This document shows positions 1 through 64,000 of a DNA stretch of 64,000 nt, in pieces. A program made the translations under genes and the position numbers. The notes below the pieces were generated by a model. The model was not told the origin of the DNA. It was given only the letters and a program-made list of their open reading frames with translations, and did no database searches. The DNA is from Acidobacteriota bacterium (GTDB lineage Bacteria > Acidobacteriota > Terriglobia > Terriglobales > Acidobacteriaceae). The DNA is taken from contig JAJYVF010000003.1 in the NCBI GenBank assembly GCA_021792135.1, positions 124,001-188,000 on the forward strand, in the 5' to 3' direction. How positions within the stretch are numbered: position 1 is the stretch's first letter; every line of letters starts with the position of its first letter.

Positions 1-437
1 TCAATGGCCCGGGCAATCGTCTCGCCGACGACCGCGCCCATGCTGCCGCCGATGAAGCTGTATTCCATGACGCTCAGCACCACGCGGTGCGGTCCCAGCA
101 GGCCCTGGGCGTTGATGATGGCATCGTTCAGCCCGGTTTCCCTCTGTGCCCTCGCCAGCCTGTCCTTGTAGGGCCTGAGGTCGGCGAACTCGAGCGGATC
201 GGTCGATTTCAGCTCGCCGTCGACCAGCTCACAGCCCGGTTCCAGCAGGCTTTCGATCCGCGCCCGCGCACCAATCCGCCCGTGCCTGCCGCACCTGGGA
301 CAGACCTGCAGGTTGGCTTCGAGGTCGGCCTTCCAGATGGTCTGCTCGCACCCGTCGCACTTCGTCCAGAGCCCCTCGGTGCGCACCCGGTTCGCTCCCG
401 ATTCGATCCTGTTGTCTTCGCGCCTGAACCAGGACAT
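1..437 (-). CDS. accD: acetyl-CoA carboxylase carboxyltransferase subunit beta (partial)
   Basis: This is the N-terminal 145 codons of AccD; the gene runs off the left edge. AccD forms the carboxyltransferase of acetyl-CoA carboxylase with AccA, moving carboxyl from biotin to acetyl-CoA to give malonyl-CoA for fatty acid synthesis in the cytoplasm. The ATG at 437 follows GGAG at a spacing of about 6 and opens MSWFRRE. The family zinc ribbon is visible as KCDGC near residues 27-31 and CPRCGR near 46-51. The segment DLRPYKDRL and the start of the crotonase-like fold (SVMEYSFIGGSMGAVVGE) follow. Zinc ribbon and fold order match the family. The rest of the protein is not in the window. Confidence 0.95.
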   Translation of the reverse strand, partial: MSWFRREDNRIESGANRVRTEGLWTKCDGCEQTIWKADLEANLQVCPRCGRHGRIGARARIESLLEPGCELVDGELKSTDPLEFADLRPYKDRLARAQRETGLNDAIINAQGLLGPHRVVLSVMEYSFIGGSMGAVVGETIARAI

Positions 438-595
438 GCAATCTCCACCGGGCTGGCAGCCCGCGACTCCAACCAGATTATCGCCTGGCGGGGGTTCTTA
501 CATCCCCTTCGCAGGAGATTCGCAAATTGCCGGTCTGTCCGGAACCGGACGTGAGCGCCCCGCGTATGTGTTTCTTGTTGCGGGAGGTGACGAAC

Positions 596-1120
596 ATGTA
601 CTGCAGCGCGTGCGGCCAGCCCATTGACGCCTATCAGCCGTTTTGCCCCCGATGCGGCAGGCAGGTAACCCCGATTACCACGCAGGCTCCGCCTCCCTGG
701 GTCTGGACGCGGGTCCACCGCCATGGGCATACGGTTGCAATCCTCTGGATCGCCTATGCGGCATGGATCCTGCTGCACTGGCTGACCGTGATTCCCTTCC
801 TGGCCGGGACGCTTCACGGCTGGGGCTTCCCCTTTGGCCACGGGTTTGACGGCTTTTACAGCTGGTACAGGTTTCCCTTTGGCCACATGCCCTGGTTCGT
901 CCCCATGGTGACGGCCGTTCTGGCCGCGCGGGCGGTCCTGTGCGTCGTCACCGGGGTCGCGCTGCTGCGGCGTGCCCCCTGGGCGCGCGTGCTGGCCATC
1001 GTGACCGCATTCCTGACTCTGATCCGGCCCCTGACCGGCACCGCTCTGGCCATTTACACGCTCTGGGTGCTGCTGCCGAGCGCCTCCGGGCAGGAGTACG
1101 AACAGATCGCTGAGCCCTGA
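596..1120 (+). CDS. zinc-ribbon membrane protein of unknown function
   Basis: A 174-residue protein. The N-terminus has a small zinc ribbon with CxxC pairs at residues 3/6 and 17/20 (CSACG and CPRCGR), followed by three or four hydrophobic segments (about 45-70, 100-125 and 130-160), so it is an inner membrane protein with a cytoplasmic or N-terminal metal knuckle. The ATG at 596 is preferred over an in-frame ATG at 527 because a GGAGG lies just upstream and the zinc ribbon begins at once. Such zinc-ribbon plus membrane-helix proteins are common and mostly unstudied. It ends 22 bases before hemB, but hemB seems to have its own promoter. No function is proposed. Confidence 0.8.
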
Positions 1121-1129
1121 CCTGCGCCG

Positions 1130-1135
1130 TACAAT
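1130..1135 (+). promoter_or_regulatory. -10 box giving a leaderless hemB transcript
   Basis: TACAAT lies 7 bases before the ATG at 1143. A transcript starting at the usual distance would begin at or next to the start codon. No clear -35 box is seen. Confidence 0.45.
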
Positions 1136-1142
1136 GAGCAGC

Positions 1143-2132
1143 ATGGACTTCCCCGTAACCCGTCTGCGCCGTCTGCGCCGCACAGAGCCCATCCGTGCGC
1201 TGGTGCGCGAGACGCACCTCGAACCCGGCGCCCTGATTCTGCCGCTGTTTCTCTGCCCCGGAGAGGGCGTCCGCCGTGCAATTGGCTCCATGCCGGGGGT
1301 CTTCAACCTCTCGGTCGACGAGGCGGTGAAGGAGGCCGAAGCGGCGGCGGGACTGGGGATCGGCGGGCTGCTCCTGTTCGGGCTGCCGGAAGCCAAGGAT
1401 GAGCAGGCGACCGGGGCATGGAATGACAATGGGATTGTCCAGCAGGGGCTGCGGGCGCTGAAGCAGTCCGGCGCAGCCAAAAAGCTGGTGCTGATGGCCG
1501 ACCTCTGCCTGTGCGAATACACCTCCCATGGGCACTGCGGCATCGTGAAGAGGAATGGCGACGAATACGAGATCGAAAACGATTCGACTCTGGGGCTGCT
1601 GGCGAAGACCGGGGTTTCGCTGGCCCACGCCGGAGCCGATGTGGTGGCGCCCAGCGACATGATGGACGGCCGCGTGGCGGCGATCCGCGACGCCCTGGAC
1701 GAGGAGGGATTCGAGCAGACACCGATCCTCTCCTATGCTGCGAAATTTGCGTCGGCGTTCTACGGGCCCTTCCGCGAGGCCGCCGATTCGGCTCCGCAGT
1801 TCGGCGACCGCCGCAGCTACCAGATGGACGGCGCGAACCTGCGCGAGGCCATGCGGGAGATCGACCTCGATCTTGGCGAAGGCGCGGACATGGTGCTGAT
1901 GAAGCCGGCCATGCCCTATCTGGACGTCATCCGGGCAGCGCGGGAGCGCTTCGAGGTGCCGATCGGGGCCTATCAGGTCTCGGGGGAATATTCCATGCTG
2001 CAGGCCGCCTTCGCCCGGGGCTGGCTGGAGCCGCAGCGGGCGATGATGGAATCGCTGCTTTCGATCCGCCGCGCCGGGGCGGGCTTTATCGTGACCTATT
2101 TCGCGCAGGAAGCGGCGAAGGTGCTGGCGTAG
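1143..2132 (+). CDS. hemB: delta-aminolevulinic acid dehydratase (porphobilinogen synthase)
   Basis: HemB condenses two molecules of 5-aminolevulinate to porphobilinogen, the second committed step of tetrapyrrole synthesis. The 329-residue length fits the family. Two Schiff-base lysines are visible, in [11 protein letters not shown] (about K201) and [10 protein letters not shown] (about K254). The catalytic zinc site is the cysteine-rich form, [14 protein letters not shown] with cysteines near 122, 124 and 132, so this is a zinc-type rather than a magnesium-only enzyme. I prefer the ATG at 1143 over the one at 1134 because 1134 overlaps a TACAAT -10 box and no Shine-Dalgarno is present. The call is secure; only the exact start is open. 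Confidence 0.96.
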
Positions 2133-2244
2133 ATCTGCCGCGAGGGCAAGGCCCGGGCAACAGACCGCGAGTGAGTGTCTCGGCGGCGGGGCGCCGAATC
2201 CTCCCGCCCTGCCGCCGCATCTTCAACTTCGGCGCCCTCTGCGT

Positions 2245-2250
2245 ACAATG
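2245..2250 (+). promoter_or_regulatory. -10 box upstream of lpdA
   Basis: TACAAT in the 200-base gap between hemB and lpdA, in the same GTACAATG context as the hemB box. It would give a leader of roughly 75 bases before the TTG start of lpdA. Confidence 0.35.
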
Positions 2251-2333
2251 AAGGGTCTGGGGCAGCCGCCGCGCGAACGGTTCTTCGCTCCGGCGGCCTC
2301 GATCCGCAGCCACTTTCCCGAACGGAGCTTTCC

Positions 2334-3752
2334 TTGGTAGAAACGATTTACGACGTTGCCATTCTGGGCGGCGGCCCCGCCGGATACACTGCGGCGATCC
2401 GCGCAGGTCAGTACGGTCTGAAGGTCGCACTGATTGAGAAGGAACCGAAGCTGGGCGGCACATGTCTGCATGTCGGCTGCATCCCCACCAAATCGCTGCT
2501 CTTCAATGCCGAGGTCTACGACTACCTGAAGCACGCCAGGGAATACGGCATCGAGGGTCTGGGCCAGGGACAGGTGAACTGGCAGGCGGTGCTCGACCGC
2601 AAGAACCAGATCATCGCCAAACACGCCAAAGGGCTCGACTTCCTGATGCGCAAGAACAAGGTCACGGTAGTCCCTGGGTATGGGAAGCTGACCGGGCCGG
2701 CCCAAAGTGGTGTCCTGACGATTGCGATTCAGGGCAGCAAAGGCCCCTCTTCGGTGCAGGCGAAGAACGTCATGCTGGCGACCGGATCGGATGCCAGGCT
2801 GTTGCCCGGGCTCACGGCCGACGACACCGTCCTGACCAATACCGAGATCCTGTCGCTGAAACAGATTCCCAGGTCGCTGGCCATCATCGGCGCGGGCGCG
2901 GTGGGCGTGGAGTTCGGCTCCATCTTCCGCAGCTTTGGCTCGGAGATCAGCATTGTCGAGTTCCTGCCGCGCGTCGTTCCCAATGAGGACGAGGACGTCA
3001 GCAGGGAGCTGGCGCGGACCTTCAAAAAGCGGGGCATCGACATCAACGTGGGCGCGAAGGTCGAGAAGGTGGAGAAGACGGAGACTGGCGCAAAGGTCAC
3101 CTTCACCGCATCCGACGGCAGGAAGGTGGTCAAAGAGGCCGAGAAGGTTCTGGTGGCCGTCGGCCGCGCCCCGCGTACCGACAACATTGGCCTCGAGACG
3201 ACAAAGATCAGGCCGGAGCGCGGCTTTATCAAGGTCAACGAGTGGATGCAGACGGAGGAGCCCAGTATCTACGCCATTGGCGACATCGTGGCCGGGCTGC
3301 CGCAGCTGGCTCACACCGGCATGATGGCCGGCATGGTGGTGGCGGCAAAGATCGCCGGAGAATATGCGCGGCCGATTCGGCGCGAGCGCGTTCCCGCCTG
3401 CACCTACACCGAGCCGCAGATCGGCAGCGTGGGGCTGACCGAGGCGCAGGCCAAAGAGAAGGGCTACCAGGTGAAGGTGGGCAAATTCCCCTTCTCGGCC
3501 AACTCCAAGGCGTCGATCGTCAACTCGCATGAAGGCTTCGTGAAAGTTGTCGCCGATGCAAAGTATGGCGAGGTGCTGGGCGTGCACATCATCGGCCCCC
3601 AGGCCACGGAGCTGATTGCCGAGGCGGTGACGGCGATGGAACTCGAAGCCACCGTGGACGAGATGATGTTCACCATTCACGCGCATCCCACGCTGGCCGA
3701 GGCTATGCTGGACGGGTTCGGGAGCGTGGAGGGGCTGGCGATCAACGTGTAA
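2334..3752 (+). CDS. lpdA: dihydrolipoyl dehydrogenase (E3)
   Basis: E3 is the FAD flavoprotein that reoxidises dihydrolipoyl groups of 2-oxoacid dehydrogenases and the glycine cleavage system, passing electrons to NAD. The 472-residue protein shows the FAD-binding GGGPAGY near residues 12-18, the redox disulfide GGTCLHVGCIPTKS with cysteines near 44 and 49, an NAD-binding GAGAVGVEFG in the middle, and the C-terminal active-site HAHPTLAEAM. The start is TTG at 2334, placed behind GGAG; the upstream in-frame extension has no family similarity. It is followed after 31 bases by lipB, and then by an E2 gene, so the three serve one lipoate-dependent complex. Confidence 0.95.
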   Translation: MVETIYDVAILGGGPAGYTAAIRAGQYGLKVALIEKEPKLGGTCLHVGCIPTKSLLFNAEVYDYLKHAREYGIEGLGQGQVNWQAVLDRKNQIIAKHAKGLDFLMRKNKVTVVPGYGKLTGPAQSGVLTIAIQGSKGPSSVQAKNVMLATGSDARLLPGLTADDTVLTNTEILSLKQIPRSLAIIGAGAVGVEFGSIFRSFGSEISIVEFLPRVVPNEDEDVSRELARTFKKRGIDINVGAKVEKVEKTETGAKVTFTASDGRKVVKEAEKVLVAVGRAPRTDNIGLETTKIRPERGFIKVNEWMQTEEPSIYAIGDIVAGLPQLAHTGMMAGMVVAAKIAGEYARPIRRERVPACTYTEPQIGSVGLTEAQAKEKGYQVKVGKFPFSANSKASIVNSHEGFVKVVADAKYGEVLGVHIIGPQATELIAEAVTAMELEATVDEMMFTIHAHPTLAEAMLDGFGSVEGLAINV

Positions 3753-3783
3753 CGAGCTGGTTCTCGGCACCCGGTCAGAAGCC

Positions 3784-4527
3784 ATGATCCTCAACCTCCT
3801 CCAGTTTGGCCGCGTGCCCTATGCGGAGGGCCTTGGGTTGCAGCGGAAGCTCGTCGAGGCGCGCTACGAGGGGCGCATCGGCAACACGCTCCTCCTGCTG
3901 GAGCATCCGCCGGTGCTGACGCTGGGGCGCAACGCCAGCCGCGCTAATATCCTCGCCACAGACGAGTTCCTTGCGTACCGCGGCGTCGAGGTCCACGAGA
4001 TCAATCGCGGCGGCGATGTCACGTATCACGGGCCAGGGCAGCTGGTGGGCTATCCCATCTTCGACCTGCGCAGCTTCAATCCCCGTCTCGGGGCCGTCGA
4101 TTACGTGCGCCGGATCGAAGAAGCGCTGATCCGCGCCTGCGGCGATTTTGGCGTGAGGACTACGCGTGTTCCTGGTCGAACCGGCGTGTGGACCCTGGCC
4201 GGGGGCAGCATTCTGGAGAAGAAAATTGCAGCGATAGGCGTCCACATTGCGCGCGGCATCACGTCGCACGGGTTTGCGCTGAACGTCAGTCCCGATCTGC
4301 GCGACTTTGAGCTGATCGTGCCCTGCGGCATTGCCGACCGCGCCGTAACCAGCCTGGAACTGGAGACCGATCCGCCGCCGACCATGGATGCGGTGCGGAA
4401 CGCGGTGGCCAGGCAGTTCGGGCGCGTGTTTGATCATCAGATCCTGTGGGTTGAGTCGGTGGAGGAGCTGCTGCCGGAGGCCTCTCTTCCCGCCGGCAGC
4501 AGTCGGGGCGCGATGCCGGATTTATAA
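3784..4527 (+). CDS. lipB: octanoyltransferase
   Basis: LipB moves an octanoyl group from octanoyl-ACP to the target lysine of lipoyl domains; LipA (30.2 kb in this window) then inserts sulfur. The 247-residue protein has the family signatures RGGDVTYHGPGQ near 75-86, the catalytic lysine in EKKIAAIGVH (about K147) and the catalytic cysteine in VPCGI (about C181). The last 20 or so residues are a variable tail. It sits between lpdA and the E2 gene. Its last codons overlap a TATAAT box that probably starts the E2 transcript. Confidence 0.95.
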   Translation: MILNLLQFGRVPYAEGLGLQRKLVEARYEGRIGNTLLLLEHPPVLTLGRNASRANILATDEFLAYRGVEVHEINRGGDVTYHGPGQLVGYPIFDLRSFNPRLGAVDYVRRIEEALIRACGDFGVRTTRVPGRTGVWTLAGGSILEKKIAAIGVHIARGITSHGFALNVSPDLRDFELIVPCGIADRAVTSLELETDPPPTMDAVRNAVARQFGRVFDHQILWVESVEELLPEASLPAGSSRGAMPDL

Positions 4528-4528
4528 T
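4523..4528 (+). promoter_or_regulatory. -10 box for the E2 gene inside the lipB stop
   Basis: A consensus TATAAT overlaps the lipB stop codon. The E2 start is 75 bases downstream with its own GGAG, so this would give a normal leadered mRNA. The -35 region is not consensus. Confidence 0.45.
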
Positions 4529-4603
4529 CGGTTTTTGCGCTGAACCCTCAGCTTCCTCGACCTGCGCAGCTCTGAAACCTCTCGCCATGCGGAGAAGAAA
4601 TCC

Positions 4604-6247
4604 ATGCCAACCGATGTACTGATGCCCCAGATGGGGGAGTCGATTTTCGAGGGCACCATCACCAAATGGCTCAAGAAGCCGGGCGATACCGTGCAGCGGG
4701 ATGAGCCGCTTTTTGAAATCTCGACCGACAAGGTGGACGCAGAGATCCCTTCGCCCGCAGCCGGCGTCCTGACGGAGATCCGCGCAGCGGAAGGTTCTAC
4801 GGTGCAGGTCAATTCGGTCGTGGGCATCATCGGCGACGCGGGATCCAATGGCGCAGGCGGTGCTGCTCCCGCCCCGGCCCATGTCGAGCAGGCGAAGGCC
4901 GCTGCCCCATCCGCCGAGCAGGCGCCACCGCGCATGCCGGCGGAGACAAAGCCCGAAGCCGCGGCCGGGCGCCAGGACGTCATCATGCCGCAGATGGGAG
5001 AGTCCATCTTCGAGGGCACCATCACGAAATGGCTGAAGAATGTTGGCGACACGGTGCAGCGTGACGAGCCTCTTTTTGAAATTTCCACGGACAAGGTGGA
5101 CGCGGAAATTCCCTCGCCTGCCGCAGGCGTTCTGACTGAGATAAAGGTTCAGGCCGGGCAGACAGCGCAAATCAACACCGTGGTCGCGGTGATCGGCGGA
5201 GCAGGAGAAGCGGCGCCGCGAGCGGCTGCTCCCGCTGCGGCTCCGGCTCAGGCAGCCGCACCCGCTGCCGTCGAAGTCGAACCGGTTGCAGCGGAGGCCG
5301 AGCACGTGCGTTCCTCGCCGCTGGTGCGAAAGATTGCCCGTGAAACCAACGTGAACCTGAGCCAGGTCCCGGGAACGGGCGCCGGGGGCCGGGTCACCAA
5401 AGAAGACATCCTGGGTTATGTTGAGCAGCGCGGAGCAGCTCCGGCAGCTGCACCGGCGCCGGCCGCCCCCGCTGCAGTTCCTGCGGCTGTCCGGCCCGCG
5501 GCGCCGGCCCCGGCACCCACGCCTGCTCCGGTGGCTCCGCTGCCCGGCGGACTGGTGCCCATGAGCCGGATGCGCTCCATCATCGCGCAGCGCATGGTCG
5601 AGTCCAAGCACACCAGCCCGCATGTGCACACGGTCTTCAAGATCGACTTCACGCGCATCGTCAGGCTGCGCGAGAAGGAAAAGAACAGGTACGAGCAGCG
5701 CAACGGTGTGAAGCTCACCTACATGCCCTTCATCTCGCGCGCGGTGATCGCGAACCTGCGCAAGATGCCCATCGTCAACGCCTCGATGGAAGGCGATGCC
5801 ATCCGCTACCACCAGAACATCAATCTGGGCATCGCCGTGGCGCTTGAGTGGGGGCTCATCGTACCCGTCATCAAACAGGCCGAGGAGAAGAGCTTCCTGG
5901 GCCTGGCCCGCGCCATCGCCGACCTGGCGGAGCGCGCGCGAGGCAAAAGGCTGAAGCCGGACGAGGTCGGCTCCGGCACCTTCACCATCACCAACCCTGG
6001 CATCTTCGGCGAGCAGTTCGGGACGCCGATTATCAACCAGCCGGAGAGCGCGATCCTCGGCGTCGGTGGCCTGCTGAAAGAGCCGGCGGTTGTGACCGGC
6101 GCGGACGGCACCGATTCGATTGCCATCCGGCATTTCCTGCATCTGACGCTGGGCTTCGACCACCGCGTGATCGACGGCGCCGACGCCGGCAAATTCATGG
6201 CTGAGGTGAAGAACACGCTGGAGAACTGGAGCGAGGATATCGGCTGA
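4604..6247 (+). CDS. sucB: 2-oxoacid dehydrogenase E2, dihydrolipoamide acyltransferase with two lipoyl domains
   Basis: This is the acyltransferase core of a 2-oxoacid dehydrogenase complex, most likely 2-oxoglutarate dehydrogenase; branched-chain or pyruvate substrates cannot be excluded. Domain order in 547 residues: lipoyl domain 1 (about 1-78, lysine about 43 in STDKVDAE), an Ala/Pro-rich linker, lipoyl domain 2 (about 124-198, lysine about 163), an E3-binding domain (about 236-274, VRKIARETNVNL), a long Ala/Pro linker, and the catalytic domain with active-site FDHRVIDGADAG near 518-529. The ATG at 4604 follows GGAG. The two lipoyl domains differ at only about three positions over roughly 54 residues. 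LpdA and LipB are encoded just upstream. Confidence 0.9.
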   Translation: MPTDVLMPQMGESIFEGTITKWLKKPGDTVQRDEPLFEISTDKVDAEIPSPAAGVLTEIRAAEGSTVQVNSVVGIIGDAGSNGAGGAAPAPAHVEQAKAAAPSAEQAPPRMPAETKPEAAAGRQDVIMPQMGESIFEGTITKWLKNVGDTVQRDEPLFEISTDKVDAEIPSPAAGVLTEIKVQAGQTAQINTVVAVIGGAGEAAPRAAAPAAAPAQAAAPAAVEVEPVAAEAEHVRSSPLVRKIARETNVNLSQVPGTGAGGRVTKEDILGYVEQRGAAPAAAPAPAAPAAVPAAVRPAAPAPAPTPAPVAPLPGGLVPMSRMRSIIAQRMVESKHTSPHVHTVFKIDFTRIVRLREKEKNRYEQRNGVKLTYMPFISRAVIANLRKMPIVNASMEGDAIRYHQNINLGIAVALEWGLIVPVIKQAEEKSFLGLARAIADLAERARGKRLKPDEVGSGTFTITNPGIFGEQFGTPIINQPESAILGVGGLLKEPAVVTGADGTDSIAIRHFLHLTLGFDHRVIDGADAGKFMAEVKNTLENWSEDIG

Positions 6248-6374
6248 AACCGCCGTTCAGGCGGAGGCTCTGGCGCGAAAGGCAAAGGCGGGATGATTGC
6301 CCATCCGGCTCTTATTCTTCCCCAACCCAGGATCTTGCGCTCGCTGACGTCATCGAGCGCTGCGACCTTAACCT

Positions 6375-7559
6375 CTATAGCTGCGACTGTGCCTCCAGCA
6401 CCCGCTCGATAGCCAGTTCCGGCGTGGAGCCCACCGCGGAAAGATGGCCCATTTTGCGGCCTTTGCGGGGCTGGTGCTTCTCGTAGAGGTGCAGGCGCAC
6501 GCCCGAAACGGCCAGCGCGCGGTCGAAGTGCGGCTCATGGTCGAGCCAGAGGTCGCCGAGCAGGTTGGCGATGGCCGCCGGCTGGACCACCGAGACATCG
6601 CCCAGGGGCAGATCGCAGACGGCGCGGACCAGCTGCTCGAACTGGCTGGTGACGCAGGCGCGTTCGCTGGCGTGATAGCTGTTGTGCGGGCGCGGGGCCA
6701 ACTCGTTCACGAGCAGATCGCCGTCGTGCGTGATGAACATTTCCACGGCCAGCAGGCCTTCGAGGGTGAACGAGTCGGCGATCTCGCAGGCCAGCTTTTG
6801 CGCGCGCTGCTCCAGATGTGACGAGATGAGCGAGGGGATCACGCTCCAGACCAGGATCTGACGTTCGTGGTGGTTAGTCGCCGAGGGGAAGCTCCTGGTT
6901 TCGCCGCTGGGCGAGCGGGCGACCATGACGGAGATCTCGCGGTCCAGACCGAGCGCCTTTTCAACGACGCAAGGCTGCTGGCCCAGCAGTCGCCATGCGT
7001 CCGCTGGCGTCGTTGCGTCGCCGAAGCCGATCTTCACCTGGCTCCGGCCGTCGTAGCCACCGGTAGCGCTTTTCACAAAGCAGCGGCCGCCCAGCGACTG
7101 CACCGCCTCGGCCAGATCCTGTTCGGAGCGCGCGGGGTGCCAGGGGCCGAGCGGGAATCCGCGCTCCCGCAGCCACTCCTTCTGCCGGATGCGGTTCTGG
7201 ATGACGCGCAGCAGCTCGGCCGAGGGGCGCACCGGGGCGTATCTGGCGGCGGCGGCCAGGCACTCGAGCGAAACCTGCTCAATCTCCAGCGTCACCACAT
7301 CGGAGCCGCGGGCGAGGTCGGCGGCGGCGTGCGCGTCGTTCCACGGACCCTCAAAGCAGGCATCGACCACGAAGCGTGCCGGGCAGGAGGGATCGGGATC
7401 CATAACCTGGATGCGATAGCCGAGCGAGCGCGCCGCCATGGCCACCATGCGGCCCAGCTGGCCTCCGCCGAGGATGCCGATGGTGGCGCCGGGCAGGATA
7501 GGCCTGGCTTTCTTCATCACCTCGGCGGCGAGGGTCGCTGCGTTCGCGGGGTTCGTCAT
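6375..7559 (-). CDS. purK: 5-(carboxyamino)imidazole ribonucleotide synthase
   Basis: PurK uses ATP and bicarbonate to carboxylate AIR to N5-CAIR in purine synthesis. The 394-residue ATP-grasp protein has the N-terminal GILGGGQLGRM motif, the central CFVKSATGGYDGRSQ and VVEKALGLDREISVMVAR segments, and the ATP-grasp metal site FITHDGDLLVNELAPRPHNS. The ATG at 7559 overlaps the purE stop as ATGA, so the two are translationally coupled, the usual purE-purK order. A longer in-frame extension upstream lies inside purE and is ignored. The gene converges on the E2 gene with a 127-base gap holding only a weak hairpin. Confidence 0.95.
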   Translation of the reverse strand: MTNPANAATLAAEVMKKARPILPGATIGILGGGQLGRMVAMAARSLGYRIQVMDPDPSCPARFVVDACFEGPWNDAHAAADLARGSDVVTLEIEQVSLECLAAAARYAPVRPSAELLRVIQNRIRQKEWLRERGFPLGPWHPARSEQDLAEAVQSLGGRCFVKSATGGYDGRSQVKIGFGDATTPADAWRLLGQQPCVVEKALGLDREISVMVARSPSGETRSFPSATNHHERQILVWSVIPSLISSHLEQRAQKLACEIADSFTLEGLLAVEMFITHDGDLLVNELAPRPHNSYHASERACVTSQFEQLVRAVCDLPLGDVSVVQPAAIANLLGDLWLDHEPHFDRALAVSGVRLHLYEKHQPRKGRKMGHLSAVGSTPELAIERVLEAQSQL

Positions 7560-8071
7560 ACGCCGTACCCGTGTGGTCCGCTGTCGGGGAGGGTCTGCGC
7601 CACAACTTCCTTCATTCGCGCCTCGCGCCATGCGCGCAGGCGGTCGCGCAGCTCGGGATCGGTGGTCGCGAGGATTTCGAGGGCCAGCAGAGCAGCATTC
7701 GCCGCGCCGGGCTTGCCGATGGCCAGCGTGCCGACAGGCACGCCTTTCGGCATCTGCACGATGGAGAGCAACGAATCAACTCCCTGCAGCATGGTGGCCG
7801 AAACAGGCACGCCGAGCACCGGCACCAGGGTTTTGGATGCGAGCATGCCGGGCAGGTGCGCGGCGCCGCCGGCCCCGGCGATGATGACCCGCAGGCCGCG
7901 CGCCTCCGCCTGGGAAGCGAACTCGAAGAGCAGATCGGGCGTGCGGTGCGCGGAGACGACCCGCGCCTCGCAGGGCACAGCAAATTCGCGCAGGAGTTCA
8001 ACCGCCGGCGCAAGCGTTTCGTAGTCGCTCTTCGATCCCATGACGACGGCGACGAGGGGTGTGGGCTTCAC
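7556..8071 (-). CDS. purE: N5-CAIR mutase
   Basis: PurE converts N5-CAIR to CAIR, the step after PurK. The 171-residue length fits class I PurE. Signatures are VVMGSKSDYE near residues 10-18, VVSAHRTP (about H42), the glycine-rich GAGGAAHLPGM and VPVLGVPVS, and QMPKGVPVGTLAIG. The start is GTG at 8071: it opens the family N-terminus and lies 6 bases behind a perfect TATAAT, so the mRNA is probably leaderless. purK overlaps its stop by 4 bases. Confidence 0.95.
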   Translation of the reverse strand: MKPTPLVAVVMGSKSDYETLAPAVELLREFAVPCEARVVSAHRTPDLLFEFASQAEARGLRVIIAGAGGAAHLPGMLASKTLVPVLGVPVSATMLQGVDSLLSIVQMPKGVPVGTLAIGKPGAANAALLALEILATTDPELRDRLRAWREARMKEVVAQTLPDSGPHGYGV

Positions 8072-8077
8072 TGGACG

Positions 8078-8083
8078 ATTATA
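8078..8083 (-). promoter_or_regulatory. -10 box giving a leaderless purEK transcript
   Basis: On the minus strand a perfect TATAAT is followed by 6 bases and the GTG start of purE. There is no room for a Shine-Dalgarno in the resulting transcript. No consensus -35 is present. Confidence 0.55.
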
Positions 8084-8172
8084 AGAAAGCGGGCCGCCGG
8101 GCGCAGAGGGGCAGCCCTCCGCATTTCCAGAGCGGCCTTCCTCCCGCCGCCAGGACACACCCTGGTTCCGGG

Positions 8173-8391
8173 TCACTTTCTCCTCAGATAATCGATCAGG
8201 AACTGAACGAAGGTGATGAGCGCGCCGAGGGCGATGGCGAACCCGCGCGCGTTCTGGAAGCGCTCTTCATGTTGGGCGACGCGCCGCTCGATGGCGCCGA
8301 TGCGTCCGGAGTTGCCGTCGCCGAGGAGGGTGCTCATCTGGTTCTTCAGCACGGAGAGGTCGGCGAGGACCTGGGCTTCAAATTCGGTCAT
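8173..8391 (-). CDS. small coiled-coil and membrane-anchor protein, holin-like
   Basis: A 72-residue protein at the downstream end of the phage block. Residues 1-48 are polar with heptad-like spacing (FEAQVLADLSVLKNQM, IERRVAQHEERF). A single hydrophobic segment follows (about 51-66, FAIALGALITFVQFLIDY), ending in RRK. This coiled coil plus C-terminal helix layout resembles XhlA-type holin accessory proteins, but no specific motif proves it. I chose the ATG at 8391; a longer in-frame start at 8451 adds a Pro-rich, unlikely extension. It follows the tail protein gene by 86 bases. Function is inferred from shape and position only. Confidence 0.6.
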   Translation of the reverse strand: MTEFEAQVLADLSVLKNQMSTLLGDGNSGRIGAIERRVAQHEERFQNARGFAIALGALITFVQFLIDYLRRK

Positions 8392-8476
8392 GGGTGGAGA
8401 TTCCTCAGGGCCAGGGGTCGTTTGGAGCCGATAGCGGGTACCTGGTCGCAAATACCTGCCGGCTACAGGCTTCCGG

Positions 8477-10804
8477 CTAGCTGCTCAGCGGCAGGTTGAC
8501 GAAGACCGCCGCAGAAAATCGCGAGTAGTTGGGCGGCGTCGATGCGTCGTACATGCGGATGTAGTACTGCTCCTGTGCGGCCTGGCGAGGAATGGTGAAG
8601 TTCGGCACCGGCGAGCGCGACACGAGATCCGGCCCGGGGCCGGGCGAGAACGCCCAGTCGCGGCGGCGCACTTCGAATCCGCCGCCGGTGGGAGGGGTCA
8701 GGCCGGCATCGATCTGGATGGCGCTGCCTGTTACGGAGGCGATGGCCAGCGTATTCAGATTCGCCAGCGGAGAACTGGTCTCCGGCTGCAGCGGCAGCCA
8801 GGCATCGGCGGGGATGCTCGACGAGGTGCTGATGGCAAGATCGTCGGCCCAGTCGTTGGCAAAGGCGAGGGTATACTTCGCGAGGCCGGGCGCGCTGCAG
8901 GGCAGGTCGATCTCCACCGTGCGGACGACGAGGCTCGCTGTGACGCCCGCTGAGGCGGATGCGATCGCGAGCATATCGCCGGGAAAGATGTCGCCTTGCT
9001 GCTCGGGATTCCACGCCGTGTATTTGCCGGTCCATGCGGCGGCGCGGCTGGTGGCGACAGCAAGGATCGCCGCAGCCGCGTTTTCGCAGTCGGCCGAACT
9101 GCGCGGCACGGGCCTGGTGACGGAACCAATCCAGCAGGCGGTGCCGGGCAGCTTGCCGCCATTGCTTTCGCTGGCAATGCTGGCGGCGCTGGCCAGGCGG
9201 GCGACGGAGCGGCGGCTGGTGCGATACGAAATGGCGATCTGCTCACCGGCCAGCGGCGTGCTGGCCGGGTAGAAACGCAGCTTGCCTGTGCGCTCGAGGG
9301 TGCAGTCCGCCCCCTGTGCTGTGGTGCCCAGGCGGCGAACAACGGGCGTTCCGTTGGGCGGCGTGCTCGTCACCCAGGCGGGTCCCTGCTGCTCGACGGT
9401 GACACTGCCGATGCTGCACTGCAGGTAGCTGGAGTTCAGAGGGGCGAAGGTGCAGAAAGGCGGCAGCAGAGACACGGCTCCGGAATAAAGGACGACGGGC
9501 GCGCCAGCGACTCCACCGGTGGTGTCCTGCACTTCGAGGACGGCAGATGCGGCGGAGTTGACATAGTCGGCTCCGAAGCGCTGGAATCCGCTTTCTGCGC
9601 CGGGGGCGTAGTATGCCTGGTGGATACGCTGCGTTTCGTTTGCACAGAAACGCAACCGCAGCGTATACAAATGCCCGGTAACGGCGGTGAAGGTGCTCCC
9701 GGCGATGGTTCCGTTCAGCAGCGGAGCGATCGTGGCGGAGCCGCCGGACTGGGCGATCTGAAAGCCCATAAGGCAGCTGGCGAGGTTGGGGCCGCCTCCT
9801 CCATAGAGACCGTTGACGATGCCGGAGGTCTGCTGGCCGAACTGCACGCCTCCGGCCTCGATCACCAGCGAGCCGCCCAGTTCGAGGTTCGAGATGGCAA
9901 ACACCATGGTTGCGCCCAGCGTTCCATTGCCACCCGCGCAGGTGAGCCCGGCGGAGGTCAGCGAGATGTTCTCAGCCGAGTCGTCGATCATCCAGATCTG
10001 CGGGTTGATGGCGGGGCCCTGAAAGAGGTCGATGAGGGGCTTCGCTCTCGATGCGGGCGGGACATAGGGTTCTCGCGTCAGATCGAAGAGGACCGTTGTG
10101 CCGTCGCCCTGGAAATATTCGGTAACGTAGGCGCAGGGCTCGGGCTCGCCGCAAACCGTAACATCGTTGGCGAGGGCTTTGACCATGGAAAGCTCGAGAT
10201 TGCTGCGGGAGAGCGTGCCCTGGCTTTCGCTGAGCGAATGCGTGACGGTACCCACGGGCACCATGGTGAGGGTGCCATTCATCAGGCGCCAGGCGTTGCG
10301 CGTGGCGTTGGCAAGGGCTCCGGCGTTTTCAGCCCAGGTGCGGCTGCTCTCCGGCTGGAATTCCGAGATGTTCTGGGTGGCCTGCGAGAGCGCCTGTGTG
10401 ATCCCGGCAATCTGCATGCGCGAGAGCAGCGACTGAAGCGCCTGTCCCGCAGCTGCGCCATAAGTTGCGCCGGTCTGCGGAATGCTCTGGCGGCTGAGCA
10501 GGATGTCATCGCTGGCCGCGGTCACGACGGCCTCATAAACAGCGCCCATGGTAGCCTGGCCAGCCAGTTCGAGCGTGGGCTCCGTGGCGATGTAACCGGT
10601 AAAGAGAATGTTGCCGCCGTCATCCGCCACCCCGATGCGGGCGTTGCGCGCAGGGGTGGCGAGGCCTTGTGACGGGAGTAATGTAACCGTGCAGGTTACT
10701 GGCTCGTTGAGACGGCGCACGATACGAAAGGGGCGGCCGGCGACGACCGAAGAGGTGTAGTCCGCCGGGCCGTTGCCGTCGAAATTATCAATCGTGATCT
10801 TCAA
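8477..10804 (-). CDS. phage tail tip or baseplate protein, large
   Basis: A 775-residue structural protein at the end of the tail gene order. Residues 1-220 look like a tail hub region (VVAGRPFRIVRRLNEP, then DDGGNILFTGYIATEP). The middle, roughly 245-420, has a beta-rich stretch like a LamG or jelly-roll fold inserted in the chain (SLVIEAGGVQFGQQ, GHLYTLRLRFC). The C-terminal third contains WTGKYTAWNPEQQGDIFPGDML, typical of tail hub proteins that return to a core fold, and ends with Fn3-like strands. The start is TTG at 10804 behind GGGAGG. No lysozyme motif is seen. It is directly downstream of the tail tube candidate, where a tape-measure gene would normally be expected first. Confidence 0.6.
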   Translation of the reverse strand: MKITIDNFDGNGPADYTSSVVAGRPFRIVRRLNEPVTCTVTLLPSQGLATPARNARIGVADDGGNILFTGYIATEPTLELAGQATMGAVYEAVVTAASDDILLSRQSIPQTGATYGAAAGQALQSLLSRMQIAGITQALSQATQNISEFQPESSRTWAENAGALANATRNAWRLMNGTLTMVPVGTVTHSLSESQGTLSRSNLELSMVKALANDVTVCGEPEPCAYVTEYFQGDGTTVLFDLTREPYVPPASRAKPLIDLFQGPAINPQIWMIDDSAENISLTSAGLTCAGGNGTLGATMVFAISNLELGGSLVIEAGGVQFGQQTSGIVNGLYGGGGPNLASCLMGFQIAQSGGSATIAPLLNGTIAGSTFTAVTGHLYTLRLRFCANETQRIHQAYYAPGAESGFQRFGADYVNSAASAVLEVQDTTGGVAGAPVVLYSGAVSLLPPFCTFAPLNSSYLQCSIGSVTVEQQGPAWVTSTPPNGTPVVRRLGTTAQGADCTLERTGKLRFYPASTPLAGEQIAISYRTSRRSVARLASAASIASESNGGKLPGTACWIGSVTRPVPRSSADCENAAAAILAVATSRAAAWTGKYTAWNPEQQGDIFPGDMLAIASASAGVTASLVVRTVEIDLPCSAPGLAKYTLAFANDWADDLAISTSSSIPADAWLPLQPETSSPLANLNTLAIASVTGSAIQIDAGLTPPTGGGFEVRRRDWAFSPGPGPDLVSRSPVPNFTIPRQAAQEQYYIRMYDASTPPNYSRFSAAVFVNLPLSS

Positions 10805-10817
10805 CCTGGCCTCCCGG

Positions 10818-11810
10818 CTAAATCAGCGTCATCGGGCTGGGCAGAAAGCTGCGAAAACAGACGACCTGCTCGCCGTCATTTGAATCTGTAACAGGCAGTG
10901 CGCGGAATGTGGCGCCGAGCGCGATCCGTTCGAGCGGGGCGGCGAGAGCCGCCGAGGCTTCCGATGCCCCGCCCAGGGCCTGCAGCCGCGGATAGTGGAA
11001 CAGGATCCGATCGCCCTGTTCACCGGGAATGACGAAGAGCGCGGACCACTCCTGAAAGAAGCTGCCGCCCTCGCGATCGACGAAGCCGGAGATGGGCTGC
11101 ACGCGCATTCCTGTTGCGGGAACTCCGGCAAGCAGCGGCTGCGCCAGCTCGAGACCCGGCGCCGAGCCTGAGGAAACGAGGGATGCCACACGCGCGACGT
11201 TGAACGAGACGCGGCGAATATAGTCGGGATCATTGTTGACCGCCGCCGGGCTGGAGACATAGGCCGCGCAGACGCCGCTGCCTGCGAAGCCGGTCTGGCC
11301 CGTGTAGTCCACATCGACTGTGACCAGGGACCCGGCCGAAAATCCGGCGGTATCGGAGGCCGCGAGGGCCAGGAAAGTTGCCGTCGATCCGGTGGCGAGG
11401 TTCACCGCCGGCACGCCCTTGCTGCCGGATCCGTTGGCCGTGCCCCCGGCCGTGGGCACAATCAGATTCATATGCTGCGAACCGGCGGCCAGCGCCATCG
11501 ACAGCTTGCTCCAGGTCCTGAAGCGAAACGACACGGTGGCGTCGACGGTTTCGCGCACCTGGTACTGGGTTGTGCCGGGGCTGCCGGTAACCAGATTGCC
11601 GAATTTGCTCGTGGATTTGCGGGCGAAGTTCTCGATCCAGCCGAGGTCGATCCAGGGCGAAGGCGGCGCGTCGAGCGAGAACTGTCCACTCACGGAGGGA
11701 TCGAAGACGGTGGGCAGCCGGTGAACGCGATCCACGGGCGCGAAGTAGGCACGCACACAGCGCCCGATGGGAGGCTGCGCGCCCAGTGTTGTGACGGCGG
11801 GTGTGCTCAT
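10818..11810 (-). CDS. phage tail tube-like structural protein
   Basis: A 330-residue Ser/Thr/Ala/Gly-rich protein with few charged clusters, beta-strand-like throughout, consistent with a tail tube or similar structural subunit. Visible segments include SPWIDLGWIENFARKSTSK near the N-terminus and, near 230-270, RVQPISGFVDREGG. The ATG at 11810 overlaps the upstream gene stop as ATGA. Position, after the connector and completion genes and before the large tail protein, is where siphovirus-like tail tube genes sit. I cannot tell tube from another tail subunit by sequence alone. Confidence 0.5.
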   Translation of the reverse strand: MSTPAVTTLGAQPPIGRCVRAYFAPVDRVHRLPTVFDPSVSGQFSLDAPPSPWIDLGWIENFARKSTSKFGNLVTGSPGTTQYQVRETVDATVSFRFRTWSKLSMALAAGSQHMNLIVPTAGGTANGSGSKGVPAVNLATGSTATFLALAASDTAGFSAGSLVTVDVDYTGQTGFAGSGVCAAYVSSPAAVNNDPDYIRRVSFNVARVASLVSSGSAPGLELAQPLLAGVPATGMRVQPISGFVDREGGSFFQEWSALFVIPGEQGDRILFHYPRLQALGGASEASAALAAPLERIALGATFRALPVTDSNDGEQVVCFRSFLPSPMTLI

Positions 11811-12295
11811 TGTTCTCCCTGCTCCTGGAACGCGAACACCATGACTTTGGCGATGCGGCTGAGGCGGTCGCGCAGCGTAACGGCTGGCCCGAACTCGGGC
11901 TCGGACCAGAAAACCATGGTCTGCATGGCTTCGGGCGGATTCCGGGCGTAGTTCATCTTTTGTGCCGAATACGGATACAGAAGCCTGAGCAGCTCGTAAT
12001 CCATCTGCTCCAGAGCGCGGCCGCGGTCAAGGCCCGCATTGGCCTGGGTTCCCACGGTGGAGTACTGAATCTCGCAGGTCATCTCTGCCAGAATCGCGGG
12101 CAGCTGCAGGTCGGCCTGAAGGCCTGTCCAGCTCAGCGTGAACGCATCGAGAATCGGCTGCGCCATCGGGGGCTCGGCGTCCGCCACCAGGATGCCGGGG
12201 CGCGCGACGGCGCGCAGCGTCATGGTGCGCGACGGATTCAGCGCCGCCAGGCGCGTGCGCAGCGTGATGTAAAACGTGTCTTTTGCATTCTGCAT
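11807..12295 (-). CDS. putative tail completion or terminator protein
   Basis: A 162-residue protein with no motif I recognise. It opens MQNAKDTFYITLRTRLAALNPSR, a pattern seen in small tail-terminator proteins whose N-terminal helix is followed by a mixed alpha/beta body. It lies between the connector genes and the tail tube candidate, which fits a completion role. It overlaps the next gene by 4 bases. Upstream there is a 156-base gap with no gene, holding one short AGCGGTCAGG-type repeat. The function is by gene order only. Confidence 0.45.
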   Translation of the reverse strand: MQNAKDTFYITLRTRLAALNPSRTMTLRAVARPGILVADAEPPMAQPILDAFTLSWTGLQADLQLPAILAEMTCEIQYSTVGTQANAGLDRGRALEQMDYELLRLLYPYSAQKMNYARNPPEAMQTMVFWSEPEFGPAVTLRDRLSRIAKVMVFAFQEQGEQ

Positions 12296-12325
12296 AGGTC
12301 ACCTTCAATCAGCAGGGCGCAGAGC

Positions 12326-12342
12326 ACAGAGCTCAGCGGTCA
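12326..12342. repeat. single copy of the AGCGGTCAG-type repeat
   Basis: A short CTCAGCGGTCAGG sequence in the gap between two phage tail genes. It shares its core with the larger copies near 13.6, 14.7 and 29.5 kb. A single copy this short could be chance. Confidence 0.3.
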
Positions 12343-12451
12343 GGTTCTGCTGCTTCTCCCTGGGGCTGCTCAGGCTTCGGCCAGGATTACCCTTCGGGAA
12401 GTTGTCTGCGATGCCGGGGGCTGCTCCGCCCTGGGCACCGGAGCGCGCCGG

Positions 12452-12892
12452 TCACATTGGCCATTCGCCGCTGGCTTCCCGTAACAGCAGGCGGTACAAA
12501 TAGGGCTCGCCCTGCGTTTCCGAAGCGGAGAATGCCTCGATCAGGAACAGCTTGCCCGCAATCACCACACCGGCAGCCCTCACGAAAAGGCACTCTGCGG
12601 AGCTGAGATTCTGCTGGGTTACCTGTACTCTGACCGCGTCCGCGGAGACGAACAGTTCGTATTGCGGCAGCTCGCTCTCCTGCATGGTCGCGCGCAATTT
12701 CCTGAAGACCGCCGGCGAGAGCGGAAGCGAAAGGAAGCCGGGCGCGTCGAGACCAACCTGGCCGGCATTGCTCGTGTCGCCCTGGAGCGGCGGCATCTGG
12801 AGGCACGCTGTGGTTCCGCCGTTTGCGCGGAGCAGAGCCGCGGCGACGCTCCGCGCAGCTCCGCAGGGAATCTGGGTGCTCAGGTCGGCCAT
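12452..12892 (-). CDS. phage structural protein, possible head-tail joining protein
   Basis: A 146-residue protein starting 2 bases after the connector gene stops. It contains GFLSLPLSPAVFRKLRATMQESELPQYELFVSADAVRVQV and then ECLFVRAAGVVIAGKLFLIEAF, an alternation of strands that suggests a small beta-barrel like head-tail stopper proteins. No catalytic residues are evident. The tight spacing with the connector gene supports cotranslation. It may instead be a minor decoration protein. Confidence 0.45.
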   Translation of the reverse strand: MADLSTQIPCGAARSVAAALLRANGGTTACLQMPPLQGDTSNAGQVGLDAPGFLSLPLSPAVFRKLRATMQESELPQYELFVSADAVRVQVTQQNLSSAECLFVRAAGVVIAGKLFLIEAFSASETQGEPYLYRLLLREASGEWPM

Positions 12893-12894
12893 GG

Positions 12895-13521
12895 TTATCC
12901 CATCCTCACGGAAACCCAGGGCCGGAGCATTGCCTGCACCGTCTCATCGAGGAGAGCGCCGGAGAAATACTGAAGCCACATGGTATCGAGTTTTGCTGTC
13001 TTCACATTCAGCCCTGGCGTGGCCTGGGCATTCTTCACGATCTGCGCGCACGCGCACTTCACGGCGCCGGGCATTGTGGCGAGGCCCGCGGTGTAGGCTA
13101 CCTGCACCTCGTTGTAGGGCAGTCCGAGGATGCTGAGGGGAAAGATCAGCTCGCCGGTATCGGCGACGAAATCGACCGTGGTCGGATCCACGGTGGTCCA
13201 CGCGCCCGGCAGCGAGAAGGCCCACAGCACTTCTTCCTGAACCGGATAGACGGTCTGGCCGCGCCGCGGCCTGGCATAGCGTGCCTGAATCGCGACGAGC
13301 GGCAAGGTCGCGGGGGCAACAGAGACCAGCGGCAGATGGCTCAGGCGCGCCGTCTGCGATCCCTCCACCAGGCGCAGCCGTTCCATGTACTGCGTGGGAT
13401 TCAGGCTGGCCCGGCGGCAGTGGCTGTCAATCAGCGACGAGGCCGCGGTGATCCAGTCGTCGGTGACGTCGGGAGCCAGGCCGTAGGTCTGGTACTCGGT
13501 TGGCTGCAGATAACAGGACAT
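12895..13521 (-). CDS. head-tail connector (gp6-like adaptor)
   Basis: A 208-residue protein placed directly after the major capsid gene. It has the adaptor layout: an N-terminal helical part (VTDDWITAASSLIDSHCRRASLNP), a beta-hairpin middle, and a C-terminal helical part (VKCACAQIVKNAQATPG, LDTMWLQYFSGALLDETVQAML). In HK97-like phages such adaptors dock on the portal and carry the tail. The ATG at 13521 follows AAGGAG at ideal spacing. The call rests on the helical pattern and gene order. Confidence 0.6.
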   Translation of the reverse strand: MSCYLQPTEYQTYGLAPDVTDDWITAASSLIDSHCRRASLNPTQYMERLRLVEGSQTARLSHLPLVSVAPATLPLVAIQARYARPRRGQTVYPVQEEVLWAFSLPGAWTTVDPTTVDFVADTGELIFPLSILGLPYNEVQVAYTAGLATMPGAVKCACAQIVKNAQATPGLNVKTAKLDTMWLQYFSGALLDETVQAMLRPWVSVRMG

Positions 13522-13549
13522 GGAACTCCTTTGCAGGGAACAGGCCAGG

Positions 13550-13620
13550 GGTGAAGCGGCCAGCCGCCAGCGATCAGACGGCCAGCCGCAACCGGTCAGC
13601 GGTGAAGCGGCCAGCGAGGC
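13550..13620. repeat. GAAGCGGCCAGC / CAGCGATCAG repeat cluster
   Basis: The gap between major capsid and connector genes carries two direct copies of GGTGAAGCGGCCAGC (13550-13564 and 13601-13615) with CAGCGATCAGA and GGTCAGCGG units between. A third GAAGCGGCCAGC lies on the other side of the capsid gene (14715). Confidence 0.6.
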
Positions 13621-13668
13621 AGCGAGGGGACGGCCCAGGTTCGAGCCGGTCCCTCCTGCGGTGCCGGA

Positions 13669-14637
13669 CTACCGATCGACCAGCACCTGGTAATGGGCGT
13701 AGTTCGCGCCCTTCACGACCGGCGCGCCGAACTTGACCACCACATGCTGGGAGGCCAGCGAACCGGGCACGCCAAGCTGGAAGACGCGCGGGTTGGGATC
13801 GCTCAGCCAGTGGTATTCGATCAGGTCTTCGGTGACGATGTAGGCGGGCAGGACCGCACTGCCCGATCCCGGAGTGCCGGTGTAGGCCAGCGACCAGTCC
13901 GGAATCAGCGGCAGCTCGCCGGCCTGGGTGGCCAGCATCTTCACGGTGAAGCCGGCGGCGATCTCCCTGGTATTCAGCACCACGTTGAACTCGGACTTCA
14001 TCTCGCGATCGATCAGGTCGAGCAGCACCGGATTGGCGTAGATGGCCGTCGGCCGCACGGCATAGCTGGTATTGGCGCACATCTGCGCGATGGTGGACTT
14101 CAGGCCGTCGGTGATCGAGGCTGTGGTGCCGATGGTCGTCGTGTTGCCCCCGGCGGCGATCTGTCCGGCCACGCCGAAGTATTGCATCGTGGCCGGCGCG
14201 CTCAGCGAGGTGTCGTTGCCGTTCCACAGCGCCACGTCGTGCGTCAGCATTACGCCTTCGATGGTGTCGACGAGATCCTTCGCCTGCAGATAGGCGAACT
14301 GCTTCTGCTGCGCGCCCAGCTCCATGTCGAAGAGGTTGTAGTTGAGCTGCGCCACAATGGCCTTCAGCGGCACGCTGCGTTCCACGCGGGTAGGCGTGAC
14401 CACAGGCGCGACGATGTTGCGCGGATCGACAAAGCCCGCGGTCGAGGGATTGGGAATCGCCGTCTGCTCGAAGTAGCGCGACGGATGCCCGGTGGCCGGG
14501 ACCTGCTTGATGCGCTGGCCGAAGATGTTCCGGCGGCGCACGATGTCGAGGATCTCGGTCTGGTACTGGGGAACTTCAATGGCTCCGGGACCGATGAAGT
14601 CCGCTGCGGCATGGATATCGAGGAAATTGGCTGTCAT
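13669..14637 (-). CDS. major capsid protein, HK97-like
   Basis: A 322-residue protein in the capsid position, after scaffold and before connector. It contains features of HK97-fold capsid proteins: an N-terminal segment with EILDIVRRRNIFGQRIKQVP, a long central helix region (FAYLQAKDLVDTIEGVMLTHD), a loop describing nucleotide-like ANPVLLDLIDREMKS, and a C-terminal QHVVVKFGAPVVKGANYAHYQVLVDR. No N-terminal delta domain is present, which agrees with a separate scaffold gene upstream. The ATG at 14637 follows AAGGAAG; a longer frame to 14697 lacks such a site. Confidence 0.75.
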   Translation of the reverse strand: MTANFLDIHAAADFIGPGAIEVPQYQTEILDIVRRRNIFGQRIKQVPATGHPSRYFEQTAIPNPSTAGFVDPRNIVAPVVTPTRVERSVPLKAIVAQLNYNLFDMELGAQQKQFAYLQAKDLVDTIEGVMLTHDVALWNGNDTSLSAPATMQYFGVAGQIAAGGNTTTIGTTASITDGLKSTIAQMCANTSYAVRPTAIYANPVLLDLIDREMKSEFNVVLNTREIAAGFTVKMLATQAGELPLIPDWSLAYTGTPGSGSAVLPAYIVTEDLIEYHWLSDPNPRVFQLGVPGSLASQHVVVKFGAPVVKGANYAHYQVLVDR

Positions 14638-14711
14638 GACTTCCTTTCGTGAAGAAGAGTTCGTGAGAAAACAAAACGCCGACGAGCGAGTGAGCAAGCT
14701 GGCGAGTTAGT

Positions 14712-14750
14712 GGCGAAGCGGCCAGCGGTCAGGCATCAGGCGGTCAGCAG
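14712..14750. repeat. GCGGCCAGCGGTCAGG repeat cluster
   Basis: In the 210-base gap between scaffold and capsid genes. GAAGCGGCCAGCGGTCAGG is followed by further CATCAGGCGGTCAGC units. It matches the cluster on the other side of the capsid gene, so the capsid gene is flanked by related repeats. Confidence 0.55.
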
Positions 14751-14846
14751 CCGGCCGGAACAGCGGTTACTCGCCCGGTGGCTTCATCCTGACCACTTTC
14801 CGCCGACCGGGTTATCCCTGACCGGCTTCATTCCTGGCGGCCAGCT

Positions 14847-15275
14847 TCAGCCCAGCACGCCCGCGCGCAGCAGTTGTGCCTTGACCACGATGCGCTGCTC
14901 GATGCTCAGCCCGTTCAGCGCCGCATCCACCGCGCCCGCCTCGAGGGAATCGAGCGAGGTGATTCCCTGCTTGGCGAGAAACTGCGCCGTGCCGGCGGAA
15001 ACTGTCCTGCGCAGCGAACCCGTCTGGGTCCCGGTCTGCGCCTGCAGCTCCGCAATCTGCTGCTCCGCGGCTTCAAGTTTCTTCTTGAGCTCGGTTTCGC
15101 GGCTGCTCTCCACAGCGGCCACGATCTTCCGCACCTCGCCGCTGCGCTCGCTCTCACGCTCTTCAAGCAGGGCTACGGTGCGCTCAAAGAGCGAGGCCGC
15201 GGCTTCGATGCGAGCCTCCATGCGCTCCATGCTTTCTCTCAGAGCGCCCACGTATTCGCCTGTCTGGTTTTCCAT
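14847..15275 (-). CDS. putative capsid scaffolding protein
   Basis: A 142-residue protein. About residues 8-100 are strongly helical and charged with coiled-coil spacing (ESMERMEARIEAAASLFERTVALLEERESERSG, then ETELKKKLEAAEQQIAELQAQ). A short globular C-terminus ends RIVVKAQLLRAGVLG. Coiled-coil proteins between protease and capsid genes are usually scaffolds. The ATG at 15275 follows AAGGA and the gene overlaps the end of the protease gene by 37 bases, which suggests coupled expression. The role is by shape and position. Confidence 0.6.
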   Translation of the reverse strand: MENQTGEYVGALRESMERMEARIEAAASLFERTVALLEERESERSGEVRKIVAAVESSRETELKKKLEAAEQQIAELQAQTGTQTGSLRRTVSAGTAQFLAKQGITSLDSLEAGAVDAALNGLSIEQRIVVKAQLLRAGVLG

Positions 15276-15898
15276 CTCAGTTCCTTTCTCCTGTCATTGG
15301 TTGGAACGGCGGCGCCGGCTCCATTCCGGCAATTTCTGTTTGCGTCCGCTTCTGTCCTGGCTCCGGCAACGACGCGTGGCGCCACCGACCGGCAGCGCTG
15401 CGGCACCAGCTCAAAGGACGTGTTGCGGTAGGCCGCCTTGTCGCGCAGCAGGATGGCTGCTCCGGTGAAGGTGGCCCGGGTCAGTGTCCAGATCTCCGCG
15501 CGCATATCCTCGACGTGGGCGTCGGCCAGCTCCCAGGACATTCCCATGGTGCCGGGCAGGCCTTGCCGCACCTGCCGCGCCACCTCGGGGAAGTCCTTCG
15601 CGTAGAGATAGCCGGCGACGCGCAGCCGCGTGCCCTCCACGTCGGCCTGGGTGATGACGCCGCACTTGCGCCGCGCATCGTGGCCGTCCCAGGCCGGCGC
15701 GTAATCCACCGCCATGCCCAGCAGCGAGGGCAGCGCCGCGAGCGCCGCTGCGCGCGTCAGGATCACCCGATGGCCGCGCGCTCCCGACGGCGGTTTGGTG
15801 CTGGGCTCGTCCACCAGCGTCAGCACGCCGGTGAAAGGCGCGCGGTTCGGATGTCCTGCCACCTCCGGCAACGTGACTGCCATGGCCTGCAGTTTCAT
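15239..15898 (-). CDS. putative prohead maturation protease
   Basis: A 219-residue protein between portal and scaffold. The N-terminal half reads as a protease-like domain: FTGVLTLVDEPSTKPPSGARGHRVILTRAAA, then DYAPAWDGHDARRKCGVIT. The segment TMGMSWELADAHVEDM resembles the active-site strand of phage head proteases in which a serine sits in a GMSWE or GLSFE context. The C-terminal 50 residues are basic and low in structure. It overlaps the portal gene by 4 bases (ATGA). Catalytic assignment is tentative. Confidence 0.5.
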   Translation of the reverse strand: MKLQAMAVTLPEVAGHPNRAPFTGVLTLVDEPSTKPPSGARGHRVILTRAAALAALPSLLGMAVDYAPAWDGHDARRKCGVITQADVEGTRLRVAGYLYAKDFPEVARQVRQGLPGTMGMSWELADAHVEDMRAEIWTLTRATFTGAAILLRDKAAYRNTSFELVPQRCRSVAPRVVAGARTEADANRNCRNGAGAAVPTNDRRKELRWKTRQANTWAL

Positions 15899-17214
15899 TC
15901 GCTCTCCCGTTCTTCCTGAGTCTCGTGATCTGTAACTGCTATTGTGGCGTGAACCTCCCTTTCAGTTATCAGCGGCGCCAGTCCGCGCATGGCCCGCACC
16001 TCGTTCACCGTCAGCACGCCGGCCGCCAGCAGCGCGGTCTGCATCTGCACTTCCTGCATCTCGTCGGTGGCGTCCAGATCGTTGAAGACGAACTCGAACT
16101 CCGGCCATCCCAGGCGCTTGGCGAAGAGGTCGCGCGTCAGGTGCTCGGCGATCAGCCGCGCCAGCGGCACGATGGCGCTGCGGAAGGCCTCGTCCAGCAG
16201 CTCCGCCGCGGTCGAGCGGTTCACGTCCTGCTCGAGGCCAAGCAGCACCGGCGGCAGCGAAAATGCGTTCGCCACCATGCGGATCAGGAACTCCTGCCAG
16301 GAGAGACGCAGGTCGGCGTCGGTGCCGGTGGCGAAGCGCAGGACTTCGGGTTTCTGCTCGGTGCTGAGCAGCGGAACTCGCCCCGTGCCCTCGATCTCGT
16401 CCTGCCACCAGCGGATCAGCCGCTCATGCTGGGCCGGGGTGGTTTCGTTCAGCCACAGCGCATACTGCACGACTGCATTGCTGGCCAGCTTGCCCGCGAA
16501 ACGATGCGCGCTCAGGAAGGCGTTGACCGTCTCGAAGGCGACCTCCAGCGGGCCCAGGCCGAAGGGCGTGTGGCTGCGCGGATTCATGCGCACGTAGATG
16601 AGTTGTTGATCCTGGAGCGGAATCAGGGAACCGGTTCCCGCCAGCCCTGTCGCCTGCGCAAAGCGCGCGGAATCCGGGCTACCGTCCCACTGCGGGTCGA
16701 TGCGGATCGTCGCGCCGTCCACCGGCCACAACTCGAAGGGCTTCCCTGGATTGCCGGTCAGCTCCATTTCGATGGCGCCGAAGCCCCCGACCAGCGCGTC
16801 CTCGATGGTCTGCTCCATCAGGGTGCGAAAGGAATCCGAGGCATTGGGGAATTCCAGGGTGTGGCGCAGGATTCGCGCGCGCTTGACCGCGAAAGCCACC
16901 TTCTCCGGATCGTGGTGGCGCTTCAGGCGCACCTGCCAGTCCATGGCCGCGACACGATCCTTGATGAGGTTGATCGCGCGCCGCACCACCGGCGTTTCTG
17001 CAAACTTGCGCAGATTGGCGGGCGTGGGTTTGGGCAGCGCCCTCGCCGGGAGCGCGCAGGGCGCGAGCACCGAGGGCAGCGCCAGGGTTCTGCGCTGTCC
17101 GGGCGGCGCCGGCTCCTCCCTGCGCGCGGCTCCGGGGTCCCCGGCGCGTCGACGCGCTGGGGTGGCGGCGCCCAGCAGCGCCAGAGCGTGCTTCCATGGT
17201 TTTCTGATGTTCAC
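15895..17214 (-). CDS. phage portal protein
   Basis: A 439-residue portal protein, the dodecameric channel through which terminase pumps DNA. Portal-like segments are KFAETPVVRRAINLIKDRVAAMDWQV near the N-terminus, EQTIEDALVGGFGAIEME, LIYVRMNPRSHTPFGLGPLEVAFETVN, and the C-terminal FSLPPVLLGLEQDVNRSTAAELLDEAFR followed by AAGVLTVNEVRAMRGLAPL, all typical of HK97-type portals. The start is GTG at 17214 behind AAGGAG. A longer frame to a TTG at 17256 would begin inside the terminator hairpin tail and is rejected. Confidence 0.8.
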   Translation of the reverse strand: MNIRKPWKHALALLGAATPARRRAGDPGAARREEPAPPGQRRTLALPSVLAPCALPARALPKPTPANLRKFAETPVVRRAINLIKDRVAAMDWQVRLKRHHDPEKVAFAVKRARILRHTLEFPNASDSFRTLMEQTIEDALVGGFGAIEMELTGNPGKPFELWPVDGATIRIDPQWDGSPDSARFAQATGLAGTGSLIPLQDQQLIYVRMNPRSHTPFGLGPLEVAFETVNAFLSAHRFAGKLASNAVVQYALWLNETTPAQHERLIRWWQDEIEGTGRVPLLSTEQKPEVLRFATGTDADLRLSWQEFLIRMVANAFSLPPVLLGLEQDVNRSTAAELLDEAFRSAIVPLARLIAEHLTRDLFAKRLGWPEFEFVFNDLDATDEMQEVQMQTALLAAGVLTVNEVRAMRGLAPLITEREVHATIAVTDHETQEERESE

Positions 17215-17248
17215 GTCGTCGTTGCTCCTTCCCTTCCGTTCCCGGTTG

Positions 17249-17279
17249 CAAAACAAAAGGCACGGCGTTTTGCCGTGCC
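17249..17279 (-). terminator. rho-independent terminator after the DUF3037 gene
   Basis: On the minus strand GGCACGGC and GCCGTGCC form an 8-bp perfect stem with a five-base loop, followed by TTTTGTTTTG. It separates the terminase/HipA/DUF3037 genes from the portal gene and downstream head genes. Confidence 0.8.
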
Positions 17280-17307
17280 TCCGCTCTCCAACTGCTGCCG
17301 GCTTCTG

Positions 17308-18144
17308 CTACACGCGCAGCTCCCGCTTCGCCGTCTCGGCGACCCGCTGCAGATCGTTCACTGTCAGCACCCGGATCCGCTGCTCTTCCATCGTCTCCAC
17401 GCCAAAGTGATACTGCTCCACGAAGTCCTCCTCGCCGGCCACCTCGCCGCTTTCGTCCCGGATCGGCTCGACAACCGCCGTCAGCTCCAGCTCGGCGTTT
17501 TCCACCCGGGCCACGCCCTCGCGCAGCGCGGGCGCGCTGAAGGCCAGCACCTTGGCCAGCTCTACATCGCTCGCGAGCGAGACGGCGTGAAACATCCGCA
17601 CCAGCCCGTTCGGCCGGTAGCCGCAGTCGATCTTCAGCGGATCGCCGGGCCGCGTATAGGCCGAGGCGGCGATGCGCCGGCGCATCAGATCCCACACTCC
17701 CGCATGCTCGAAGTGCGTCCGCATGCGGCGCGCGATCGCCTGGCGGCCACTGACGGTTTGCCGTGCCCGCTGCTTTCGCGGCTCGACATGGAGGCGCATC
17801 AGCTGATCCATCTCTGCAGCCATGTTCTCGGCCAGACAGGCCTTCGGCTCGGTCATCTGCAGCAGGTGCGAGAACGAGTCCTCGATGGTCTTCATCAGCG
17901 GCGGCGTGTCCGAGAACTGCTCCCCGAGCCGCCGCCGCATCTCCATTTCCATCGCCTCGAGCATCTCGGTGTCGGCGTCGGGATCGACGCAGCGCACCCG
18001 CGACCAGTCCCGCGTGAAGCGGACCTGGGCTTCCTGCGGCCGGCCCGCCTCGCGCAGCAGCACGCCGATATTCACGAATTCGTTCTTCACCGGATCCGGC
18101 ACGTACCGCACCAGGAAGAATTCGCACTCCAGCCGCTCGTTCAC
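17308..18144 (-). CDS. DUF3037 family protein
   Basis: A 278-residue protein with the DUF3037 opening: EFFLVRYVPDPVKNEFVNIGVLL at about residues 8-30, followed by RFTRDWSRVRCVDPDADTEML. The middle contains a basic stretch (RKQRARQTVSGRQAIARRMRTHFEH). Function of the family is unknown; it is often found next to HipA-like kinase genes. Here it overlaps the HipA-like gene stop as GTGA (start GTG at 18144), so the pair is cotranslated. A strong terminator follows 29 bases after it. It is not a known virion protein and looks like a passenger in the head gene block. Confidence 0.8.
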   Translation of the reverse strand: MNERLECEFFLVRYVPDPVKNEFVNIGVLLREAGRPQEAQVRFTRDWSRVRCVDPDADTEMLEAMEMEMRRRLGEQFSDTPPLMKTIEDSFSHLLQMTEPKACLAENMAAEMDQLMRLHVEPRKQRARQTVSGRQAIARRMRTHFEHAGVWDLMRRRIAASAYTRPGDPLKIDCGYRPNGLVRMFHAVSLASDVELAKVLAFSAPALREGVARVENAELELTAVVEPIRDESGEVAGEEDFVEQYHFGVETMEEQRIRVLTVNDLQRVAETAKRELRV

Positions 18145-19013
18145 ATGATCCGTCCAGCTACACTATCGTCCCGGCCCGGCGCGGCGAACTGCCCTCGCTG
18201 CGCAGTGGCGAGAGTTTGGTTCCAGTTCGGGAACGGCTGCCGCGATGAATTCCGGAAAGCGGTAATGAGCTCCCGCACTGCCGAACGCCGCCCGACCAGC
18301 TTCTCCACCAGTCCCTCGACTGATGCCACGTCCCCCTCGTACCACTCCGGGGGAAGCGTCTCCGCAATTTCCCAGACCCCCTGCGGCTCAAGCTGTTCGA
18401 TCGCGCTCAGCCAGGGCTCGAAGCTCTCCCACCCGGTCACGTCGCGATAGACAGGGTTGCGGGCGTACACGCCGCGCAGCGGCGCATCCACAAAACGCCA
18501 ATCTCCCGCGTTGAAGCAGAAACCCTGGTCGATGAACGTGGCGCTGTAGCGCCGCTCCCGTCCTTTGCGATAGAACAGCGCCTGCCGCCCGTTGGCGTTG
18601 CACGTCCACTTGTCGAAGGCCAGCATCCCGGCGAATTCCCGCATATTCCGCACCTCGACGAGCTGCTCCTCGGGCAGATAATCGGCGACGTGCCCGGGCA
18701 TCAGTCCGCCGACGAGCTGCGAGCCGAAGTGGAGCCCGGGGCGGCAGCGCTCCCGCCGCTGCCCGAGGTCCATCTCCAGTTCCCCCGTTCGCTCGATGAG
18801 CCACGGTGTAACCTCGACCACGTCGCAGTGCGGAACCGTCAGCCCCACCAGCGCGGCAAGGCGCGTGGCCAGCAGCTCGTTCGGCAAAACGCGCAGATGC
18901 TGGGGGTTGTTCTGGAACTTCACCACCCAGGCGTTGCCGTCGTCGCCGAGCATCAGGTGGCTCTGCGCGCCGCCCCGCATGCGCCGGATCTGCTGGATCG
19001 CCAGGACCGCCAC
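18141..19013 (-). CDS. HipA-like kinase family protein
   Basis: A 290-residue protein resembling the HipA-like kinase family that partners DUF3037. The N-terminus carries MRGGAQSHLMLGDDGNAWVVKFQNN (about 13-37), a glycine loop followed by the ATP-binding lysine in VVKF. The C-lobe has AFDKWTCNANGRQALF (about 132-147) and FIDQGFCF (about 160-167) at the positions of the catalytic and metal-binding motifs. Where HipA-type kinases usually read N-x-D, this sequence reads N-A-N, so the catalytic aspartate may be missing. The start is GTG at 19013 behind GGAGG. It lies 21 bases after terminase and overlaps the DUF3037 gene. Confidence 0.75.
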   Translation of the reverse strand: MAVLAIQQIRRMRGGAQSHLMLGDDGNAWVVKFQNNPQHLRVLPNELLATRLAALVGLTVPHCDVVEVTPWLIERTGELEMDLGQRRERCRPGLHFGSQLVGGLMPGHVADYLPEEQLVEVRNMREFAGMLAFDKWTCNANGRQALFYRKGRERRYSATFIDQGFCFNAGDWRFVDAPLRGVYARNPVYRDVTGWESFEPWLSAIEQLEPQGVWEIAETLPPEWYEGDVASVEGLVEKLVGRRSAVRELITAFRNSSRQPFPNWNQTLATAQRGQFAAPGRDDSVAGRIM

Positions 19014-19034
19014 GTTGCCTCCGAATTCCCAATC

Positions 19035-20522
19035 CTACTGCAAGCGGGTAAGCCGCTCATCCCGAACCGCCAGGGCAATGGCCATCGCCAGCACGCAGTC
19101 GTCGTGCTCGCCGGCCTGCGCTCCTGGTTCGCCGTTCACCTGGCGCACAAAGCTGCGACACTCGCGCAGCAGCCGTTCGCTCGCAAAAAGCTGCGGCGAA
19201 TCCACCAGCGCCGCTCCCAGCTTGCCGATCATCGGCCGCCTGGTCCGGGTCGAGGTCAGCCAGCCATCCTTCCCATCGTCGGCACGGTACAGATGTTCGT
19301 ACCGCAAGACGCCATCGAGATACGCCAGCACGCCGGCCCCATGGTTGTTGCGCTCGACCACCAGCAGCGCATTACCGTATTCGCGGGCGAGCGCGGCTGC
19401 CTCCTGTGCCGCCTCGAACGGCGTCAGGTGCGCCTGCAGCTCCGCGCACTGGAAGCCTGTTTCGAGATCCAGAACCTGGGCCGCCGTATAGTCCCCCTGC
19501 GTTCCGCCACCGGCCGGATCAAGCGCCACCAGATACCGGCGTCCCTTCTGCGGCGGCAGCCAGATGCGCAGTTCTCCCCTCCGCCGCACCTCCGCGGGAT
19601 CGATTACCTCCCGCAGCCGTGCGTCGATGGCGGCGGTTTCGAAGACGCATTCGCCACTGGCCAGAAAACATTCGGTCGCATCCTCGGCATATTCCTGCTT
19701 CGCCAGGCCGCGGAAGGTCTCCTGAAGCTGCCGCCGGTAACCGATCTTCTCCGGGCTCAGACCGTATTTCTCCATCAGTTGCCGTTCCGTTCCGGTCAGC
19801 GACGGTTCCGCCACCGGCTCGGCGGCGTACGCCTCCTCCAGCCACCACGGAAAGAAGTGCCGCACCGTGCCGGTCCTGTCCGCATCCTTCCACTCCTGCC
19901 AGAAGCATCCCGAAGCTCCCATCGGCGTCGACTCCATCACCAGTTCCCCCCAGGGCGACAGCGTGGCGCGCAGGCCGCAGAGTGTTTCCGCCGGATCGCC
20001 CGGCCAGCGTGCCAGCTCCGTGCAGTGCAGGTTGGTGATGGTCAGCCCACGTCCTGCATTGCGATCCCCCGCCGTTTCGATCATGTATTCGCTGTCGAGA
20101 GCGGGGATCGCGATCCTCCGCGCCGTCGCCTTTGCGGACTTCAGGGCCCCTTCGCGCAGCGGCTCCGGCAGGTTCGCGAGGAACCGGTGCACGATGCGGA
20201 AGATCGCCTCCGCCGCCTCCTGCGTATGCGCCACCTCCACTGTCACCGTTCCCGGATGCGTAATGGTCTTCAGAAAGAACCATCCCGCAATCCAGGTGGT
20301 CACCCCCATCTGGCGCGCCTTCAGCACGATGTTCCTCTGGCGCGCCCTTTCTGCGTAGGCCAGCTGCGCCCGGTTGGCCCTGAGATCGACGTTTTGCCCC
20401 ATTTTGTTTCTGATCTTCAGCGCCTTCCCGGTTAAGTGCAGCGCGTCGTCCCCGCCTCGATCCAGCATTCCCCCCAGGCGGACAAGGTCTTCCCTCGTCC
20501 CGTTTCCCCACAAATCTTCCAT
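19035..20522 (-). CDS. phage terminase large subunit
   Basis: TerL is the ATPase-nuclease that packages DNA into the capsid. The 495-residue protein has an ATPase domain with a Walker A-like KARQMGVTTW at about 68-77 and a likely acidic Walker B in LHCTELARWP (about 165-174). The nuclease domain shows ALDPAGGGTQGDYTAAQV (D335, D344), VVERNNHG (E390) and GEHDDCVLAMAIAL (D474/D475), the usual RNase H-like acidic set. Both domains look intact. No small terminase gene is seen next to it. It begins 6 bases after the giant fibre gene, without its own Shine-Dalgarno. Confidence 0.85.
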   Translation of the reverse strand: MEDLWGNGTREDLVRLGGMLDRGGDDALHLTGKALKIRNKMGQNVDLRANRAQLAYAERARQRNIVLKARQMGVTTWIAGWFFLKTITHPGTVTVEVAHTQEAAEAIFRIVHRFLANLPEPLREGALKSAKATARRIAIPALDSEYMIETAGDRNAGRGLTITNLHCTELARWPGDPAETLCGLRATLSPWGELVMESTPMGASGCFWQEWKDADRTGTVRHFFPWWLEEAYAAEPVAEPSLTGTERQLMEKYGLSPEKIGYRRQLQETFRGLAKQEYAEDATECFLASGECVFETAAIDARLREVIDPAEVRRRGELRIWLPPQKGRRYLVALDPAGGGTQGDYTAAQVLDLETGFQCAELQAHLTPFEAAQEAAALAREYGNALLVVERNNHGAGVLAYLDGVLRYEHLYRADDGKDGWLTSTRTRRPMIGKLGAALVDSPQLFASERLLRECRSFVRQVNGEPGAQAGEHDDCVLAMAIALAVRDERLTRLQ

Positions 20523-20528
20523 CGTGAG

Positions 20529-23500
20529 TCAGTAGGCATACCAGTTGTAGTCGGGCCCGCAGACCAGGGTGCGTTTGCCCGCCGTGGTGATGGCCAGTGT
20601 CTGGGCAGAGACCCCGTTGTAATTGATGTTCTGCGAGCTTACCGTTTGCAGTGTCACCGCGTTGGCCGACGTGTCGGACTTGATGATGGTCAGCTCCAGC
20701 CCCGTGGGCGATGCCTTGTCAGGGAGCGGCGTATAGCAGCTCGGGAGAGTGAGGGTCTGCGTCCCGCTCGCCGCATTGGCGACCACGTTCCGGTTGGCCG
20801 CGGTCAGTGTCAGCGTGGAGGCCGTGTTGATGACGGTGCTCAGCGCCAGGCCGCCGTTCGAGCGGATCGTCCCCTGATACGTGACGTTGAAGAACGGATT
20901 GCTCCCGGAGAAGTGCGCCTGAAACGCGTCTCCCTGGTAGCCCGTGTACATCTGTGCCGAATACGCCGGATAGCTCGAAGCCGCCGCGACCGGCGTGGAC
21001 CACACGCGCGGCACCGCGCCGGTCGGGTCGTTGATGTTCGCGCCCCCGCTCGAAAAGCCGGTGACGTTGGCGGGCTCCAGCGCCTGGTAGTAATTGCCGC
21101 AGCCGGTCAGGTGATGAATACTCGCGTAGGTCGGCGGATTCCCCGAAGTTCCGGCGTAGGTGATCCAGTTCACGCCGGCCCCCATACCCAGGCAGTCCAC
21201 ATCGGCGACCAGCAGGTTATTCGTAACCGTGGGTGCGACATAAATCAGGTTCGCTGCCGGAAAGCTGGTCAGGTCCGGCCACTGGATGTGTCCGCCGTGG
21301 ATGGCGATGCCGTTGGCGCCCACATAGAAGCCCGCCACTGCCGGGCTGTCGACATAGGTGTCTGTCCACACGCTTCCGGCGCCTCCGGTGTCGTAGATGA
21401 CATAGCTGGTCGCGTACGAGGCATTGGCCGCCGAGCCCGAGCTCGCATTGTTGATGCAGGGCGCCGTGGTGCAGGTGTAGGGGTAACCAAAGCCATGGAT
21501 CCCGTATCCGGTGTTGCCGGTCCCCTCGTTATAGATCGCAGCCGTCAGCGCATTCCGCACCACAACCTTGTCCAGATCGCTGTCGATCGCGGTCTTCTCG
21601 ATGTGAATGCCGTACGCCGGCCGACTGGCCGGGGTGAAGACTGCGCTGGAATAGCTCACCGTCGTATTGCGGACAAGGAAATTCGCCTGGTGCCCCGCGG
21701 CTGTATTCTCCTCGCCCAGCAGAATGCCCTCCGCCGTCGTATCGTTCGCCGTGATGTTATCGAGCAGCGCGCCCCGGAACCACTGGAGCTCGAACCCATG
21801 CGTGGCATTGCCCTGGGCCAGGAGATTGAGGTCCTTGAAAGTGCAACCCTGCGCCTGCGCCGTATTGCCCAGAAAGAACACATCTCCGCCCAGCGAAGCC
21901 GGCACGGTCAGCGTAGTCGCGATCTGCGGGCTGTCGGCGTTCATGGTCGTGCCGCCCGAGCCCAGCACGCTGACGCAAGCCCCGTTCGCAGGCTCGTTCA
22001 TGGTGGCGCTCACCGTAAAGGTCCCCGGACCCAGATGGATCGTCTGGTTCTGGCCGCTTGTATTCGCCTGCTGGACAGCCGCATTCCAGGCCGCATTCAG
22101 CGAGGGATAGGTGACTCCGTCGACGGTGATTTCCCCGTTGATCGTCGCCCCGCTCAGGCCTCCCTGGGCGCGCAGGGATCCGGGCAGCGCCAGATTGCCC
22201 GAGGTATCGAACTTCGAAGTGATTCCATTGCAGGTGAAGGAGAGACCGCCACCCGCGGCTCCCGCCAGGCCGACGGTGCAATAAGGGGCCTGGCCGCCCT
22301 GCTTTGTGGAGCCGGACGTCCATTGCCACGCGGAGGTGCTGGGCTTGTACGCAAGGACATCCTCGCCGCCGGCGGCATTCTGGTGCGTCAGCACCTGCGA
22401 CCACGCATTCCAGGAAGCACAGTAGGGGGAGCAATTGACATCGACGGCGCCCATGTTGGTTCCATTCGGCGCACCGAAACTGGGCAGGGAAAGCTCGAGG
22501 CCATTGGCAAAAGGGCCGGAAAGTACATACCCGTAGGGAGTCATCATCTGACCCTGCCCGATGACGTAGGGTGTTCCTCCCGCCGGAAAGTTCTGATACA
22601 GGAGAGGGCTGTTGGCGTTCGAATCGTAGTTCATGAAGCCGGCCCTGCCGTAAATCATGGCAGAGCGGCCCTCAACCCCCTTGCCCGCAAACTGGTAGGA
22701 GCCGGAATGGGTTCTGAGGCCGCGAAAGCCCACGTTGAAGTAATGGGGTATCTCGACCTTGTCGCCGGTGCTGAACGTGCCCATCAGCTGATCGGTCGCA
22801 ATGGAGCTGCCGTCGAGCGCCCCGGTAGCGGGATTCCACACATTCTGGGTGTGGGTCATGGGGTAGATCGCGTAGGGGTTGGAGGGCGTCACGGCAACCG
22901 TGATAGAGGTAATGCCCGAGCCTCTGTTCGCTACTGCGCAACCGTTCAGCGAGCCTCCCGATGCGGTGCCGGTGATGTAGAGGACTGGCGGTGTGGCTCC
23001 CGTGTTCACCGTGTAGGTCAACTGAGGAGGAAAGACCAGGCCGCCCGTAGATTGTGTTGCGTAGAGGTAGCCGGAGCCGCCGCTGGCCGTGCAGGAGGTA
23101 ACAGAGCCACCGCTCACCGTCGCCGTCACTGTGCCCCCGCTGCCCATCTGCCCATAAGCGCGGGTCGCATGATTATTGAAGGACATTACATAAGCGGCGT
23201 TGCCCGGCACGTTGAACATGATGGGGAAAACCGGACGGATGACGTTGCCGAGACCGGTGTATCCCGCGCCGAAGCCCTGAGCGCCGGTTGCGCCCCCTAC
23301 CCAGTCAGCCTGCGTGGTGAAGCCGTAGCCCGTGAGGCCGCCCTGCGCTACATAGTCTCCGGACGAATAGGGAGCATCCAGCACGGCAAAGGTGATCGTG
23401 TTGCTGGCCGTGCTGACTGCCGTCAGTGGCTCGCAGTCCCAGGTCGGAGCGCCCTGTTCAAAGATGCAGGCAGGCTTCGAGGTGGAGAAACCGGAAGCGT

Positions 23501-25358
23501 TCGTCACCGGCACGGTGACGTTGATGGCCGGGTAGATGTTGGCCTGCGCCGTCGCCGTGCCGCTGTCGGTGGTGTAGCTGGTCACCGGACAGGTGATCCC
23601 GCTGATGGTCAGGCACTGCACCTCGAACTGGGTGCTGGTGGCTCCTGTTCCGATCACCGAGAACACCTGGTTGTTCAGGAAGGTGGCGTGGGTCAGGCCG
23701 GTAAACTTGACGGGGCTGCCGATCTGGGCAAAGGAGTTGCTGACCACCGTCACGATGACGATGTTGCCGTTCGGATTGCTGACCACCTGGTAGCCGGTGA
23801 CGGTCTCGGGGCCGATCACGCTGGTGGTCGAAGCGGTGGTGGTGGTGTAGACGGAATCCCCGTAGCTCGAATCCCAGTCGGCTCCCGCCCCGTAGGCAAT
23901 CGCTCCGTTGGTGATGTTGCCGAAGCTGGAGATGTAGCCGCTGCTGTCGGCATGCGTCAGGTCGATCATCTCCAGGCGAGCGCCGATCTGATTGGCCGCG
24001 CCCTGGGTCGTAGTCACGCTGAGCACATTGCAGGGCGCGGTGCAGGGCTGAGGGTAGGAGGTGCCGGACTGCGCCGTGATGGACTGGAGGGTGCCTTCGA
24101 AGACGCTGCCGGATTCTTCATGCCAGAAGGCGTCCTCGTTGCCCTCGTCCTGTCCGGTGTCGATTCCGCCGTAGCTGGTATCGAACTCCAGAATGCCGAT
24201 GTGGTCGCCGTTCGAATATCCCTGAAAGTTGTTGGAGACAGCGTCAAAGCTGGTCGGTGTATACATCAGGCTGCCCACCGACAGGCTGGTGCTGCCCATC
24301 TGGTCTGGCGAGAAGCTGCGCCCGCCCGCCAGCAGATTCGTCTGCACCTGCATGCCGGGGCCGGTATGCGAAGACGCTGCCTGCGGACCCCAGGTGACGT
24401 TCTGCACGAAGGAGGGACCGGAGGAGAACCTCATCCACTCCGGGTTGTTGATCGAGGCCGGGTCGATGCCCGCATTGCAGATCCACTGCGGCGCACCCCA
24501 GCGGTCGTCGCGTATGCAACCCATCGGAGCGCTGGCCGACGGGCTTCCGCGCAGCCCGGACCAGAAGAAGCTGCCGCCCCACGGCTGCGCTTCGGTCTGC
24601 GCATACGTTGCCGGAGCTACGACCTGGCAGGCGTATGGGTACGTCTCGCATTCCGCCAGCGACACTTTCATTCCATCGTTGGTCGCCGTTCCGGACTGCC
24701 AATGCTCGGCGTAGAGGGCACCCTCCATCTGCTGCGCATTCAGCGGACCCGACAACGTGCCGCCGGCGAGAGGCAGACTCAGCGCTGCCAGCTGATCGGC
24801 GTAGTGCTTTGTGGCCGCCTCGGCACCCGACGTGGGATCCGCGCTCAGGGTCAGCGGCCCGGTCAGCGAGCCGCCGGCCAGCGGCAGGTAAGAGCTGCTG
24901 ATGGACTCTACGGCGCTGTTCACATACTCGGGGGTTACTGACTGCACGGCTACGGCGGAGGGCTCGAGCTGCGCACGCACCGACGCGATGGAGGCGGTTC
25001 CCGAAGCGGGCACCACCCAATACTCCTTGTTCACGGTGCCGTCGCTCAGGTGGTAAACAGCGGTGTAATAGCTGCCTGCGGGCAGCGCCGCCGCGTTCGG
25101 GGTAAGGTTCACGCTGACAAATCCGTCGGCCCCGATAGCCGTGCTCAGGCTCCCCGCGGCTACAGCCTGATTCTGGGGTGTGGTGAAGGCGGACCAGCTG
25201 ATCAGCAGGGTTCCGCTCGCGGGTGTCCCGTCAGCGCGGTACACCGCTCCCTGTACGGTCGTGGTGCTGACCTGTGCGACGGCGCGGGGCGGCACCACAG
25301 CCATCACGGCCAGGACCAGCGATACAGAGATTACCCACCAGGTTCTCCGTTCCATCAT
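20529..25358 (-). CDS. giant exported fibre-like protein with beta-helix region
   Basis: A 1609-residue Gly/Ser/Thr/Ala-rich protein. The N-terminus is a Sec signal peptide: MMERRTWW, a hydrophobic core (VISVSLVLAVMAVV), and a likely cleavage after AVA. A beta domain follows (TVQGAVYRADGTPASGTLL ... HLSDGTVNKEYWVV). Around 140-205 it has two SYLPLAGGSLTGPL / SLPLAGGTLSGPL repeats, the hallmark of phage tail-fibre shafts. Around 1090-1390 a right-handed beta-helix of pectate-lyase type is likely (TIHLGPGTFTVSATMNEP, then many short strands). The ATG at 25358 follows AAAGG; longer starts would begin in the terminator. It lies 6 bases upstream of terminase. It may be a surface adhesin or a captured tailspike. 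Confidence 0.7.
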   Translation of the reverse strand: MMERRTWWVISVSLVLAVMAVVPPRAVAQVSTTTVQGAVYRADGTPASGTLLISWSAFTTPQNQAVAAGSLSTAIGADGFVSVNLTPNAAALPAGSYYTAVYHLSDGTVNKEYWVVPASGTASIASVRAQLEPSAVAVQSVTPEYVNSAVESISSSYLPLAGGSLTGPLTLSADPTSGAEAATKHYADQLAALSLPLAGGTLSGPLNAQQMEGALYAEHWQSGTATNDGMKVSLAECETYPYACQVVAPATYAQTEAQPWGGSFFWSGLRGSPSASAPMGCIRDDRWGAPQWICNAGIDPASINNPEWMRFSSGPSFVQNVTWGPQAASSHTGPGMQVQTNLLAGGRSFSPDQMGSTSLSVGSLMYTPTSFDAVSNNFQGYSNGDHIGILEFDTSYGGIDTGQDEGNEDAFWHEESGSVFEGTLQSITAQSGTSYPQPCTAPCNVLSVTTTQGAANQIGARLEMIDLTHADSSGYISSFGNITNGAIAYGAGADWDSSYGDSVYTTTTASTTSVIGPETVTGYQVVSNPNGNIVIVTVVSNSFAQIGSPVKFTGLTHATFLNNQVFSVIGTGATSTQFEVQCLTISGITCPVTSYTTDSGTATAQANIYPAINVTVPVTNASGFSTSKPACIFEQGAPTWDCEPLTAVSTASNTITFAVLDAPYSSGDYVAQGGLTGYGFTTQADWVGGATGAQGFGAGYTGLGNVIRPVFPIMFNVPGNAAYVMSFNNHATRAYGQMGSGGTVTATVSGGSVTSCTASGGSGYLYATQSTGGLVFPPQLTYTVNTGATPPVLYITGTASGGSLNGCAVANRGSGITSITVAVTPSNPYAIYPMTHTQNVWNPATGALDGSSIATDQLMGTFSTGDKVEIPHYFNVGFRGLRTHSGSYQFAGKGVEGRSAMIYGRAGFMNYDSNANSPLLYQNFPAGGTPYVIGQGQMMTPYGYVLSGPFANGLELSLPSFGAPNGTNMGAVDVNCSPYCASWNAWSQVLTHQNAAGGEDVLAYKPSTSAWQWTSGSTKQGGQAPYCTVGLAGAAGGGLSFTCNGITSKFDTSGNLALPGSLRAQGGLSGATINGEITVDGVTYPSLNAAWNAAVQQANTSGQNQTIHLGPGTFTVSATMNEPANGACVSVLGSGGTTMNADSPQIATTLTVPASLGGDVFFLGNTAQAQGCTFKDLNLLAQGNATHGFELQWFRGALLDNITANDTTAEGILLGEENTAAGHQANFLVRNTTVSYSSAVFTPASRPAYGIHIEKTAIDSDLDKVVVRNALTAAIYNEGTGNTGYGIHGFGYPYTCTTAPCINNASSGSAANASYATSYVIYDTGGAGSVWTDTYVDSPAVAGFYVGANGIAIHGGHIQWPDLTSFPAANLIYVAPTVTNNLLVADVDCLGMGAGVNWITYAGTSGNPPTYASIHHLTGCGNYYQALEPANVTGFSSGGANINDPTGAVPRVWSTPVAAASSYPAYSAQMYTGYQGDAFQAHFSGSNPFFNVTYQGTIRSNGGLALSTVINTASTLTLTAANRNVVANAASGTQTLTLPSCYTPLPDKASPTGLELTIIKSDTSANAVTLQTVSSQNINYNGVSAQTLAITTAGKRTLVCGPDYNWYAY

Positions 25359-25410
25359 CGATCGCCTTTCGCCGTTTCTGTTCGGCATATTCCTCATTCC
25401 TGGAATTCGC

Positions 25411-25438
25411 ATAGTGTCCTGAGGCTGCGCGCTGTCAG
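25411..25438 (-). promoter_or_regulatory. possible promoter for the fibre and terminase genes
   Basis: On the minus strand CTGACA is followed by 16 bases and CACTAT. This would start a transcript about 45 bases before the fibre gene, just after the bidirectional terminator. The -10 is weak. Confidence 0.3.
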
Positions 25439-25486
25439 GTGCTGTTCGGGGTTCCTCAGCACTGACTCCCAACCTCGATCCAAAAG

Positions 25487-25526
25487 AAAAGGGGAACACC
25501 GGATGGGTGTCCCCCTTTTTCTTTTT
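25487..25526. terminator. bidirectional rho-independent terminator
   Basis: AAAAGGGG-A-ACACC pairs with GGTGT-C-CCCCTTTT around a five-base loop. On the plus strand CTTTTTTC follows; on the minus strand TTTTCTTTTG follows. On the minus strand it ends the transcript of the sigma-like and zinc-finger genes before the fibre gene. Confidence 0.85.
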
Positions 25527-25625
25527 TCACTCTATAAGTTCAGAATATCAGTTCGAGAGAATTAGACTGCCAAATATCTTTCCCTGATTTGTCGCGGAAA
25601 TCCTTTGCTTTCTTTGCGAGTGACT

Positions 25626-26114
25626 TTAGTTTCCGGCCTCCCCTCTTGACAGTTTTTCTGCATTGGGGTTGAGCAGCCCATATTCGAGGAAAAGCCGGGT
25701 CAGCCGGTCGAGCGCTCCTCCATAAATTCGCATCACGGATCGCACGCTTTCCCCGGTCAGAGCCGCTACCTCGAGTGTCGAGTAGTCCTCGAGCGCAATA
25801 TGCGCCACCACCTGCTGCGAGCGCGCGTCCAGCTGCCGCAGGCATTTCTCCACGTCGAAGATGAAGATGACCCTGTCCTCGAAGCTCTGCATCCGGTAAC
25901 TCGATGCCCGGCCGCGGAACACCATGCTTCCCAGCAGGCAGGGTGTACGGCCGACCTCCATCGACGTCTGCATATACCGGCGCAGCAGCCCCACGGCGTG
26001 TTTGCGGTAGAAGGCCAGTCCTTCGATGGGCCGGGGCCGCGCAACCGGCAGACTGGTGTCCGCCACCGCAAAGGCCGCAGCGATGAAGCACGGCATTGCC
26101 CCCGCGGCGCTCAC
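25626..26114 (-). CDS. sigma-70 region 4-like DNA-binding protein
   Basis: A 162-residue protein whose C-terminal half (about 94-140) reads like sigma region 4: RQLDARSQQVVAHIALEDYSTLEVAALTGESVRSVMRIYGGALDRL, a helix-turn-helix of the kind that binds -35 boxes. No region 2 is present, so it is not a full sigma factor. The N-terminal half has a basic segment (AFYRKHAVGLLRRYMQTSMEVG). It probably regulates the phage block, as a late gene activator or accessory factor. The start is GTG at 26114, overlapping the zinc-finger gene stop as GTGA. A terminator follows it. Confidence 0.55.
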   Translation of the reverse strand: MSAAGAMPCFIAAAFAVADTSLPVARPRPIEGLAFYRKHAVGLLRRYMQTSMEVGRTPCLLGSMVFRGRASSYRMQSFEDRVIFIFDVEKCLRQLDARSQQVVAHIALEDYSTLEVAALTGESVRSVMRIYGGALDRLTRLFLEYGLLNPNAEKLSRGEAGN

Positions 26115-26299
26115 GCTGCACCTCCGTCAGACGCCGCTGCTGCATGTCGCCTGCGCCGTCCCGGGCGCCGCGCGCGCCGTGGGGGAAGCGCACGCAGCCG
26201 CCGTGCGCACTCGTGGCAGTAAACTTCCTCGCAATCCTGAGCGCGGTACCAAAGTCCACCGCACCTTTCACAAACCTTCAGCAGAATTCGTAAGTACAT
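26111..26299 (-). CDS. small zinc-finger protein
   Basis: A 62-residue basic protein with four cysteines in two pairs: KVCERCGGLWY near residues 9-19 and EVYCHECARRL near 26-36, a treble-clef or zinc-ribbon knuckle. The C-terminus is very Arg-rich (RRARRPGRRRRH), suited to nucleic acid contact. The ATG at 26299 follows GGAG at a spacing of 6; a GTG 18 bases upstream has no site. Overlap with the sigma-like gene indicates one regulatory unit. It is too short to assign to a named family. Confidence 0.55.
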   Translation of the reverse strand: MYLRILLKVCERCGGLWYRAQDCEEVYCHECARRLRALPPRRARRPGRRRRHAAAASDGGAA

Positions 26300-26709
26300 C
26301 TGTTTCTCCGAGGTCACTGCCGGCCTGCTGCAGTCGTAACTGCCGCGGCCGCGGGGGAGGGAAGGCTGTGCCGCTCTGCGCCGGCATCCGTCTTCAGTGG
26401 GTTTCGTCAGTCAGGCGAAGATTGGTTCGTCCTGGTTTCAGCATCGATTCGCCAGGCTGGCATGCGCCTCCGCTGCTGTCGGCGTCTGCCGCGCATGATC
26501 CTGCGCAAAAGGTGTATGTCTGCCTGGCAGAAGTAGTCCGACACTAATGTGAGCAACCAGAGCAGTCAATCTGCCGCAGATCGAATCGGTCCCCCTCTGC
26601 CCAACTGAGTACTGAAGTGCCTTTCCCTTCTTCCGGAATTTGCGAAATCGCAATTCTTCCTGCAAACCCTCAGGTAACGGGTGTATAGCTCGGTGAAAAC
26701 TTCCCACAG
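26300..26709. promoter_or_regulatory. divergent control region of the phage block
   Basis: A 410-base gap between the leftward zinc-finger gene and the rightward repressor-like gene, with no supported gene. It holds an imperfect inverted repeat (26636-26656). A weak rightward promoter is possible, with TGCAAA at 26661, a 17-base spacer and TATAGC at 26684. I see no clear leftward promoter. Confidence 0.45.
26636..26656. promoter_or_regulatory. inverted repeat, candidate operator
   Basis: GAATTTGCG and CGCAATTC are complementary arms, with one bulged T, around AAAT. The inner 14 bases TTGCGAAATCGCAA are a perfect dyad. It lies about 55-75 bases before the XRE gene, next to its possible promoter, as expected for an autoregulatory operator. 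Confidence 0.45.
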
Positions 26710-27423
26710 ATGAAATTCCTCGAGTTACATGAGCGCCTTCGTCTGGAGACGTGGCGTCGCATCGATCAGGGAGTTCTGAGCAGTTCTCTGCTGGCGCGTC
26801 AGACGGGCCTGGCCCAGGCCCACATCTCGAACTTCCTGCACCGCCGCCGCCGTCTCAGCCTTCCTGCCCTTGATCGCATCCTGCAGGCTCAGGCGCTCAG
26901 CGTCGAGGAGCTGTCCTCCGCCCCCATCTCCGATTTGTCTCCCCCGGAGGGGAACCATCGGCAATTCATGGATATCGTCCCCATTGCGTCGCAAAGCACT
27001 GCAATGAACGCACCTCTGATCTCGGCGCGAAATGCCATCGACACGATGCAGCTGCCCTCCGGATGGCTGGCAACGTTTGCCGCCCGCCGCTCCGTCAGTC
27101 GCCGCCGATGGGAGCGCTTTGTCGGCGTGCGTGTGACCCACCTGCAGGCCCTTCCCATGGACCCGCTGCTGCGCGCGGGCTCCGTTGTGGTGCTCGATCG
27201 CCATTACAACTCGCTGGCCCCGTGGAAGCCTCCCCATCCCAACCTCTACGGAGTTCGCTCCGGCTCGCAGCTGCTGTTCCGGCATGTCGCCTTTGAGTCC
27301 AGTTGCCTGATCCTGCGCCCCCGTGCCCTCGATCATCCCGTCGATCTCATCGAGCTCGCACCGCACGAGACGCCATCCGACTTTCTGGTGGGCCGCGTCT
27401 GCCTCTGCATCTCCGAGGCCTGA
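26710..27423 (+). CDS. XRE-type regulator with a degenerate S24-like C-terminal domain
   Basis: A 237-residue protein. Residues about 10-70 form a helix-turn-helix (VLSSSLLARQTGLAQAHISNFLHRRRRLSLPALDRIL), as in phage repressors. The C-terminal region (about 150-235) follows the layout of LexA/CI S24 domains: LPMDPLLRAGSVVVLDRH, then LYGVRSGSQLLFRHVAFE, then DFLVGRVCLCI. The usual catalytic serine before M-x-P reads proline here, and the usual lysine position reads arginine, so self-cleavage seems lost. It is transcribed away from the phage genes and probably controls them. The ATG at 26710 is the first in frame. Confidence 0.65.
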   Translation: MKFLELHERLRLETWRRIDQGVLSSSLLARQTGLAQAHISNFLHRRRRLSLPALDRILQAQALSVEELSSAPISDLSPPEGNHRQFMDIVPIASQSTAMNAPLISARNAIDTMQLPSGWLATFAARRSVSRRRWERFVGVRVTHLQALPMDPLLRAGSVVVLDRHYNSLAPWKPPHPNLYGVRSGSQLLFRHVAFESSCLILRPRALDHPVDLIELAPHETPSDFLVGRVCLCISEA

Positions 27424-27481
27424 CGCTGCCGCACGATGCGCCTCCCCGGGCTTTGATAGCATCGCCCTGAGAGGTTTTTCC

Positions 27482-27700
27482 ATGGATCAGGTCCCCGCTC
27501 AGGGCTGCTGGACCCGCCGCAATGAGGACATCGCGCTCGACCTGCTGAAGTTTGTGGCTGCCACCGCCGGGGTCGGACGCCCCGGTGCACCTTCTACCGG
27601 ATTTGTTGCCACCGGCGCTCCCAAACCGGAGGATCAGGTCGCGCAGCTGCTCGAGCTCTACGGCCGCTGCCTGCGCGCCGTTGAAGGAAATTCCGAGTAG
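27482..27700 (+). CDS. small conserved-looking protein
   Basis: A 72-residue protein starting at an ATG behind GAGAGG. It reads TRRNEDIALDLLKFVAATAG near 13-32 and DQVAQLLELYGRCLRAVE near 50-67, two amphipathic helices. No motif is recognised. It could be a small protein typical of Acidobacteriota, but I cannot confirm that. It lies 58 bases after the regulator gene on the same strand and may be cotranscribed. Confidence 0.5.
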   Translation: MDQVPAQGCWTRRNEDIALDLLKFVAATAGVGRPGAPSTGFVATGAPKPEDQVAQLLELYGRCLRAVEGNSE

Positions 27701-27834
27701 CCTGCGCCGTCTCGGTACTCAGGAGTGCTGTTCTCGGCCACAGGAACGCCCCCCGGCAAAGATGCTGGCGGCTGGATTCAGGGCTGCAGCGCTCCGCCGC
27801 TGGGGCATAGTAATTGTGGAACGGATAAGTCCTT

Positions 27835-28905
27835 GTGACCCTCCCACCTCATCTCGGCGTCCTCGTCTGCGGAGCAGGCGTTTTCGGCCGCAATCACCTG
27901 CGGGTGTATCGCGAGCTGGAGCGGCACGGTCTTCCCGTCCGTCTGGCTGCGATTGTTGAGCCCGATCTCGTCCGTGCCGCCTGTGCCGCCGCCGAATGGG
28001 CTGTGCCGGTTTATTCTTCGCTCGCGGCGTGCCTGTCGGCGCGTACGGGCGGCATCGACTTCCATGCGGCTTCGGTCTGCGTTCCCACTTCCGCGCATTT
28101 TGCAGTCGCCGAAGCATTACTTGCTGCCGGCCTCGATGTTCTCGTCGAGAAGCCGATTGCCACCACGGTGGGCGAGGCGACCCGGCTCATCGAGCTGGCT
28201 TCCCAGCACCACCGGATTCTGCAAACCGGCCATTTGGAGCGGTTCAATCCAGCTGTTATTGCCATCGAACCCATCCTGACCCGCCCCATGTTCTTCGAGG
28301 CCCACCGCCTGAGCGTCTTCAGCCCTCGTTCTCTGGATGTCGATGTGGTTCTCGACCTGATGGTGCACGACCTCGACATCGTGCTCAGCCTTGCCCGCTC
28401 GTCCGTTCGCTCGCTGCATGCTGTCGGCCTGCCGATCCTTTCCAGTAAGGTCGATATTGCCAATGTGCGCATCGAATTCGAATCCGGGTGTGTGGCCAAC
28501 TTTACTGCCAGCCGCGTGAGTACAGAACGCGTGCGCAAGCTGCGGTTCTTCCAGCCGCACCAGTACGTGTCGATTGATTACGCCCGCCAGGACCTGTTCG
28601 TCATCGACGTCTCCCGCGCGGCGCAGGCCGATCCGGCGGCGCTTGCAGCCGCAGCCGCCGCAGGCCCGGTCCCGGCGGCCGGTTCCCCGGCCCTGCATAT
28701 TGAGAAGCCCCCTGTCGAGCCCGGAGAGCCGCTCCGGCTTGAGATTGAATCGTTCCTCCGGTGCGTGCGCACTCGCTCCGCACCCCGCGTTTCCGGAGAA
28801 GACGGCCGCGCAGCCCTGTCCCTTGCTCTCGATATCAACCAGGCCATCGCGGAGCACGCCCAGCGCACCGGCCTGGATCGATTCGCCAATCACTCCCTAC
28901 CCTGA
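27835..28905 (+). CDS. Gfo/Idh/MocA family NAD(P)-dependent oxidoreductase
   Basis: A 356-residue dehydrogenase. The N-terminal Rossmann fold has VLVCGAGVFGRNHLRVY (about 9-25) and the family EKP motif in VLVEKPIATT (about 102-111). The motif LQTGHLERFNPAV (about 128-140) and the later DLMVHDLDIVLSL (about 173-185) match members that oxidise nucleotide sugars, for example UDP-GlcNAc 3-dehydrogenase. That substrate is a guess. A linker near 260-290 is Ala/Pro-rich. The start is GTG at 27835. The gene converges on tgt with a 16-base overlap. Confidence 0.8.
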   Translation: MTLPPHLGVLVCGAGVFGRNHLRVYRELERHGLPVRLAAIVEPDLVRAACAAAEWAVPVYSSLAACLSARTGGIDFHAASVCVPTSAHFAVAEALLAAGLDVLVEKPIATTVGEATRLIELASQHHRILQTGHLERFNPAVIAIEPILTRPMFFEAHRLSVFSPRSLDVDVVLDLMVHDLDIVLSLARSSVRSLHAVGLPILSSKVDIANVRIEFESGCVANFTASRVSTERVRKLRFFQPHQYVSIDYARQDLFVIDVSRAAQADPAALAAAAAAGPVPAAGSPALHIEKPPVEPGEPLRLEIESFLRCVRTRSAPRVSGEDGRAALSLALDINQAIAEHAQRTGLDRFANHSLP

Positions 28906-30059
28906 GTCGCAGCGCCTGAAGACGCAATCTCCTCCCGCACCTTCCGCATCGTTGCCAGATAGAACGCCAGGTTGTGCAGCGTGTTCAGCACGCCGGCGAG
29001 CGGCTCCTGCGCCGCCATCAGATGCCGCAGATACCCTCGGCTGTACCGGCGGCAAACCATGCAGCCGCACTTCGGATCAGCGGCTCCCTCGTCCTCGGCA
29101 TACTGCCGGTTTTTGATGTTCAGCCGTCCTTCGGAGGTAAAAAGCAGTCCGTGCCGCGCGGCTCGAGTCGGCAGCACGCAGTCCATCATGTCCACGCCCA
29201 TGCGCGCGTATTCGGCAATTTCCTCCGGATATCCCACGCCCATCACGTAACGCGGCTTGTCGGCGGGCAGCAGTGGCAGCGTCGCCGCAATCATCTCGCG
29301 CGTCAGTTCCCGCGGCTCTCCCACGCTGAGCCCGCCGATGGCGTAACCGGGAAAATCCATCTCCACCAGCCGCTCCGCCGATTCGCGCCGCAGGTCCGGA
29401 AACATACCGCCCTGCACAATCCCAAACAGGCTCGGAGTCTGGCCTCTGAAAGCATGCTCACCACCGCTCTCTGATCGCTGATCGCCGACCGCTGAACCCT
29501 CCCGCTCCCACGGTACCTCGTGCTTATGCGCCTCGAAATGGTCCCGGCTCCGCTTCGCCCAGCGCAGGGTCATGTCGAGCGACTCCCGCGCCCGCGCGTA
29601 ATCCGCCGGGTATTCCGTGCATTCATCAAAGGCCATCGCGATGTCCGAGCCCAGCGCGATCTGCACGTCCATCGAGTGTTCCGGGGAGAAGAAGTGCGAG
29701 GATCCGTCGATATGAGAGCGGAACGCAACTCCTTCCTCGGTCACCTTGCGCAGTTCATTGAGGCTAAAGACCTGAAATCCGCCCGAATCGGTCAGAATCG
29801 GCCTCTGCCAGCTCATGAAACGGTGCAGTCCGCCCATGCGCCGGATCGCCTCATGCCCCGGGCGCAGATAGAGGTGATAGGTGTTGCCCAGCAAAATGCG
29901 AACGTCCAGCTCTTCGAGCAGATGCTGCGGGACCGCCTTCACCGAGCCCGCCGTTCCCACCGGCATGAAGGCCGGGGTTTCGACCACTCCGTGCGGGAGC
30001 CCCATTCCTGCCAGGCGCGCGGAGCCGCTGGTGCGATGGATCTGAAAAGTAAGAGACAC
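28890..30059 (-). CDS. tgt: queuine/preQ1 tRNA-ribosyltransferase
   Basis: Tgt exchanges guanine-34 of certain tRNAs for preQ1 in queuosine synthesis. In the 389-residue protein the catalytic base region is ILTDSGGFQVFSL (D91), the nucleophile is in MMDCVLPTRAARHG (D293), and the zinc site is KCGCMVCRRYSRGYLRH (C331, C333, C336, H346 or so). All are intact. About 30 extra residues at 178-209, including AVGDQRSESGGEHAF, break the normally tight link to LFGIVQGG. The DNA there is the AGCGATCAG-type repeat found elsewhere. The start is taken as GTG at 30059; a TTG at 30170 would add an unrelated extension. Confidence 0.93.
   Translation of the reverse strand: MSLTFQIHRTSGSARLAGMGLPHGVVETPAFMPVGTAGSVKAVPQHLLEELDVRILLGNTYHLYLRPGHEAIRRMGGLHRFMSWQRPILTDSGGFQVFSLNELRKVTEEGVAFRSHIDGSSHFFSPEHSMDVQIALGSDIAMAFDECTEYPADYARARESLDMTLRWAKRSRDHFEAHKHEVPWEREGSAVGDQRSESGGEHAFRGQTPSLFGIVQGGMFPDLRRESAERLVEMDFPGYAIGGLSVGEPRELTREMIAATLPLLPADKPRYVMGVGYPEEIAEYARMGVDMMDCVLPTRAARHGLLFTSEGRLNIKNRQYAEDEGAADPKCGCMVCRRYSRGYLRHLMAAQEPLAGVLNTLHNLAFYLATMRKVREEIASSGAATQGRE
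29465..29502. repeat. AGCGATCAG-type repeat inside tgt
   Basis: Read on the minus strand it holds TCAGCGGTCGGCGATCAGCG followed by ATCAGAGAGC, that is, tandem units of about 9-10 bases (TCAGCGGTC, GGCGATCAG, CGATCAG). The unit CAGCGATCAGA also occurs at 13568-13579. It lies within the coding frame of tgt and encodes part of the extra segment. Confidence 0.55.
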
Positions 30060-30194
30060 TCCGCTGATTGTAACCAGCGCTGCTTCCGCGATTTCTCCCG
30101 CGAGACGAGGGCAGCCAGGCGGTGAAGAGCGGGAGGCAGGGACTCGACCGCCTGAGAGAATCCTGTGCAACTCGGCTGCCGGGGCCCGATTGGC

Positions 30195-30200
30195 TAAAAT
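30195..30200 (+). promoter_or_regulatory. -10 box giving a leaderless lipA transcript
   Basis: TAAAAT is followed by 8 bases and the ATG of lipA (5 bases and a GTG in the same frame). No Shine-Dalgarno could be present in such a transcript. Confidence 0.5.
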
Positions 30201-30208
30201 AGAACGTG

Positions 30209-31126
30209 ATGGCTGGCTTACCGCTTGTTCAGATTGACCTTGCGCCGAAGCGCCCGCTTCCCAAACCGGAGTGGCTCCGGACCCGAGCCCCCATGGGCGA
30301 CAATTACCACGACCTCAGGAAGCTGGCGCGCAGTCTGAATCTGCACACGGTCTGCGAATCCGCTCAGTGCCCCAATATCGGCGAATGCTGGCACCACCGC
30401 ACGGCCACCTTCATGATGCTGGGTAATACCTGCACCCGTCGGTGCGGATTCTGCGCAGTCCCCAAGGGGCGCCCTGAGCCCATCGACTTTGACGAGCCCT
30501 GCCGTGTGGCTGAAGCGGTCGCCGCTCTGGGACTGAAGTTTGCCGTCATCACCAGCGTCAACCGCGATGACGATCTGCTCGGCGGCGCCCGCGCTTTCGT
30601 CATGGTAATCGAACAGATTCGCCGGCGGGCGCCAGGTTGCCAGGTCGAAGTGTTGATTCCGGATTTCCAGGGCAGCGAAGAGGCGATCCGGATGGTGGTC
30701 GAAGCCCGGCCGGAGATCCTCAACCACAACACCGAATCCGTCCCCCGCCTGTACCGCGCCGTTCGCTCCGGAGCCCGCTACGAGCGCACGCTGCGACTGC
30801 TGCAGTTTGCCAAAGAAATCAATCCGGCGACGGTTACGAAATCCGGAGTCATGGTCGGGCTCGGGGAAGAGATGAGCGAGTTGCTCCAGGTGTATCGTGA
30901 TCTTGCGGCCGTGGGTGTCGACGTCCTCACCATCGGCCAGTATCTGCGTCCTTCAAAAGACCATCTGCCCATTGCCCGTTACTACAGGCCCGAAGAGTTT
31001 GCCCTCATGAAGCAGGAGGCCCTGCGCATGGGTTTCCGCCACGTCGAGTCCGGCCCGCTGGTGCGGTCCTCGTATCACGCGCACGAACAGGCAGACGCCA
31101 GCAGCGTGCAGCAGCAGGTGATGTAG
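30209..31126 (+). CDS. lipA: lipoyl synthase
   Basis: LipA is a radical SAM enzyme that inserts two sulfurs into octanoyl groups placed by LipB, making lipoyl domains. The 305-residue protein has both iron-sulfur motifs: the auxiliary cluster CESAQCPNIGEC (C49, C54, C60) and the radical SAM cluster CTRRCGFC (C75, C79, C82). The C-terminal RSSYHA supplies the serine ligand of the auxiliary cluster. All are intact. The ATG at 30209 is used; a GTG one codon earlier is possible. It is divergent from tgt, 25 kb from lipB, and 56 bases upstream of frr. Confidence 0.96.
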   Translation: MAGLPLVQIDLAPKRPLPKPEWLRTRAPMGDNYHDLRKLARSLNLHTVCESAQCPNIGECWHHRTATFMMLGNTCTRRCGFCAVPKGRPEPIDFDEPCRVAEAVAALGLKFAVITSVNRDDDLLGGARAFVMVIEQIRRRAPGCQVEVLIPDFQGSEEAIRMVVEARPEILNHNTESVPRLYRAVRSGARYERTLRLLQFAKEINPATVTKSGVMVGLGEEMSELLQVYRDLAAVGVDVLTIGQYLRPSKDHLPIARYYRPEEFALMKQEALRMGFRHVESGPLVRSSYHAHEQADASSVQQQVM

Positions 31127-31140
31127 TCTTCATCAGCGCG

Positions 31141-31146
31141 TAAAAT
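31141..31146 (+). promoter_or_regulatory. -10 box upstream of frr
   Basis: TAAAAT about 35 bases before the frr start, giving a short leader that contains GGAAGGAAG. Confidence 0.35.
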
Positions 31147-31181
31147 ACCTGTTTTGAGGCGATTCAGGAAGGAAGACGATT

Positions 31182-31769
31182 ATGGCACCATCCGTCATGG
31201 CAGGCATCCCCGCACTCAAAGAAACCCACGCGCAGCTTCGTTCGCGCATGGATAAGGCGGTGCAGGATTTCCAGACGAACCTGGCCTCGATCCGCACCGG
31301 GCGCGCTTCCATCCACATGCTCGACCAGGTAAAGGTGGAGTACTACGGGACCGATACGCCTCTGAATCAGGTGGCTCAGATCACCACGCCGGACGCCAAT
31401 ATGATCGTGGTCCAGCCCTGGGATGCGAGCCTGATCGGAGCCATCGAGAAGGCGCTGCGCACCTCGGACCTCGGTTTCAATCCGCAGAATGATGGGAAGC
31501 TGGTGCGTGTTCCCGTACCGCCTATGACCGAGGAACGTCGCCGCGAAGTGGTCCGGCATCTCCATCGAGTTCTCGAGGATCACCGCACAGCGGTTCGCAA
31601 CATTCGCCGCGACGGCAACGAGTTACTGAAGAAGGCCGCAAAGGATAAGAAGATCTCCGAAGACGAAGAGAAGCGCTCCCTCGATGAGATCCAGAAGCTG
31701 ACCGACGAGGAGATTAAGCGCATGGAGGATATGGCCCGCCGGAAGGAAACAGAAGTGATGCAGGTTTGA
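31182..31769 (+). CDS. frr: ribosome recycling factor
   Basis: RRF works with EF-G to split post-termination ribosomes. The 195-residue protein shows the family pattern: FQTNLASIRTGRAS near the N-terminus, KVEYYGTDTPLNQVAQITTPDAN, DLGFNPQNDGKLVRVPVPPMTEERR, and the C-terminal helix with EIKRMEDMARRKETEVMQV. The length is about ten residues over the usual 185 because of the N-terminus; an ATG at 31197 would give the standard start. The ATG at 31182 is supported by GGAAG. It is not next to rpsB-tsf-pyrH here, unlike in many bacteria. Confidence 0.95.
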   Translation: MAPSVMAGIPALKETHAQLRSRMDKAVQDFQTNLASIRTGRASIHMLDQVKVEYYGTDTPLNQVAQITTPDANMIVVQPWDASLIGAIEKALRTSDLGFNPQNDGKLVRVPVPPMTEERRREVVRHLHRVLEDHRTAVRNIRRDGNELLKKAAKDKKISEDEEKRSLDEIQKLTDEEIKRMEDMARRKETEVMQV

Positions 31770-31793
31770 TTGCGCTTTCAGCCCGAACTGAGA

Positions 31794-31820
31794 GGCCCGC
31801 CGGCATCGGCGGGCCTGCTT
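31794..31820. terminator. GC-rich hairpin between convergent genes
   Basis: GGCCCGCCG-GCAT-CGGCGGGCC, a perfect 9-bp stem, follows frr. The bases after it (TGCTTGCC) are a poor U tract, so it may act with rho or as a processing signal. Confidence 0.5.
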
Positions 31821-31838
31821 GCCTGCTGATCGATTCGG

Positions 31839-32453
31839 TTAGCTCTGCTGCTGGTGGTCCCATGCTCTGGGAGCGATACCGATCTGGAAGAAGGTACCTT
31901 CCACCAGTGAAAAGTCCCCCTTCTTTCTCGTAAACGTACCGGAGTTATGAGAATGAACCGCGCTCCTCATGGCGACATGGCTGAGCAGCCCCGGTTCCTG
32001 CACCACCTGCTCCTGGCTGCTTATATGTCGGGGAGCAGGACCCATCGTCTGGTCGCCGTACTCGGCCAGCGCGTGCTCGTCGGCCGGGTATGCGCCCAGG
32101 ATTACCACCTTGACCGGAACTTCCTTACCGTCCTTGAGCCGCGCCTCGTGGAAGGCGATGGTAATGGAGGACGGACCTCCATTGCGGGAAGCTCCAGCGC
32201 GCACAACTTTGCCAACAAGCTCGGTATCCTTCGGCAGGTCGACGCCTTCCGGTGTTCTCGCCGCATGGTCAAGCTTCGCAACCACTACTTCGCCCGGCAT
32301 GGCCGTTTTTGAGTTGATCGTGTGTTCCAGTCTCGCGTTAACGCCGATCAGATCGTATTTCTTCTGCTGTTGGGCAAGAAGAGATCCGGCGAACAGGAAC
32401 GATGCTGTAGCTATTCCCACAGACATGGCTCTGAAGGATGCTGCAAACCGCAT
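31839..32453 (-). CDS. exported protein of unknown family (paralogue A)
   Basis: A 204-residue protein starting at an ATG at 32453 behind AAGGAGA. Residues 1-28 are a Sec signal peptide (MRFAASFRAMSVGIATASFLFAGSLLAQ). The mature part has GVNARLEHTINSKTAMPGEVVVAKLDHA, then GVDLPKDTELVGKV and EARLKDGKEVPVKVVILGAYP. The order of a variable hairpin followed by LPxxTELxGKV resembles the beta-barrel of VirB10/TrbI proteins, but no transmembrane anchor or system partner is present. It is a clear homologue of the next gene at 32813, which has the same segments. Function unknown; periplasmic or surface location is likely. Confidence 0.75.
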   Translation of the reverse strand: MRFAASFRAMSVGIATASFLFAGSLLAQQQKKYDLIGVNARLEHTINSKTAMPGEVVVAKLDHAARTPEGVDLPKDTELVGKVVRAGASRNGGPSSITIAFHEARLKDGKEVPVKVVILGAYPADEHALAEYGDQTMGPAPRHISSQEQVVQEPGLLSHVAMRSAVHSHNSGTFTRKKGDFSLVEGTFFQIGIAPRAWDHQQQS

Positions 32454-32762
32454 AAGAAAATCTCCTTTCGCGGAAGGACCTGGCACGGAACAGGATGGGC
32501 GGCCGCAGATCGAGCGAGCCACGTGATCCGATGCGCCCCTCTCGGCGCAGGCAGGCTGAGGAGGCGCGATTCCCTCCACTTAGTTTCGACGCTGGTTCGG
32601 GAAATAGGTTGTAGGAAATATGTCAAGAAAGTTAACCCCAGCCTGGCCAGCGGGTTGAATCAGCGAAGGGCTTGTCTCAGGCCCGGGGGAGGGACTTCCT
32701 TTACCGCGAGGTCCGGCTAACTTGCTTCGTCCTGTCTTCCAGACGAATATTACCCAGAGACA

Positions 32763-32790
32763 GAAATGCCGCCCGGCAGGGCGGCATTTC
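32763..32790. terminator. hairpin terminator after the second exported paralogue
   Basis: GAAATGCCGCCC and GGGCGGCATTTC form a perfect 12-bp stem with loop GGCA. On the minus strand it follows the gene at 32813-33430 and the stem itself supplies the TTTC end. It is symmetric and could act in both directions. Confidence 0.65.
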
Positions 32791-32812
32791 TTCCAGGGCC
32801 CTGGATCCACTG

Positions 32813-33430
32813 TTACATCGCCTGGTCATTCTGTGTCCTGTCAATTATTGCAGGGCCGACCCCGACCTGGAGATAAGTTCCCCTGGCCAGCTTGATATTC
32901 CCTGCCTTTCTGCGGAAGGTTCCAGAGTTATGGCTCTGCACGGCGCTGGTCATCGAGATGTGGCTGAGCAGGCCGGCTTCCTGGTCCACCCGCTGCTCTG
33001 GACTGACATGGCGGGGCGCCGGGCCGAGCAGATCATCTCCTGGATACAAAGAGTCTGCCGACTCCTGCCCCGGCGGATAAGCTCCCAGAATCGTTACTTT
33101 GACTGGAATCTCCTTGCCATCTTTCAGCTGAGCTTTGTCGAAAAGCAGGCTGAAGCTGGCTGGGCCGCCATTTTGCGAGGCCTGGACGTGGCTAACCTTA
33201 CCCAGCAGTTCGGTTCCCCTGGGCAGATCGATGCCGTCGCTGGTCTTCGCGGCACGGTCAAGTTTCGCCGCAACTATCTGGCCCTGCGTAGCTGATTTGG
33301 TCGTGAGCTGCTGGTCGAGCCTGACATTCACGCCAACCATATCCGACTGAGCGAAGGCTGCCCCGGCGAACAGAAACGAGACGGTCGCCAGGCAAAGCGA
33401 GAAGTTTTTCAAAGACGATGCAAGTCGCAT
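32813..33430 (-). CDS. exported protein of unknown family (paralogue B)
   Basis: A 205-residue protein with a signal peptide (MRLASSLKNFSLCLATVSFLFAGAAFAQ). It shares with paralogue A the segments GVNVRLDQ, VAAKLDRAAKT, LPRGTELLGKV, AQLKDGKEIPVKVTILGAYPP, MGPAPRH/LGPAPRH and AVQSHNSGTF, in the same order. A 359-base gap with the 12-bp hairpin separates the two, so they are separate transcripts. The ATG at 33430 follows a GGGGA. As in A, no enzymatic motif is visible. The pair looks like an ancient tandem duplication kept in both copies. Confidence 0.75.
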   Translation of the reverse strand: MRLASSLKNFSLCLATVSFLFAGAAFAQSDMVGVNVRLDQQLTTKSATQGQIVAAKLDRAAKTSDGIDLPRGTELLGKVSHVQASQNGGPASFSLLFDKAQLKDGKEIPVKVTILGAYPPGQESADSLYPGDDLLGPAPRHVSPEQRVDQEAGLLSHISMTSAVQSHNSGTFRRKAGNIKLARGTYLQVGVGPAIIDRTQNDQAM

Positions 33431-33872
33431 AGATTAATCCCCTGCTGATAAGTTATTTGCGCCACTTACAGCGCAGCATGATAGCGATGCCCATCGCTGA
33501 AACTGCGTATCGGGCCACATCTGCGCATGCAGAGGACCAGCATACGTGGACAAGGGAGGGGCTCCCGCCGACCGGGCACTTGCTCCTCAACTTACCTCTG
33601 CTCAGTTCGACGCATCCCAGAGGTCAATGGATCCTGCAATAGGGAAAAACTTCAGAGATTGACCTGCGGCAGGATTCTGGGGCTCAACTGCAGGGATTGT
33701 GAGTAAGTCGGTTCGTTCATATGGTCGACCGATAACCGGGGGAATCTCATCAGGGAGCACAGGAGAGAGATCCATGCAAGCCCTGCTTAGGCCGAGCGGT
33801 CAGGGATGCAGTCCGGAGCCCTGCACCGGAAAGGTCTGCTCAGCAGCCAGGTGACTTGTGGATGATGAACAG
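33431..33872. other. 442-base region without a supported gene
   Basis: Between the exported paralogue B and a small leftward gene. One 26-codon frame (33774-33854, MQALLRPSGQG...) follows AGGAGAG but is too short to support. I see no hairpin with a U tract and no repeat. Confidence 0.5.
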
Positions 33873-34118
33873 TTACATAACATAGGCCATGTGTTCCAGC
33901 TCCTGCTGCATACATTCGAGGGTGCACGCATTCCCTTCCAGACGCACAACAGCTTCACGCACAACTGCCGGGTTTACACCATAGCCGCGACCGGCCAGAA
34001 AGGAGGTCACAAGTTCCGCAGCCTGCCACGAATCGAAACCGGACTGAAGGAGTTCGGTGCGCAGCCCGGCGAGTTCTGCTGCAGGGAATTTCTCGATTCT
34101 GCTGTCCTGTGCCATCAT
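33873..34118 (-). CDS. small hypothetical protein
   Basis: An 81-residue protein whose ATG at 34118 follows GGGAG at good spacing. It is largely helical (SRIEKFPAAELAGLRTELLQSGFDSWQAAELVTSFLAGRGYG, then VVREAVVRLEGNACTLECMQQELEHMAYVM). No motif or membrane segment is seen. Codon choice agrees with the neighbours. It is transcribed leftward, opposite to coaE. No function can be proposed. Confidence 0.5.
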   Translation of the reverse strand: MMAQDSRIEKFPAAELAGLRTELLQSGFDSWQAAELVTSFLAGRGYGVNPAVVREAVVRLEGNACTLECMQQELEHMAYVM

Positions 34119-34287
34119 CTTGCTCCCTGGTTGAGTTTTTGCGCCGTGTTGCTGAACGAGCCCCTTGCTCGTTTAGACACGGCTTTGGAGAATTTGTGTT
34201 GCCAAACTTACACAGATCGACCGATTTTCGATGCGGGCACCGGGTTATTCCATGACATTCAAAGAGAAACACGCCGTAAACTGAAGG

Positions 34288-34434
34288 GTGACCAACTCAA
34301 AAAAAGACCGGGATCCGCGGGCAACCCCATCGGGACCGTCCTGGCTCCTGATGCTTTCTATCATTCTTGTGGCCATGCTGATCGCGCTCGGCATCGCCTG
34401 GGCGTTCGTTACACCCATGTTGCATCGCCACTGA
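34288..34434 (+). CDS. small single-pass membrane protein, 48 residues
   Basis: The frame starts at a GTG at 34288, 5 bases after a TAAACT -10-like box (34277-34282), as seen for other leaderless starts in this window. The product has a basic, Pro-rich N-terminus (TNSKKDRDPRATPSGPS), one long hydrophobic helix (WLLMLSIILVAMLIALGIAWAFV) and a short TPMLHRH end. The positive-inside rule predicts the N-terminus in the cytoplasm. Codon third positions are GC-rich in this frame. A clean membrane helix in an otherwise empty stretch supports it as real, though no family is recognised. Confidence 0.45.
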   Translation: MTNSKKDRDPRATPSGPSWLLMLSIILVAMLIALGIAWAFVTPMLHRH

Positions 34435-34663
34435 GGCGGAGCCCCGTTGCGGATCGATGCCGCGTCAGGTCTGTTGCTGAGCCGGCTCTGTTCGCTCCAC
34501 CAGCGGCACGGGAATGCCATCGGCGACCGGGCAGTTGTGTCCGCATTCTTCGCAGCCCAGCGCATGTCTGTCCCCCGCCTGGCTACAGTCTGCCGCGACA
34601 CGCAGGACATAGAATAGCGTGGGGTAACTGGAAGCGCATCTTCCCTGTACGGATTGGAGATTC

Positions 34664-35329
34664 ATGTTGCGCGTGGGGCTTACCGGGGGTCTGGGCAGCG
34701 GGAAATCGACAGTCGCAGGGTTTTTCCGAGAGCAGGGATTTCATATTCTCGAGGCGGACGGCATTGCCCGCGAACTGATGCGGCCGGGCAAATCCGTATA
34801 TCGCGGTATCGCAGAGCACTTCGGGCCGGCGGTGATCGGCCCCGATGGTTCGCTGGACCGGAAGCGTCTGGCAGAGATGGCATTCCGGGAAGGCCGTCTC
34901 CCGGAGCTGAACCGCATCGTGCATCCGCCGGTCATCGCCGAGCAGGAGCGTCTTATCGCGGAAATCGCCCGTGCCGATCCGCGGGCAATTGTTGTGGTGG
35001 AGTCAGCGCTCATCTTTGAAGTGGAGAAATGGGGCACCGCTCCGGGCTGGCCCAGGCGCTTCGACCGTATCATCCTGGTAACCGCGCCGGATGAGGTGAA
35101 GATTCAGCGCTTTCTCGCGCGCACCCTGCCGCCGGATGCGACGCAGGAGAGACGTGCTGAGGCTGAGCGTGACGCGCGAGCACGACTGGCCGCGCAGATC
35201 CCCGACACAACGAAGGTACCCGGGTCCGATGCGGTGATCGATAACTCCGGTTCCCTTGCCTCCACAAGAGAGCAGACGCTCCGCCTTGCGGCGGAACTCC
35301 GTTCCGCGGCCGCAACCCGGGATCGCTAG
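34664..35329 (+). CDS. coaE: dephospho-CoA kinase
   Basis: CoaE phosphorylates the ribose 3'-hydroxyl of dephospho-CoA, the last step of CoA synthesis. The 221-residue protein opens MLRVGLTGGLGSGKST with the P-loop at about 8-16. It then has HILEADGIARELM, LAEMAFREGRLPELNRIVHPPV and VVVESALIFEVEKWG, the known order of adenine and CoA contacts. The ATG at 34664 follows GGAGATTC. A TAGAAT box at 34610-34615 may be its promoter. The C-terminal region is slightly extended and variable. Confidence 0.93.
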   Translation: MLRVGLTGGLGSGKSTVAGFFREQGFHILEADGIARELMRPGKSVYRGIAEHFGPAVIGPDGSLDRKRLAEMAFREGRLPELNRIVHPPVIAEQERLIAEIARADPRAIVVVESALIFEVEKWGTAPGWPRRFDRIILVTAPDEVKIQRFLARTLPPDATQERRAEAERDARARLAAQIPDTTKVPGSDAVIDNSGSLASTREQTLRLAAELRSAAATRDR

Positions 35330-35409
35330 AATAAGAACAGCGGAAAAATGATTGCTCCGGTTTCACAGCTGCAACGGCTGACGTTCCGCAATCCGGAAAA
35401 AGAAACGCT

Positions 35410-36540
35410 ATGAATTTTCGCAGACTGGTTCTCATCCTGCTTCTCGTTGGGGGATTCTGGTATCTGACCCATAACGGGTTCCGCAGAAATGCTCTTTACC
35501 GCGGTTTGCCGCTGACTCTGACGGAAGCGCAGGCCGCGCCGGAGTATACCCCGCAGGAACTCAACAATATTGCGGTCTACAAGCGGGTAGATCCGTCGGT
35601 TGTGAATATCACCTCCACCACCGTGACTCTGGATTTCTTCTACGGCCTGGTCCCGGCGGAAGGACAGGGCTCGGGATTCATTCTTGACAAGCAGGGGCAC
35701 ATCCTGACCAACTACCACGTCATCGAGAATGCCCGGAAAATCATGGTGCAGACCTATGACAAGCATCAATACGGGGCGCAGGAGATCGCCGGCGACCGTC
35801 TGCACGACCTCGCCCTGCTGCAGATTGATGCTCCCAATCTGCTTCCGGCCGTGCTGGCTACCTCCCGCAATCTGCAGGTTGGGCAGCAGGTGTATGCCAT
35901 TGGCAATCCTTTCGGACTCTCCGGCACCATGACCGCCGGCATTATCAGCGCCATTCGCTCCGTGCGCGGACCGGAAGGCGCACCGATCGAAAATGCCATC
36001 CAGACCGATGCGGCGATTAACCCGGGGAACTCCGGAGGACCGCTCCTGAACTCGCATGGCGAGGTCATCGGGATCAACTCGATGATTGCACAGAACGGGG
36101 CCGAGCAGAATGCCGGGATTGGCTTTGCGATCCCGATTGACACCGCCAAGGCAGTGCTGGGCGATTTTCAAAGATATGGACACGCGAGGCGGCCCTCGCT
36201 GGGCATTCGAACCCTTGCGATTGGCCCCGATCTGGCCCAGCAGATGGGCCTGCCTGCCAGCTATGGAGTGCTCATCGAAAGCACCGTTCCCGGTGGTGCT
36301 GCTGCAAGGGCCGGACTGCGCGGGGGCAGCGAGGTCGCTTACCTCGGCAATATGCAGATATCCATTGGCGGCGATCTGATCGTCGCCATTGACGGGCAGG
36401 AAGTCACTAATTCGCAGGACATTTCGGAAATCATGAACCAGCACCAGCCCGGCGACACCGTGACCGTCACCTTTTTCCGGGGGGTTCGGAAGTTGACAAC
36501 CCGTGTTACCTTGGGGGAAGCTGGGGATCAGTCCGCTTAG
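35410..36540 (+). CDS. Deg-type (HtrA-like) serine protease with one PDZ domain
   Basis: A 376-residue periplasmic or membrane-tethered protease of the S1C family, degrading misfolded or signalling proteins. Residues 5-19 form an uncleaved signal anchor. The catalytic triad is His103 in TNYHVI, Asp133 in HDLALL, and Ser208 in PGNSGGPL; GNPFGLSGTMTAGI lies between. A single PDZ domain follows (about 275-365, with AGLRGGSEVAYLGN and GGDLIVAIDGQEV). This matches DegS or HhoA-like proteases rather than two-PDZ DegP. A TAGAAT box at 35327-35332 may start the transcript. It lies 80 bases after coaE. Confidence 0.92.
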   Translation: MNFRRLVLILLLVGGFWYLTHNGFRRNALYRGLPLTLTEAQAAPEYTPQELNNIAVYKRVDPSVVNITSTTVTLDFFYGLVPAEGQGSGFILDKQGHILTNYHVIENARKIMVQTYDKHQYGAQEIAGDRLHDLALLQIDAPNLLPAVLATSRNLQVGQQVYAIGNPFGLSGTMTAGIISAIRSVRGPEGAPIENAIQTDAAINPGNSGGPLLNSHGEVIGINSMIAQNGAEQNAGIGFAIPIDTAKAVLGDFQRYGHARRPSLGIRTLAIGPDLAQQMGLPASYGVLIESTVPGGAAARAGLRGGSEVAYLGNMQISIGGDLIVAIDGQEVTNSQDISEIMNQHQPGDTVTVTFFRGVRKLTTRVTLGEAGDQSA

Positions 36541-36588
36541 GAGGTTCCCATTTTCCTGCCTGCGGCCCGCTGGACAGTCGCCGATATA

Positions 36589-37599
36589 GTGCCGCAAATC
36601 AACAAGTTGGCCCTGATTACCGGAGCCAACAGCGGCATCGGCTTTGAGGCGGCCAGAGAACTGGCGCGTGCAGGCGGTTCTGTGATTCTTGCCTGCCGCA
36701 GTCAGGCCAGAGGCGACTCTGCCCGCGCCCGCATTGTGGCCGAAATACCCGGCGCGCAGGTTGAAGTGCTTCCGCTTGACCTGGCCAGTCTCGGTTCCAT
36801 CCAGACTGCGGCGCGCGCATTCCTCTCCACCGGCCGTCGCCTGGATCTGCTCATCAACAACGCCGGCGTCATGGCGATTCCTGAGCGGCGGATGAGTCGG
36901 GAAGGACTTGAGCTGCAACTGGCGACGAACCATTTCGGACATTTCGCCCTCACGGGACTGCTGCTTCCAGCCCTGCTGAAGCGAAACGGGAATGAAGAGA
37001 GCCGCGTCGTCACCGTCAGCTCGATTGCCCACCGCGGAGCCACCATGGATTTCGGCGACCTGCAGTGGGTACAGAACTATAAGCCCTGGCCAGCGTACCG
37101 CCGCTCGAAGCTCGCCAATCTTCTCTTCGGACTCGAGCTGGGGCGCCGCCTGGCAGACGCCTGCGCGCCGGTCCTCAGTCTGATAGCGCATCCCGGCGTC
37201 TCAAGGACCAACCTCTTTCGGGCCGGACCGGGACAAAAGCCCGGCCTGATTCCCAAACTCATTCCACTGCTCATCGAAACCATGGCCCAGTCGGAGGCCC
37301 GTGGCGCTCTGCCGGTCCTTTACGCGGCCGTTGCCGGAGAAGTGCAGGAAGGGCGGTTTTATGGTCCACTCGGCTTCCGCCAGATGCGGGGTTATCCGGG
37401 CGAGGTTCGTGCCGAAGCCCAGGCGTACGACCAGCAGCTTGCGGAGCAGCTATGGAAGGTATCCGAAGAGATCACAGGGGTTCGGTATGACCTGCCTGAG
37501 CCTCCGAACGCGTCGCGGGAGAATACGGACCATCCGTCCCGGCGACACAGGCGCCCGGGCCACGATCGCGCCGGATTGAGGCCTGGATCGGGTTGCTAA
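36589..37599 (+). CDS. short-chain dehydrogenase/reductase
   Basis: A 336-residue SDR. It has the nucleotide motif TGANSGIGFE near 11-20, the structural NNAGVMA, the catalytic SSIAHRG and AYRRSKLANLLF (Y-x-x-x-K), and the later AHPGVSRTNL. This pattern is close to retinol dehydrogenase- or WW-domain-oxidoreductase-like SDRs; the substrate is unknown. The GTG at 36589 overlaps a TATAGT, so the true start or promoter position is uncertain; a TTG at 36607 would begin right at the Rossmann strand. The last 35 residues are a basic tail outside the fold. Confidence 0.85.
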   Translation: MPQINKLALITGANSGIGFEAARELARAGGSVILACRSQARGDSARARIVAEIPGAQVEVLPLDLASLGSIQTAARAFLSTGRRLDLLINNAGVMAIPERRMSREGLELQLATNHFGHFALTGLLLPALLKRNGNEESRVVTVSSIAHRGATMDFGDLQWVQNYKPWPAYRRSKLANLLFGLELGRRLADACAPVLSLIAHPGVSRTNLFRAGPGQKPGLIPKLIPLLIETMAQSEARGALPVLYAAVAGEVQEGRFYGPLGFRQMRGYPGEVRAEAQAYDQQLAEQLWKVSEEITGVRYDLPEPPNASRENTDHPSRRHRRPGHDRAGLRPGSGC

Positions 37600-37683
37600 A
37601 CTGAATCAGCAGAGCCGGAATGCCGTTTAGCGATGCCGCGCAGCCGGGTTTTCCTTTGGTTAAAGCGACGGAGGCAAAAAACG

Positions 37684-38385
37684 ATGGCTGCATGGAACCA
37701 GCCGGCTTCCGGCGAGCGAGAGAGGCAGAACCGGCGGGTCACGCGCTTCCCGGTACTCTATCCCATCCTCGATGCTGATTTCGTTCTGCAGTCGCACGCG
37801 CGCAATCTGACCGACCGATGGGCTGTGCTGCGCCGGCTGGTCCGCGAGCTCGCCGGCGCCGGAATTGAAATCCTCCAGTACCGCAACAAGCGCGACGACG
37901 ATGTGCTGGTTGCCCAGGACGCCCTGGCCATGCGCGAAGCGGCGCCCCTGCTGACGCTGATCCTTAACGATCGCGCAGGACTGGTGCTGCCTGCGGGCTG
38001 GAACGGCGTGCACGTCGGGCAGGAGGATATGTCGCCGTCAGAGGCACGTGCGCTGGTCGGACAGCGCTGCCTCGTCGGCTTGTCGACGAACAGGGATGAG
38101 GAGGTGCTCGCCGCCGTCAGAGAGCCGGTCGACTATATCGCCATCGGCCCGGTCTTTCCGACTGCGACCAAAACCGATACCAACCCCGTCATTGGGCTCG
38201 AAGGCGTAGCGCGGGCTCGGGCAATGACCGCAAAGCCGCTGATCGCCATCGGCGGCATCAGCCTGGAGAACGCTCCCTCCGTCTACGATGCAGGCGCCGA
38301 TTCGGTGGCGGTCATCTCGGCAATCTTCAGGCCCGGCCGAAACCCCGCCCAATCCGCCAAAGACTTTCTCCGGATTTTCGAGTAG
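37684..38385 (+). CDS. thiE: thiamine phosphate synthase-like protein
   Basis: ThiE joins HMP-PP and thiazole phosphate to give thiamine phosphate. The 233-residue barrel shows the family residues: ILQYRNKRDD, TLILNDRAGLVL, GVHVGQEDMS, LVGLSTN, IAIGPVFPTATKTD and PLIAIGGISLENA. This set of phosphate and substrate contacts is that of ThiE; TenI-like proteins share the fold but lack some of them. An N-terminal extension of about 35 residues precedes the barrel. The ATG at 37684 follows GGAGG. No TPP riboswitch consensus is visible upstream, only a 7-bp dyad (GCTAAAC/GTTTAGC, 37595-37631). Confidence 0.82.
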   Translation: MAAWNQPASGERERQNRRVTRFPVLYPILDADFVLQSHARNLTDRWAVLRRLVRELAGAGIEILQYRNKRDDDVLVAQDALAMREAAPLLTLILNDRAGLVLPAGWNGVHVGQEDMSPSEARALVGQRCLVGLSTNRDEEVLAAVREPVDYIAIGPVFPTATKTDTNPVIGLEGVARARAMTAKPLIAIGGISLENAPSVYDAGADSVAVISAIFRPGRNPAQSAKDFLRIFE

Positions 38386-38398
38386 AACTGAAGCACAC

Positions 38399-39997
38399 GT
38401 GAGCACTGGCGCCGAAACCTCAGACCCTTCCGCCGCAAAACCAGCCCTCGTCGCAAGTCTCGGTCTGTTCAGCGCCACGGCCATTGTGGTCGGGTCGATG
38501 ATCGGCTCCGGCATCTTCATCGTCCCGGCGGAGATCAGCCGCGATGTGGGCTCACCCGCGCTCCTGATCGCGGCATGGCTGGTCACTGCGGTCATGACCA
38601 TCATCGGTGCGCTCAGTTACGGCGAACTGGCGGCCATGATGCCCCGAGCCGGCGGCCAGTATGTCTATCTGCGCGAGGCGCTGGGACCGATCTGGGGATT
38701 CCTCTTCGGATGGACGCTCTTCCTCGTCATCCAGACCGGAACCATCGCGGCCGTGGCCGTCGCCTTCGGTAAGTTCCTCGGGGTCTTCTTTCCCGCGGTT
38801 TCCTCCACCCACTGGATCTGGCACATCGCCCACGTGCCGGCCTGGCATGTGGGTCCTATGGTCCTGGGCAACATGGAGATCGGGCTGAGCACCGCCAATC
38901 TCGCCGGGATCCTGGTGATTCTGCTTCTTGCCGTCGTGAATATCTTCGGTGTCAGGCTGGGCGCGCTCGTCCAGAATGTCTTCACGACGGCCAAAGCCGC
39001 TGCTCTGCTGGGGCTGGTCGCCTTCGGTTTCCTGCTCGGACGCAATGCCGCTGCGATCCGCGCCAACTTCGGGGCGAATTTCTGGCATGGAGCTTCCTGG
39101 CACCATCTTCACCCTCTGCAGATCGGTGTCGGCGGACCGATCACCATGGTCGGACTGCTCACCATTCTGGCCGTGGTGCAGACCGGGTCCCTCTTCTCCG
39201 CGGATGCCTGGAACAACGTGACCTACACCGCCGGCGAGGTGCGCAATCCACGGCGCAACCTGCCATGGTCTCTGGCCTTCGGCACGGCGCTGGTGCTGGC
39301 TCTGTACATCCTCTGCAACGTTGTCTATCTGCTGGTGCTGCCGCTCCATGGCAATCCGCACGGAAGTACGATCGTCGCGCGCGGCATCCAGCACGCCTCC
39401 GAAGACCGGGTGGCTACGGCGGCACTGCAGCAGATCTTTTCGCATACCGGGGCATACCTGATGGCTGGCGCCATCCTCGTTTCCACCTTCGGCTGTGCGA
39501 ACGGGCTGACGCTGGCAGGGGCGCGCGTCTACTACGCCATGAGCCGGGACGGCCTCTTCTTCAGGGCCGCTGGCGAGTTGCACCGCCGCTGGCGAACGCC
39601 GGTTCTGGCGCTCACCGTGCAGGCCCTGTGGACCTGCCTGCTCTGTATTTCCGGCTCCTACAGCCAGCTGCTCGATTACATCATCTGCACCGAGCTGATC
39701 TTCTACATCCTGACGATCGCGAGCCTCTTCGTGCTGCGTGTCCGCCGGCCTGAGGCTGAACGCCCTTACCGCGCTTTCGGTTACCCCGTGCTGCCTGCAA
39801 TCTATATCCTGATGGCCGCCTGGATCTGTATCGTATTATTGCGCTACAAACCGCAATACACGTGGCCCGGACTGGTGATCGTCCTTCTCGGAATTCCGGT
39901 CTATGGGGTGTGGTCCAGCAGGTCGGTTTCTGAATCATCGCCCCGGCGCCTGAGCTCGTCCGGGCAAATCCCTGGAGGATCAGCCGATCATGGCTAA
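38399..39997 (+). CDS. APC family amino acid permease
   Basis: A 532-residue polytopic protein with 12 predicted helices. TM1 carries the substrate-binding signature VVGSMIGSGIFIVPAEI near 30-46. GGQYVYLREALGP and the cluster AGEVRNPRRNLPWSLAFG in the middle are typical of the APC superfamily (LAT/SLC7-like). The GTG at 38399 is chosen because it lies just after the thiE stop and precedes the charged N-terminal tail. The last 8 bases overlap the next permease gene, so the two are coexpressed. The substrate is not predictable. Confidence 0.88.
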   Translation: MSTGAETSDPSAAKPALVASLGLFSATAIVVGSMIGSGIFIVPAEISRDVGSPALLIAAWLVTAVMTIIGALSYGELAAMMPRAGGQYVYLREALGPIWGFLFGWTLFLVIQTGTIAAVAVAFGKFLGVFFPAVSSTHWIWHIAHVPAWHVGPMVLGNMEIGLSTANLAGILVILLLAVVNIFGVRLGALVQNVFTTAKAAALLGLVAFGFLLGRNAAAIRANFGANFWHGASWHHLHPLQIGVGGPITMVGLLTILAVVQTGSLFSADAWNNVTYTAGEVRNPRRNLPWSLAFGTALVLALYILCNVVYLLVLPLHGNPHGSTIVARGIQHASEDRVATAALQQIFSHTGAYLMAGAILVSTFGCANGLTLAGARVYYAMSRDGLFFRAAGELHRRWRTPVLALTVQALWTCLLCISGSYSQLLDYIICTELIFYILTIASLFVLRVRRPEAERPYRAFGYPVLPAIYILMAAWICIVLLRYKPQYTWPGLVIVLLGIPVYGVWSSRSVSESSPRRLSSSGQIPGGSADHG

Positions 39998-41534
39998 GCT
40001 CTTTGCGGTGAAACCGCTCTCCGCTCTGCGTCAGGAAGCCTCTGAGGAGGGCGAGCACACGCTCAAACGCTCGCTGGGCCCTGTGAATCTCATCACTCTC
40101 GGAATCGGGGCGATCATCGGGGCCGGAATTTTCGTGCTGACCGGGCAGGCGGCGGCGCTTCATGCGGGTCCGGCGGTTGCGCTCAGCTTTGTCGTGGCCG
40201 GCATCACCTGTGCTTTTGCAGGGCTCTGCTATGCGGAGTTCGCATCCATCATTCCCATTGCCGGATCGGCTTACACCTACGGGTACGCCACCCTCGGCGA
40301 ACTGGTTGCATGGATTATTGGCTGGGACCTCTGCCTTGAATATGCCTTTGGGGCCGCCACCGTGGCTTCCGGGTGGTCGGGCTATTTCCTGAGTCTGCTG
40401 GCGCAGATTGGACTCACCCCCGGACCAGCGTTTGCCCGCTTCACGACAACCTGGGGTAACATCCTCTACCTCTACAAAGGCAGCTGGATGCCCGCCATGT
40501 CGCTGCCGCCGGGTGTGGTGACCGGGGGCCTGCCCCACATTACCGGCGTTTTCAACATCGTCGCGTTTCTCGCGATTGTCTGCGTCACCATTGTGCTGGT
40601 GATCGGCATTAAGGAATCCGCCAACCTCAATTCCGCCATTGTGTTTGTGAAACTCGCGGTCGTCGGGATCTTCCTGGTACTCGGCACTCACTTCCTGTTG
40701 CACCATCCCCACCTGGCGCAGGTGAACTGGCACCCTTTTATTCCAGGCAATGAGGGCCGGGGCGTCTTCGGCATTGATGGGATCGTTGCCGGAGCTTCCT
40801 CCGTCTTCTTCGCATACATTGGATTCGATGCCGTCTCCACGGCCGCCCAGGAGGCGCGGAATCCGCAGCGGGACATGCCCATCGGCATTCTTGGATCGCT
40901 GGTGATCTGCACAATCCTCTATATCGCAGTCTCGCTCGTGCTCACCGGTCTGGTGAACTACAGGACGCTCAATGTAGCGCAGCCGGTGGCGCTGGGAATC
41001 GATGCGACAGGTGTTTCCTGGGGCAGCCTCCTCGTGAAGATTGGGGCGGTGTTCGGGCTCGGCACGGTCATGCTGGTGATGCTGCTCGGACAGTCGCGCG
41101 TGTTCTTCTCCATGTCTCGCGACGGGCTTCTCTGGAAGTGGGCCAGCGACATCCATCCGCGCTTCCGTACCCCCTGGATTTCCAATATCGTCGTGGGAAG
41201 CATTGTCGCCTTCCTCCCTGCGCTGCTGCCGATCGACAGGCTGAGCGAACTGGTCAACATGGGCACCCTGCTGGCTTTCGCGATCGTCTCCGCCGGCGTC
41301 TGGATCCTGCGCGTAAGGCAGCCGGAGCTGGAGCGGCCGTTCAGGACGCCCTTTGTGCCGGTAGTGCCGATTCTGGGCATCGTGAGCGCGTTTTACCTGA
41401 TGTTTCATCTGCCGCTCCTTACCTGGGAAGTGGTGGGGATCTGGCTGGTTGTGGGCCTGACCATCTACTTCTCCTGGTCCACGCGCCACAGCAAGGTGCA
41501 GGCCATGCAGCGGGAACTGCCGCAGCCTCGCTGA
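39990..41534 (+). CDS. APC family amino acid permease, CAT-like
   Basis: A 514-residue permease. TM1 has LGIGAIIGAGIFVLTGQAA, and EARNPQRDMPIGILGSL follows in the middle, both typical of cationic amino acid transporter (CAT/YfnA) types. It has 12-14 helices with GFDAVSTAAQEA in TM6. Overlap with the preceding permease gene by 8 bases suggests a two-gene transport operon. The two permeases are only distantly alike, so this is not a recent duplicate. The ATG at 39990 follows GGAGGATC. Confidence 0.9.
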   Translation: MAKLFAVKPLSALRQEASEEGEHTLKRSLGPVNLITLGIGAIIGAGIFVLTGQAAALHAGPAVALSFVVAGITCAFAGLCYAEFASIIPIAGSAYTYGYATLGELVAWIIGWDLCLEYAFGAATVASGWSGYFLSLLAQIGLTPGPAFARFTTTWGNILYLYKGSWMPAMSLPPGVVTGGLPHITGVFNIVAFLAIVCVTIVLVIGIKESANLNSAIVFVKLAVVGIFLVLGTHFLLHHPHLAQVNWHPFIPGNEGRGVFGIDGIVAGASSVFFAYIGFDAVSTAAQEARNPQRDMPIGILGSLVICTILYIAVSLVLTGLVNYRTLNVAQPVALGIDATGVSWGSLLVKIGAVFGLGTVMLVMLLGQSRVFFSMSRDGLLWKWASDIHPRFRTPWISNIVVGSIVAFLPALLPIDRLSELVNMGTLLAFAIVSAGVWILRVRQPELERPFRTPFVPVVPILGIVSAFYLMFHLPLLTWEVVGIWLVVGLTIYFSWSTRHSKVQAMQRELPQPR

Positions 41535-41557
41535 AGCGCAGTCGAGTGTGCTCGGGA

Positions 41558-41563
41558 TATACT
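41558..41563 (+). promoter_or_regulatory. -10 box giving a leaderless HIT gene transcript
   Basis: TATACT is followed by 7 bases and the GTG start of the HIT protein gene. No Shine-Dalgarno is available. Confidence 0.5.
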
Positions 41564-41570
41564 CGGCCCC

Positions 41571-42146
41571 GTGGACTTCCTCTGGACTCCGTGGCGCTAC
41601 GCCTATGTCACTGAAGCGGATCGAAAGAAGCGGCAGGGGATTCCCGAGGAACTGAGCGCGTGGCCGGGTGATACCGGCTGCGTTTTCTGCAATATCGTCG
41701 CCGCGGCGAATTACGCGGTGGAACACGGCATGGACTCCCAGGCAGCCGACCGCGCCGCAGGCATTGTGCTCCGCGCCGGCCGCAACTACATCTGCCTCAA
41801 CCGCTTTCCCTACACCTCCGGGCACGTGATGGTGGTGCCCTATAAGCACCAGAGCTCTCTGGCCGCGCTTGACCGGCCCACCGCGCACGAGATGACTGAC
41901 CTGGCGCAGCGTGCCGAGCAGGTCCTCGCCCGTGTCTATAAGCCGGAGGGCTTCAATTTCGGTCTCAACCTGGGCAGGGCTGCCGGGGCGGGAGTCGCCG
42001 GCCACCTGCATCTGCATGCTTTGCCGCGATGGTCGGGGGATACGAACTTCCTGACCGTAATCGGAGAAACGCGCATCCTCCCCGAGGATCTCGACGTGAC
42101 CTGGGAACGTCTGCGGCCGGCTTTTGCGAACGCAGCCGCCGAGTAG
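41571..42146 (+). CDS. HIT domain nucleotide hydrolase/phosphorylase
   Basis: A 191-residue HIT protein. The catalytic triad motif is GHLHLHALPRW with histidines near 145, 147 and 149. The N-terminus MDFLWTPWRYAYV and the CVFC pair (C37, C40) match the Ap4A phosphorylase-like branch. Likely substrates are dinucleoside polyphosphates or adenylylated molecules. The start is GTG at 41571, 7 bases behind TATACT. It is convergent with cmk across a 123-base gap containing one hairpin (CCCGTTC/GAACGGG) without a U tract. Confidence 0.88.
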   Translation: MDFLWTPWRYAYVTEADRKKRQGIPEELSAWPGDTGCVFCNIVAAANYAVEHGMDSQAADRAAGIVLRAGRNYICLNRFPYTSGHVMVVPYKHQSSLAALDRPTAHEMTDLAQRAEQVLARVYKPEGFNFGLNLGRAAGAGVAGHLHLHALPRWSGDTNFLTVIGETRILPEDLDVTWERLRPAFANAAAE

Positions 42147-42269
42147 CGGAGGTGCAGCCGCCCGTTCGTTCCTCGGCAAAGAACGGGTGACCGGAAGCGC
42201 CGCTGAGTCCCGGCGGCAGGTTCGTGAGACGCAGACGGGGCGAATCGAATCCTGCCCCTGGCGGATTTC

Positions 42270-42965
42270 CTAAGGCACCTGCGCCTCTGCGCAGAGAGGA
42301 CGTACCAGTTCCTCGATCCGGGAAAGCACCTCGTCCAGGCTCATCGCTGTGGAGTCGATGACGATGGCATCGGCCGCGGGGCGCAGCGGCGAGCTGGGCC
42401 GGTTCCGATCTCGCTCATCCCGCTCACGCAGTTCCCGCGAAACAGCCTCATGGTCGAATGCCACCGCCGGAGTTGCAGCGGCCGCCTGTTCGTACCGGCG
42501 CTGGCTTCGGGCCTCCGGCGAAGCATCGAGAAACACCTTCACATCGGCATCGGGAAATACCACTGTGCCGATGTCACGCCCTTCCATCACCAGGCTCCCT
42601 CGGCTTCCCATGGCACGCTGCAGATCGACCATCCATGCGCGAATTGCCGGATGTACACTGACCCGCGAAGCGCCCTGGGTCACATCGGAATCCCGAATCC
42701 GCTCCGTCACATCGGTGCCATCCAGACTGACACGATTACCCGTGCGGGCAGGTTCGAGCCAGATGGTCGTGTCGCGGGCAAGGTGTTCCAGCGCCGCCGA
42801 ATCGTCGAAATCCTGATCGTTGAGGATCGCTTTCAGGGCAAAGGCCCGATACATGGCACCGCTTTCGAGATTGAGCAGACCGAAGCGCTGGGCCAGGTGA
42901 CGCGCAACGGTGCTCTTGCCGGCTCCCGCCGGTCCATCGATGGCGATAATGGGGCCTCGGCTCAT
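42270..42965 (-). CDS. cmk: cytidylate kinase
   Basis: Cmk phosphorylates CMP and dCMP with ATP. The 231-residue protein has the P-loop IAIDGPAGAGKST near 7-19, LNLESGAMYRAFAL, the NMP-binding MEGRDIGTVVFPDADVKVFLDASPEAR, and RDERDRNRPSSPLRPAADA, the LID-like arginine cluster. The ATG at 42965 overlaps the upstream gene stop as ATGA, so it is cotranslated with the Arg-rich protein and likely transcribed from the mutL promoter. Confidence 0.95.
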   Translation of the reverse strand: MSRGPIIAIDGPAGAGKSTVARHLAQRFGLLNLESGAMYRAFALKAILNDQDFDDSAALEHLARDTTIWLEPARTGNRVSLDGTDVTERIRDSDVTQGASRVSVHPAIRAWMVDLQRAMGSRGSLVMEGRDIGTVVFPDADVKVFLDASPEARSQRRYEQAAAATPAVAFDHEAVSRELRERDERDRNRPSSPLRPAADAIVIDSTAMSLDEVLSRIEELVRPLCAEAQVP

Positions 42966-44677
42966 TCCGGTTTCTCTTTCTCCCGTTTTCGATCCCTCTT
43001 CGGGCTCCGTTCGCCGCGATCTCGCTCCGGTTTCCGCGAGCCTCGGCTCGGGGGCCGGCCTCCGCCAGCGAAGCGATCTTCTCGCACCGGCGCCCCTTTG
43101 CGGTTCGACGGGCCAAATCGCGCCGGACGGCCGGGGCGCGGCTCTCCGGAATTGCCCCCCCGGCTCGCGGCGGGCCTCTTCTCGAACTTCTCACCGGCAC
43201 GCGCAGGACGATTTTTACCTTGCCGCTGGAAGCCCGGTCGGTCCTGGCGCTGTGGGCGGTTCTCGCGGCGGCCTGCCGATCCAGGCTCCACGCGTCGCGC
43301 TTTCCCTCGAAATCCGCCGCGATCCTGCTCGTTCGGATGATTGCCGCGGAACGGTTTCCCCCGGCCACCAAACCCACCAGCCCGCCGCTCCTGGCCCTCC
43401 CGAAAGAATGGCCCCCGGCGCTGCCGGTCGCCCTGTTCAGATTTGCGGGTTTCCGGTGCACCGGGCTCCCTCGGCTGAAGCGTCTCTCTGCCGAATCGCG
43501 CGCTGCCGGGGCGTCGCTCATCCCTTCCTTCAGTCGCCTTTTGCCAGGGTTTACTCCTTCCGCTGGCCTTCCAGCGTTGATTCTCTCTTCCCCGGCCTGG
43601 CGCCTGGCGGGCGGCGAACTCCTGCTTCTTTTCACCCTTCTCGAACCGTGGCTTACGTTCCTTGCCAGGGCTCAGTTTCTTCCACGCTGGTGCTGTGCGT
43701 GTGGATGATTCTCGCCGCTGCCCGGTGCCCTGTACCCGCTGTGGCCGTCGTTTTTGAAAATCTTCCCGGGCGTGCCGCTCCTCCATGCGAGGGCGAGGAC
43801 TCGGCGGGACAACTTCGGCCGGAGCGCCTTCCTGCCCGCGTTCCGAAACCACTTCCGGCAGCGAGCCTTCGATGAAAAGGAGCGTCTCGACGCCCAGCGC
43901 TATGGTCCCCAACTGGCGGGTGGCCATCATGCCATGCACGACTTCGCGAATCCGCGACCGCGCTGTCAGGGGCGAGAGGAAAATCTCGATCTCCTCGCCT
44001 GTCGCCGCCACAGCCGAGCGCAGATAGACCGATATGAGGGCCGAGAGCGCTGTCGTCTGCGCCGTGCTCGCTCCCCGGGCCAGCTCCTCGGTCCATCGTT
44101 GTTTCAGCAGGCTCCAGCGCGCAGGCTCACCCGGCGCATAATCCGGAACCGCGCGCAGCGTGGTCCAGAGTTCGACCAGCGCGCGAAGCACCGTGGCCTC
44201 CGTTACCTCGCGCCCGACGATCTCCCGAATCTCCGCCGCCGTTCTTCCTGGATCCCGATCCAGCACCTCCCAGGTGCGCAGCACAACCGGCGCTGTGCGT
44301 CCTCCCGGGGCCGATTTCCAGTTGCGATCGCCATGCACCGCTGCCAGCCATGGCAGCACTTCCGGCGTGGCAAGGAAATCTGGCTGCTCCGAAACATTCC
44401 CCAGCAGATTCAGCGGGAAAGCTTCTCCCTGGCCGACCAGTCGTCCCGCCAGGCTGAAGGCCTGCTCGATGGCGGCAGCGCCCGGCGTAGCCGCTGCCCG
44501 CCCGCTGCATGCCTCCACAAAGGAGGGCGCGGGCGCCGGTAGCTGCGCATGGCGGGGCAGAAAGAGGCAGAATCCGATTTCCTGAAGCCACGCGGTCGCT
44601 TCCTCGAAGGTGACCAGAGGCCTGGCGTTCTGCCGCCACAGTGCGGCGCGCGTAATTTGTAACTGCTGTTGATTCAA
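42962..44677 (-). CDS. globular domain fused to a long Arg/Gly-rich tail, unknown function
   Basis: A 571-residue two-part protein. Residues 1 to about 300 are ordered and helical with winged-helix-like segments (LQITRAALWRQNARPLVTF, DRDPGRTAAEIREIVGREVTEATVLRALVELWTTL, IREVVHGMMATRQLGTIALGVETLLF). This pattern recalls AlkZ/YcaQ-related proteins, but I could not match a catalytic motif. About residues 300-571 are disordered, rich in Arg, Gly, Pro, Lys and Glu, with RGG- and RPG-type units (RRAGGFGGRGKPFRGN). The start is taken as TTG at 44677. It lies 20 bases after mutL and overlaps cmk, which suggests a link to nucleic acid. Confidence 0.6.
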   Translation of the reverse strand: MNQQQLQITRAALWRQNARPLVTFEEATAWLQEIGFCLFLPRHAQLPAPAPSFVEACSGRAAATPGAAAIEQAFSLAGRLVGQGEAFPLNLLGNVSEQPDFLATPEVLPWLAAVHGDRNWKSAPGGRTAPVVLRTWEVLDRDPGRTAAEIREIVGREVTEATVLRALVELWTTLRAVPDYAPGEPARWSLLKQRWTEELARGASTAQTTALSALISVYLRSAVAATGEEIEIFLSPLTARSRIREVVHGMMATRQLGTIALGVETLLFIEGSLPEVVSERGQEGAPAEVVPPSPRPRMEERHAREDFQKRRPQRVQGTGQRRESSTRTAPAWKKLSPGKERKPRFEKGEKKQEFAARQAPGRGRENQRWKASGRSKPWQKATEGRDERRPGSARFGRETLQPREPGAPETRKSEQGDRQRRGPFFREGQERRAGGFGGRGKPFRGNHPNEQDRGGFRGKARRVEPGSAGRRENRPQRQDRPGFQRQGKNRPARAGEKFEKRPAASRGGNSGEPRPGRPARFGPSNRKGAPVREDRFAGGGRPPSRGSRKPERDRGERSPKRDRKREKEKPE

Positions 44678-44696
44678 GATGGACCTGCCCTGACGG

Positions 44697-46655
44697 CTAA
44701 ATTCGCTGGAACGCGCGCTGAATATCCTTCCATGAATATCGTAAAGCAATGGGTCGGCCGTGCGGACAACTTGTCGGATGCTCCGTCCGCGCAAGTTCGC
44801 CGAGCAGCCACTCCATCCGCTGATTGTCCAGAGGCATATTCACCTTGATGGCCGCATGGCAGGCAATCGAAGCGGCAATGCGGGTCCGCGCGGTTTCCAG
44901 ATTCTCCGACTGCGATACCGATCCGGGCTGTTCGAGGACCTCGAAGATCATCCCCTCCAGCTCACCCCCGGCCAGCCCCGCCGGAGCCGCTTTTACCGCG
45001 ATGGTGTGGGGGCCGAAGGGCTCCGCTTCGCAGCCGTTCCGCTCCAGCTCCTCCGCGAGACTGGAAAAGATCACCATCTGCTGCGGGAGCAGATCGATGA
45101 GCATGGGCATGAGCAGCCGCTGCCGTTCCACCCGTTCCACCTGGCGCTCGCCCAGGATCTTCTCAAACAGCACGCGCTCATGGGCCACATGCTGATCGAT
45201 GATCCAGAGCCCCTCGTCGTTAACGGCCAGGATGAAGGATTCCCGCAGCTGTCCAAGAGGCTTGAGGCTGGCGAGGGAGGCGAGACTCGAACCGGCCTCG
45301 CCTCCTGCCGGAAAAGCCTGCTCGCCGCACCCATATCCGTTGGAGCCGGCTGAGGGCACAGCCAGCGCCTGAATCGGCGTGCCTGTGATCGACGTGCTCG
45401 GCGGTGCTGGCAGGAAGGGAAGTGCCATTTCCTGAGGCTTCGGAGCCGAAGGGGTCAGCGCAAAGGCAGCGGCGTCCTCGGCAGCCGGCACAGGACCTGA
45501 CTGAGCCGGAACACTGCCCTTCGGAACCTCCGGAACCAGCGATGCGGATGCGGTCGGGCTCGCCGTCAGCGCCTCCACAAAACTGGCTGCCGGCCGGCCC
45601 TTGATCAGCGCAATGCGAATACTCTCGCGCACAAAGTCATGCACGAGCGTCTGCTGGCGAAACCGCACCTCGGTCTTGGCCGGATGCACATTCACGTCGA
45701 CCTCGTGCGCGGGCATCTCCAGGAACAGCAACAGTACCGGAAACGACGTGGGAGGGATGATGTTGCGGTAGGCCTCGGTGATGGCGTGCAGGATAAGGCG
45801 GTCGCGAATCAGCCGCTGGTTGACGAAGATGTAAATGGAGTTGCGATTCAGCTTCTGCAGGCTCGGTTTGGAGACAAAACCGCTGATTCGCAGGTACCCC
45901 GGATCGGGAGGACGATAATCCTCCTCGCGCCGCCACGGCGGTGGTTCGGGCAAACCGGCGTGGTCGAAACGGCGTTCCGCCGCAATCGGCAGCAGATGAT
46001 CGAGCGTTTCTCTCCCGAAGATCTGGTAGATCCGCTCCGCCGCCTCGCGCACCGGCGCCGCCGTTAGCAGAGCGTGCGTGGCGGAGTGCAGTTCAAAGTG
46101 GATCTCCGGATGAGCCAGCGCGTAATGGGTCACGAGCGCGGTGACGTGCGCCAGTTCCGTGCTCTCCGCGCGCAGGAATTTTCGCCGCGCCGGCGTATTG
46201 AAAAAGAGATCCCTGACAGCAATCGTGGTGCCCTGCGGACCGCCCGCGTCTTCGACGGCGAGCACTTTGCCCCCCGCGATCTCCACCCGTGTGCCGGTGG
46301 GATTCTCTGCCGGCCGGGTCACCAGTTCCAGCCGCGAGATGGAAGCGATGGAAGGCAGCGCCTCGCCGCGAAAGCCCAGCGTCGCGATCGAGAGCAGATC
46401 ATCGCTCGATCGGATCTTGGAGGTCGCATGCCGCTCGAAAGCGAGCAGAGCATCGTCGCGCGACATGCCGCAGCCGTCATCCGCCAGGCGGATCAGCCGG
46501 CGGCCTCCGCCTTCGATCTCAACGCGGATGCGCCCGGCTCCGGCATCGATGGCGTTCTCCAGCAGTTCCTTCACGACCGACGCGGGTCGGTCTACCACTT
46601 CGCCGGCGGCGATCTGGTTCGCAACCTGATCGGAGAGAACGCGAATGCGGCCCAT
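44697..46655 (-). CDS. mutL: DNA mismatch repair protein MutL
   Basis: MutL couples MutS recognition to repair. The 652-residue protein has the GHL ATPase motifs: LLENAIDAGA (motif I), RLADDGCGM (motif II), FERHATSKI and TLGFRGEALPSI (motif III), then DLFFNTPARRKF. After a Pro/Ala-rich linker (about 350-450), the C-terminal domain has an endonuclease motif, IIDQHVAHERVLFE, a variant of DQHA(x)2E(x)4E with valine for alanine but keeping the metal residues. CHAAIKVNMP and SCPHGRP complete the nuclease site. The ATG at 46655 lies 9 bases after TATCCT; longer in-frame starts add an unrelated leader. Confidence 0.95.
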   Translation of the reverse strand: MGRIRVLSDQVANQIAAGEVVDRPASVVKELLENAIDAGAGRIRVEIEGGGRRLIRLADDGCGMSRDDALLAFERHATSKIRSSDDLLSIATLGFRGEALPSIASISRLELVTRPAENPTGTRVEIAGGKVLAVEDAGGPQGTTIAVRDLFFNTPARRKFLRAESTELAHVTALVTHYALAHPEIHFELHSATHALLTAAPVREAAERIYQIFGRETLDHLLPIAAERRFDHAGLPEPPPWRREEDYRPPDPGYLRISGFVSKPSLQKLNRNSIYIFVNQRLIRDRLILHAITEAYRNIIPPTSFPVLLLFLEMPAHEVDVNVHPAKTEVRFRQQTLVHDFVRESIRIALIKGRPAASFVEALTASPTASASLVPEVPKGSVPAQSGPVPAAEDAAAFALTPSAPKPQEMALPFLPAPPSTSITGTPIQALAVPSAGSNGYGCGEQAFPAGGEAGSSLASLASLKPLGQLRESFILAVNDEGLWIIDQHVAHERVLFEKILGERQVERVERQRLLMPMLIDLLPQQMVIFSSLAEELERNGCEAEPFGPHTIAVKAAPAGLAGGELEGMIFEVLEQPGSVSQSENLETARTRIAASIACHAAIKVNMPLDNQRMEWLLGELARTEHPTSCPHGRPIALRYSWKDIQRAFQRI

Positions 46656-46789
46656 GCTCGATTCAGGATACGCGGAGATGGATTGATTCACGACAGCTGG
46701 TGCAGAGTGGTCGCATGATTGCGTCCTCCTCGCTCAACTTCCCGTGCTCCCGGCCGAAATCCAACTTACGCGGCGCGGGGGCGCGGGCG

Positions 46790-47008
46790 ATGGAAGTGGA
46801 TCGGATCTCAGCGATGTCCGGCGCAGGAGGGCAGGCTACTCCTGCGTGGACGAAATCATTGAATCGGCGGCGGAAATTCGTCGAGGAGATCGCTGAAGAT
46901 CCCGAATCCGAGCAGTCCGAAGACAGCACCCAACCCCCGGAATCCGAGTCTGAATCCGCCAGCAGTCCCTCCGAAGAAGGGCACACGAGCATCGACCTGC
47001 TGGCCTGA
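46790..47008 (+). CDS. small acidic protein of unknown function
   Basis: A 72-residue protein. The N-terminal half is polar with a basic helix (PAWTKSLNRRRKFVEEIAED). The C-terminal half is nearly all Glu, Ser and Pro (DPESEQSEDSTQPPESESESASSPSEEG), ending in HTSIDLLA. The ATG at 46790 is preceded by a purine-rich stretch. A real gene is supported by the clear split between helix and acidic tail, which is not random. It sits between divergent mutL and convergent folP. It might be a small regulatory or nucleic acid mimic protein, but no family is recognised. Confidence 0.5.
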   Translation: MEVDRISAMSGAGGQATPAWTKSLNRRRKFVEEIAEDPESEQSEDSTQPPESESESASSPSEEGHTSIDLLA

Positions 47009-47052
47009 GCGTCGGATCGGGAACCCTTGCCCCGGCCCGGACCGCCGGTGCC

Positions 47053-47943
47053 TTACACCTCCGCCAGAATCGCATCGGCGATGCAGGCGGCTTCCACCGC
47101 GGGACGGACATCGTGGACGCGGACGATATGCGCCCCCGCCAGGATGGCCGCCGTCGTACCGGCCAGGGTTGCGTGGAGACGCTCCGCCACAGGAACATCC
47201 GCGCGCTTCTGGCGAACTGCCAGCGTATGGCCCAGAAAGGACTTGCGTGAGATGCCGGCGAGCAGCGGCCGGCCCAGTCCCAGCAGGTCATCCTGGTGCG
47301 CCAGCAGCGGGTAATTGTTGTCCATTGCTTTGCCGAAGCCGTAACCGGGATCGAGCACCACCTGGCTGCGGTCAACGCCCGCGCGAACGGCGCGCTGCAG
47401 TGACTGCTCCAGCCCCTCGCGTACCAGCGCCACGACCTCCCGCTGTGCAAGGCTTGGCTGGGTTCGCCACGCGCTCGGGCGTCCCCGCGTGTGCATCAGC
47501 ACAACCCCGCAGTGGAACTCCGCACAAACTTGCGCCGTCTCTTCGTCCCACTGGAACGCGCTCACATCGTTGACGATCTCCGCGCCTGCTTCCAGAGCTG
47601 CTCGGGCGGTGCTCGCCCGCCAGGTGTCGATGGAGAGCACGGCGTCCCGCCGTTCCCGGTGTACAGCTTCGATCACCGGCAGAACACGCTCCTGTTCTTC
47701 CTCTGGGCTGATCCCCTGTGACCCGGGACGGGTCGATTCCCCGCCGATATCGAGGATATCGGCGCCGGCTTCGAGCATCTCCATCGCGTGATTGAGGGCT
47801 GCATCGGTACTGAAGAAAACGCCGCCATCGGAAAACGAATCCGGCGTCACGTTCAGCACACCCATCACCAGCGTGCGCGGGCCCAGCAGCAGGCTGCGGC
47901 TGCCAAGTTGCCACTTTGCCGTGGGGCGGCGAACAAAAGCCAT
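47053..47943 (-). CDS. folP: dihydropteroate synthase
   Basis: FolP condenses p-aminobenzoate with dihydropterin pyrophosphate in folate synthesis. The 296-residue protein has [15 protein letters not shown] (about 27-41), [25 protein letters not shown] and [15 protein letters not shown], which cover the pterin and sulfonamide contact sites. The ATG at 47943 is used, 10 bases after a TAGCAT box that overlaps the dacB promoter on the other strand. An in-frame upstream start at 47985 adds an unrelated extension. Confidence 0.95.
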
Positions 47944-47953
47944 ACAGGAGACG

Positions 47954-47963
47954 ATGCTACACT
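47954..47963. promoter_or_regulatory. overlapping divergent -10 boxes of folP and dacB
   Basis: ATGCTACACT reads TACACT on the plus strand (dacB) and TAGCAT on the minus strand (folP). The boxes overlap, so the two promoters would compete. Confidence 0.4.
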
Positions 47964-48023
47964 CCAGACAAACTGCGAGCTCCAAATCCTTATCGCGCAG
48001 TCTTCGCAGGTTCTGTTCAATTA

Positions 48024-49679
48024 ATGAGACGAATTTCCCTGCTCCTGCTGGTCGCCCTCCTGGTCTCTACACCGTCCTACGCCGCCTCGCATCGCAAGCC
48101 GCTCCGCAGGGCGCCGCTCAGCGCTGCCATCCAGAGAATCCTCTCCGATCCCGCGGTTTCGCGCGCCCACTGGGGAATCTCCGTCGTCACAATGGATGGT
48201 CGGCCCGTGTACGGGCTGAACGATGGCCAGTTCTTCGAGCCCGCCTCCAACGCAAAGCTCTTCACCACCGCAACAACGCTCGCCCTGCTCCCGGCACAGG
48301 CTACCTGGACGACCAATGCAGTAACCTCCGGCACGGTAGGTACGGACGGCACCCTCATCGGCGATGTGGTTTTGCTCGGTGCGGGCGATCCCACTGTCTC
48401 CGGTCGCGCCTACCCCTACGGCGGCAGGACCGAGCGGCCTGATCCACCCCTGCAGGCGCTTGCCGATATGGCCGATCAGATGGTCGCCGCCGGGATCCGC
48501 CACATCTCCGGCGACATTATCGGCGATGATTCCTGGTTTCCCTGGGAGCCTTACGGCGGCGACTGGGCATGGGACGATCTCCAGTGGGATTACGGCGCAC
48601 CCGTTTCGGCGCTCACCGTCAACGACAACGTCGTCTACCTGAATGTGCTTCCTCCGGGCAGTCCCATCCCCGTTCTGCCGGGCGAACCAGCCGTTGTCGC
48701 GGGGCGCGGCAGCTCAGGGAACCCCTTGCCCGATCCGGTCCTCCGATCCGCTGCTGCGAACTCCGGGGCAGTCGTCGTCTGGTACCCCGATGTTCCGTGG
48801 TACACACTCGAGAACGGGCTGAAGTTCCTGCCGGGCAATGAGGCGGATCATTCCGGCATTGATCTTCCTCTCGGCAGTCGAACCGTGCGTCTCTTTGGCT
48901 CCATCAATCGGAACGGTCTGCACGACGCCCTTGCCATCAACGACCCGGCGGCGTTTGCCGCAACCGCCCTGCGCCAGATGCTGGTTGCCCGCGGCGTCAG
49001 CGTTGCTGGCAGCGCCCGATCGCGACACAGGCTCTCGGTTGATACCGAAGACTTCCGGGCAGAAGTGAACCAGGTCGTGGTGCTGCGGCCCATCAACCTG
49101 ACCACCATGCAGCCTCCCGACACCGGCCTGCGCGTTCTTGCTACGCACGTCTCGCCGCCGCTCGCCGAGGACGTAACTGTGACCAACAAAGTCAGCCAGA
49201 ATCTGCATGCGGAGCTGTATCTCAGGCTGCTCGGCCGTCTCGAAGCCAATGATGGCTCCATTGCACAGGGAGCCCGGGTGGTCCGGCAGTTCCTTACCCG
49301 CGCTGGCGTCAATCCCCGTGATTTCCTGTTCTACGACGGATCGGGCCTGTCGCCCGACGACCTGATTACTCCGCGCGCTGCCACAACTCTGCTGGTGTAC
49401 GCATCGCGCCAGCCCTGGGGTAAACTCTACCGCTCGACTCTGCCCGTCGGCGGTGTCGACGGCACGCTCGCCGATCGTTTCACCCGGGCTCCTCTCAGGG
49501 GAAGGATCTTTGCGAAAACCGGAACCCTGGGCGAGGTCAGCGCACTCAGTGGCTATCTCGTCGCCGCGAGCGGCAGGACTCTGGCCTTTTCCATTCTGGT
49601 CAACAACCACGACTCCAGCGGCGAAGCAACCCAGGAGGCTCTCGATCGGATTGCCACTGCAGTTGCCGAAACTAACTGA
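48024..49679 (+). CDS. dacB: D-alanyl-D-alanine carboxypeptidase/endopeptidase (PBP4 family)
   Basis: A 551-residue periplasmic S13 family enzyme that trims peptidoglycan peptides. Residues 1-21 are a signal peptide ([21 protein letters not shown]). The active site has Ser75 and Lys78 in PASNAKLF (S-x-x-K), then KVSQNLHAE (S-x-N), then FAKTGTL (K-T-G). A large insert of about 200 residues lies between S-x-x-K and S-x-N, as in DacB. The ATG at 48024 is chosen over an upstream in-frame start because the signal peptide begins there. It is divergent from folP. Confidence 0.93.
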
Positions 49680-50168
49680 GGCGGCGGCTGACTGATCCTG
49701 GGGCTCAGTCAGCCGATTCTTCAGGAGCCCGATTTGGAAGTCCTTCCGCGTGAGATGGTTCCGGACATTGCGATTCCCGTGGTAATCCGCAACCGCTCCC
49801 CTGAAGCGGCGCGGGTGTTCCGTCGGCGGAGTCAGTCGCCCCTCGGGCACGACCCCGGGATTGCGGTCGTCGTCATTGACCGTAATCTCGGCGATGGCCC
49901 GGTTCGCGTTCCGCTCGGGGCCATACTGGCGAACTCCTCGCTGGCATCAGCAGGGAGTAGATGGCGTAAGGATCCCCGGCACGACCGGCCGCCTTGGGAA
50001 TCGCGCCCCCGGACGGCCGGGTGCTGCGGGGCGATTCATTTGCGGGGATTTCCCAGGAACGTGGCCACGAAGCCCAGGCCCAGGAGTTTCAGCTTGCGAA
50101 CGCGCGTGCCGCCATACACGCAGCCCGGAGCACGGCGTTTGGCTGCGATCTCCTTTTCTGTAAACTGC
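49680..50168. other. 489-base region without a supported gene
   Basis: Between dacB and a leftward gene. No long frame in either direction reads like a protein throughout. On the minus strand QYGPERNANRAIAEITV around 49.85-49.93 kb and EKEIAAKRRAPGCVYGGTR around 50.1 kb look protein-like but sit in separate short frames, so they could be decayed or very small genes. No terminator is clear after dacB. Confidence 0.4.
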
Positions 50169-50633
50169 TTACCGCGTCTGGGAGCCCGCGGCACGGTCCC
50201 ACGCGGGTGTTGGACGCTGGCTCTGCGGCAGATCGCGCCCCTTCACGCGGTCGTAGAGATAGGCATCGCTGACCGTCCCCAGAGCTTCGTTATAGAGAGT
50301 GATCGAGCCGGCGACTTCCTTGATCTCCTCCACGAAATCGTGCAGCTTCTTCAGCCGTTCGGCCGTCGCAGGAAACTCCGTCTTGCTGGTTTTGAAGAAC
50401 TTCTGGAAGCCCCGGTCCACCAGGTGCGCGATCTCCCCGCCGAAAACCGGGCCGGGCTGCACCGCCATGCGCGGTCCGGAGGGGGTATCGGCCTTCTCGA
50501 TCACGACGGCGTAGCCGCCCTTGCTGATCCGGGTCTGATTTGCGACCCCGGGAACATCCTGAACATCGAATTGAAGACGGCGAAGTTCGCTGATAATTTC
50601 GGCATACGAGCGCTGGCGCGGCTTCTTCGGCAT
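50169..50633 (-). CDS. conserved-looking hypothetical protein
   Basis: A 154-residue basic protein starting at an ATG at 50633. It reads RQRSYAEIISELRRLQFDVQDVPGVANQTRISKGGYAVVIEKAD, then GGEIAHLVDRGFQKFFKTSKTEFPATAERLKKLHDFVEEIKEVAGSITLYNEALGTVSDAYLYDRVKGRDL. Ordered helices and a hydrophobic core look like a genuine domain, but no motif is recognised. The C-terminus is disordered. It is divergent from the cysM cluster. Confidence 0.7.
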   Translation of the reverse strand: MPKKPRQRSYAEIISELRRLQFDVQDVPGVANQTRISKGGYAVVIEKADTPSGPRMAVQPGPVFGGEIAHLVDRGFQKFFKTSKTEFPATAERLKKLHDFVEEIKEVAGSITLYNEALGTVSDAYLYDRVKGRDLPQSQRPTPAWDRAAGSQTR

Positions 50634-50759
50634 GGCAATCTGCTTTCTCGGGTTCGGCTACACTGGGCCGTAGCTCTTCCCCTGCTTTCAGAGTCGCATA
50701 ACCAGATGCCGGCTGCAATTGATCCCCGGACGCCACCGGCTGCAGGGCGCGTGTTGTGA

Positions 50760-51698
50760 ATGATTACAGAGATACAGCGGAACACTGACTTGCCGGGCAC
50801 CACCTTACTCGACCGCATCGGCAACACGCCTCTGGCGCGGATCGAGCGCCTTATCGCGCATCTGCCGGGGATCCGGCTTCTCGCCAAGGCGGAGTGGATC
50901 AACCCAGGCGGCTCGGTCAAGGACCGCGCCGCCGCGTCCATCGTCCTCAAGGCGCTTCAGGAGGAGCAGCTTTGCCCCGGGCGAAGGCTGCTGGATGCGA
51001 CCAGCGGCAATACCGGCATCGCCTACGCAATGCTGGGAGCGGCTCTTGCCTTTCCGGTCACGCTCTGCATGCCCTCGAACGTCTCGCCCGAGCGGAAGCG
51101 GATTCTGCAGGCTTATGGCGCTGAGATCGTGTGGACCGATCCCGCGGAGGGTTCCGACGGCGCCATCCGCAAAGCTCGCGAACTGGCTGCTGATCCTCAG
51201 TATTTTTACGCCGACCAGTACAGCAACCCGGCGAACTGGCGCGCCCATTATTGCGGCACCGCCAGGGAGATTCTGGAGCAGACCCAGGGCCAAATTACGC
51301 ATTTTGTCGCCGGCCTCGGGACCAGCGGCACGTTCATGGGCACCGCGCGCCGGCTCAAAGAGGTGAATCCGCGGATCGAGTGCGTCTCGATGCAGCCGGA
51401 TTCGGCTTTTCACGGACTGGAGGGGCTGAAGCACATGGCCACGGCCATTGTCCCGGCCATTTACGATCCCAGCCTTGCCGACCGCAACATCGAGGTCGAG
51501 ACCGAGGCGGCCTACGCCATGGCCAAACGCCTGGCGCGAACCGAGGGCCTGCTGGTCGGAGTTTCAGGCGCAGCCGCCGTAGTCGCGGCGCTGCGCATCG
51601 CCGAAGAGCAGGCGGCTCTGAGCCAGGAAGCGACGATTGTGACTATCCTGCCCGATGCGGCGGATAAATACCTCAGCGAGCGGTTCTGGGAGGAGTAG
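50760..51698 (+). CDS. cysM: cysteine synthase, CysM type
   Basis: A 312-residue PLP enzyme of the O-acetylserine or O-phosphoserine sulfhydrylase family. PLP lysine K54 is in NPGGSVKDRAA, the phosphate loop is FVAGLGTSGTFMGT, and ATSGNTGIAYAML is the substrate loop. It is followed after 2 bases by a JAMM protease gene and then a ThiS-like carrier gene. In Mycobacterium the same three form the CysO/CysM/Mec route, where CysM uses CysO thiocarboxylate as sulfur donor. By context this CysM is likely of that type. The start is ATG at 50760. A TACACT box lies at 50659-50664. Confidence 0.85.
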   Translation: MITEIQRNTDLPGTTLLDRIGNTPLARIERLIAHLPGIRLLAKAEWINPGGSVKDRAAASIVLKALQEEQLCPGRRLLDATSGNTGIAYAMLGAALAFPVTLCMPSNVSPERKRILQAYGAEIVWTDPAEGSDGAIRKARELAADPQYFYADQYSNPANWRAHYCGTAREILEQTQGQITHFVAGLGTSGTFMGTARRLKEVNPRIECVSMQPDSAFHGLEGLKHMATAIVPAIYDPSLADRNIEVETEAAYAMAKRLARTEGLLVGVSGAAAVVAALRIAEEQAALSQEATIVTILPDAADKYLSERFWEE

Positions 51699-51700
51699 CC

Positions 51701-52189
51701 ATGTTGCGCATCAGCCAGCAGGTGTACGACGCCATCCGGCAGCATGGCGAGGAAACCTGGCCGCATGAATGCTGCGGCGTTCTGCTGGGGCGTTTCACGA
51801 CAGACTCGGGAGCAATGATCAATGACGTCGAAGAGGCGATCCGCGCCGGGAACACGCGCACCGATTCTGCGCACAATCGCTACAACATTGCCCCGCGGGA
51901 ACTGGTCGGGATCCAGCGGAGCGGGCGGAACCGGGGCCTGGAGGTTGTCGGCTTCTACCATTCGCACCCCGACCACCCGGCACTGTGGTCGCCCACGGAT
52001 TTCGCCGAGGCGCACTGGCTGGGCTGCAGCTACGTCATCACGGCCGTCGAGAAGGGCTCCGCGCGGCAAACGAATTCATTTTTGCTGACCGGAGATACAG
52101 AGGAGCGGAAAGCCTTCGAATACGAAAGAATTGAAGTGACGGGCCAGCTTGAACCGGGGCTGGAAACCGAGAGCGAACCGGTCTCATAG
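51701..52189 (+). CDS. mec: Mec-like JAMM metalloprotease
   Basis: A 162-residue M67 family zinc protease. The JAMM motif is complete: Glu23 in WPHECCG, then YHSHPDHPALWSPTD with His87, His89, Ser97 and Asp100. In the CysO pathway Mec removes cysteine from the CysO-cysteine adduct and so renews the carrier. The ATG at 51701 lies 2 bases after the cysM stop and has GGAG at a spacing of about 5. The carrier gene follows after 52 bases. The gene symbol follows the mycobacterial name by context. Confidence 0.82.
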   Translation: MLRISQQVYDAIRQHGEETWPHECCGVLLGRFTTDSGAMINDVEEAIRAGNTRTDSAHNRYNIAPRELVGIQRSGRNRGLEVVGFYHSHPDHPALWSPTDFAEAHWLGCSYVITAVEKGSARQTNSFLLTGDTEERKAFEYERIEVTGQLEPGLETESEPVS

Positions 52190-52241
52190 CAGGCCTGCCT
52201 GCGCGGCGGGAGCAATTTATTTCCCCGAGGAAAAGGACGGC

Positions 52242-52517
52242 ATGAAGATCGAGATCCCCACGACGCTGCGTGCATACACCGGAAATCAGGCGGTGGTCAC
52301 AATTCAGGCGGCCACCGTTGCCGAGGCTCTGAACAGACTGACGGGCCTCTATCCGGAGTTCAAAAAGCATCTGCACACGCCCGACGGCAAACTGCGGTCC
52401 TTCGTGAACCTCTACCTGAACGACCAGGACATTCGCTATCTGCCGGGCCGGGAAGAGACGCAGGTGCGGGACTCCGACACCCTCTCGATCATCCCCTCGA
52501 TTGCCGGCGGGGGTTAG
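52242..52517 (+). CDS. cysO: MoaD/ThiS family sulfur carrier, CysO-like
   Basis: A 91-residue beta-grasp ubiquitin-like carrier. It reads MKIEIPTTLRAYTG, ATVAEALNRLTGLYPEFK, RSFVNLYLNDQDIRYL and DSDTLSIIPSIAGGG. The C-terminal glycines are the attachment end that becomes a thiocarboxylate. The position after cysM and mec identifies it as the sulfur donor for cysteine synthesis rather than molybdopterin or thiamine synthesis. The ATG at 52242 follows a GAGGAAAAGG stretch. An activating E1-like enzyme (MoeZ or ThiF type) is needed but is not in this window. Confidence 0.82.
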   Translation: MKIEIPTTLRAYTGNQAVVTIQAATVAEALNRLTGLYPEFKKHLHTPDGKLRSFVNLYLNDQDIRYLPGREETQVRDSDTLSIIPSIAGGG

Positions 52518-52591
52518 CCGCGCAGCCAGCGACGCCTTCGGCCCGACTCGCTGCGCTTCCTTATGCTCTTTAGCCGCGTACCGCTGAAATA

Positions 52592-52630
52592 CTGAAAGGC
52601 CCCGGTCTTCCTTATCGGATCACCGGGGCC
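52592..52630 (-). terminator. rho-independent terminator of rnpB
   Basis: On the minus strand GGCCCCGGT and ACCGGGGCC form a 9-bp stem around a 15-base loop, followed by TTTCAG. It directly follows the RNase P RNA 3' end. Confidence 0.8.
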
Positions 52631-52632
52631 AT

Positions 52633-53099
52633 GCATACAGACAGACCTGTAAGCCGGATTCTGTCGAGGACGGCCATTCCTCTGGGCGGCGCATTGCTGC
52701 GCGCGCTCACGGCCTTCTCCGCGAGGAGAACGCCTCTAGCGACCTACCCGAAACTTCCGCCCCGCGACTCGCGTCCGGGACGCCCCAACCGGGGCTGACG
52801 CGCCGGGCCGGCACGTGCCGGCATTGCTGCCGGGCTCGTTCCCTATTTGGTCTTGCTCCGTGTGGGGTTTACCCTGCCTCCGCCGTTACCGCCGGAGCGG
52901 TGCGCTCTTACCGCACCTTTTCACCCTTACCCCAGTCCCAACTCAGCGGCTGGGGCGGTATGTTTTCTGTGGCACTAGCCGTCCCTGAGCTTTGACGCTC
53001 AGGTCCCGGACGTTATCCGGCACACTGCCCTGCGGAGTCCGGACTTTCCTCCACCAAAAGGCCTGCGCCTTCTGGCAGCGGCCGCCCAGTCTGCCTGCT
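52633..53099 (-). ncRNA. rnpB: RNase P RNA (bacterial class A)
   Basis: The catalytic RNA of RNase P, which trims the 5' leaders of tRNAs. On the minus strand the 5' part holds the conserved GGAGGAAAGTCCGGACTCC and GCAGTGTGCCGG, and the 3' part holds GACAGAATCCGGCTTACAGG, the two halves of the conserved core. GCAGGCAGAC near the 5' end pairs with GTCTGTCTGT at the 3' end to form helix P1, which sets the ends to about 53099 and 52633. The length of roughly 467 bases is somewhat long for class A. No protein gene competes with it. A TATCAT promoter box lies before it and a strong terminator after it. Confidence 0.96.
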
Positions 53100-53105
53100 C
53101 CTGCT

Positions 53106-53111
53106 ATGATA
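53106..53111 (-). promoter_or_regulatory. -10 box of rnpB
   Basis: TATCAT lies about 7 bases before the P1 helix of RNase P RNA on the minus strand. The -35 region falls in the end of the upstream glycosyltransferase-like gene and is not consensus. Confidence 0.5.
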
Positions 53112-53121
53112 CCGCGATTGT

Positions 53122-54819
53122 TCACCGGTTCGGCTCCAGCGCAACCTGGCAAAGTTCCTCAGCGTACCCGGCGCGCATAAAGGAGTGTCCGCAGAACCGG
53201 TGTGTGATGTGGTACCCATGCGCCTCGGCGTAGGGCACAATCCGGTAGAGATCATTCCGCGGCACCTGGTGCAATTCCCTCGGATCGATGGGGGACCAAT
53301 CGTCGCTGATATTGCCGTTCCGGGCGCTCCACTCCCATTCGCCCACCACGATCAGGTCGGGATGTGTGGCGATCGTGGCAGCAGCCTCCTGGTCGATGCG
53401 CAGTCGCCGGCTCCACACCCAGTACGCCGTCGGCTGGTTGAAGAAAATCGGGTGGTCGAACCAGGCGGCGACCCCGATGCTGTGATAGTAGAAGCCCGCG
53501 ATCCGCTTGCCCGGTCCCCGGGCCTTCAGGAACCTGGCCATCGCGACATCGCCGGAGTACGGACCCCGCATATCGCCACCCACGGAATGCGCCGTCCACC
53601 AGACCTGGTCCAGGCAGCAGAGGATCAGTGCGGCCAGCGTGGCGCGCTGCAGCCAGCGGGCACGCGCGCCTGCCGCCGGAGCCGCCGGCCAGGTCAGCCA
53701 CAGCGCCGCGACCTCGGACTCCCACAGCATGCCCGCATGGCGCGGCTGCATGTACATCGAAGCAAAGAGCAGGACCATGATGGCCCACGGAAGCAGCCCG
53801 ATCCAGCCCAGTTGGCCTGGCCCCGGCCGTAAAGCGATGGCCTGAGCGACGATCAGGATGCATGTGGCCAGCGCCAGCCACCGGAATCGCGAAACCGGAT
53901 AGGTCAGAAGCGAGAGAATGCGTGCGATTCTGCGCCAGAAGGCCTCGACCGGGGTCCGGTGAACGACGAGAAGGCGAATAGGGGCGAGTTCCCCAGGGCG
54001 TACGTCGCCCGTTTCCGGCTTGCCGGGTAGTTGGGTCTTCGCCGTTGTGTCGCCAAGTCTGGCCGAAACTCGCTCCTCGGTGCGCCTGATATTGCTGCCT
54101 GCGGCGAAATTGACGTCGGCCGGCGGCAGGGCGGTAGCGATGGCAATGACCCAGAAGGCGCAGAGCACCAGCACTGGAGTCCGCCTGGATGCTGGATGTC
54201 GTGCGAGCGCCTGCCGCCTCAGCAGAACCCAGGCGGCAACGGCGAAGCCAATCGAGGAGATGAACCCATGCACCGAAATGTTCGCCATCAGTCCCAGCAG
54301 CACAGCCAGCGCAATGAGCCTTCGCTGGCCGGGTGCAGCGCGGGCACCTGCGCGCAGAATTGCCGACGCCGGGAAGGCCAGCACCGCGAACAGCACGTAG
54401 CTGCGCGCGACCACCGCATCCTGATACGCCAGCCAGAACCCGAAGGGAAGCAGGATCCGCAGAATCAGCGGAAAGGGAGACCAGCGCAGCAGGACGAAAA
54501 CTCCGGCAGCTGCGATCGCCCCCGAGACCCAGTGCATGCCGGCGTAGCTGATGTGCAGCCGCGCCAGCACCCAAAGTACCGAGTGCCACAGGCCCGGCGA
54601 TCCCTCATAACGGATCGCGTGGACCATCATGTGCCACCATCCGTTGTCACGCGCCAGCAGCCATGCCTGCGCCTCATCGGCCCAGGGCTCATGCCACGCA
54701 ATCCCCAGCGCCACTACAACGGCGTATCCGGCGAGTACGGCAGACTCAATCCAGCCCCACCGCGCCTGCTCCGGACCGGCCTGCACAGAGGTACCTTCAG
54801 ATACCGGCGAGTCCCTCAC
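53122..54819 (-). CDS. GT-C fold membrane glycosyltransferase-like protein
   Basis: A 565-residue protein with about ten membrane helices. After the first helix it has GIAWHEPWADEAQAWLLAR, the acidic D-E motif in the first periplasmic loop that is typical of GT39/GT83-like (ArnT/PMT) lipid-linked sugar transferases. A large soluble C-terminus (from about residue 430) holds HPIFFNQPTAYWVW and RIDQEAAATIATHPDLIVVGEWEW. Sugar and acceptor are unknown. The start is GTG at 54819, overlapping the epimerase stop as GTGA, so the epimerase may supply its sugar or act in the same polymer pathway. Confidence 0.75.
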   Translation of the reverse strand: MRDSPVSEGTSVQAGPEQARWGWIESAVLAGYAVVVALGIAWHEPWADEAQAWLLARDNGWWHMMVHAIRYEGSPGLWHSVLWVLARLHISYAGMHWVSGAIAAAGVFVLLRWSPFPLILRILLPFGFWLAYQDAVVARSYVLFAVLAFPASAILRAGARAAPGQRRLIALAVLLGLMANISVHGFISSIGFAVAAWVLLRRQALARHPASRRTPVLVLCAFWVIAIATALPPADVNFAAGSNIRRTEERVSARLGDTTAKTQLPGKPETGDVRPGELAPIRLLVVHRTPVEAFWRRIARILSLLTYPVSRFRWLALATCILIVAQAIALRPGPGQLGWIGLLPWAIMVLLFASMYMQPRHAGMLWESEVAALWLTWPAAPAAGARARWLQRATLAALILCCLDQVWWTAHSVGGDMRGPYSGDVAMARFLKARGPGKRIAGFYYHSIGVAAWFDHPIFFNQPTAYWVWSRRLRIDQEAAATIATHPDLIVVGEWEWSARNGNISDDWSPIDPRELHQVPRNDLYRIVPYAEAHGYHITHRFCGHSFMRAGYAEELCQVALEPNR

Positions 54820-55856
54820 GAAATCCACTTCAGCAGACGGATGATGCCCATGGACGCGGCTTTCGAGTGGGCGGATGCGTCCGTGCGCCTGCTGATCTCC
54901 TCGCGGTGGCTGGCGAAGTACTGGTAGGCCTGGATCAGCATCTCCTCGTTCGTCAGAGTAGGCCGCCATCCCAGGCGCTCCTGGATCTTCGTCGTATCAA
55001 ACATGAAGTCTTCCGCAATCATTCTGTAATGATAGGGACCGAGCGGCGACAGATGCATCCGGTGAGCCATGCGCATGACCGCCAGGGCAGGACGAAGCGG
55101 CAGCGAACGCACCCGGGAAGAACTCTCTGCGGCATCGATGACTGCCTGATAGACCTCGCGAAGAGGCTTTACGTTGTTGGAACCTGCGTGGAAGATCTCC
55201 GATCCGTCGGAGCTCAGTGCAGCCAGACACGCCCGTACCAGATCCTCGGCGTAGATAAACTGATACCGGTTGGCTCCTCCGCCGACTACCCACACCGTCT
55301 TCCCGTCCTGGATGAACTCAAAGAGAATGGCCAGCAGACCCAGCCGCCCGCGATCGATAATCGTCGGACATCGGATGATGGTCACATCGATACTTCTCCG
55401 GTAGCGGAACAGAATCTTCTCTGCCTCCAGCTTCGACTCGCCGTAGATCTCCACAGGCGCAGGCGCCTCCTCCTCACGGATCGGATGCCCGGGATTGCTG
55501 GCCCAAAGACAATTGGTCGACGTAAAGATAAGCTTCGGTACTCTGTATTGACGGCAGGCTTCGGCGATGATGCCGGTTGCATTGACATTCGAGGTCCACA
55601 CATCCTTCTTGTTGATGGACAGGCCATGAGCCAGCATCGCCGCGCAGTGAAATACGGCATCATACCTGTGGCCGCCAAAGACCGATTCCAGCAGCCGGCG
55701 ATCGCGGAGGTCGCCGGTGACTTTGGTGAGCCGCCCATGCTGGCCTGGATCCGGCACCCGGTCGATGCTCGTCACATCGTAGCCCTGTCGCAGCAGGTGT
55801 CGCTTAAGGATTCCACCAAAGAATCCGGCTCCGCCGGTCACCAGAACACGGAACAT
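54816..55856 (-). CDS. NAD-dependent nucleotide-sugar epimerase/dehydratase
   Basis: A 346-residue extended SDR. It has VTGGAGFFGG near 6-15 for NAD binding and FHCAAMLAHGL. The catalytic groups are TSTNCLWAS and EIYGESKLEAEK (Y-x-x-x-K, about 139-143), and it also has IRCPTIIDRGR. This matches epimerases or dehydratases acting on UDP- or GDP-sugars, though the substrate is unclear. The ATG at 55856 starts at the first strand. It is translationally coupled to the membrane glycosyltransferase-like gene, suggesting a cell-surface glycan pathway. Confidence 0.88.
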   Translation of the reverse strand: MFRVLVTGGAGFFGGILKRHLLRQGYDVTSIDRVPDPGQHGRLTKVTGDLRDRRLLESVFGGHRYDAVFHCAAMLAHGLSINKKDVWTSNVNATGIIAEACRQYRVPKLIFTSTNCLWASNPGHPIREEEAPAPVEIYGESKLEAEKILFRYRRSIDVTIIRCPTIIDRGRLGLLAILFEFIQDGKTVWVVGGGANRYQFIYAEDLVRACLAALSSDGSEIFHAGSNNVKPLREVYQAVIDAAESSSRVRSLPLRPALAVMRMAHRMHLSPLGPYHYRMIAEDFMFDTTKIQERLGWRPTLTNEEMLIQAYQYFASHREEISRRTDASAHSKAASMGIIRLLKWIS

Positions 55857-55995
55857 CAGCAGGCCTCATCCTGGCAAATACTGGGACTTGCCTTTGATGG
55901 CTGGCCGCCCCTCAGGAACGAAGGGTAGCTCAGGGGAACACCCTGAAGCTGAGATGCGGCCTGCCCCGGAATCCGGATGGCCGCTCCATCGCGGT

Positions 55996-56484
55996 TCATA
56001 AAGACTCTTGCCGCTGTCGTTGCCAGCTCCCGCTCTTGCCCCCGGTCTTTCTTTCGAGGACCAGGTCCCGGATGACAATTCCCTTGTCTGCAGCCTTGCA
56101 CATGTCGTAAACGGTCAGCGCAGCGACAGCTGCCGCGGTCAGCGCCTCCATCTCCACTCCTGTGGTCGCGGTAGTGGCAGCGGTAGCCCGGATGGCGATT
56201 CCACCGGGAGCCGCTGTAACCTGCACATCCACAAAGCTTAGCGGCAGTGGGTGGCACATGGGGATCAGCTCGGCTGTACGCTTGGCCCCCTGGATCCCGG
56301 CGATCCGCGCCACCTCCAGCGGATTCCCTTTGGGGTTGTGGGGAAGGGCTTCCAGAGCCTCGGGCGACATGGCGACGAACACCGAGGCTTCGGCTTTCCG
56401 GCGGGTCGGAGCCTTGCCGCTGACATCCACCATCCGGGCCTGCCCAGCCTCGTCAAAATGGGAGAGTTTGGCCATTTTCTTCAT
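55996..56484 (-). CDS. moaC: cyclic pyranopterin monophosphate synthase
   Basis: MoaC turns the MoaA product into cyclic pyranopterin monophosphate in molybdenum cofactor synthesis. The 162-residue protein has SHFDEAGQARMVDVSGK near the N-terminus, AKRTAELIPMCHPLPLS with the substrate-binding histidine, GVEMEALTAAAVAALTVYDMCKAAD, and IVIRDLVLERKTGGKSG with catalytic lysine region. All family motifs are present. The ATG at 56484 is used; an in-frame ATG at 56475 is also possible. It is divergent from the GH13 gene. No other molybdenum cofactor genes are in the window. Confidence 0.95.
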   Translation of the reverse strand: MKKMAKLSHFDEAGQARMVDVSGKAPTRRKAEASVFVAMSPEALEALPHNPKGNPLEVARIAGIQGAKRTAELIPMCHPLPLSFVDVQVTAAPGGIAIRATAATTATTGVEMEALTAAAVAALTVYDMCKAADKGIVIRDLVLERKTGGKSGSWQRQRQESL

Positions 56485-56610
56485 AACTTAGCCCAGCCGC
56501 AGATCGATGCGCGAGCCGCAGACGAATATGGTAGCTTCGTTACCGGGCTGAAAGCTGCCCGCCGCCAACGCGGCCCAGGCAGTCTCATCTTCGACGGGGA
56601 GCAGGAGCAA

Positions 56611-58395
56611 ATGAAAGCGTGGACGCGCGGTATCTTGTGTCTTCTCGTGGCATTGTGCGCCGGGGCTGCAGGAATTGCTCAGCCTGGCGCTGCGCCGGAA
56701 TCGGCCGGCCATACCCCCTGGTGGAAGAACGCGGTCATCTATGAGATCTATCCGCGCAGCTTTCAGGACTCCAACCGCAACGGCATCGGCGACCTGAACG
56801 GCATCACCTCGCGCCTCGATTACCTGCAGAACCTGGGCGTGAATGCCATCTGGCTTACGCCGATCTATCCCTCGCCGCAGGTGGATTTCGGCTACGACAT
56901 CTCCGATTACACGGCCATTGACCCGCAGTATGGCACGATGGCGGATTTCGACCGCCTCACCGCCGAGGCTCGAAAACGCAATATCGGCGTGATCATGGAC
57001 CTGGTGCTCAACCACACCTCCGACAAGCACCCCTGGTTCATCGAATCGGCCAGCTCCCGCACCAACCCCAAAGCCGACTGGTATGTCTGGCACGACCCGA
57101 AGATTGTCAATGGCAAGCGCGAGCCGCCCAACAACTGGCAATCCGTTTTCGGCCACTCCGCCTGGCAGTGGGATCCGGCCAGGAAGCAGTACTACTATCA
57201 TCGCTTCTACATCCAGCAGCCGGATCTGAACTGGAACAATCCCCAGGTTCGCAAGGCTATGTACGACATGGTGCGGTTCTGGATCCGGCATGGCGTTGCC
57301 GGCTTCCGTCTCGATGCTATCACCTCGCTCTTCGAGGATCCCAGCTTCAGCAATGAGGCCTACGTGCTCGGTCCCGACGGCAAGCCGGTCATCAACGCCT
57401 ACGGCGACAAGGAGGTCATGACGAACAAGACGGACAACCTGCCGGAGGTGCATGACGTGCTGCGCGAACTGCGGCGGGTGGCCGACGAGGCCGGCAATCG
57501 CAATGTCGTGCTGATCGGCGAAACATATCTGGAGTCCATCGCCGATCTGCGCAAAATGTACGGCCCGCGCAACGATGAGCTGCAGCTGCCCATGGACATG
57601 CAGGTGGGCTTCATCAACAAACTGGACGTGCCGCTCTTCCGCCGGAGAATCAACGAAGCGGAGACGGAGATCGGCGACAACCAGCCGCTGTTCGTCTTTG
57701 ACAACCATGACAACCCGCGCTGGGATCGCTACCAGCTCAGCGCCTCCGGAACGCCGGTATTCGGCTACGGCCCCCACCACGCCGGTATCGGCCGTGTGCT
57801 CGCGACCATCCTCTTTGCCTCACGCGACACCGCGATGTTCTATTACGGCGACGAGATCGGCATGGTCACCACCCCACCCACCCGCAAGGAAGACGTGAAG
57901 GACCCCATCGGCATTACCGGCTGGCCGAAGGAAAAAGGACGCGACGGCGAGCGTACGCCGATGCAGTGGAACGATGGTCCGGACGCCGGATTCTCCGCCG
58001 GCCATGTGAAAACCTGGCTGCCCATTCCGCCGAGCTACACCACTTACAACGTCGCTGCGGAACAGGACCAGCCGAATTCCATGCTGCACTGGTATGAGCA
58101 GCTGATGGCGCTCAGGAAGCAGGATCCGGCCCTCCACTCGGGCGACGAGATCATGCTGAATACCAGCGACAACAAGGTCCTTTCCTGGCTGCGGAAGGCG
58201 CCCGACGGTGAGGCCGTGGTCGTAGCCTGCAACTTCACCGATCAGCCCCGGACGGTCAATCTGGACGTGTCTGCCCAGGGTGTTCAGGGTACCCACGCCA
58301 GCACCCTGATGATCACGCCCGGCACGCCTGAACCGGCATCGCTCAGCAAGGTGCAGCTCGGACCTTACGGCGTTTATGTCGGTAAGGTCCAGTAA
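56611..58395 (+). CDS. secreted GH13 alpha-glucosidase-like enzyme
   Basis: A 594-residue exported glycoside hydrolase. Residues 1-24 are a signal peptide. The GH13 regions are in order: DLVLNHTSDKHPWF (region I), GVAGFRLDAITSL with the nucleophile Asp235 (region II), VLIGETYLES with the acid Glu304 (region III), and FVFDNHDNPRWDRY with Asp367 (region IV). QPDLNWNNPQVR precedes region II. This suits oligo-1,6-glucosidase or alpha-glucosidase rather than a starch-degrading amylase. The ATG at 56611 follows GGAGCAGGAGCAA. It probably digests alpha-glucans or oligosaccharides in the periplasm. Confidence 0.9.
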   Translation: MKAWTRGILCLLVALCAGAAGIAQPGAAPESAGHTPWWKNAVIYEIYPRSFQDSNRNGIGDLNGITSRLDYLQNLGVNAIWLTPIYPSPQVDFGYDISDYTAIDPQYGTMADFDRLTAEARKRNIGVIMDLVLNHTSDKHPWFIESASSRTNPKADWYVWHDPKIVNGKREPPNNWQSVFGHSAWQWDPARKQYYYHRFYIQQPDLNWNNPQVRKAMYDMVRFWIRHGVAGFRLDAITSLFEDPSFSNEAYVLGPDGKPVINAYGDKEVMTNKTDNLPEVHDVLRELRRVADEAGNRNVVLIGETYLESIADLRKMYGPRNDELQLPMDMQVGFINKLDVPLFRRRINEAETEIGDNQPLFVFDNHDNPRWDRYQLSASGTPVFGYGPHHAGIGRVLATILFASRDTAMFYYGDEIGMVTTPPTRKEDVKDPIGITGWPKEKGRDGERTPMQWNDGPDAGFSAGHVKTWLPIPPSYTTYNVAAEQDQPNSMLHWYEQLMALRKQDPALHSGDEIMLNTSDNKVLSWLRKAPDGEAVVVACNFTDQPRTVNLDVSAQGVQGTHASTLMITPGTPEPASLSKVQLGPYGVYVGKVQ

Positions 58396-58407
58396 CACGA
58401 ACGAAAT

Positions 58408-58638
58408 TCAGTCTCGGCCGGAGTCCTGTTGCGACCCCTCAGGATTTCGGCCGTTGCGCCATGGACAATGGCGGCATCCCGAGCCACAGCACAAGCCGCG
58501 ACGCATATGGTACGCCTCGGTGAAGACCAGATACGGGCCTTCGCGGTAGTAATCGCGGCCCTCGACGAGCGTCTCCCGATTTGCGGCCCCGGTCTCAGGC
58601 AAGGGCGCCGCCTTCCAGCTCCGTCTGATTCCAGTCAT
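58408..58638 (-). CDS. DUF5522 family protein
   Basis: A 76-residue protein with the family segment VEGRDYYREGPYLVFTEAYHMRRGLCCGSGCRHCPW, where CCGSGCRHCPW holds four cysteines, probably a metal site. Its ATG at 58638 lies 44 bases inside the end of the Lhr helicase gene, so the two overlap in different frames and are coexpressed. Function of the family is unknown. The N-terminus, which overlaps lhr, is not conserved-looking and the true start may be later. Confidence 0.75.
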   Translation of the reverse strand: MTGIRRSWKAAPLPETGAANRETLVEGRDYYREGPYLVFTEAYHMRRGLCCGSGCRHCPWRNGRNPEGSQQDSGRD

Positions 58639-61600
58639 TCGCGCCCGGCAGCGGCATTTCCACGACCGCCGGCTCCTGCGCGCGTTCGGACAGAGGCAGC
58701 GTAACCGTGTTCCCTGGAATGCAGGCAGGCCGCTCCCCCGGTATGACGATCCCCACGAGGTTCATGGGATCGGCGGCCGCGAAGGTAAGCGGCGGCATCT
58801 CCGCGAGCGTTCGCATGCGATTCGCCCGCAGAGCATCGGCGGATTCGGGCAGGGCAAACTGCTCGCCCCCGAAGCCGGAGACAAATCGCCCGCCGCGCAC
58901 GATGCCGCGCGCTTCCAGGCGGCGAAACATGCCGGCCAGTTCGCGCCAGGCCGGGACAGTGGTTTCGCGCCCCAGCACCTCTCGGAGGACAATGCCGTAG
59001 CGGCGCAGCAGCATCCTGCAGGCCGACTCGATCCGGGCGTCGTGCCGCAGAGCGGCTTCCCCCGGACTTTCGGGTCGCAACGGATCGTCGGGCTCCACCA
59101 GCAGCGCCCAGCGCCCCGAAGCATTTCTGCTCCTGGAGCGGCCCAGACCGGAGAAGGCCTGCTTGCGTCGCGGGTCGATCAGCACCCGCAGGCTCTCGAA
59201 GCCGTCGGCCGTTACCACGCCCGCGGCCACCAGCTCCCAGAGCGCACGCTGCACATCTTCGGCAGGCGCCGCCAGCGTACGGGTCAGATCGGTGGCGAAC
59301 ATCGCGCCCCGGCCACTCAGCAGCGAACGAACCCGGTTGGCGAGTTCGCTCAGGCATGCAGTGAGGTTTACCTCCGGGATTTGCCGCCGCGACAGGCACA
59401 AATCCATCCACAGTGCCTCTTCCCGCAGAAAGAACGTGATCGGCGCCTGGCTGGTGGGAACCACGCGTCGCGGCCCCCCGCTGGCCGCGTCGGCAAAGGC
59501 CGGATGCGGCGAGATGCGGCCCCAGCCCACAGCGCCGGTGAGACAGAGCGCATCAAGCCAGCGCGGATCATAGCCGGCGACCCGCCGCGGCAGGATCGAG
59601 CGTTCCCACTCTGCCGCCGGCGCCTCAAAGCCCTCCAGCCCCCGGAGCGCCTCCAGCAACCCCTGCTCGCCTGTAAGCTGCCGCTGTGAGCCTAGATGCT
59701 GCCAGTCGAGCAGGAAGCGCATGTAGACGCCGGGCGTCGCAGGCTCGATTTGCCTGCGCAGGCTGTGCAGCGTGCGCTTGTGGATCCGCTGCAGGATGCG
59801 CCGCTCACACCACTCCACCTCTTCGTCCTTCTGCACGATCTCCGCGGGGCCGCGCTCAAAATGACCGCGCAGAATCGTTCCCATCGACTCCAGCCGCAGC
59901 ATCTGCTTCCAGATGTCTCCCGCATCGAGACCCAGGCGCGCTGCCATGTCCGCCGAAGTCGTGAGGCCGACAATTTGTAACCATCCCTGCAGCGTTTTCT
60001 TCAGAACGTCGCCGGGGGCCGAGCCTTCTGTCCCCACTTGTAACAGGTCCGGCACCGAATTCCCGATGGTCTCGAGATCCGGCCACAGAATGCGCAGCCA
60101 CGCCATGCGCTCCGCCGCCGCGAAGTACTCGCGCCCATTCGCGCGGATGATCATGGCCCTGCCAGTCTTTTCGAGACGATCCAGGAAAATATCCCAGTCG
60201 CGGCAGCCGCCGGAACCGGACAACGTCTCCGCGGGAAATACAACCACGCCGCAGAGCAGATCGTGCAGCTCGTGTTCGTCGCGAATGTCCGGCCAGATCT
60301 CTGCGCGAACTGCGGCAATGGCTCCCGGCGAGAGCCGCCCCGCTTCGCCCAGCACGGCATCCGGCAGTATGCCGCGCATCTGCACGGCGCGCGCCCGCCG
60401 CTCTTCGAGCCCGGCATCGTCGAGATACGAATACGGGCTTGCGCTGAGCAGTTCGTGCGCAAAGGCGGAGGGCGTCGTCGTATCGATCGCAACACAGCGG
60501 ATGCTGCCATCGTGCATCGCCGCCAGCATGGCCTTCAGGCCCTCCAGGTCCATGGCCTCGCCCAGCACGTCGCGCATCACCTCCCGCACCAGCGGGTGGT
60601 CGGGAATCTGAATATCGCCCTCGATGTTCTCGAAGCAGGCCGCCGCCTGCGGAAAGACGCTGGCCAGCAGGTCATCCGAACGAATCCGCTGTACCTGCGG
60701 CGCCACTTTCTTTCCCTTCTGGAACCGCAGCAGTTGCAGACTCCGCGATGCATTCCACCGCCAGCGTGTTTTGAAGATCGGCGATGCGAGCGACGCCTGC
60801 TCCAGCAGTTCCGTAACCGTCGCCTCTGTGAGGAAATGAAACGTATCGCTCAGCGGAAAGCTGTGCTGCTCGGCCAGGCAGATATTCAGCCCGTTATCGC
60901 TCGCCGCTGCCTGCAGTTCGAAATTGAATCCCCGGCAAAAACGCTTGCGCAGTGCCAGCCCCCAGGCCTTGTTGATGCGGCCTCCGAAGGGCGCATGCAG
61001 AATAAGCTGCATGCCTCCCCCCTCATCGAAAAATCGTTCCGCAACAATTGTCGTTACAGATGGGACCGTCCCCAGCACAGCGCGGCCGGCCGCTACGTAG
61101 GCAATCAGCTGCAGGGCTCCGGCGTCGTCGACACCACACTCTGCCGTCAGGAACGCAACCGTCTCCGCGACTTCCGGCGCCGCGGGGCTGACATAGCCGG
61201 GCATCACTCCCGGCGTGCGGCGGTCGATCTCCACGCGCAGCTCGGAGACAAATTCCGAAAGCTCGCGGGTTCGCTGCGGAGCTTCGCCGAACCAGAATGG
61301 CAGTGTCGGCGGTTGACCGTTCGCATCTTCCACCAGCACGCGCCCCGCGGACTCAATGCGCTGGATACGCCAGCTCGCATTGCCCAGCTGCACCACATCG
61401 CCGGGCGACGAATCAACAGCAAAATGCTCATCGAGGGTGGCGATCTGCACGCCTTCCGGCTGCAGAATCACGGGAAACAGAGCCGCATCGGGAATGGCGC
61501 CGCCATTGGTGATCGCCGTGGTGCGCGCGCCGCGCCGAGCCTGGATGCGCCCGTGCACACGATCGCGCAGCAGGTACGCGCCATACCGGCCGCGGCCGGA

Positions 61601-63067
61601 CTCGATCCCCTCGGTCAGCAGCGTGAGCGCCTGGTCGAATTCCTCCCACTGCAAATCCCTGTACGGCCAGGCGCGGTGGAACACCTCAAACAGCGCGCGT
61701 TCCTGCCACGGCTCCGCGGCACAGGCGGCGACGATCTGCTGCATGAGCACGTCGAAGGGTTTGGCTGGAATTTCCAGCCGGTCCAGCACGCCCGACCGCA
61801 TCGCCCGCACCAGCGCGGCCTCTTCCACCAGATCGTCGCGTGTCAGAGCAAAGAATCGGCCCTTCGGGATGGCTCCCCTCCAGTGCCCCGCGCGTCCGAT
61901 CCGCTGCATCCCAACCGAAATCGAGCGCGGCGATTGAATCTGACAGACCAGGTCGACGGTCCCGATGTCGATGCCGAGCTCCAGCGAGGCCGTCGCCACC
62001 AGAACCCGAACTTGCCCTTCCTTCAGTCGCCGCTCCGATTCGAGCCGCAGCCGACGCGACAGGCTGCCGTGGTGGCAGGCGACGTTCTCCGTGCCAAGCC
62101 GCTCGCCCAGCTGGAAGGCCACGCGCTCCGCCATGCTGCGGGTATTCACGAACACCAGAGTGGAGCGGTGCTGCTGGGTCAGCTCGGCGATGCGCGTGTA
62201 GACGCTCTCCCACACCGGCCTGGTCGCGACCGCGCCCAGTTCCTCTGTGGGCACCTCCACCGCCAGATCCAGCGCCCGCCGTTGCCCCGTCTGCACAATG
62301 GCCACCTCATCTCCCCGCGTTCCCCGCAGGAACTCCGCGACCAGTTCGATGGGGTTCTGTGTGGCCGATAAACCAATACGTAACAGCGCCGGGTGCTTGA
62401 GCAGGCTGCCTCCGGCGAGCAGCTCATTCTCGCCCCGCACCAGCGCATCCAGGCGTTCCAGGCTGAGTGCCAGGTGCGAGCCGCGCTTATCGTCGGCGAT
62501 CGAGTGAATCTCATCCACGATGACGGTGTGAACGCGGCGCAGATGCTCGCGGCTCTTTTCCGCCGTCAGCAGGATGTAGAGCGACTCGGGCGTCGTGACC
62601 AGGATATGTGGAGGCGTCTTCAGCATGGCGCGGCGTTCGGCGGCCGGCGTGTCGCCGGTGCGCACCGCGGCGCGAATCAGCGGGCACAAATACCCCCGCG
62701 ACAGAGCCAGTTGCTGGATTTCTCGCAGCGGCGTTTCCAGGTTCTTCTGCACGTCGTTGGACAGCGCCTTGAGCGGCGATACGTACACCACTTCCGTCTC
62801 GCACCCGAGCCGCCCATCCAGCGCTTTCCGCAGCAGCGTATCGATGCAGATCAGAAACGCGGCCAGTGTCTTGCCCGAGCCGGTGGGAGCGGAGATCAGC
62901 ACCGGTCTGCCCGCCAGAATCAGCGGCCAGCCCTCTTCCTGCGGCTCCGTCGGGGTCGCGAACCGGCGAACGAACCACTCCTGCACCAGCGGGTGAGCCC
63001 AGGCGAGCGAATCGGGGATAAGCAGATCCGGAAACCTCTCCGGGACTGGGGTCGCCGGGAGCAGCAT
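58595..63067 (-). CDS. lhr: Lhr-like ATP-dependent helicase
   Basis: A 1490-residue superfamily 2 helicase, the long bacterial form of Lhr, a 3'-5' DNA helicase linked to repair. The helicase core has VLISAPTGSGKTLAAF (about 57-72), TVIVDEIHSI with the DEIH box near 185-188, and later RIGLSATQNPIEL and QRIGRAGHWR. A winged-helix domain and the long Lhr C-terminal region follow, with no frameshift seen. The ATG at 63067 lies 6 bases behind TAGAAT (63074-63079), so the mRNA is probably leaderless. The gene overlaps the DUF5522 gene at its end. Confidence 0.92.
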   Translation of the reverse strand: MLLPATPVPERFPDLLIPDSLAWAHPLVQEWFVRRFATPTEPQEEGWPLILAGRPVLISAPTGSGKTLAAFLICIDTLLRKALDGRLGCETEVVYVSPLKALSNDVQKNLETPLREIQQLALSRGYLCPLIRAAVRTGDTPAAERRAMLKTPPHILVTTPESLYILLTAEKSREHLRRVHTVIVDEIHSIADDKRGSHLALSLERLDALVRGENELLAGGSLLKHPALLRIGLSATQNPIELVAEFLRGTRGDEVAIVQTGQRRALDLAVEVPTEELGAVATRPVWESVYTRIAELTQQHRSTLVFVNTRSMAERVAFQLGERLGTENVACHHGSLSRRLRLESERRLKEGQVRVLVATASLELGIDIGTVDLVCQIQSPRSISVGMQRIGRAGHWRGAIPKGRFFALTRDDLVEEAALVRAMRSGVLDRLEIPAKPFDVLMQQIVAACAAEPWQERALFEVFHRAWPYRDLQWEEFDQALTLLTEGIESGRGRYGAYLLRDRVHGRIQARRGARTTAITNGGAIPDAALFPVILQPEGVQIATLDEHFAVDSSPGDVVQLGNASWRIQRIESAGRVLVEDANGQPPTLPFWFGEAPQRTRELSEFVSELRVEIDRRTPGVMPGYVSPAAPEVAETVAFLTAECGVDDAGALQLIAYVAAGRAVLGTVPSVTTIVAERFFDEGGGMQLILHAPFGGRINKAWGLALRKRFCRGFNFELQAAASDNGLNICLAEQHSFPLSDTFHFLTEATVTELLEQASLASPIFKTRWRWNASRSLQLLRFQKGKKVAPQVQRIRSDDLLASVFPQAAACFENIEGDIQIPDHPLVREVMRDVLGEAMDLEGLKAMLAAMHDGSIRCVAIDTTTPSAFAHELLSASPYSYLDDAGLEERRARAVQMRGILPDAVLGEAGRLSPGAIAAVRAEIWPDIRDEHELHDLLCGVVVFPAETLSGSGGCRDWDIFLDRLEKTGRAMIIRANGREYFAAAERMAWLRILWPDLETIGNSVPDLLQVGTEGSAPGDVLKKTLQGWLQIVGLTTSADMAARLGLDAGDIWKQMLRLESMGTILRGHFERGPAEIVQKDEEVEWCERRILQRIHKRTLHSLRRQIEPATPGVYMRFLLDWQHLGSQRQLTGEQGLLEALRGLEGFEAPAAEWERSILPRRVAGYDPRWLDALCLTGAVGWGRISPHPAFADAASGGPRRVVPTSQAPITFFLREEALWMDLCLSRRQIPEVNLTACLSELANRVRSLLSGRGAMFATDLTRTLAAPAEDVQRALWELVAAGVVTADGFESLRVLIDPRRKQAFSGLGRSRSRNASGRWALLVEPDDPLRPESPGEAALRHDARIESACRMLLRRYGIVLREVLGRETTVPAWRELAGMFRRLEARGIVRGGRFVSGFGGEQFALPESADALRANRMRTLAEMPPLTFAAADPMNLVGIVIPGERPACIPGNTVTLPLSERAQEPAVVEMPLPGANDWNQTELEGGALA

Positions 63068-63073
63068 CTGCCT

Positions 63074-63079
63074 ATTCTA
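63074..63079 (-). promoter_or_regulatory. -10 box giving a leaderless lhr transcript
   Basis: TAGAAT on the minus strand lies 6 bases before the lhr ATG. The intergenic space to the divergent gene is under 80 bases, so both promoters are packed together. Confidence 0.45.
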
Positions 63080-63138
63080 ATCCGAATCTTCGTTTCTTCT
63101 TCGCCATGCCTGAGGATGAATCTGCGATACTTTTTCCC

Positions 63139-63723
63139 GTGCCCGCCAAACTCTTTGTTCTCGTATTCTTCCTGGCGCCGCCGGTGGTGCTGGCGGCCGC
63201 TGCACCGCCGTTCGCGTCCTCCAGTCCACCGGCAGAAACCTCGGCGTGGCGGGAAAAGGTCACGGAGATGCTGCCGCTCCTGGGCCATCGCAACTGGATC
63301 GCCATCGTCGACTCCGCCTACCCGCTGCAGGTGTCGCCGGGAGTGGAAACCGTCGAGACCAACTCCAGCCTCATCGGCGTTCTGCACTTTGTGCTCGGCG
63401 CGATCGGCCATTCCGAGCACGTCGGTCCGGAAATCTTCATGGACGCGGAGCTTCCGTTTTTGACCGAGCAGGACGCGCCCGGTGCGGCCCGGTACCGGGC
63501 GAACGTCGCTGATGTACTGCGCGGCTATCCGGTGCAGTCCATGCTGCACGACAAGATCATCGCGGATCTCGACCAGACCGGCAGAACCTTTCAGGTACTG
63601 GTGCTCAAGACCAACCTGACGATTCCCTATTCCTCGGTCTTCATCCGGCTGAACTGCAAATACTGGGGCAACGATGCCGAACGCCGGCTGCGGGAGAAAA
63701 TGGCCGGGAGGTCCGGACACTGA
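63139..63723 (+). CDS. exported FucU/RbsD-like protein
   Basis: A 194-residue protein. Residues 1-25 form a signal peptide (AKLFVLVFFLAPPVVLAAAAPP). The mature part has LLGHRNWIAIVDSAYPLQVSPGVETVETN, which resembles the sugar mutarotase family FucU/RbsD (a histidine followed by an I-x-I-x-D-x-x-x-P strand), and AELPFLTEQDAPGAARYRANV. An exported member is unusual since known FucU proteins are cytoplasmic. The start is GTG at 63139, 7 bases behind GATACT; an ATG at 63106 is also in frame. The family call is tentative. Confidence 0.6.
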   Translation: MPAKLFVLVFFLAPPVVLAAAAPPFASSSPPAETSAWREKVTEMLPLLGHRNWIAIVDSAYPLQVSPGVETVETNSSLIGVLHFVLGAIGHSEHVGPEIFMDAELPFLTEQDAPGAARYRANVADVLRGYPVQSMLHDKIIADLDQTGRTFQVLVLKTNLTIPYSSVFIRLNCKYWGNDAERRLREKMAGRSGH

Positions 63724-63799
63724 GTCTGGGAAATACCCGTCACGCCGCCGCTGTCGTCGTTCTCACGGCTGAACTCCCCTCGCTCCCGGCTGCGGCTGA

Positions 63800-64000
63800 T
63801 TAGAGATCCTGCTTCTTTGCGGGCGCTGCTTCCGGCACCGCCGGAACAGCTTCCTGGGGGGGGATGAGCGGCAGTTCTTCGACTACCTGGATGCCGGCGC
63901 GGCGCAGCAGCTGCAGAACCATCGGCCGGCTCAGCCGCGTGGCGTCGTACTCGACGCGAATCGTCTTCCATTCCTCGCTGAGCTGGATGCGGCGAACGCC
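63800..64000 (-). CDS. C-terminal end of an unidentified gene (partial)
   Basis: The last 66 codons of a leftward gene cut by the window edge. It reads RIQLSEEWKTIRVEYDATRLSRPMVLQLLRRAGIQVVEELPLIPPQE and then a disordered Ala/Pro tail ending KKQDL. The strand-helix-strand pattern (IRVEYDATRLSRPMVLQLLRRAGIQV) is like a heavy-metal-associated or ferredoxin-like domain, without a visible CxxC. Stop TAA at 63800-63802. No function is assigned. Confidence 0.6.
   Translation of the reverse strand, partial: GVRRIQLSEEWKTIRVEYDATRLSRPMVLQLLRRAGIQVVEELPLIPPQEAVPAVPEAAPAKKQDL

Follow-up and report, generated by a model that had tools for sequence, protein, structure and literature searches.

A vertically inherited siphophage-type head-tail gene cluster of Acidobacteriaceae, probably a gene transfer agent with a reduced tail

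A phage-derived gene cluster found across the Acidobacteriaceae is likely to represent an ancient, vertically inherited and domesticated siphophage head-tail module, whose most likely role is that of a gene transfer agent (GTA). We describe it in a stretch of 64,000 nucleotides (the window, positions 124,001 to 188,000 of contig JAJYVF010000003.1, assembly GCA_021792135.1; coordinates are window positions). Since its head, packaging and tail genes are intact without any genes for replication or integration, Acidobacteriaceae probably assemble virus-like particles that serve the bacteria themselves, and such a particle would most likely move pieces of their own DNA between cells. The best reading appears to be that of a GTA-like viriform with a reduced tail.

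The cluster forms a minus-strand operon of about 18 kb (26299 to 8173) that comprises genes for the large terminase subunit (TerL), portal, protease, scaffold, capsid, adaptor, neck proteins, tail tube and hub (Table 1); the divergent repressor gene is the only part on the plus strand. A reading based on plus-strand open reading frames was dropped, because codon-position GC and homology favour the minus strand. All frames of the cluster are intact in the window. A sequence-only reading had proposed a head-tail cluster here, which is borne out by the profile matches of portal, adaptor and TerL. Its claim that integrase, small terminase (TerS), tape measure and endolysin are absent also holds for the block: Pfam and PHROG profile searches of the cluster revealed no integrase, and no replication genes, endolysin or TerS-like gene emerged from the profile searches. 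No direct repeats of at least 16 nt pair the two cluster ends, in agreement with the earlier remark that flanking att-like repeats are missing. Of what a temperate prophage needs to function, namely att sites and genes for integration, replication and lysis, only the holin-like gene was encountered in the cluster. Genes that the earlier list did not contain code for a HipA-like kinase, a DUF3037 protein, a sigma-r4-like regulator, a 62-aa zinc-ribbon protein and the holin-like 92-aa protein.

Table 1. Genes of the cluster and its flanks, in window positions, with the basis of each assignment
Feature	Position	Strand	Basis or remark
CI/LexA-like repressor, Cro/C1 HTH and S24-like C-terminal domain	26710..27423	+	Pfam HTH_26, 3.6e-5
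62-aa zinc-ribbon protein (CxxC...CxxC)	26111..26299	-	same position in >20 loci
Sigma-70 region-4-like regulator	25626..26114	-	Pfam Sigma70_r4_2, 3.7e-6
Tail-fibre/spike-like protein, Sec-type signal peptide	20529..25358	-	start probably near 25358; longest frame to 25499
TerL	19035..20522	-	phrog_2, 2e-21; T4 Gp17 nuclease domain, 5e-13
HipA-like kinase	18141..19013	-	Pfam HipA_2, 3.4e-9
DUF3037 protein	17308..18144	-	Pfam PF11236, 2.8e-21
Portal protein	15895..17256	-	Pfam PF04860, 1.6e-53
Head maturation protease	15239..15898	-	position; fusion to scaffold in sister element
Scaffold (coiled coil)	14847..15275	-	position; fusion to protease in sister element
Major capsid protein	13669..14637	-	position and strongest conservation; start probably ATG near 14637
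Head-tail adaptor	12895..13521	-	phrog_442, 2.2e-16
Neck/head-closure candidate (146 aa)	12452..12892	-	position; orthologues 58/58 full length
Tail-terminator candidate (162 aa)	11807..12295	-	position; sister-element orthologue, 9e-39
Siphophage-type tail tube protein	10818..11810	-	AlphaFold2 model (pLDDT 75) and Foldseek
Baseplate hub protein, concanavalin/lectin-like insert	8477..10804	-	AlphaFold2 model (pLDDT 78)
92-aa XhlA/holin-like protein, coiled coil and one transmembrane helix	8173..8451	-	sequence shape
purE and purK, downstream flank	6375..8176	-	Pfam AIRC, 1e-61; ATP-grasp/PurK_C
E3, lipoate-protein ligase and 2-oxoacid dehydrogenase E2, flank	2175..6247	+	convergent with element; Pfam PF00198 3.5e-79, PF21948 7e-47, PF07992 2e-68

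The catalytic motifs of TerL are invariant, and its nuclease is of the T4/SPP1 type; a search of the own genome for the Terminase_3 family, to which this TerL does not belong, gave no match. A search with the portal profile extends to the portal of RcGTA (6tba) at an E-value of 0.003. Between TerL and portal lie the hipA-like and DUF3037 genes, which overlap by 4 nt. The kinase motif residues K32, E46, D134, N139 and D162 are invariant, and no HipA-like kinase was found in phage records. The protease and scaffold genes are separate and overlap by 37 nt in Acidobacteriaceae, whereas in a sister element of another family they are fused; the fused protein shows a weak match (0.01) to a head maturation protease. 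Scaffold orthologues are full length in 87 of 87 cases. The capsid protein has no Pfam, PHROG or PDB profile match, so that its assignment rests on position and conservation, its mean column identity of 80% being the highest in the cluster. Three capsid genes that seem broken (L043, L079 and L099) are probably artefacts of hit extension from upstream of the start.

All of the top 16 Foldseek PDB matches of the tail tube model are phage tail-tube or tail-module chains (best 7.8e-9). The hub model matches the T5 tail-tip chain 7zhj_b (4.6e-7), baseplate chains of Mu and diffocin, and lectins. The tail-terminator candidate gene overlaps the tube gene by 4 nt, and the hub gene begins 13 nt after the tube gene, leaving no tape measure in between. 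Throughout the Acidobacteriaceae clusters compared, tape measure and tail chaperone are absent; from the siphovirus-type long-tail set, tube and hub are present. Two weak matches to the PF10145 tape measure elsewhere in the own genome turned out to be a chemotaxis-receptor-like protein and a TPR protein. The fibre lacks a Pfam match, and its signal and the following domain are conserved within Acidobacteriaceae and in two sister-element fibres. The 92-aa XhlA-like protein, likewise without a Pfam match, was considered as a miniature tape measure on account of its coiled coil and transmembrane helix. This was ruled out, because its gene follows that of the hub, a place conserved in the family, and has a counterpart in the tape-measure-bearing sister element, where it lies after a fibre gene.

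The sister element belongs to another family of the class, in which 3 of 89 genomes carry it (G385, G395 and G449; loci L218-L220, L227-L229 and L242). It resembles the Acidobacteriaceae cluster in the gene order from repressor to hub, the HipA-like/DUF3037 pair, the secreted fibres, the XhlA-like gene and the site next to E2 and lipoate-ligase genes. In contrast, only the sister element possesses a 420-aa tape measure, a tail chaperone candidate, a pentapeptide-repeat gene and a putative TerS, i.e. a gene at the usual TerS place. The G385 copy is broken, with split portal and tape-measure genes. With the sister tape measure as query, and with positive controls included, the three sister-family genomes were recovered (6e-274, 1e-273 and 4e-120), the own genome gave no match, and none of 34 whole Acidobacteriaceae genomes gave a credible one. 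According to the sequence-only reading, an intact prophage with the missing genes at this very site in close relatives would speak against it. In part this applies, as a tape-measure-bearing sister exists in another family; on the other hand, no integrase or replication gene adjoins it, and the 34 Acidobacteriaceae genomes are all devoid of the tape measure.

All seven aligned Acidobacteriaceae repressors carry P/A and R/A instead of the S24 catalytic Ser and Lys, whereas the sister-family repressor, with a Peptidase_S24 match of 1.9e-4, retains both. We count this loss, like the lack of integrase, replication genes and att-like repeats, as a probable sign of domestication. The zinc-ribbon gene overlaps the sigma-like gene by 4 nt; the sigma-r4-like regulator, a candidate activator of the operon, has conserved counterparts in 28 other loci as well as in the sister element. 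A search for an operator common to the repressor and sigma genes was abandoned, as the alignment gave the zinc-ribbon gene instead and no convincing palindrome.

From this gene set we infer how particles would be assembled, loaded with host DNA, released by lysis and used for delivery through a tail stub. The repressor without self-cleavage residues, the zinc-ribbon protein and the sigma-r4-like activator would switch the operon on in some cells. Heads would be built by the protease, scaffold and capsid proteins and filled by TerL through the portal, probably with host DNA, since the element encodes no recognisable TerS. Adaptor and neck proteins would close the head, and a tail of tube and hub would be attached. 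As tape measure and tail chaperone are missing, this tail has probably been reduced to a short stub, unless another protein sets its length. The holin-like protein could lyse the cell together with a lysin encoded elsewhere. The fibre, exported by virtue of its Sec signal, would act either on particles after their release or at the cell envelope and may bind or degrade surface polysaccharide. A functional siphophage-type tail that lacks a tape measure is not known to us, and delivery may therefore differ from that of RcGTA; the missing tape measure thus makes DNA delivery uncertain.

This gap leads to a rather unlikely alternative, in which the domesticated particle has another job: a closed or stub-tailed capsid would pack DNA or protein without delivering it, for instance as a lysis-linked DNA-release, storage or phage-interference device. 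Apart from the loss of tape measure and tail chaperone, both present in the sister element, the HipA-like kinase and DUF3037 protein embedded in the operon fit such a role, and a secretion signal on a fibre would be unexpected if the tail is put together in the cytoplasm. However, tube, hub, neck proteins, portal and TerL are all under purifying selection (dN/dS 0.12 for the tube and 0.20 for the hub), which points to continued selection for a particle that has a tail and contains DNA.

The portal gene was found in 183 of 282 Acidobacteriaceae genomes (176 of 261 of high quality) and in 48 of 62 genera, nearly always intact and as a single copy. A few genomes, e.g. G007, G070 and G072, have a split portal, possibly due to MAG errors. 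Outside the family, 3 of 396 genomes of the phylum gave weak matches only. The divergence of the cluster follows that of RpoB, the single host marker used as reference (frames chosen by BLAST), with a Mantel r of 0.90 that was reached in 0 of 2000 permutations. Cluster and RpoB trees share 11 of 15 strongly supported splits, compared with at most 2 for shuffled labels; the remaining 4 conflict with RpoB. In 40 of 47 testable loci, purE/purK lie at most 1.5 kb downstream of the hub. In the window and 19 further loci of Acidobacteriaceae, the hub end is 0.3-3.5 kb from the convergent E2 gene; the three sister-family genomes likewise have a convergent E2, within about 7-8 kb of the hub end. These data support vertical inheritance at one fixed chromosomal site. 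As the sister family has the same element and the same convergent E2/lipoate-ligase genes, the insertion probably predates both families.

It is therefore highly improbable that the locus belongs to a satellite or temperate phage that can still move, relying on a helper or on genes elsewhere for replication and integration. The same loci have been called likely active prophages (PMC5900883), about one third of the Acidobacteriaceae genomes lack the portal, and capsid copies (68-93% identical) occur in IMG/VR contigs. In contigs resembling real phages the capsid relatives are 68-78% identical, which indicates that the capsid lineage is also viral. Yet those IMG/VR relatives that include neighbouring genes are pieces of the very cluster described here, the purEK/E2 neighbourhood is shared across the family and beyond, the tree is host-like, and neither integrase nor att-like repeats are present.

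The comparison across related genomes that the earlier reading had called for showed that 28 genomes from 24 genera have kept the gene order, apart from one rearrangement inside the cluster in an Edaphobacter/Granulicella group. The capsid-tail frames described as intact are full length not only in the window but also in nearly all copies of relatives (hub 56/56, tube 56/57, portal 104/105, adaptor 58/58). Every cluster gene is under purifying selection: the median same-genus dN/dS is 0.33 for the fibre gene and lies at 0.07-0.27 for all others, and the capsid gene (0.067) is as constrained as purK (0.072). A decaying prophage relic, which the missing tape measure, TerS-like gene and endolysin and the split genes of the sister-family G385 copy might suggest, is contradicted for Acidobacteriaceae by the intact frames and dN/dS values far below 1, and given also the invariant TerL and kinase motifs and the conserved gene order this reading is the least probable. 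The earlier proposal that the locus encodes a domesticated, GTA-like particle and is no dead prophage thus gains support from family-wide, nearly always single-copy retention, purifying selection, co-divergence with RpoB and the common neighbourhood.

GTAs have been proven in few lineages only. The Acidobacteriaceae belong to the commonest soil bacteria and to those that are hardest to culture, and their gene exchange is poorly known. A particle locus conserved in most sampled genera offers a directly testable route of gene exchange for them. Elements with and without tape measure and chaperone also constitute a natural experiment that asks if the function of a phage tail remains under selection once the ruler is lost. 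More tentatively, the cluster could be an independent GTA lineage older than the split of the two families, whose Acidobacteriaceae branch delivers DNA with a tape-measure-free tail and has a repressor without self-cleavage residues, an operon-encoded HipA-type kinase and Sec-exported polysaccharide-binding fibres.

In 2018, Eichorst et al. interpreted the members of 'Cluster 153' as prophages that are likely to be active and may form a new viral group (PMC5900883). At least two of these members are this locus: KBS 89 scaffold00005 60-90 kb overlaps L084, and Terracidiphilus gabretensis S55 LAIJ01000009 700-740 kb overlaps L099. In contrast to that reading, the loci are family-wide, vertically inherited, at one site and without phage functions. 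Loci counted as active prophages or soil 'viral' contigs (PMC5900883; IMG/VR) may in fact represent particles that belong to the host, and the counts in soil viromes would be affected accordingly.

Six features of GTAs have been listed: caudovirion-like particles derived from caudoviricetes, mostly random host DNA inside, a fully endogenized genome, a whole element that is not packageable, mostly vertical inheritance with co-diversification, and delivery of DNA to other cells (PMC9662315). At the gene level, a caudoviricete origin is seen in the homology or fold of portal, TerL, adaptor, tube and hub. Endogenization is reflected by the fixed site next to purEK and E2 in many genera without integrase or att repeats, and vertical inheritance by the co-divergence with RpoB and the same site in two families. 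The head and packaging genes, which tailocins have lost, are intact and strongly conserved. Like RcGTA and the rhodogtaviriformids, the type I GTAs of Alphaproteobacteria, the cluster is a vertically inherited siphophage-type head-tail module without integrase or replication genes, albeit in another phylum and without close sequence relationship. RcGTA has a polysaccharide-degrading tailspike, TspA, and keeps its tape measure, the C-termini of which are located in the baseplate (PMC13420450). The Acidobacteriaceae cluster differs in lacking a tape measure, in the HipA-like kinase and DUF3037 genes inside the operon, in the Sec-signal fibre within the main cluster, and in a regulation that looks CI/sigma-r4-like. 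With BaGTA, Brachyspira VSH-1 and other proven GTAs, compared here at the level of terminase and portal family folds only, it would share the same general lifestyle if the GTA reading holds. Independent origins are expected for these systems and the Acidobacteriaceae cluster.

We assigned the genes of the block to the minus strand because of their codon-position GC. Several of them overlap by 4 nt or are separated by gaps of 2-25 nt, an operon-like spacing, and the GC content of the cluster (59-68%) is not distinct from that of its flanks. The 5.1-Mb genome that holds the window (contig C54) has its closest named relatives among the Acidobacteriaceae.

Features of the head-tail cluster in the window, in order of transcription
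Feature	Position	Strand	Remarks
CI-like repressor	26710-27423		divergent from operon
Zinc-ribbon gene, 62 aa	26299-26111	minus	first
Sigma-r4-like gene	26114-25626	minus	second
Fibre	25358-20529	minus	third
TerL (terminase large subunit)		minus	
HipA-like kinase	18141-19013	minus	
DUF3037 gene	17308-18144	minus	
Portal, protease, scaffold		minus	
22-nt repeat, one copy	14706-14727		gap upstream of capsid gene
Capsid		minus	
22-nt repeat, two copies	13539-13616		gap downstream of capsid gene
Adaptor		minus	
Neck/terminator candidates, 146 and 162 aa		minus	
Tail tube		minus	
Hub (baseplate hub protein)		minus	
Holin-like gene, 92 aa	end at 8173	minus	purE and purK next

The portal (Pfam PF04860, 1.6e-53), the adaptor (phrog_442, 2e-16) and TerL (phrog_2, 2e-21) were identified by profile matches. 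The TerL profile also matches the nuclease domain of T4 Gp17 (5e-13), and in a set of 19 sequences the motif residues KARQMG, ESTP, D335, E390 and HDD show no or almost no variation. The tail tube model (pLDDT 75) finds its best matches in phage tail-tube and tail-module chains, and the hub model (pLDDT 78), which has a lectin-like insert, matches a T5 tail-tip chain as well as Mu-type and diffocin baseplate chains; since the TM-scores are low (about 0.1-0.6), these are predicted fold assignments at the family level. Position and a fusion in the sister element point to the protease and scaffold, position and extreme conservation to the putative capsid. The three 22-nt repeats around the capsid gene are perhaps regulatory or RNA-processing sites. 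The pair of HipA-like kinase and DUF3037 genes lies between terminase and portal both here and in a sister family of the same class (f7). The motif residues of the kinase are invariant, and no match to it was found among phage records.

The portal is present in 12/12 genomes of the genus examined, in 29/61 relatives and in 183 of the 282 Acidobacteriaceae genomes, representing 48/62 genera; in a profile search of 396 genomes of the phylum, strong matches were confined to this family. Cluster orthologues are full length as a rule. In some genomes (G007, G070, G072, G075, G202, G253) the portal appears as two matches instead of one, which frameshifts, decay or assembly errors may explain. Wherever contigs permit a reading, the 28 genomes compared, from 24 genera, agree in gene order, with two exceptions. 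One Edaphobacter/Granulicella-type group has its scaffold-to-tube block upstream of the fibre. In genome G034 (locus L158), the cluster contains purK and purE, which run in the opposite direction and separate scaffold from capsid; both halves are retained.

Median same-genus dN/dS rises from 0.067 for the capsid, the lowest value, to 0.265 for TerL and 0.33 for the fibre, compared with 0.072 for purK and 0.10 for purE in the flank; all these ratios are approximate, given some saturation of dS near 1 and only 2-8 pairs per gene. When concatenated cluster proteins were compared with RpoB in 29 genomes, their divergence was strongly correlated (Mantel r=0.90; 0/2000 permutations), and the two trees had 13/26 splits in common, among them 11 of the 15 with the best support, against at most two when labels were shuffled.

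The chromosomal site is likewise conserved. Of 47 testable loci, 40 have purE downstream of the hub at a distance of no more than 1.5 kb, and past purEK follow genes for 2-oxoacid-dehydrogenase E2, lipoate-protein ligase and E3, oriented towards the element. In three Acidobacteriaceae loci with no intervening purEK (L145, L156, L160) a distance of 0.3-1.1 kb separates the E2 gene from the hub. When the class was searched with a capsid profile, the same element turned up in the f7 genomes G385, G395 and G449. Its order, pieced together from stretches that do not span every gene in each genome, is repressor, sigma-like gene, a 169-aa gene in the usual place of the terminase small subunit (TerS), TerL, HipA-like kinase, DUF3037, portal, fused protease-scaffold, capsid, adaptor and the genes that lead up to the tube. 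As in the Acidobacteriaceae, its 3' end is convergent with E2/E1/lipoate-ligase genes. The simplest reading is one insertion before the split of both families, followed by losses; since the element is rare in f7 (3/89 genomes), an old transfer together with flanking DNA may instead account for its presence there.

Between tube and hub, the f7 element encodes a chaperone candidate of about 217 aa and a 420-aa protein, a putative tape measure judging by its place between chaperone and hub, its helical sequence and an N-terminal motif; its PHROG tape-measure match is only 0.04. The corresponding gap in the Acidobacteriaceae is mostly 12-220 nt. A profile of the f7 protein recovers its own three genomes (6e-274, 1e-273 and 4e-120), whereas a search of 34 whole Acidobacteriaceae genomes gave no credible match. 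Because tape measures are, to our knowledge, near-universal in long-tailed phages, we infer that the direction was loss in the Acidobacteriaceae. Nor did the Acidobacteriaceae loci compared yield a counterpart of the f7 chaperone, of its putative TerS or of two small genes in its neck region. A pentapeptide-repeat protein (Pfam 2e-20) between the neck genes (L219:11723-12190) occurs in the sister element but not in the Acidobacteriaceae version. In the f7 repressor the S24 Ser and Lys are intact, whereas 7/7 aligned Acidobacteriaceae repressors carry P or A in place of the Ser and R or A in place of the Lys, so that SOS-type self-cleavage has probably been lost in the latter.

Gene transfer agents (GTAs) usually betray themselves in genomes by head, motor and tail genes that selection retains while genes for replication and integration are missing. 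The cluster shows this signature: its head, motor and tail genes are selected, and replication and integration genes are absent. Three of six published GTA criteria can be tested from genomes, and the cluster agrees with all three; the others concern particles (PMC9662315). We regard a GTA-like DNA-transfer function as likely, with doubt about delivery mainly because the tape measure is missing. A particle with another function seems unlikely. Less probable still is a phage or relic. Some of these loci were listed as Cluster 153 prophages by Eichorst et al. 2018, who regarded most of their prophages as likely active (PMC5900883). Related proviruses of Terriglobales also appear in the paper on the Tunturi viruses (PMC11924767). 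We found no report of a domesticated or GTA-like status of these loci in the open-access papers searched.

Among 24 IMG/VR 'viral' contigs with the capsid gene, 19 are pieces of the same cluster and its neighbours (L170-L179, L181-L188, L193), and soil virus counts would thus take in particle genes that are probably host-owned. The remaining contigs, L180, L189 and L190-L192, are phage-like (19-214 kb), with capsid proteins 68-78% identical to that of the window. Terminase and portal genes near the capsid gene of L180 differ from those of the cluster; L189 carries exonuclease and helicase genes, and L190/L191 ligase, kinase and RNA-ligase genes. These contigs look like free phages, and the cluster has its capsid lineage in common with them.

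Nearly all Acidobacteriaceae fibres with the N-terminus covered begin with a basic and then hydrophobic stretch that ends in a signal-peptidase-like site, as judged by hydropathy and motif only; two f7 fibres have the same start and site. For a phage that assembles in the cytoplasm, an exported tail fibre would be unusual. The predicted export suggests that the fibre may act at the envelope or attach loosely after release. The tailspike TspA of RcGTA, a type I GTA of Alphaproteobacteria, is a detachable polysaccharide-degrading enzyme for which the passages cited mention no signal peptide; it offers a useful parallel to the cluster fibre (PMC13420450).

What the first reader, a model, noticed from the sequence alone, without database searches (positions are those of the whole stretch)
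17249..19034. HipA-like kinase and DUF3037 pair embedded between terminase and portal, closed by a terminator
The pair overlaps by GTGA and is followed by a strong terminator at 17249-17279, so it is a separate end to the terminase transcript, splitting a head gene operon. DUF3037 with a HipA-like kinase is a known two-gene association of unknown role. Its place inside the packaging module suggests a toxin-antitoxin, a superinfection defence, or a control on packaging. This is inference from context.
Basis: partly seen in the sequence, partly recalled or inferred. Interest (0 to 1): 0.7.

Follow-up and report, generated by a model that had tools for sequence, protein, structure and literature searches.

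The report
HipA–DUF3037 pair inside an ancient prophage
A two-gene kinase/partner module related to a known bacterial anti-phage toxin–antitoxin system sits between the DNA-packaging genes of a very old, host-fixed prophage remnant of soil Acidobacteria, and it often survives there after the phage genes are lost, which suggests the host keeps it for its own use.

Summary
A HipA_2 kinase gene and a DUF3037 gene overlap by GTGA between terminase and portal, with a terminator after them. That terminator recurs in relatives with compensating base changes.

The surroundings are not an ordinary prophage. In 41 of 41 named-genome loci where terminase and portal share a block, the pair lies between them. 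The capsid gene is single-copy in 75 of 100 Acidobacteriaceae genomes (one more has a remnant), usually at one site beside purE/purK. Its tree tracks rpoB, it is under purifying selection, and no integrase or replication gene was found. Three genomes of another order carry the same cluster in the same gene neighbourhood.

Elsewhere in the class the pair persists without phage genes: HipA is in 248 of 299 genomes, capsid in 79. At least five Acidobacteriaceae genomes keep only the pair at this site.

Best reading: a divergent HipAD-type (PDC-M66-type) defence/toxin–antitoxin module, carried in and outliving an ancient domesticated prophage. The kinase has Asn where the catalytic Asp is expected, so its activity is in doubt. 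Known before: the element as 'prophage cluster 153' (Eichorst 2018), and HipAD as a defence system. I found no report joining them or noting fixation. Particles, toxicity and defence are untested.

The parts
18141..19013 (-). HipA_2-type kinase (290 aa), first gene of the pair; Asn at the catalytic-Asp position (FDKWTCNANGRQ)
   Evidence: PF20613 3.4e-9, PADLOC PDC-M66A 2.2e-6; kinase fold matches to PI4K-II, CtkA, HipA, HipT; residue comparison
17308..18144 (-). DUF3037 protein (278 aa), second gene of the pair, presumed antitoxin/partner
   Evidence: PF11236 2.8e-21, PADLOC PDC-M66B 8e-11
18141..18144 (-). GTGA overlap of hipA stop and duf3037 start
17256..17282 (-). intrinsic terminator ending the terL-hipA-duf3037 transcript
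   Evidence: conserved, covarying stem
19035..20522 (-). large terminase, ATPase and nuclease motifs conserved in 28 homologues
   Evidence: phrog_2 2e-21; motifs
15895..17256 (-). portal (likely true start GTG at 17214)
   Evidence: PF04860 1.6e-53; start
15239..15898 (-). prohead-protease-like protein (name inferred from position)
   Evidence: conserved in order in homologous loci
14847..15275 (-). scaffold-like protein (name inferred from position)
   Evidence: conserved in order
13669..14697 (-). putative major capsid protein (inferred from position and conservation; no profile hit, fold model failed)
12895..13521 (-). head-tail adaptor
   Evidence: phrog_442 2.2e-16
8477..12892 (-). four further conserved cluster genes (12452-12892, 11807-12295, 10818-11810, 8477-10804), function unassigned
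   Evidence: order conserved; no profile hits
20529..25499 (-). 1656-aa fibre-like protein (name inferred), variable between genomes
   Evidence: no profile hit; variable conservation
25626..26114 (-). sigma-70 region 4-like regulator of the element
   Evidence: PF08281 3.7e-6; syntenic
26710..27423 (+). divergent Cro/C1-type HTH regulator; remnant left beside purE in genomes that lost the cluster
   Evidence: PF13443 3.6e-5
6375..8176 (-). flanking host genes purK (profile) and purE-like (name inferred from position)
   Evidence: PurK domains; next to the cluster in 33 of 40 named loci

Best explanation
The pair is a divergent member of the HipAD/PDC-M66 kind: a HipA_2 kinase toxin/effector with a DUF3037 partner that restrains it. 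It is written from a terL-hipA-duf3037 transcript that ends at a conserved terminator. It lies inside a phage head-gene cluster that is no longer an ordinary prophage: a host-fixed, vertically inherited element of Acidobacteriaceae, probably already present in the common ancestor of two orders of the class. Packaging genes were lost repeatedly while the pair was often kept, so the pair most likely serves the host (phage defence or growth-arrest switching) rather than the packaging machine. Shown here: gene identity, order, conserved terminator, single copy, shared site, tree agreement with rpoB, purifying selection, pair-only relics. Inferred: kinase restrained by DUF3037, defence role, and the direction of change (loss of phage genes around a retained pair). 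In doubt: whether this kinase is active, as the catalytic Asp is Asn.
For: Pair identity and PDC-M66 matches. Published tests of relatives: deleting the kinase abolishes defence, deleting DUF3037 is toxic (PMC12548924); a kinase-residue mutant loses defence (PMC13092281). TerL-HipA-DUF3037-Portal order in 41 of 41 named-genome loci and 75 of 78 capsid-positive genomes with HipA within 16 kb. One capsid copy per genome, only in this family plus 3 genomes of another order. Same site in several genera. Tree agreement with rpoB: Mantel r 0.88 (phage genes) and 0.92 (pair), p 0.001; 9-10 of 21 splits shared against 0.2 by chance. dN/dS 0.17 hipA, 0.19 duf3037, 0.09 capsid, 0.12 portal. Pair-only relics at the site and full clusters in f7 whose HipA groups with f7 pair-only HipA. 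Conserved terminator.
Against: Catalytic-Asp position is Asn in 160 of 181 loci scored, including this one (loci are partly redundant), so classical HipA toxicity may be absent. The match to PDC-M66 models is partial and weak (2e-6, 8e-11) while the same genome holds a canonical pair elsewhere (4.5e-59, 5.7e-75). Some clusters lack the pair and some genomes lost both. No expression, toxicity or defence data.
Confidence: 0.58

Rival explanations
1. The kinase has lost catalysis and the pair is now a nucleotide-binding regulator or adaptor (pseudokinase plus partner), kept for a host or element function unrelated to toxicity.
For: Asn at the catalytic-Asp position in nearly all copies of families f1, f2 and f7, while Asp is kept in other families, in outgroup HipA_2 and in the canonical second copy; the ATP-site Lys and DFG-like Asp stay invariant; strong purifying selection.
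Against: Some copies within the family carry Asp (L019/L229, L031, L036-L040, L042), which suggests the position is not fixed as dead; D-to-N kinases can keep weak activity (general knowledge). Residue equivalence rests on sequence alignment; the model is poor in this loop.
Confidence: 0.22
2. The pair controls DNA packaging or particle production of the element, for example as a growth-arrest or dosage switch linked to terL.
For: Constant place between terL and portal, shared transcript end, present in nearly all clusters.
Against: Pair retained without any packaging genes in many genomes; clusters without the pair keep intact-looking TerL and portal (G591, L361, L362, L364).
Confidence: 0.1
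3. The pair was a resident chromosomal locus first, and phage genes came to flank it on both sides later, in two lineages or in a common ancestor.
For: Pair is far more widespread than the capsid (248 against 79 of 299) and keeps conserved neighbours without phage genes in other families.
Against: Phage genes lie on both sides in the same order in two orders of the class (L321, L332, L333); a lone HTH regulator of the element sits next to the pair in phage-free f7 genomes (L328, L329, L331) and next to purE in phage-free Acidobacteriaceae, which looks like loss.
Confidence: 0.2
4. It is an ordinary active temperate phage of Acidobacteriaceae that integrates at one preferred site and carries a defence moron.
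For: Called active prophage cluster 153 in PMC5900883 and Terriglobales proviral group (ii) in PMC11924767; capsid homologues 68-71% identical on 74-214 kb viral contigs.
Against: No integrase or replication gene found in the cluster; exactly one copy per genome in most of a family; trees track the host; no match to the capsid or DUF3037 in 50,697 phage records.
Confidence: 0.1

Closest known systems
HipAD / DS-6 / PDC-M66 (HipA kinase + DUF3037 anti-phage system)
   Same: Two adjacent co-oriented genes, HipA-like kinase then DUF3037; PADLOC PDC-M66A and B both match
   Different: Distant subfamily with partial model matches; Asn at the catalytic-Asp position; fixed at one locus inside a phage head cluster. 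A canonical PDC-M66 pair is separately present in the same genome (L002)
Prophage cluster 153 of Acidobacteria (Eichorst 2018, PMC5900883); Terriglobales proviral group (ii) (PMC11924767)
   Same: Cluster 153 covers the same regions: T. roseus NC_018014 150-180 kb overlaps L190, KBS 89 scaffold 5 60-90 kb overlaps L173. Group (ii) is linked to it through related Koribacter and Terriglobales proviruses
   Different: There described as likely active prophages; in the passages I read, no mention of the pair, single-site inheritance or host-tracking trees
Gene transfer agents (RcGTA-like clusters)
   Same: Compact phage structural cluster, mostly vertical inheritance, repeated loss (compare PMC10883770, PMC11841831)
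   Different: No sequence link to a known GTA tested; no particle or DNA-transfer evidence; carries a HipA/DUF3037 pair
HipBA / HipBST toxin-antitoxin systems
   Same: HipA-family kinase fold (4pu3, 3dnu, HipT 8ezr among structural matches)
   Different: DUF3037 partner in place of HipB or HipS

Membership tests
HipAD / PDC-M66 | HipA_2 kinase gene directly followed by DUF3037 gene | tested here: met
HipAD / PDC-M66 | Full-length match to PDC-M66 models | tested here: inconclusive
   Partial and weak (2.2e-6 over 26-140; 8e-11 over 8-190); canonical copy in the same genome scores 4.5e-59 and 5.7e-75
HipAD / PDC-M66 | Catalytic residues of an active HipA kinase | tested here: inconclusive
   Lys32 and DFG-like Asp162 kept, catalytic-loop Asp is Asn141 by sequence alignment
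HipAD / PDC-M66 | Kinase toxic alone, neutralised by DUF3037; protects against phage | not testable with these tools
   Published for relatives only (PMC12548924, PMC13092281)
Gene transfer agent | Phage-derived head and packaging genes in one cluster with conserved TerL motifs | tested here: met
Gene transfer agent | Vertical inheritance at a stable site, host-congruent trees, purifying selection | tested here: met
Gene transfer agent | No integrase or replication module | tested here: met
   None found by Pfam/PHROGs; many cluster genes have no profile, so this is absence of detection
Gene transfer agent | Particles packaging random host DNA and transferring it | not testable with these tools
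   Needs culture work
Active temperate prophage | Integrase and sporadic, host-discordant distribution | tested here: not met

The most novel reading that the evidence does not exclude
The cluster is an unrecognised gene transfer agent (or other working viriform) of Terriglobia, at least as old as the split between two orders, with a built-in HipA/DUF3037 module that either arrests producing cells, protects the population, or stabilises the element, and that the host repeatedly keeps after the particle genes are lost.
Probability: 0.3. Interest if true: 0.87.

Novelty: new variant of a known kind. Interest (0 to 1): 0.7.

Why it matters
Acidobacteriota are dominant soil bacteria, and I found no report of gene transfer agents in them. 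A head-gene cluster fixed across a family that includes cultured genera (Terriglobus, Edaphobacter, Granulicella, Acidipila) makes that testable. The locus also gives a natural experiment on how a defence or toxin-antitoxin module outlives the prophage that carries it, and on what a HipA kinase with an altered catalytic loop does.

Tried and rejected
Packaging control as the main role: rejected because the pair persists without packaging genes. Ordinary moron of an active phage: disfavoured by single copy, single site and host-tracking trees. Catalytic Asp-to-Asn as a mark of phage-embedded copies: rejected, since phage-free f2, f7 and f1 copies have Asn too. Confirming the capsid by fold: the model failed (pLDDT 37), no PDB sequence match and no convincing PHROG match, so 'capsid' stays positional. 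Solved structures by sequence for HipA and DUF3037: no significant match. INPHARED phages: no DUF3037 or capsid match and one weak HipA match. IQ-TREE failed on the thread count, so FastTree was used. The original HipAD paper cited by PMC13092281 was not identified in the library.

Full report
Observation. The minus strand of the window reads terL (19035-20522), hipA-like (18141-19013), duf3037 (17308-18144), terminator (17256-17282), portal (15895-17256, likely start 17214). Profiles support each call: PF20613 3.4e-9, PF11236 2.8e-21, phrog_2 2e-21, PF04860 1.6e-53. HipA and DUF3037 overlap by GTGA. PADLOC names the pair PDC-M66A/B, weakly.

Terminator. Hairpin-plus-T-run sites occur within 150 nt after DUF3037 in 44 of 123 homologous loci, about 1 expected from shuffles; after TerL 2 of 99 and after HipA none of 129. 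These loci are partly redundant. Twenty aligned hairpins show full pairing and compensating changes at 4 of 8 pairs; they were chosen for having a hairpin. So the terL-hipA-duf3037 transcript has a selected end before the portal. How the portal is then transcribed is not shown; only about 40 nt separate terminator and portal start.

The element. The cluster runs from 8477 to about 25.5 kb, with a sigma-like and an HTH regulator beyond. Host genes flank it: purK and purE-like on one side, a GFO/IDH-type oxidoreductase and a tgt-like gene (read by eye) on the other. GC of the cluster (0.65) equals the flanks (0.63-0.65). No integrase or replication gene was found, though many genes have no profile. 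TerL motifs are conserved in 28 homologues. The capsid call is positional: fold prediction and profile searches failed.

Distribution. In 396 genomes of the phylum the capsid model hits 35 of 44 genomes of this family and none elsewhere, always once. In 299 class genomes it hits 79: 76 in this family (one, G596, a 49-residue remnant) and 3 in family f7 of another order. HipA hits 248 of 299. I count 100 family members: 75 with both, 14 with HipA only, 10 with neither, 1 remnant. Some of the 14 HipA-only hits are partial clusters (G602, G624) or lie at other loci. Record titles name Terriglobus, Edaphobacter, Granulicella, Acidipila, Terracidiphilus, Silvibacterium and others.

Position of the pair. 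In 41 of 41 named-genome loci with terminase and portal in one block, HipA and DUF3037 lie between them. Of 78 full-capsid genomes, 75 have HipA within 16 kb on the same contig; 26 of these have a permuted gene order with the capsid about 10 kb away, and in examples read (L219-L221, L344) the TerL-HipA-DUF3037-Portal block is intact. Exceptions: G591 has other genes between TerL and portal, G019 has the pair on a separate contig, G648 is split over contigs, and 3 of 32 viral-collection loci have TerL directly followed by portal.

Inheritance. For 24 genomes, distances from the phage-gene tree and pair tree correlate with rpoB (0.88 and 0.92, p 0.001) and share 10 and 9 of 21 splits, 0.2 expected; a few supported conflicts exist. 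Within the genus dN/dS is 0.09 (capsid) to 0.26 (terL), 0.17 for hipA and 0.19 for duf3037, against 0.06 for rpoB. Synonymous sites are fairly diverged, so these values are approximate. purE/purK follows the cluster in 33 of 40 loci with room to see it.

Relics and depth. G296, G336, G328, G632 and G676 keep only HipA and DUF3037 between the oxidoreductase gene and the flanking host genes. G391, G435, G383 and G304 keep only the HTH and/or sigma-like gene near purE, G280 none. In f7, G475, G470 and G590 carry the cluster around the pair, while relatives have the pair alone, or pair plus HTH gene, often with the same neighbours (a SLT/LysM transglycosylase gene upstream, three host genes downstream). 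The same transglycosylase gene flanks the cluster in G014 of this family. HipA of the f7 cluster genomes groups with f7 pair-only HipA (clade support 0.95), so recent transfer from this family is unlikely. Loss of phage genes around a retained pair is the simplest reading; assembly around a resident pair remains possible.

The kinase. The predicted fold (mean pLDDT 71, weak in the catalytic loop) matches PI4K-II, CtkA, Fam20, HipA and HipT, best Z 8.6. By sequence, Lys32 and Asp162 are invariant but the catalytic Asp position is Asn141; Asn occurs in 160 of 181 loci and in almost all f1, f2 and f7 copies, while Asp is seen in other families, outgroups and in a canonical PDC-M66 pair on another contig of the same genome.

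Known. HipA plus DUF3037 is a validated defence module (DS-6/HipAD, PMC13092281; standalone module in Retron-Sda1, PMC12548924, where the kinase is needed for defence and loss of DUF3037 is toxic). The element overlaps prophage cluster 153 of PMC5900883 and is probably related to proviral group (ii) of PMC11924767. My searches of the open library found no description of it as host-fixed or as a GTA; subscription papers and preprints were not covered.

Verdict. Function of both pair and cluster is untested.

Noticed in passing
L002 681-1481 and 1483-2337 (G000 contig C21): A second, canonical PDC-M66 pair in the same genome (4.5e-59, 5.7e-75) with the catalytic NPDR motif intact.
   Followed up: partly
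L365-L368: Capsid homologues 68-71% identical on 74-214 kb viral contigs; near them are polynucleotide kinase and RNA ligase genes (L366) or helicase and exonuclease genes (L365), but no TerL or portal homologue, hinting at capsid exchange with large phages.
   Followed up: partly
L346 12613-14063: In G591 a TonB-like and a 23S_rRNA_IVP four-helix gene sit between TerL and portal in place of the pair.
   Followed up: partly
L361, L362, L364: Viral-collection contigs with TerL directly followed by portal, no pair.
   Followed up: partly
window 13669-14697, 3' side: Terminator-like hairpins also follow the capsid gene in 34 of 124 homologous loci (1 expected).
   Followed up: no
window 2223-6163: Three long ORFs (2223-3794, 3775-4437, 4286-6163) conserved beside purEK across the family and partly the class, without any Pfam or PHROG match.
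   Followed up: no
L288 6231-8168; L229 1-753: A SLT/LysM lytic transglycosylase gene borders the locus in several families; a link to lysis is possible but untested.
   Followed up: no
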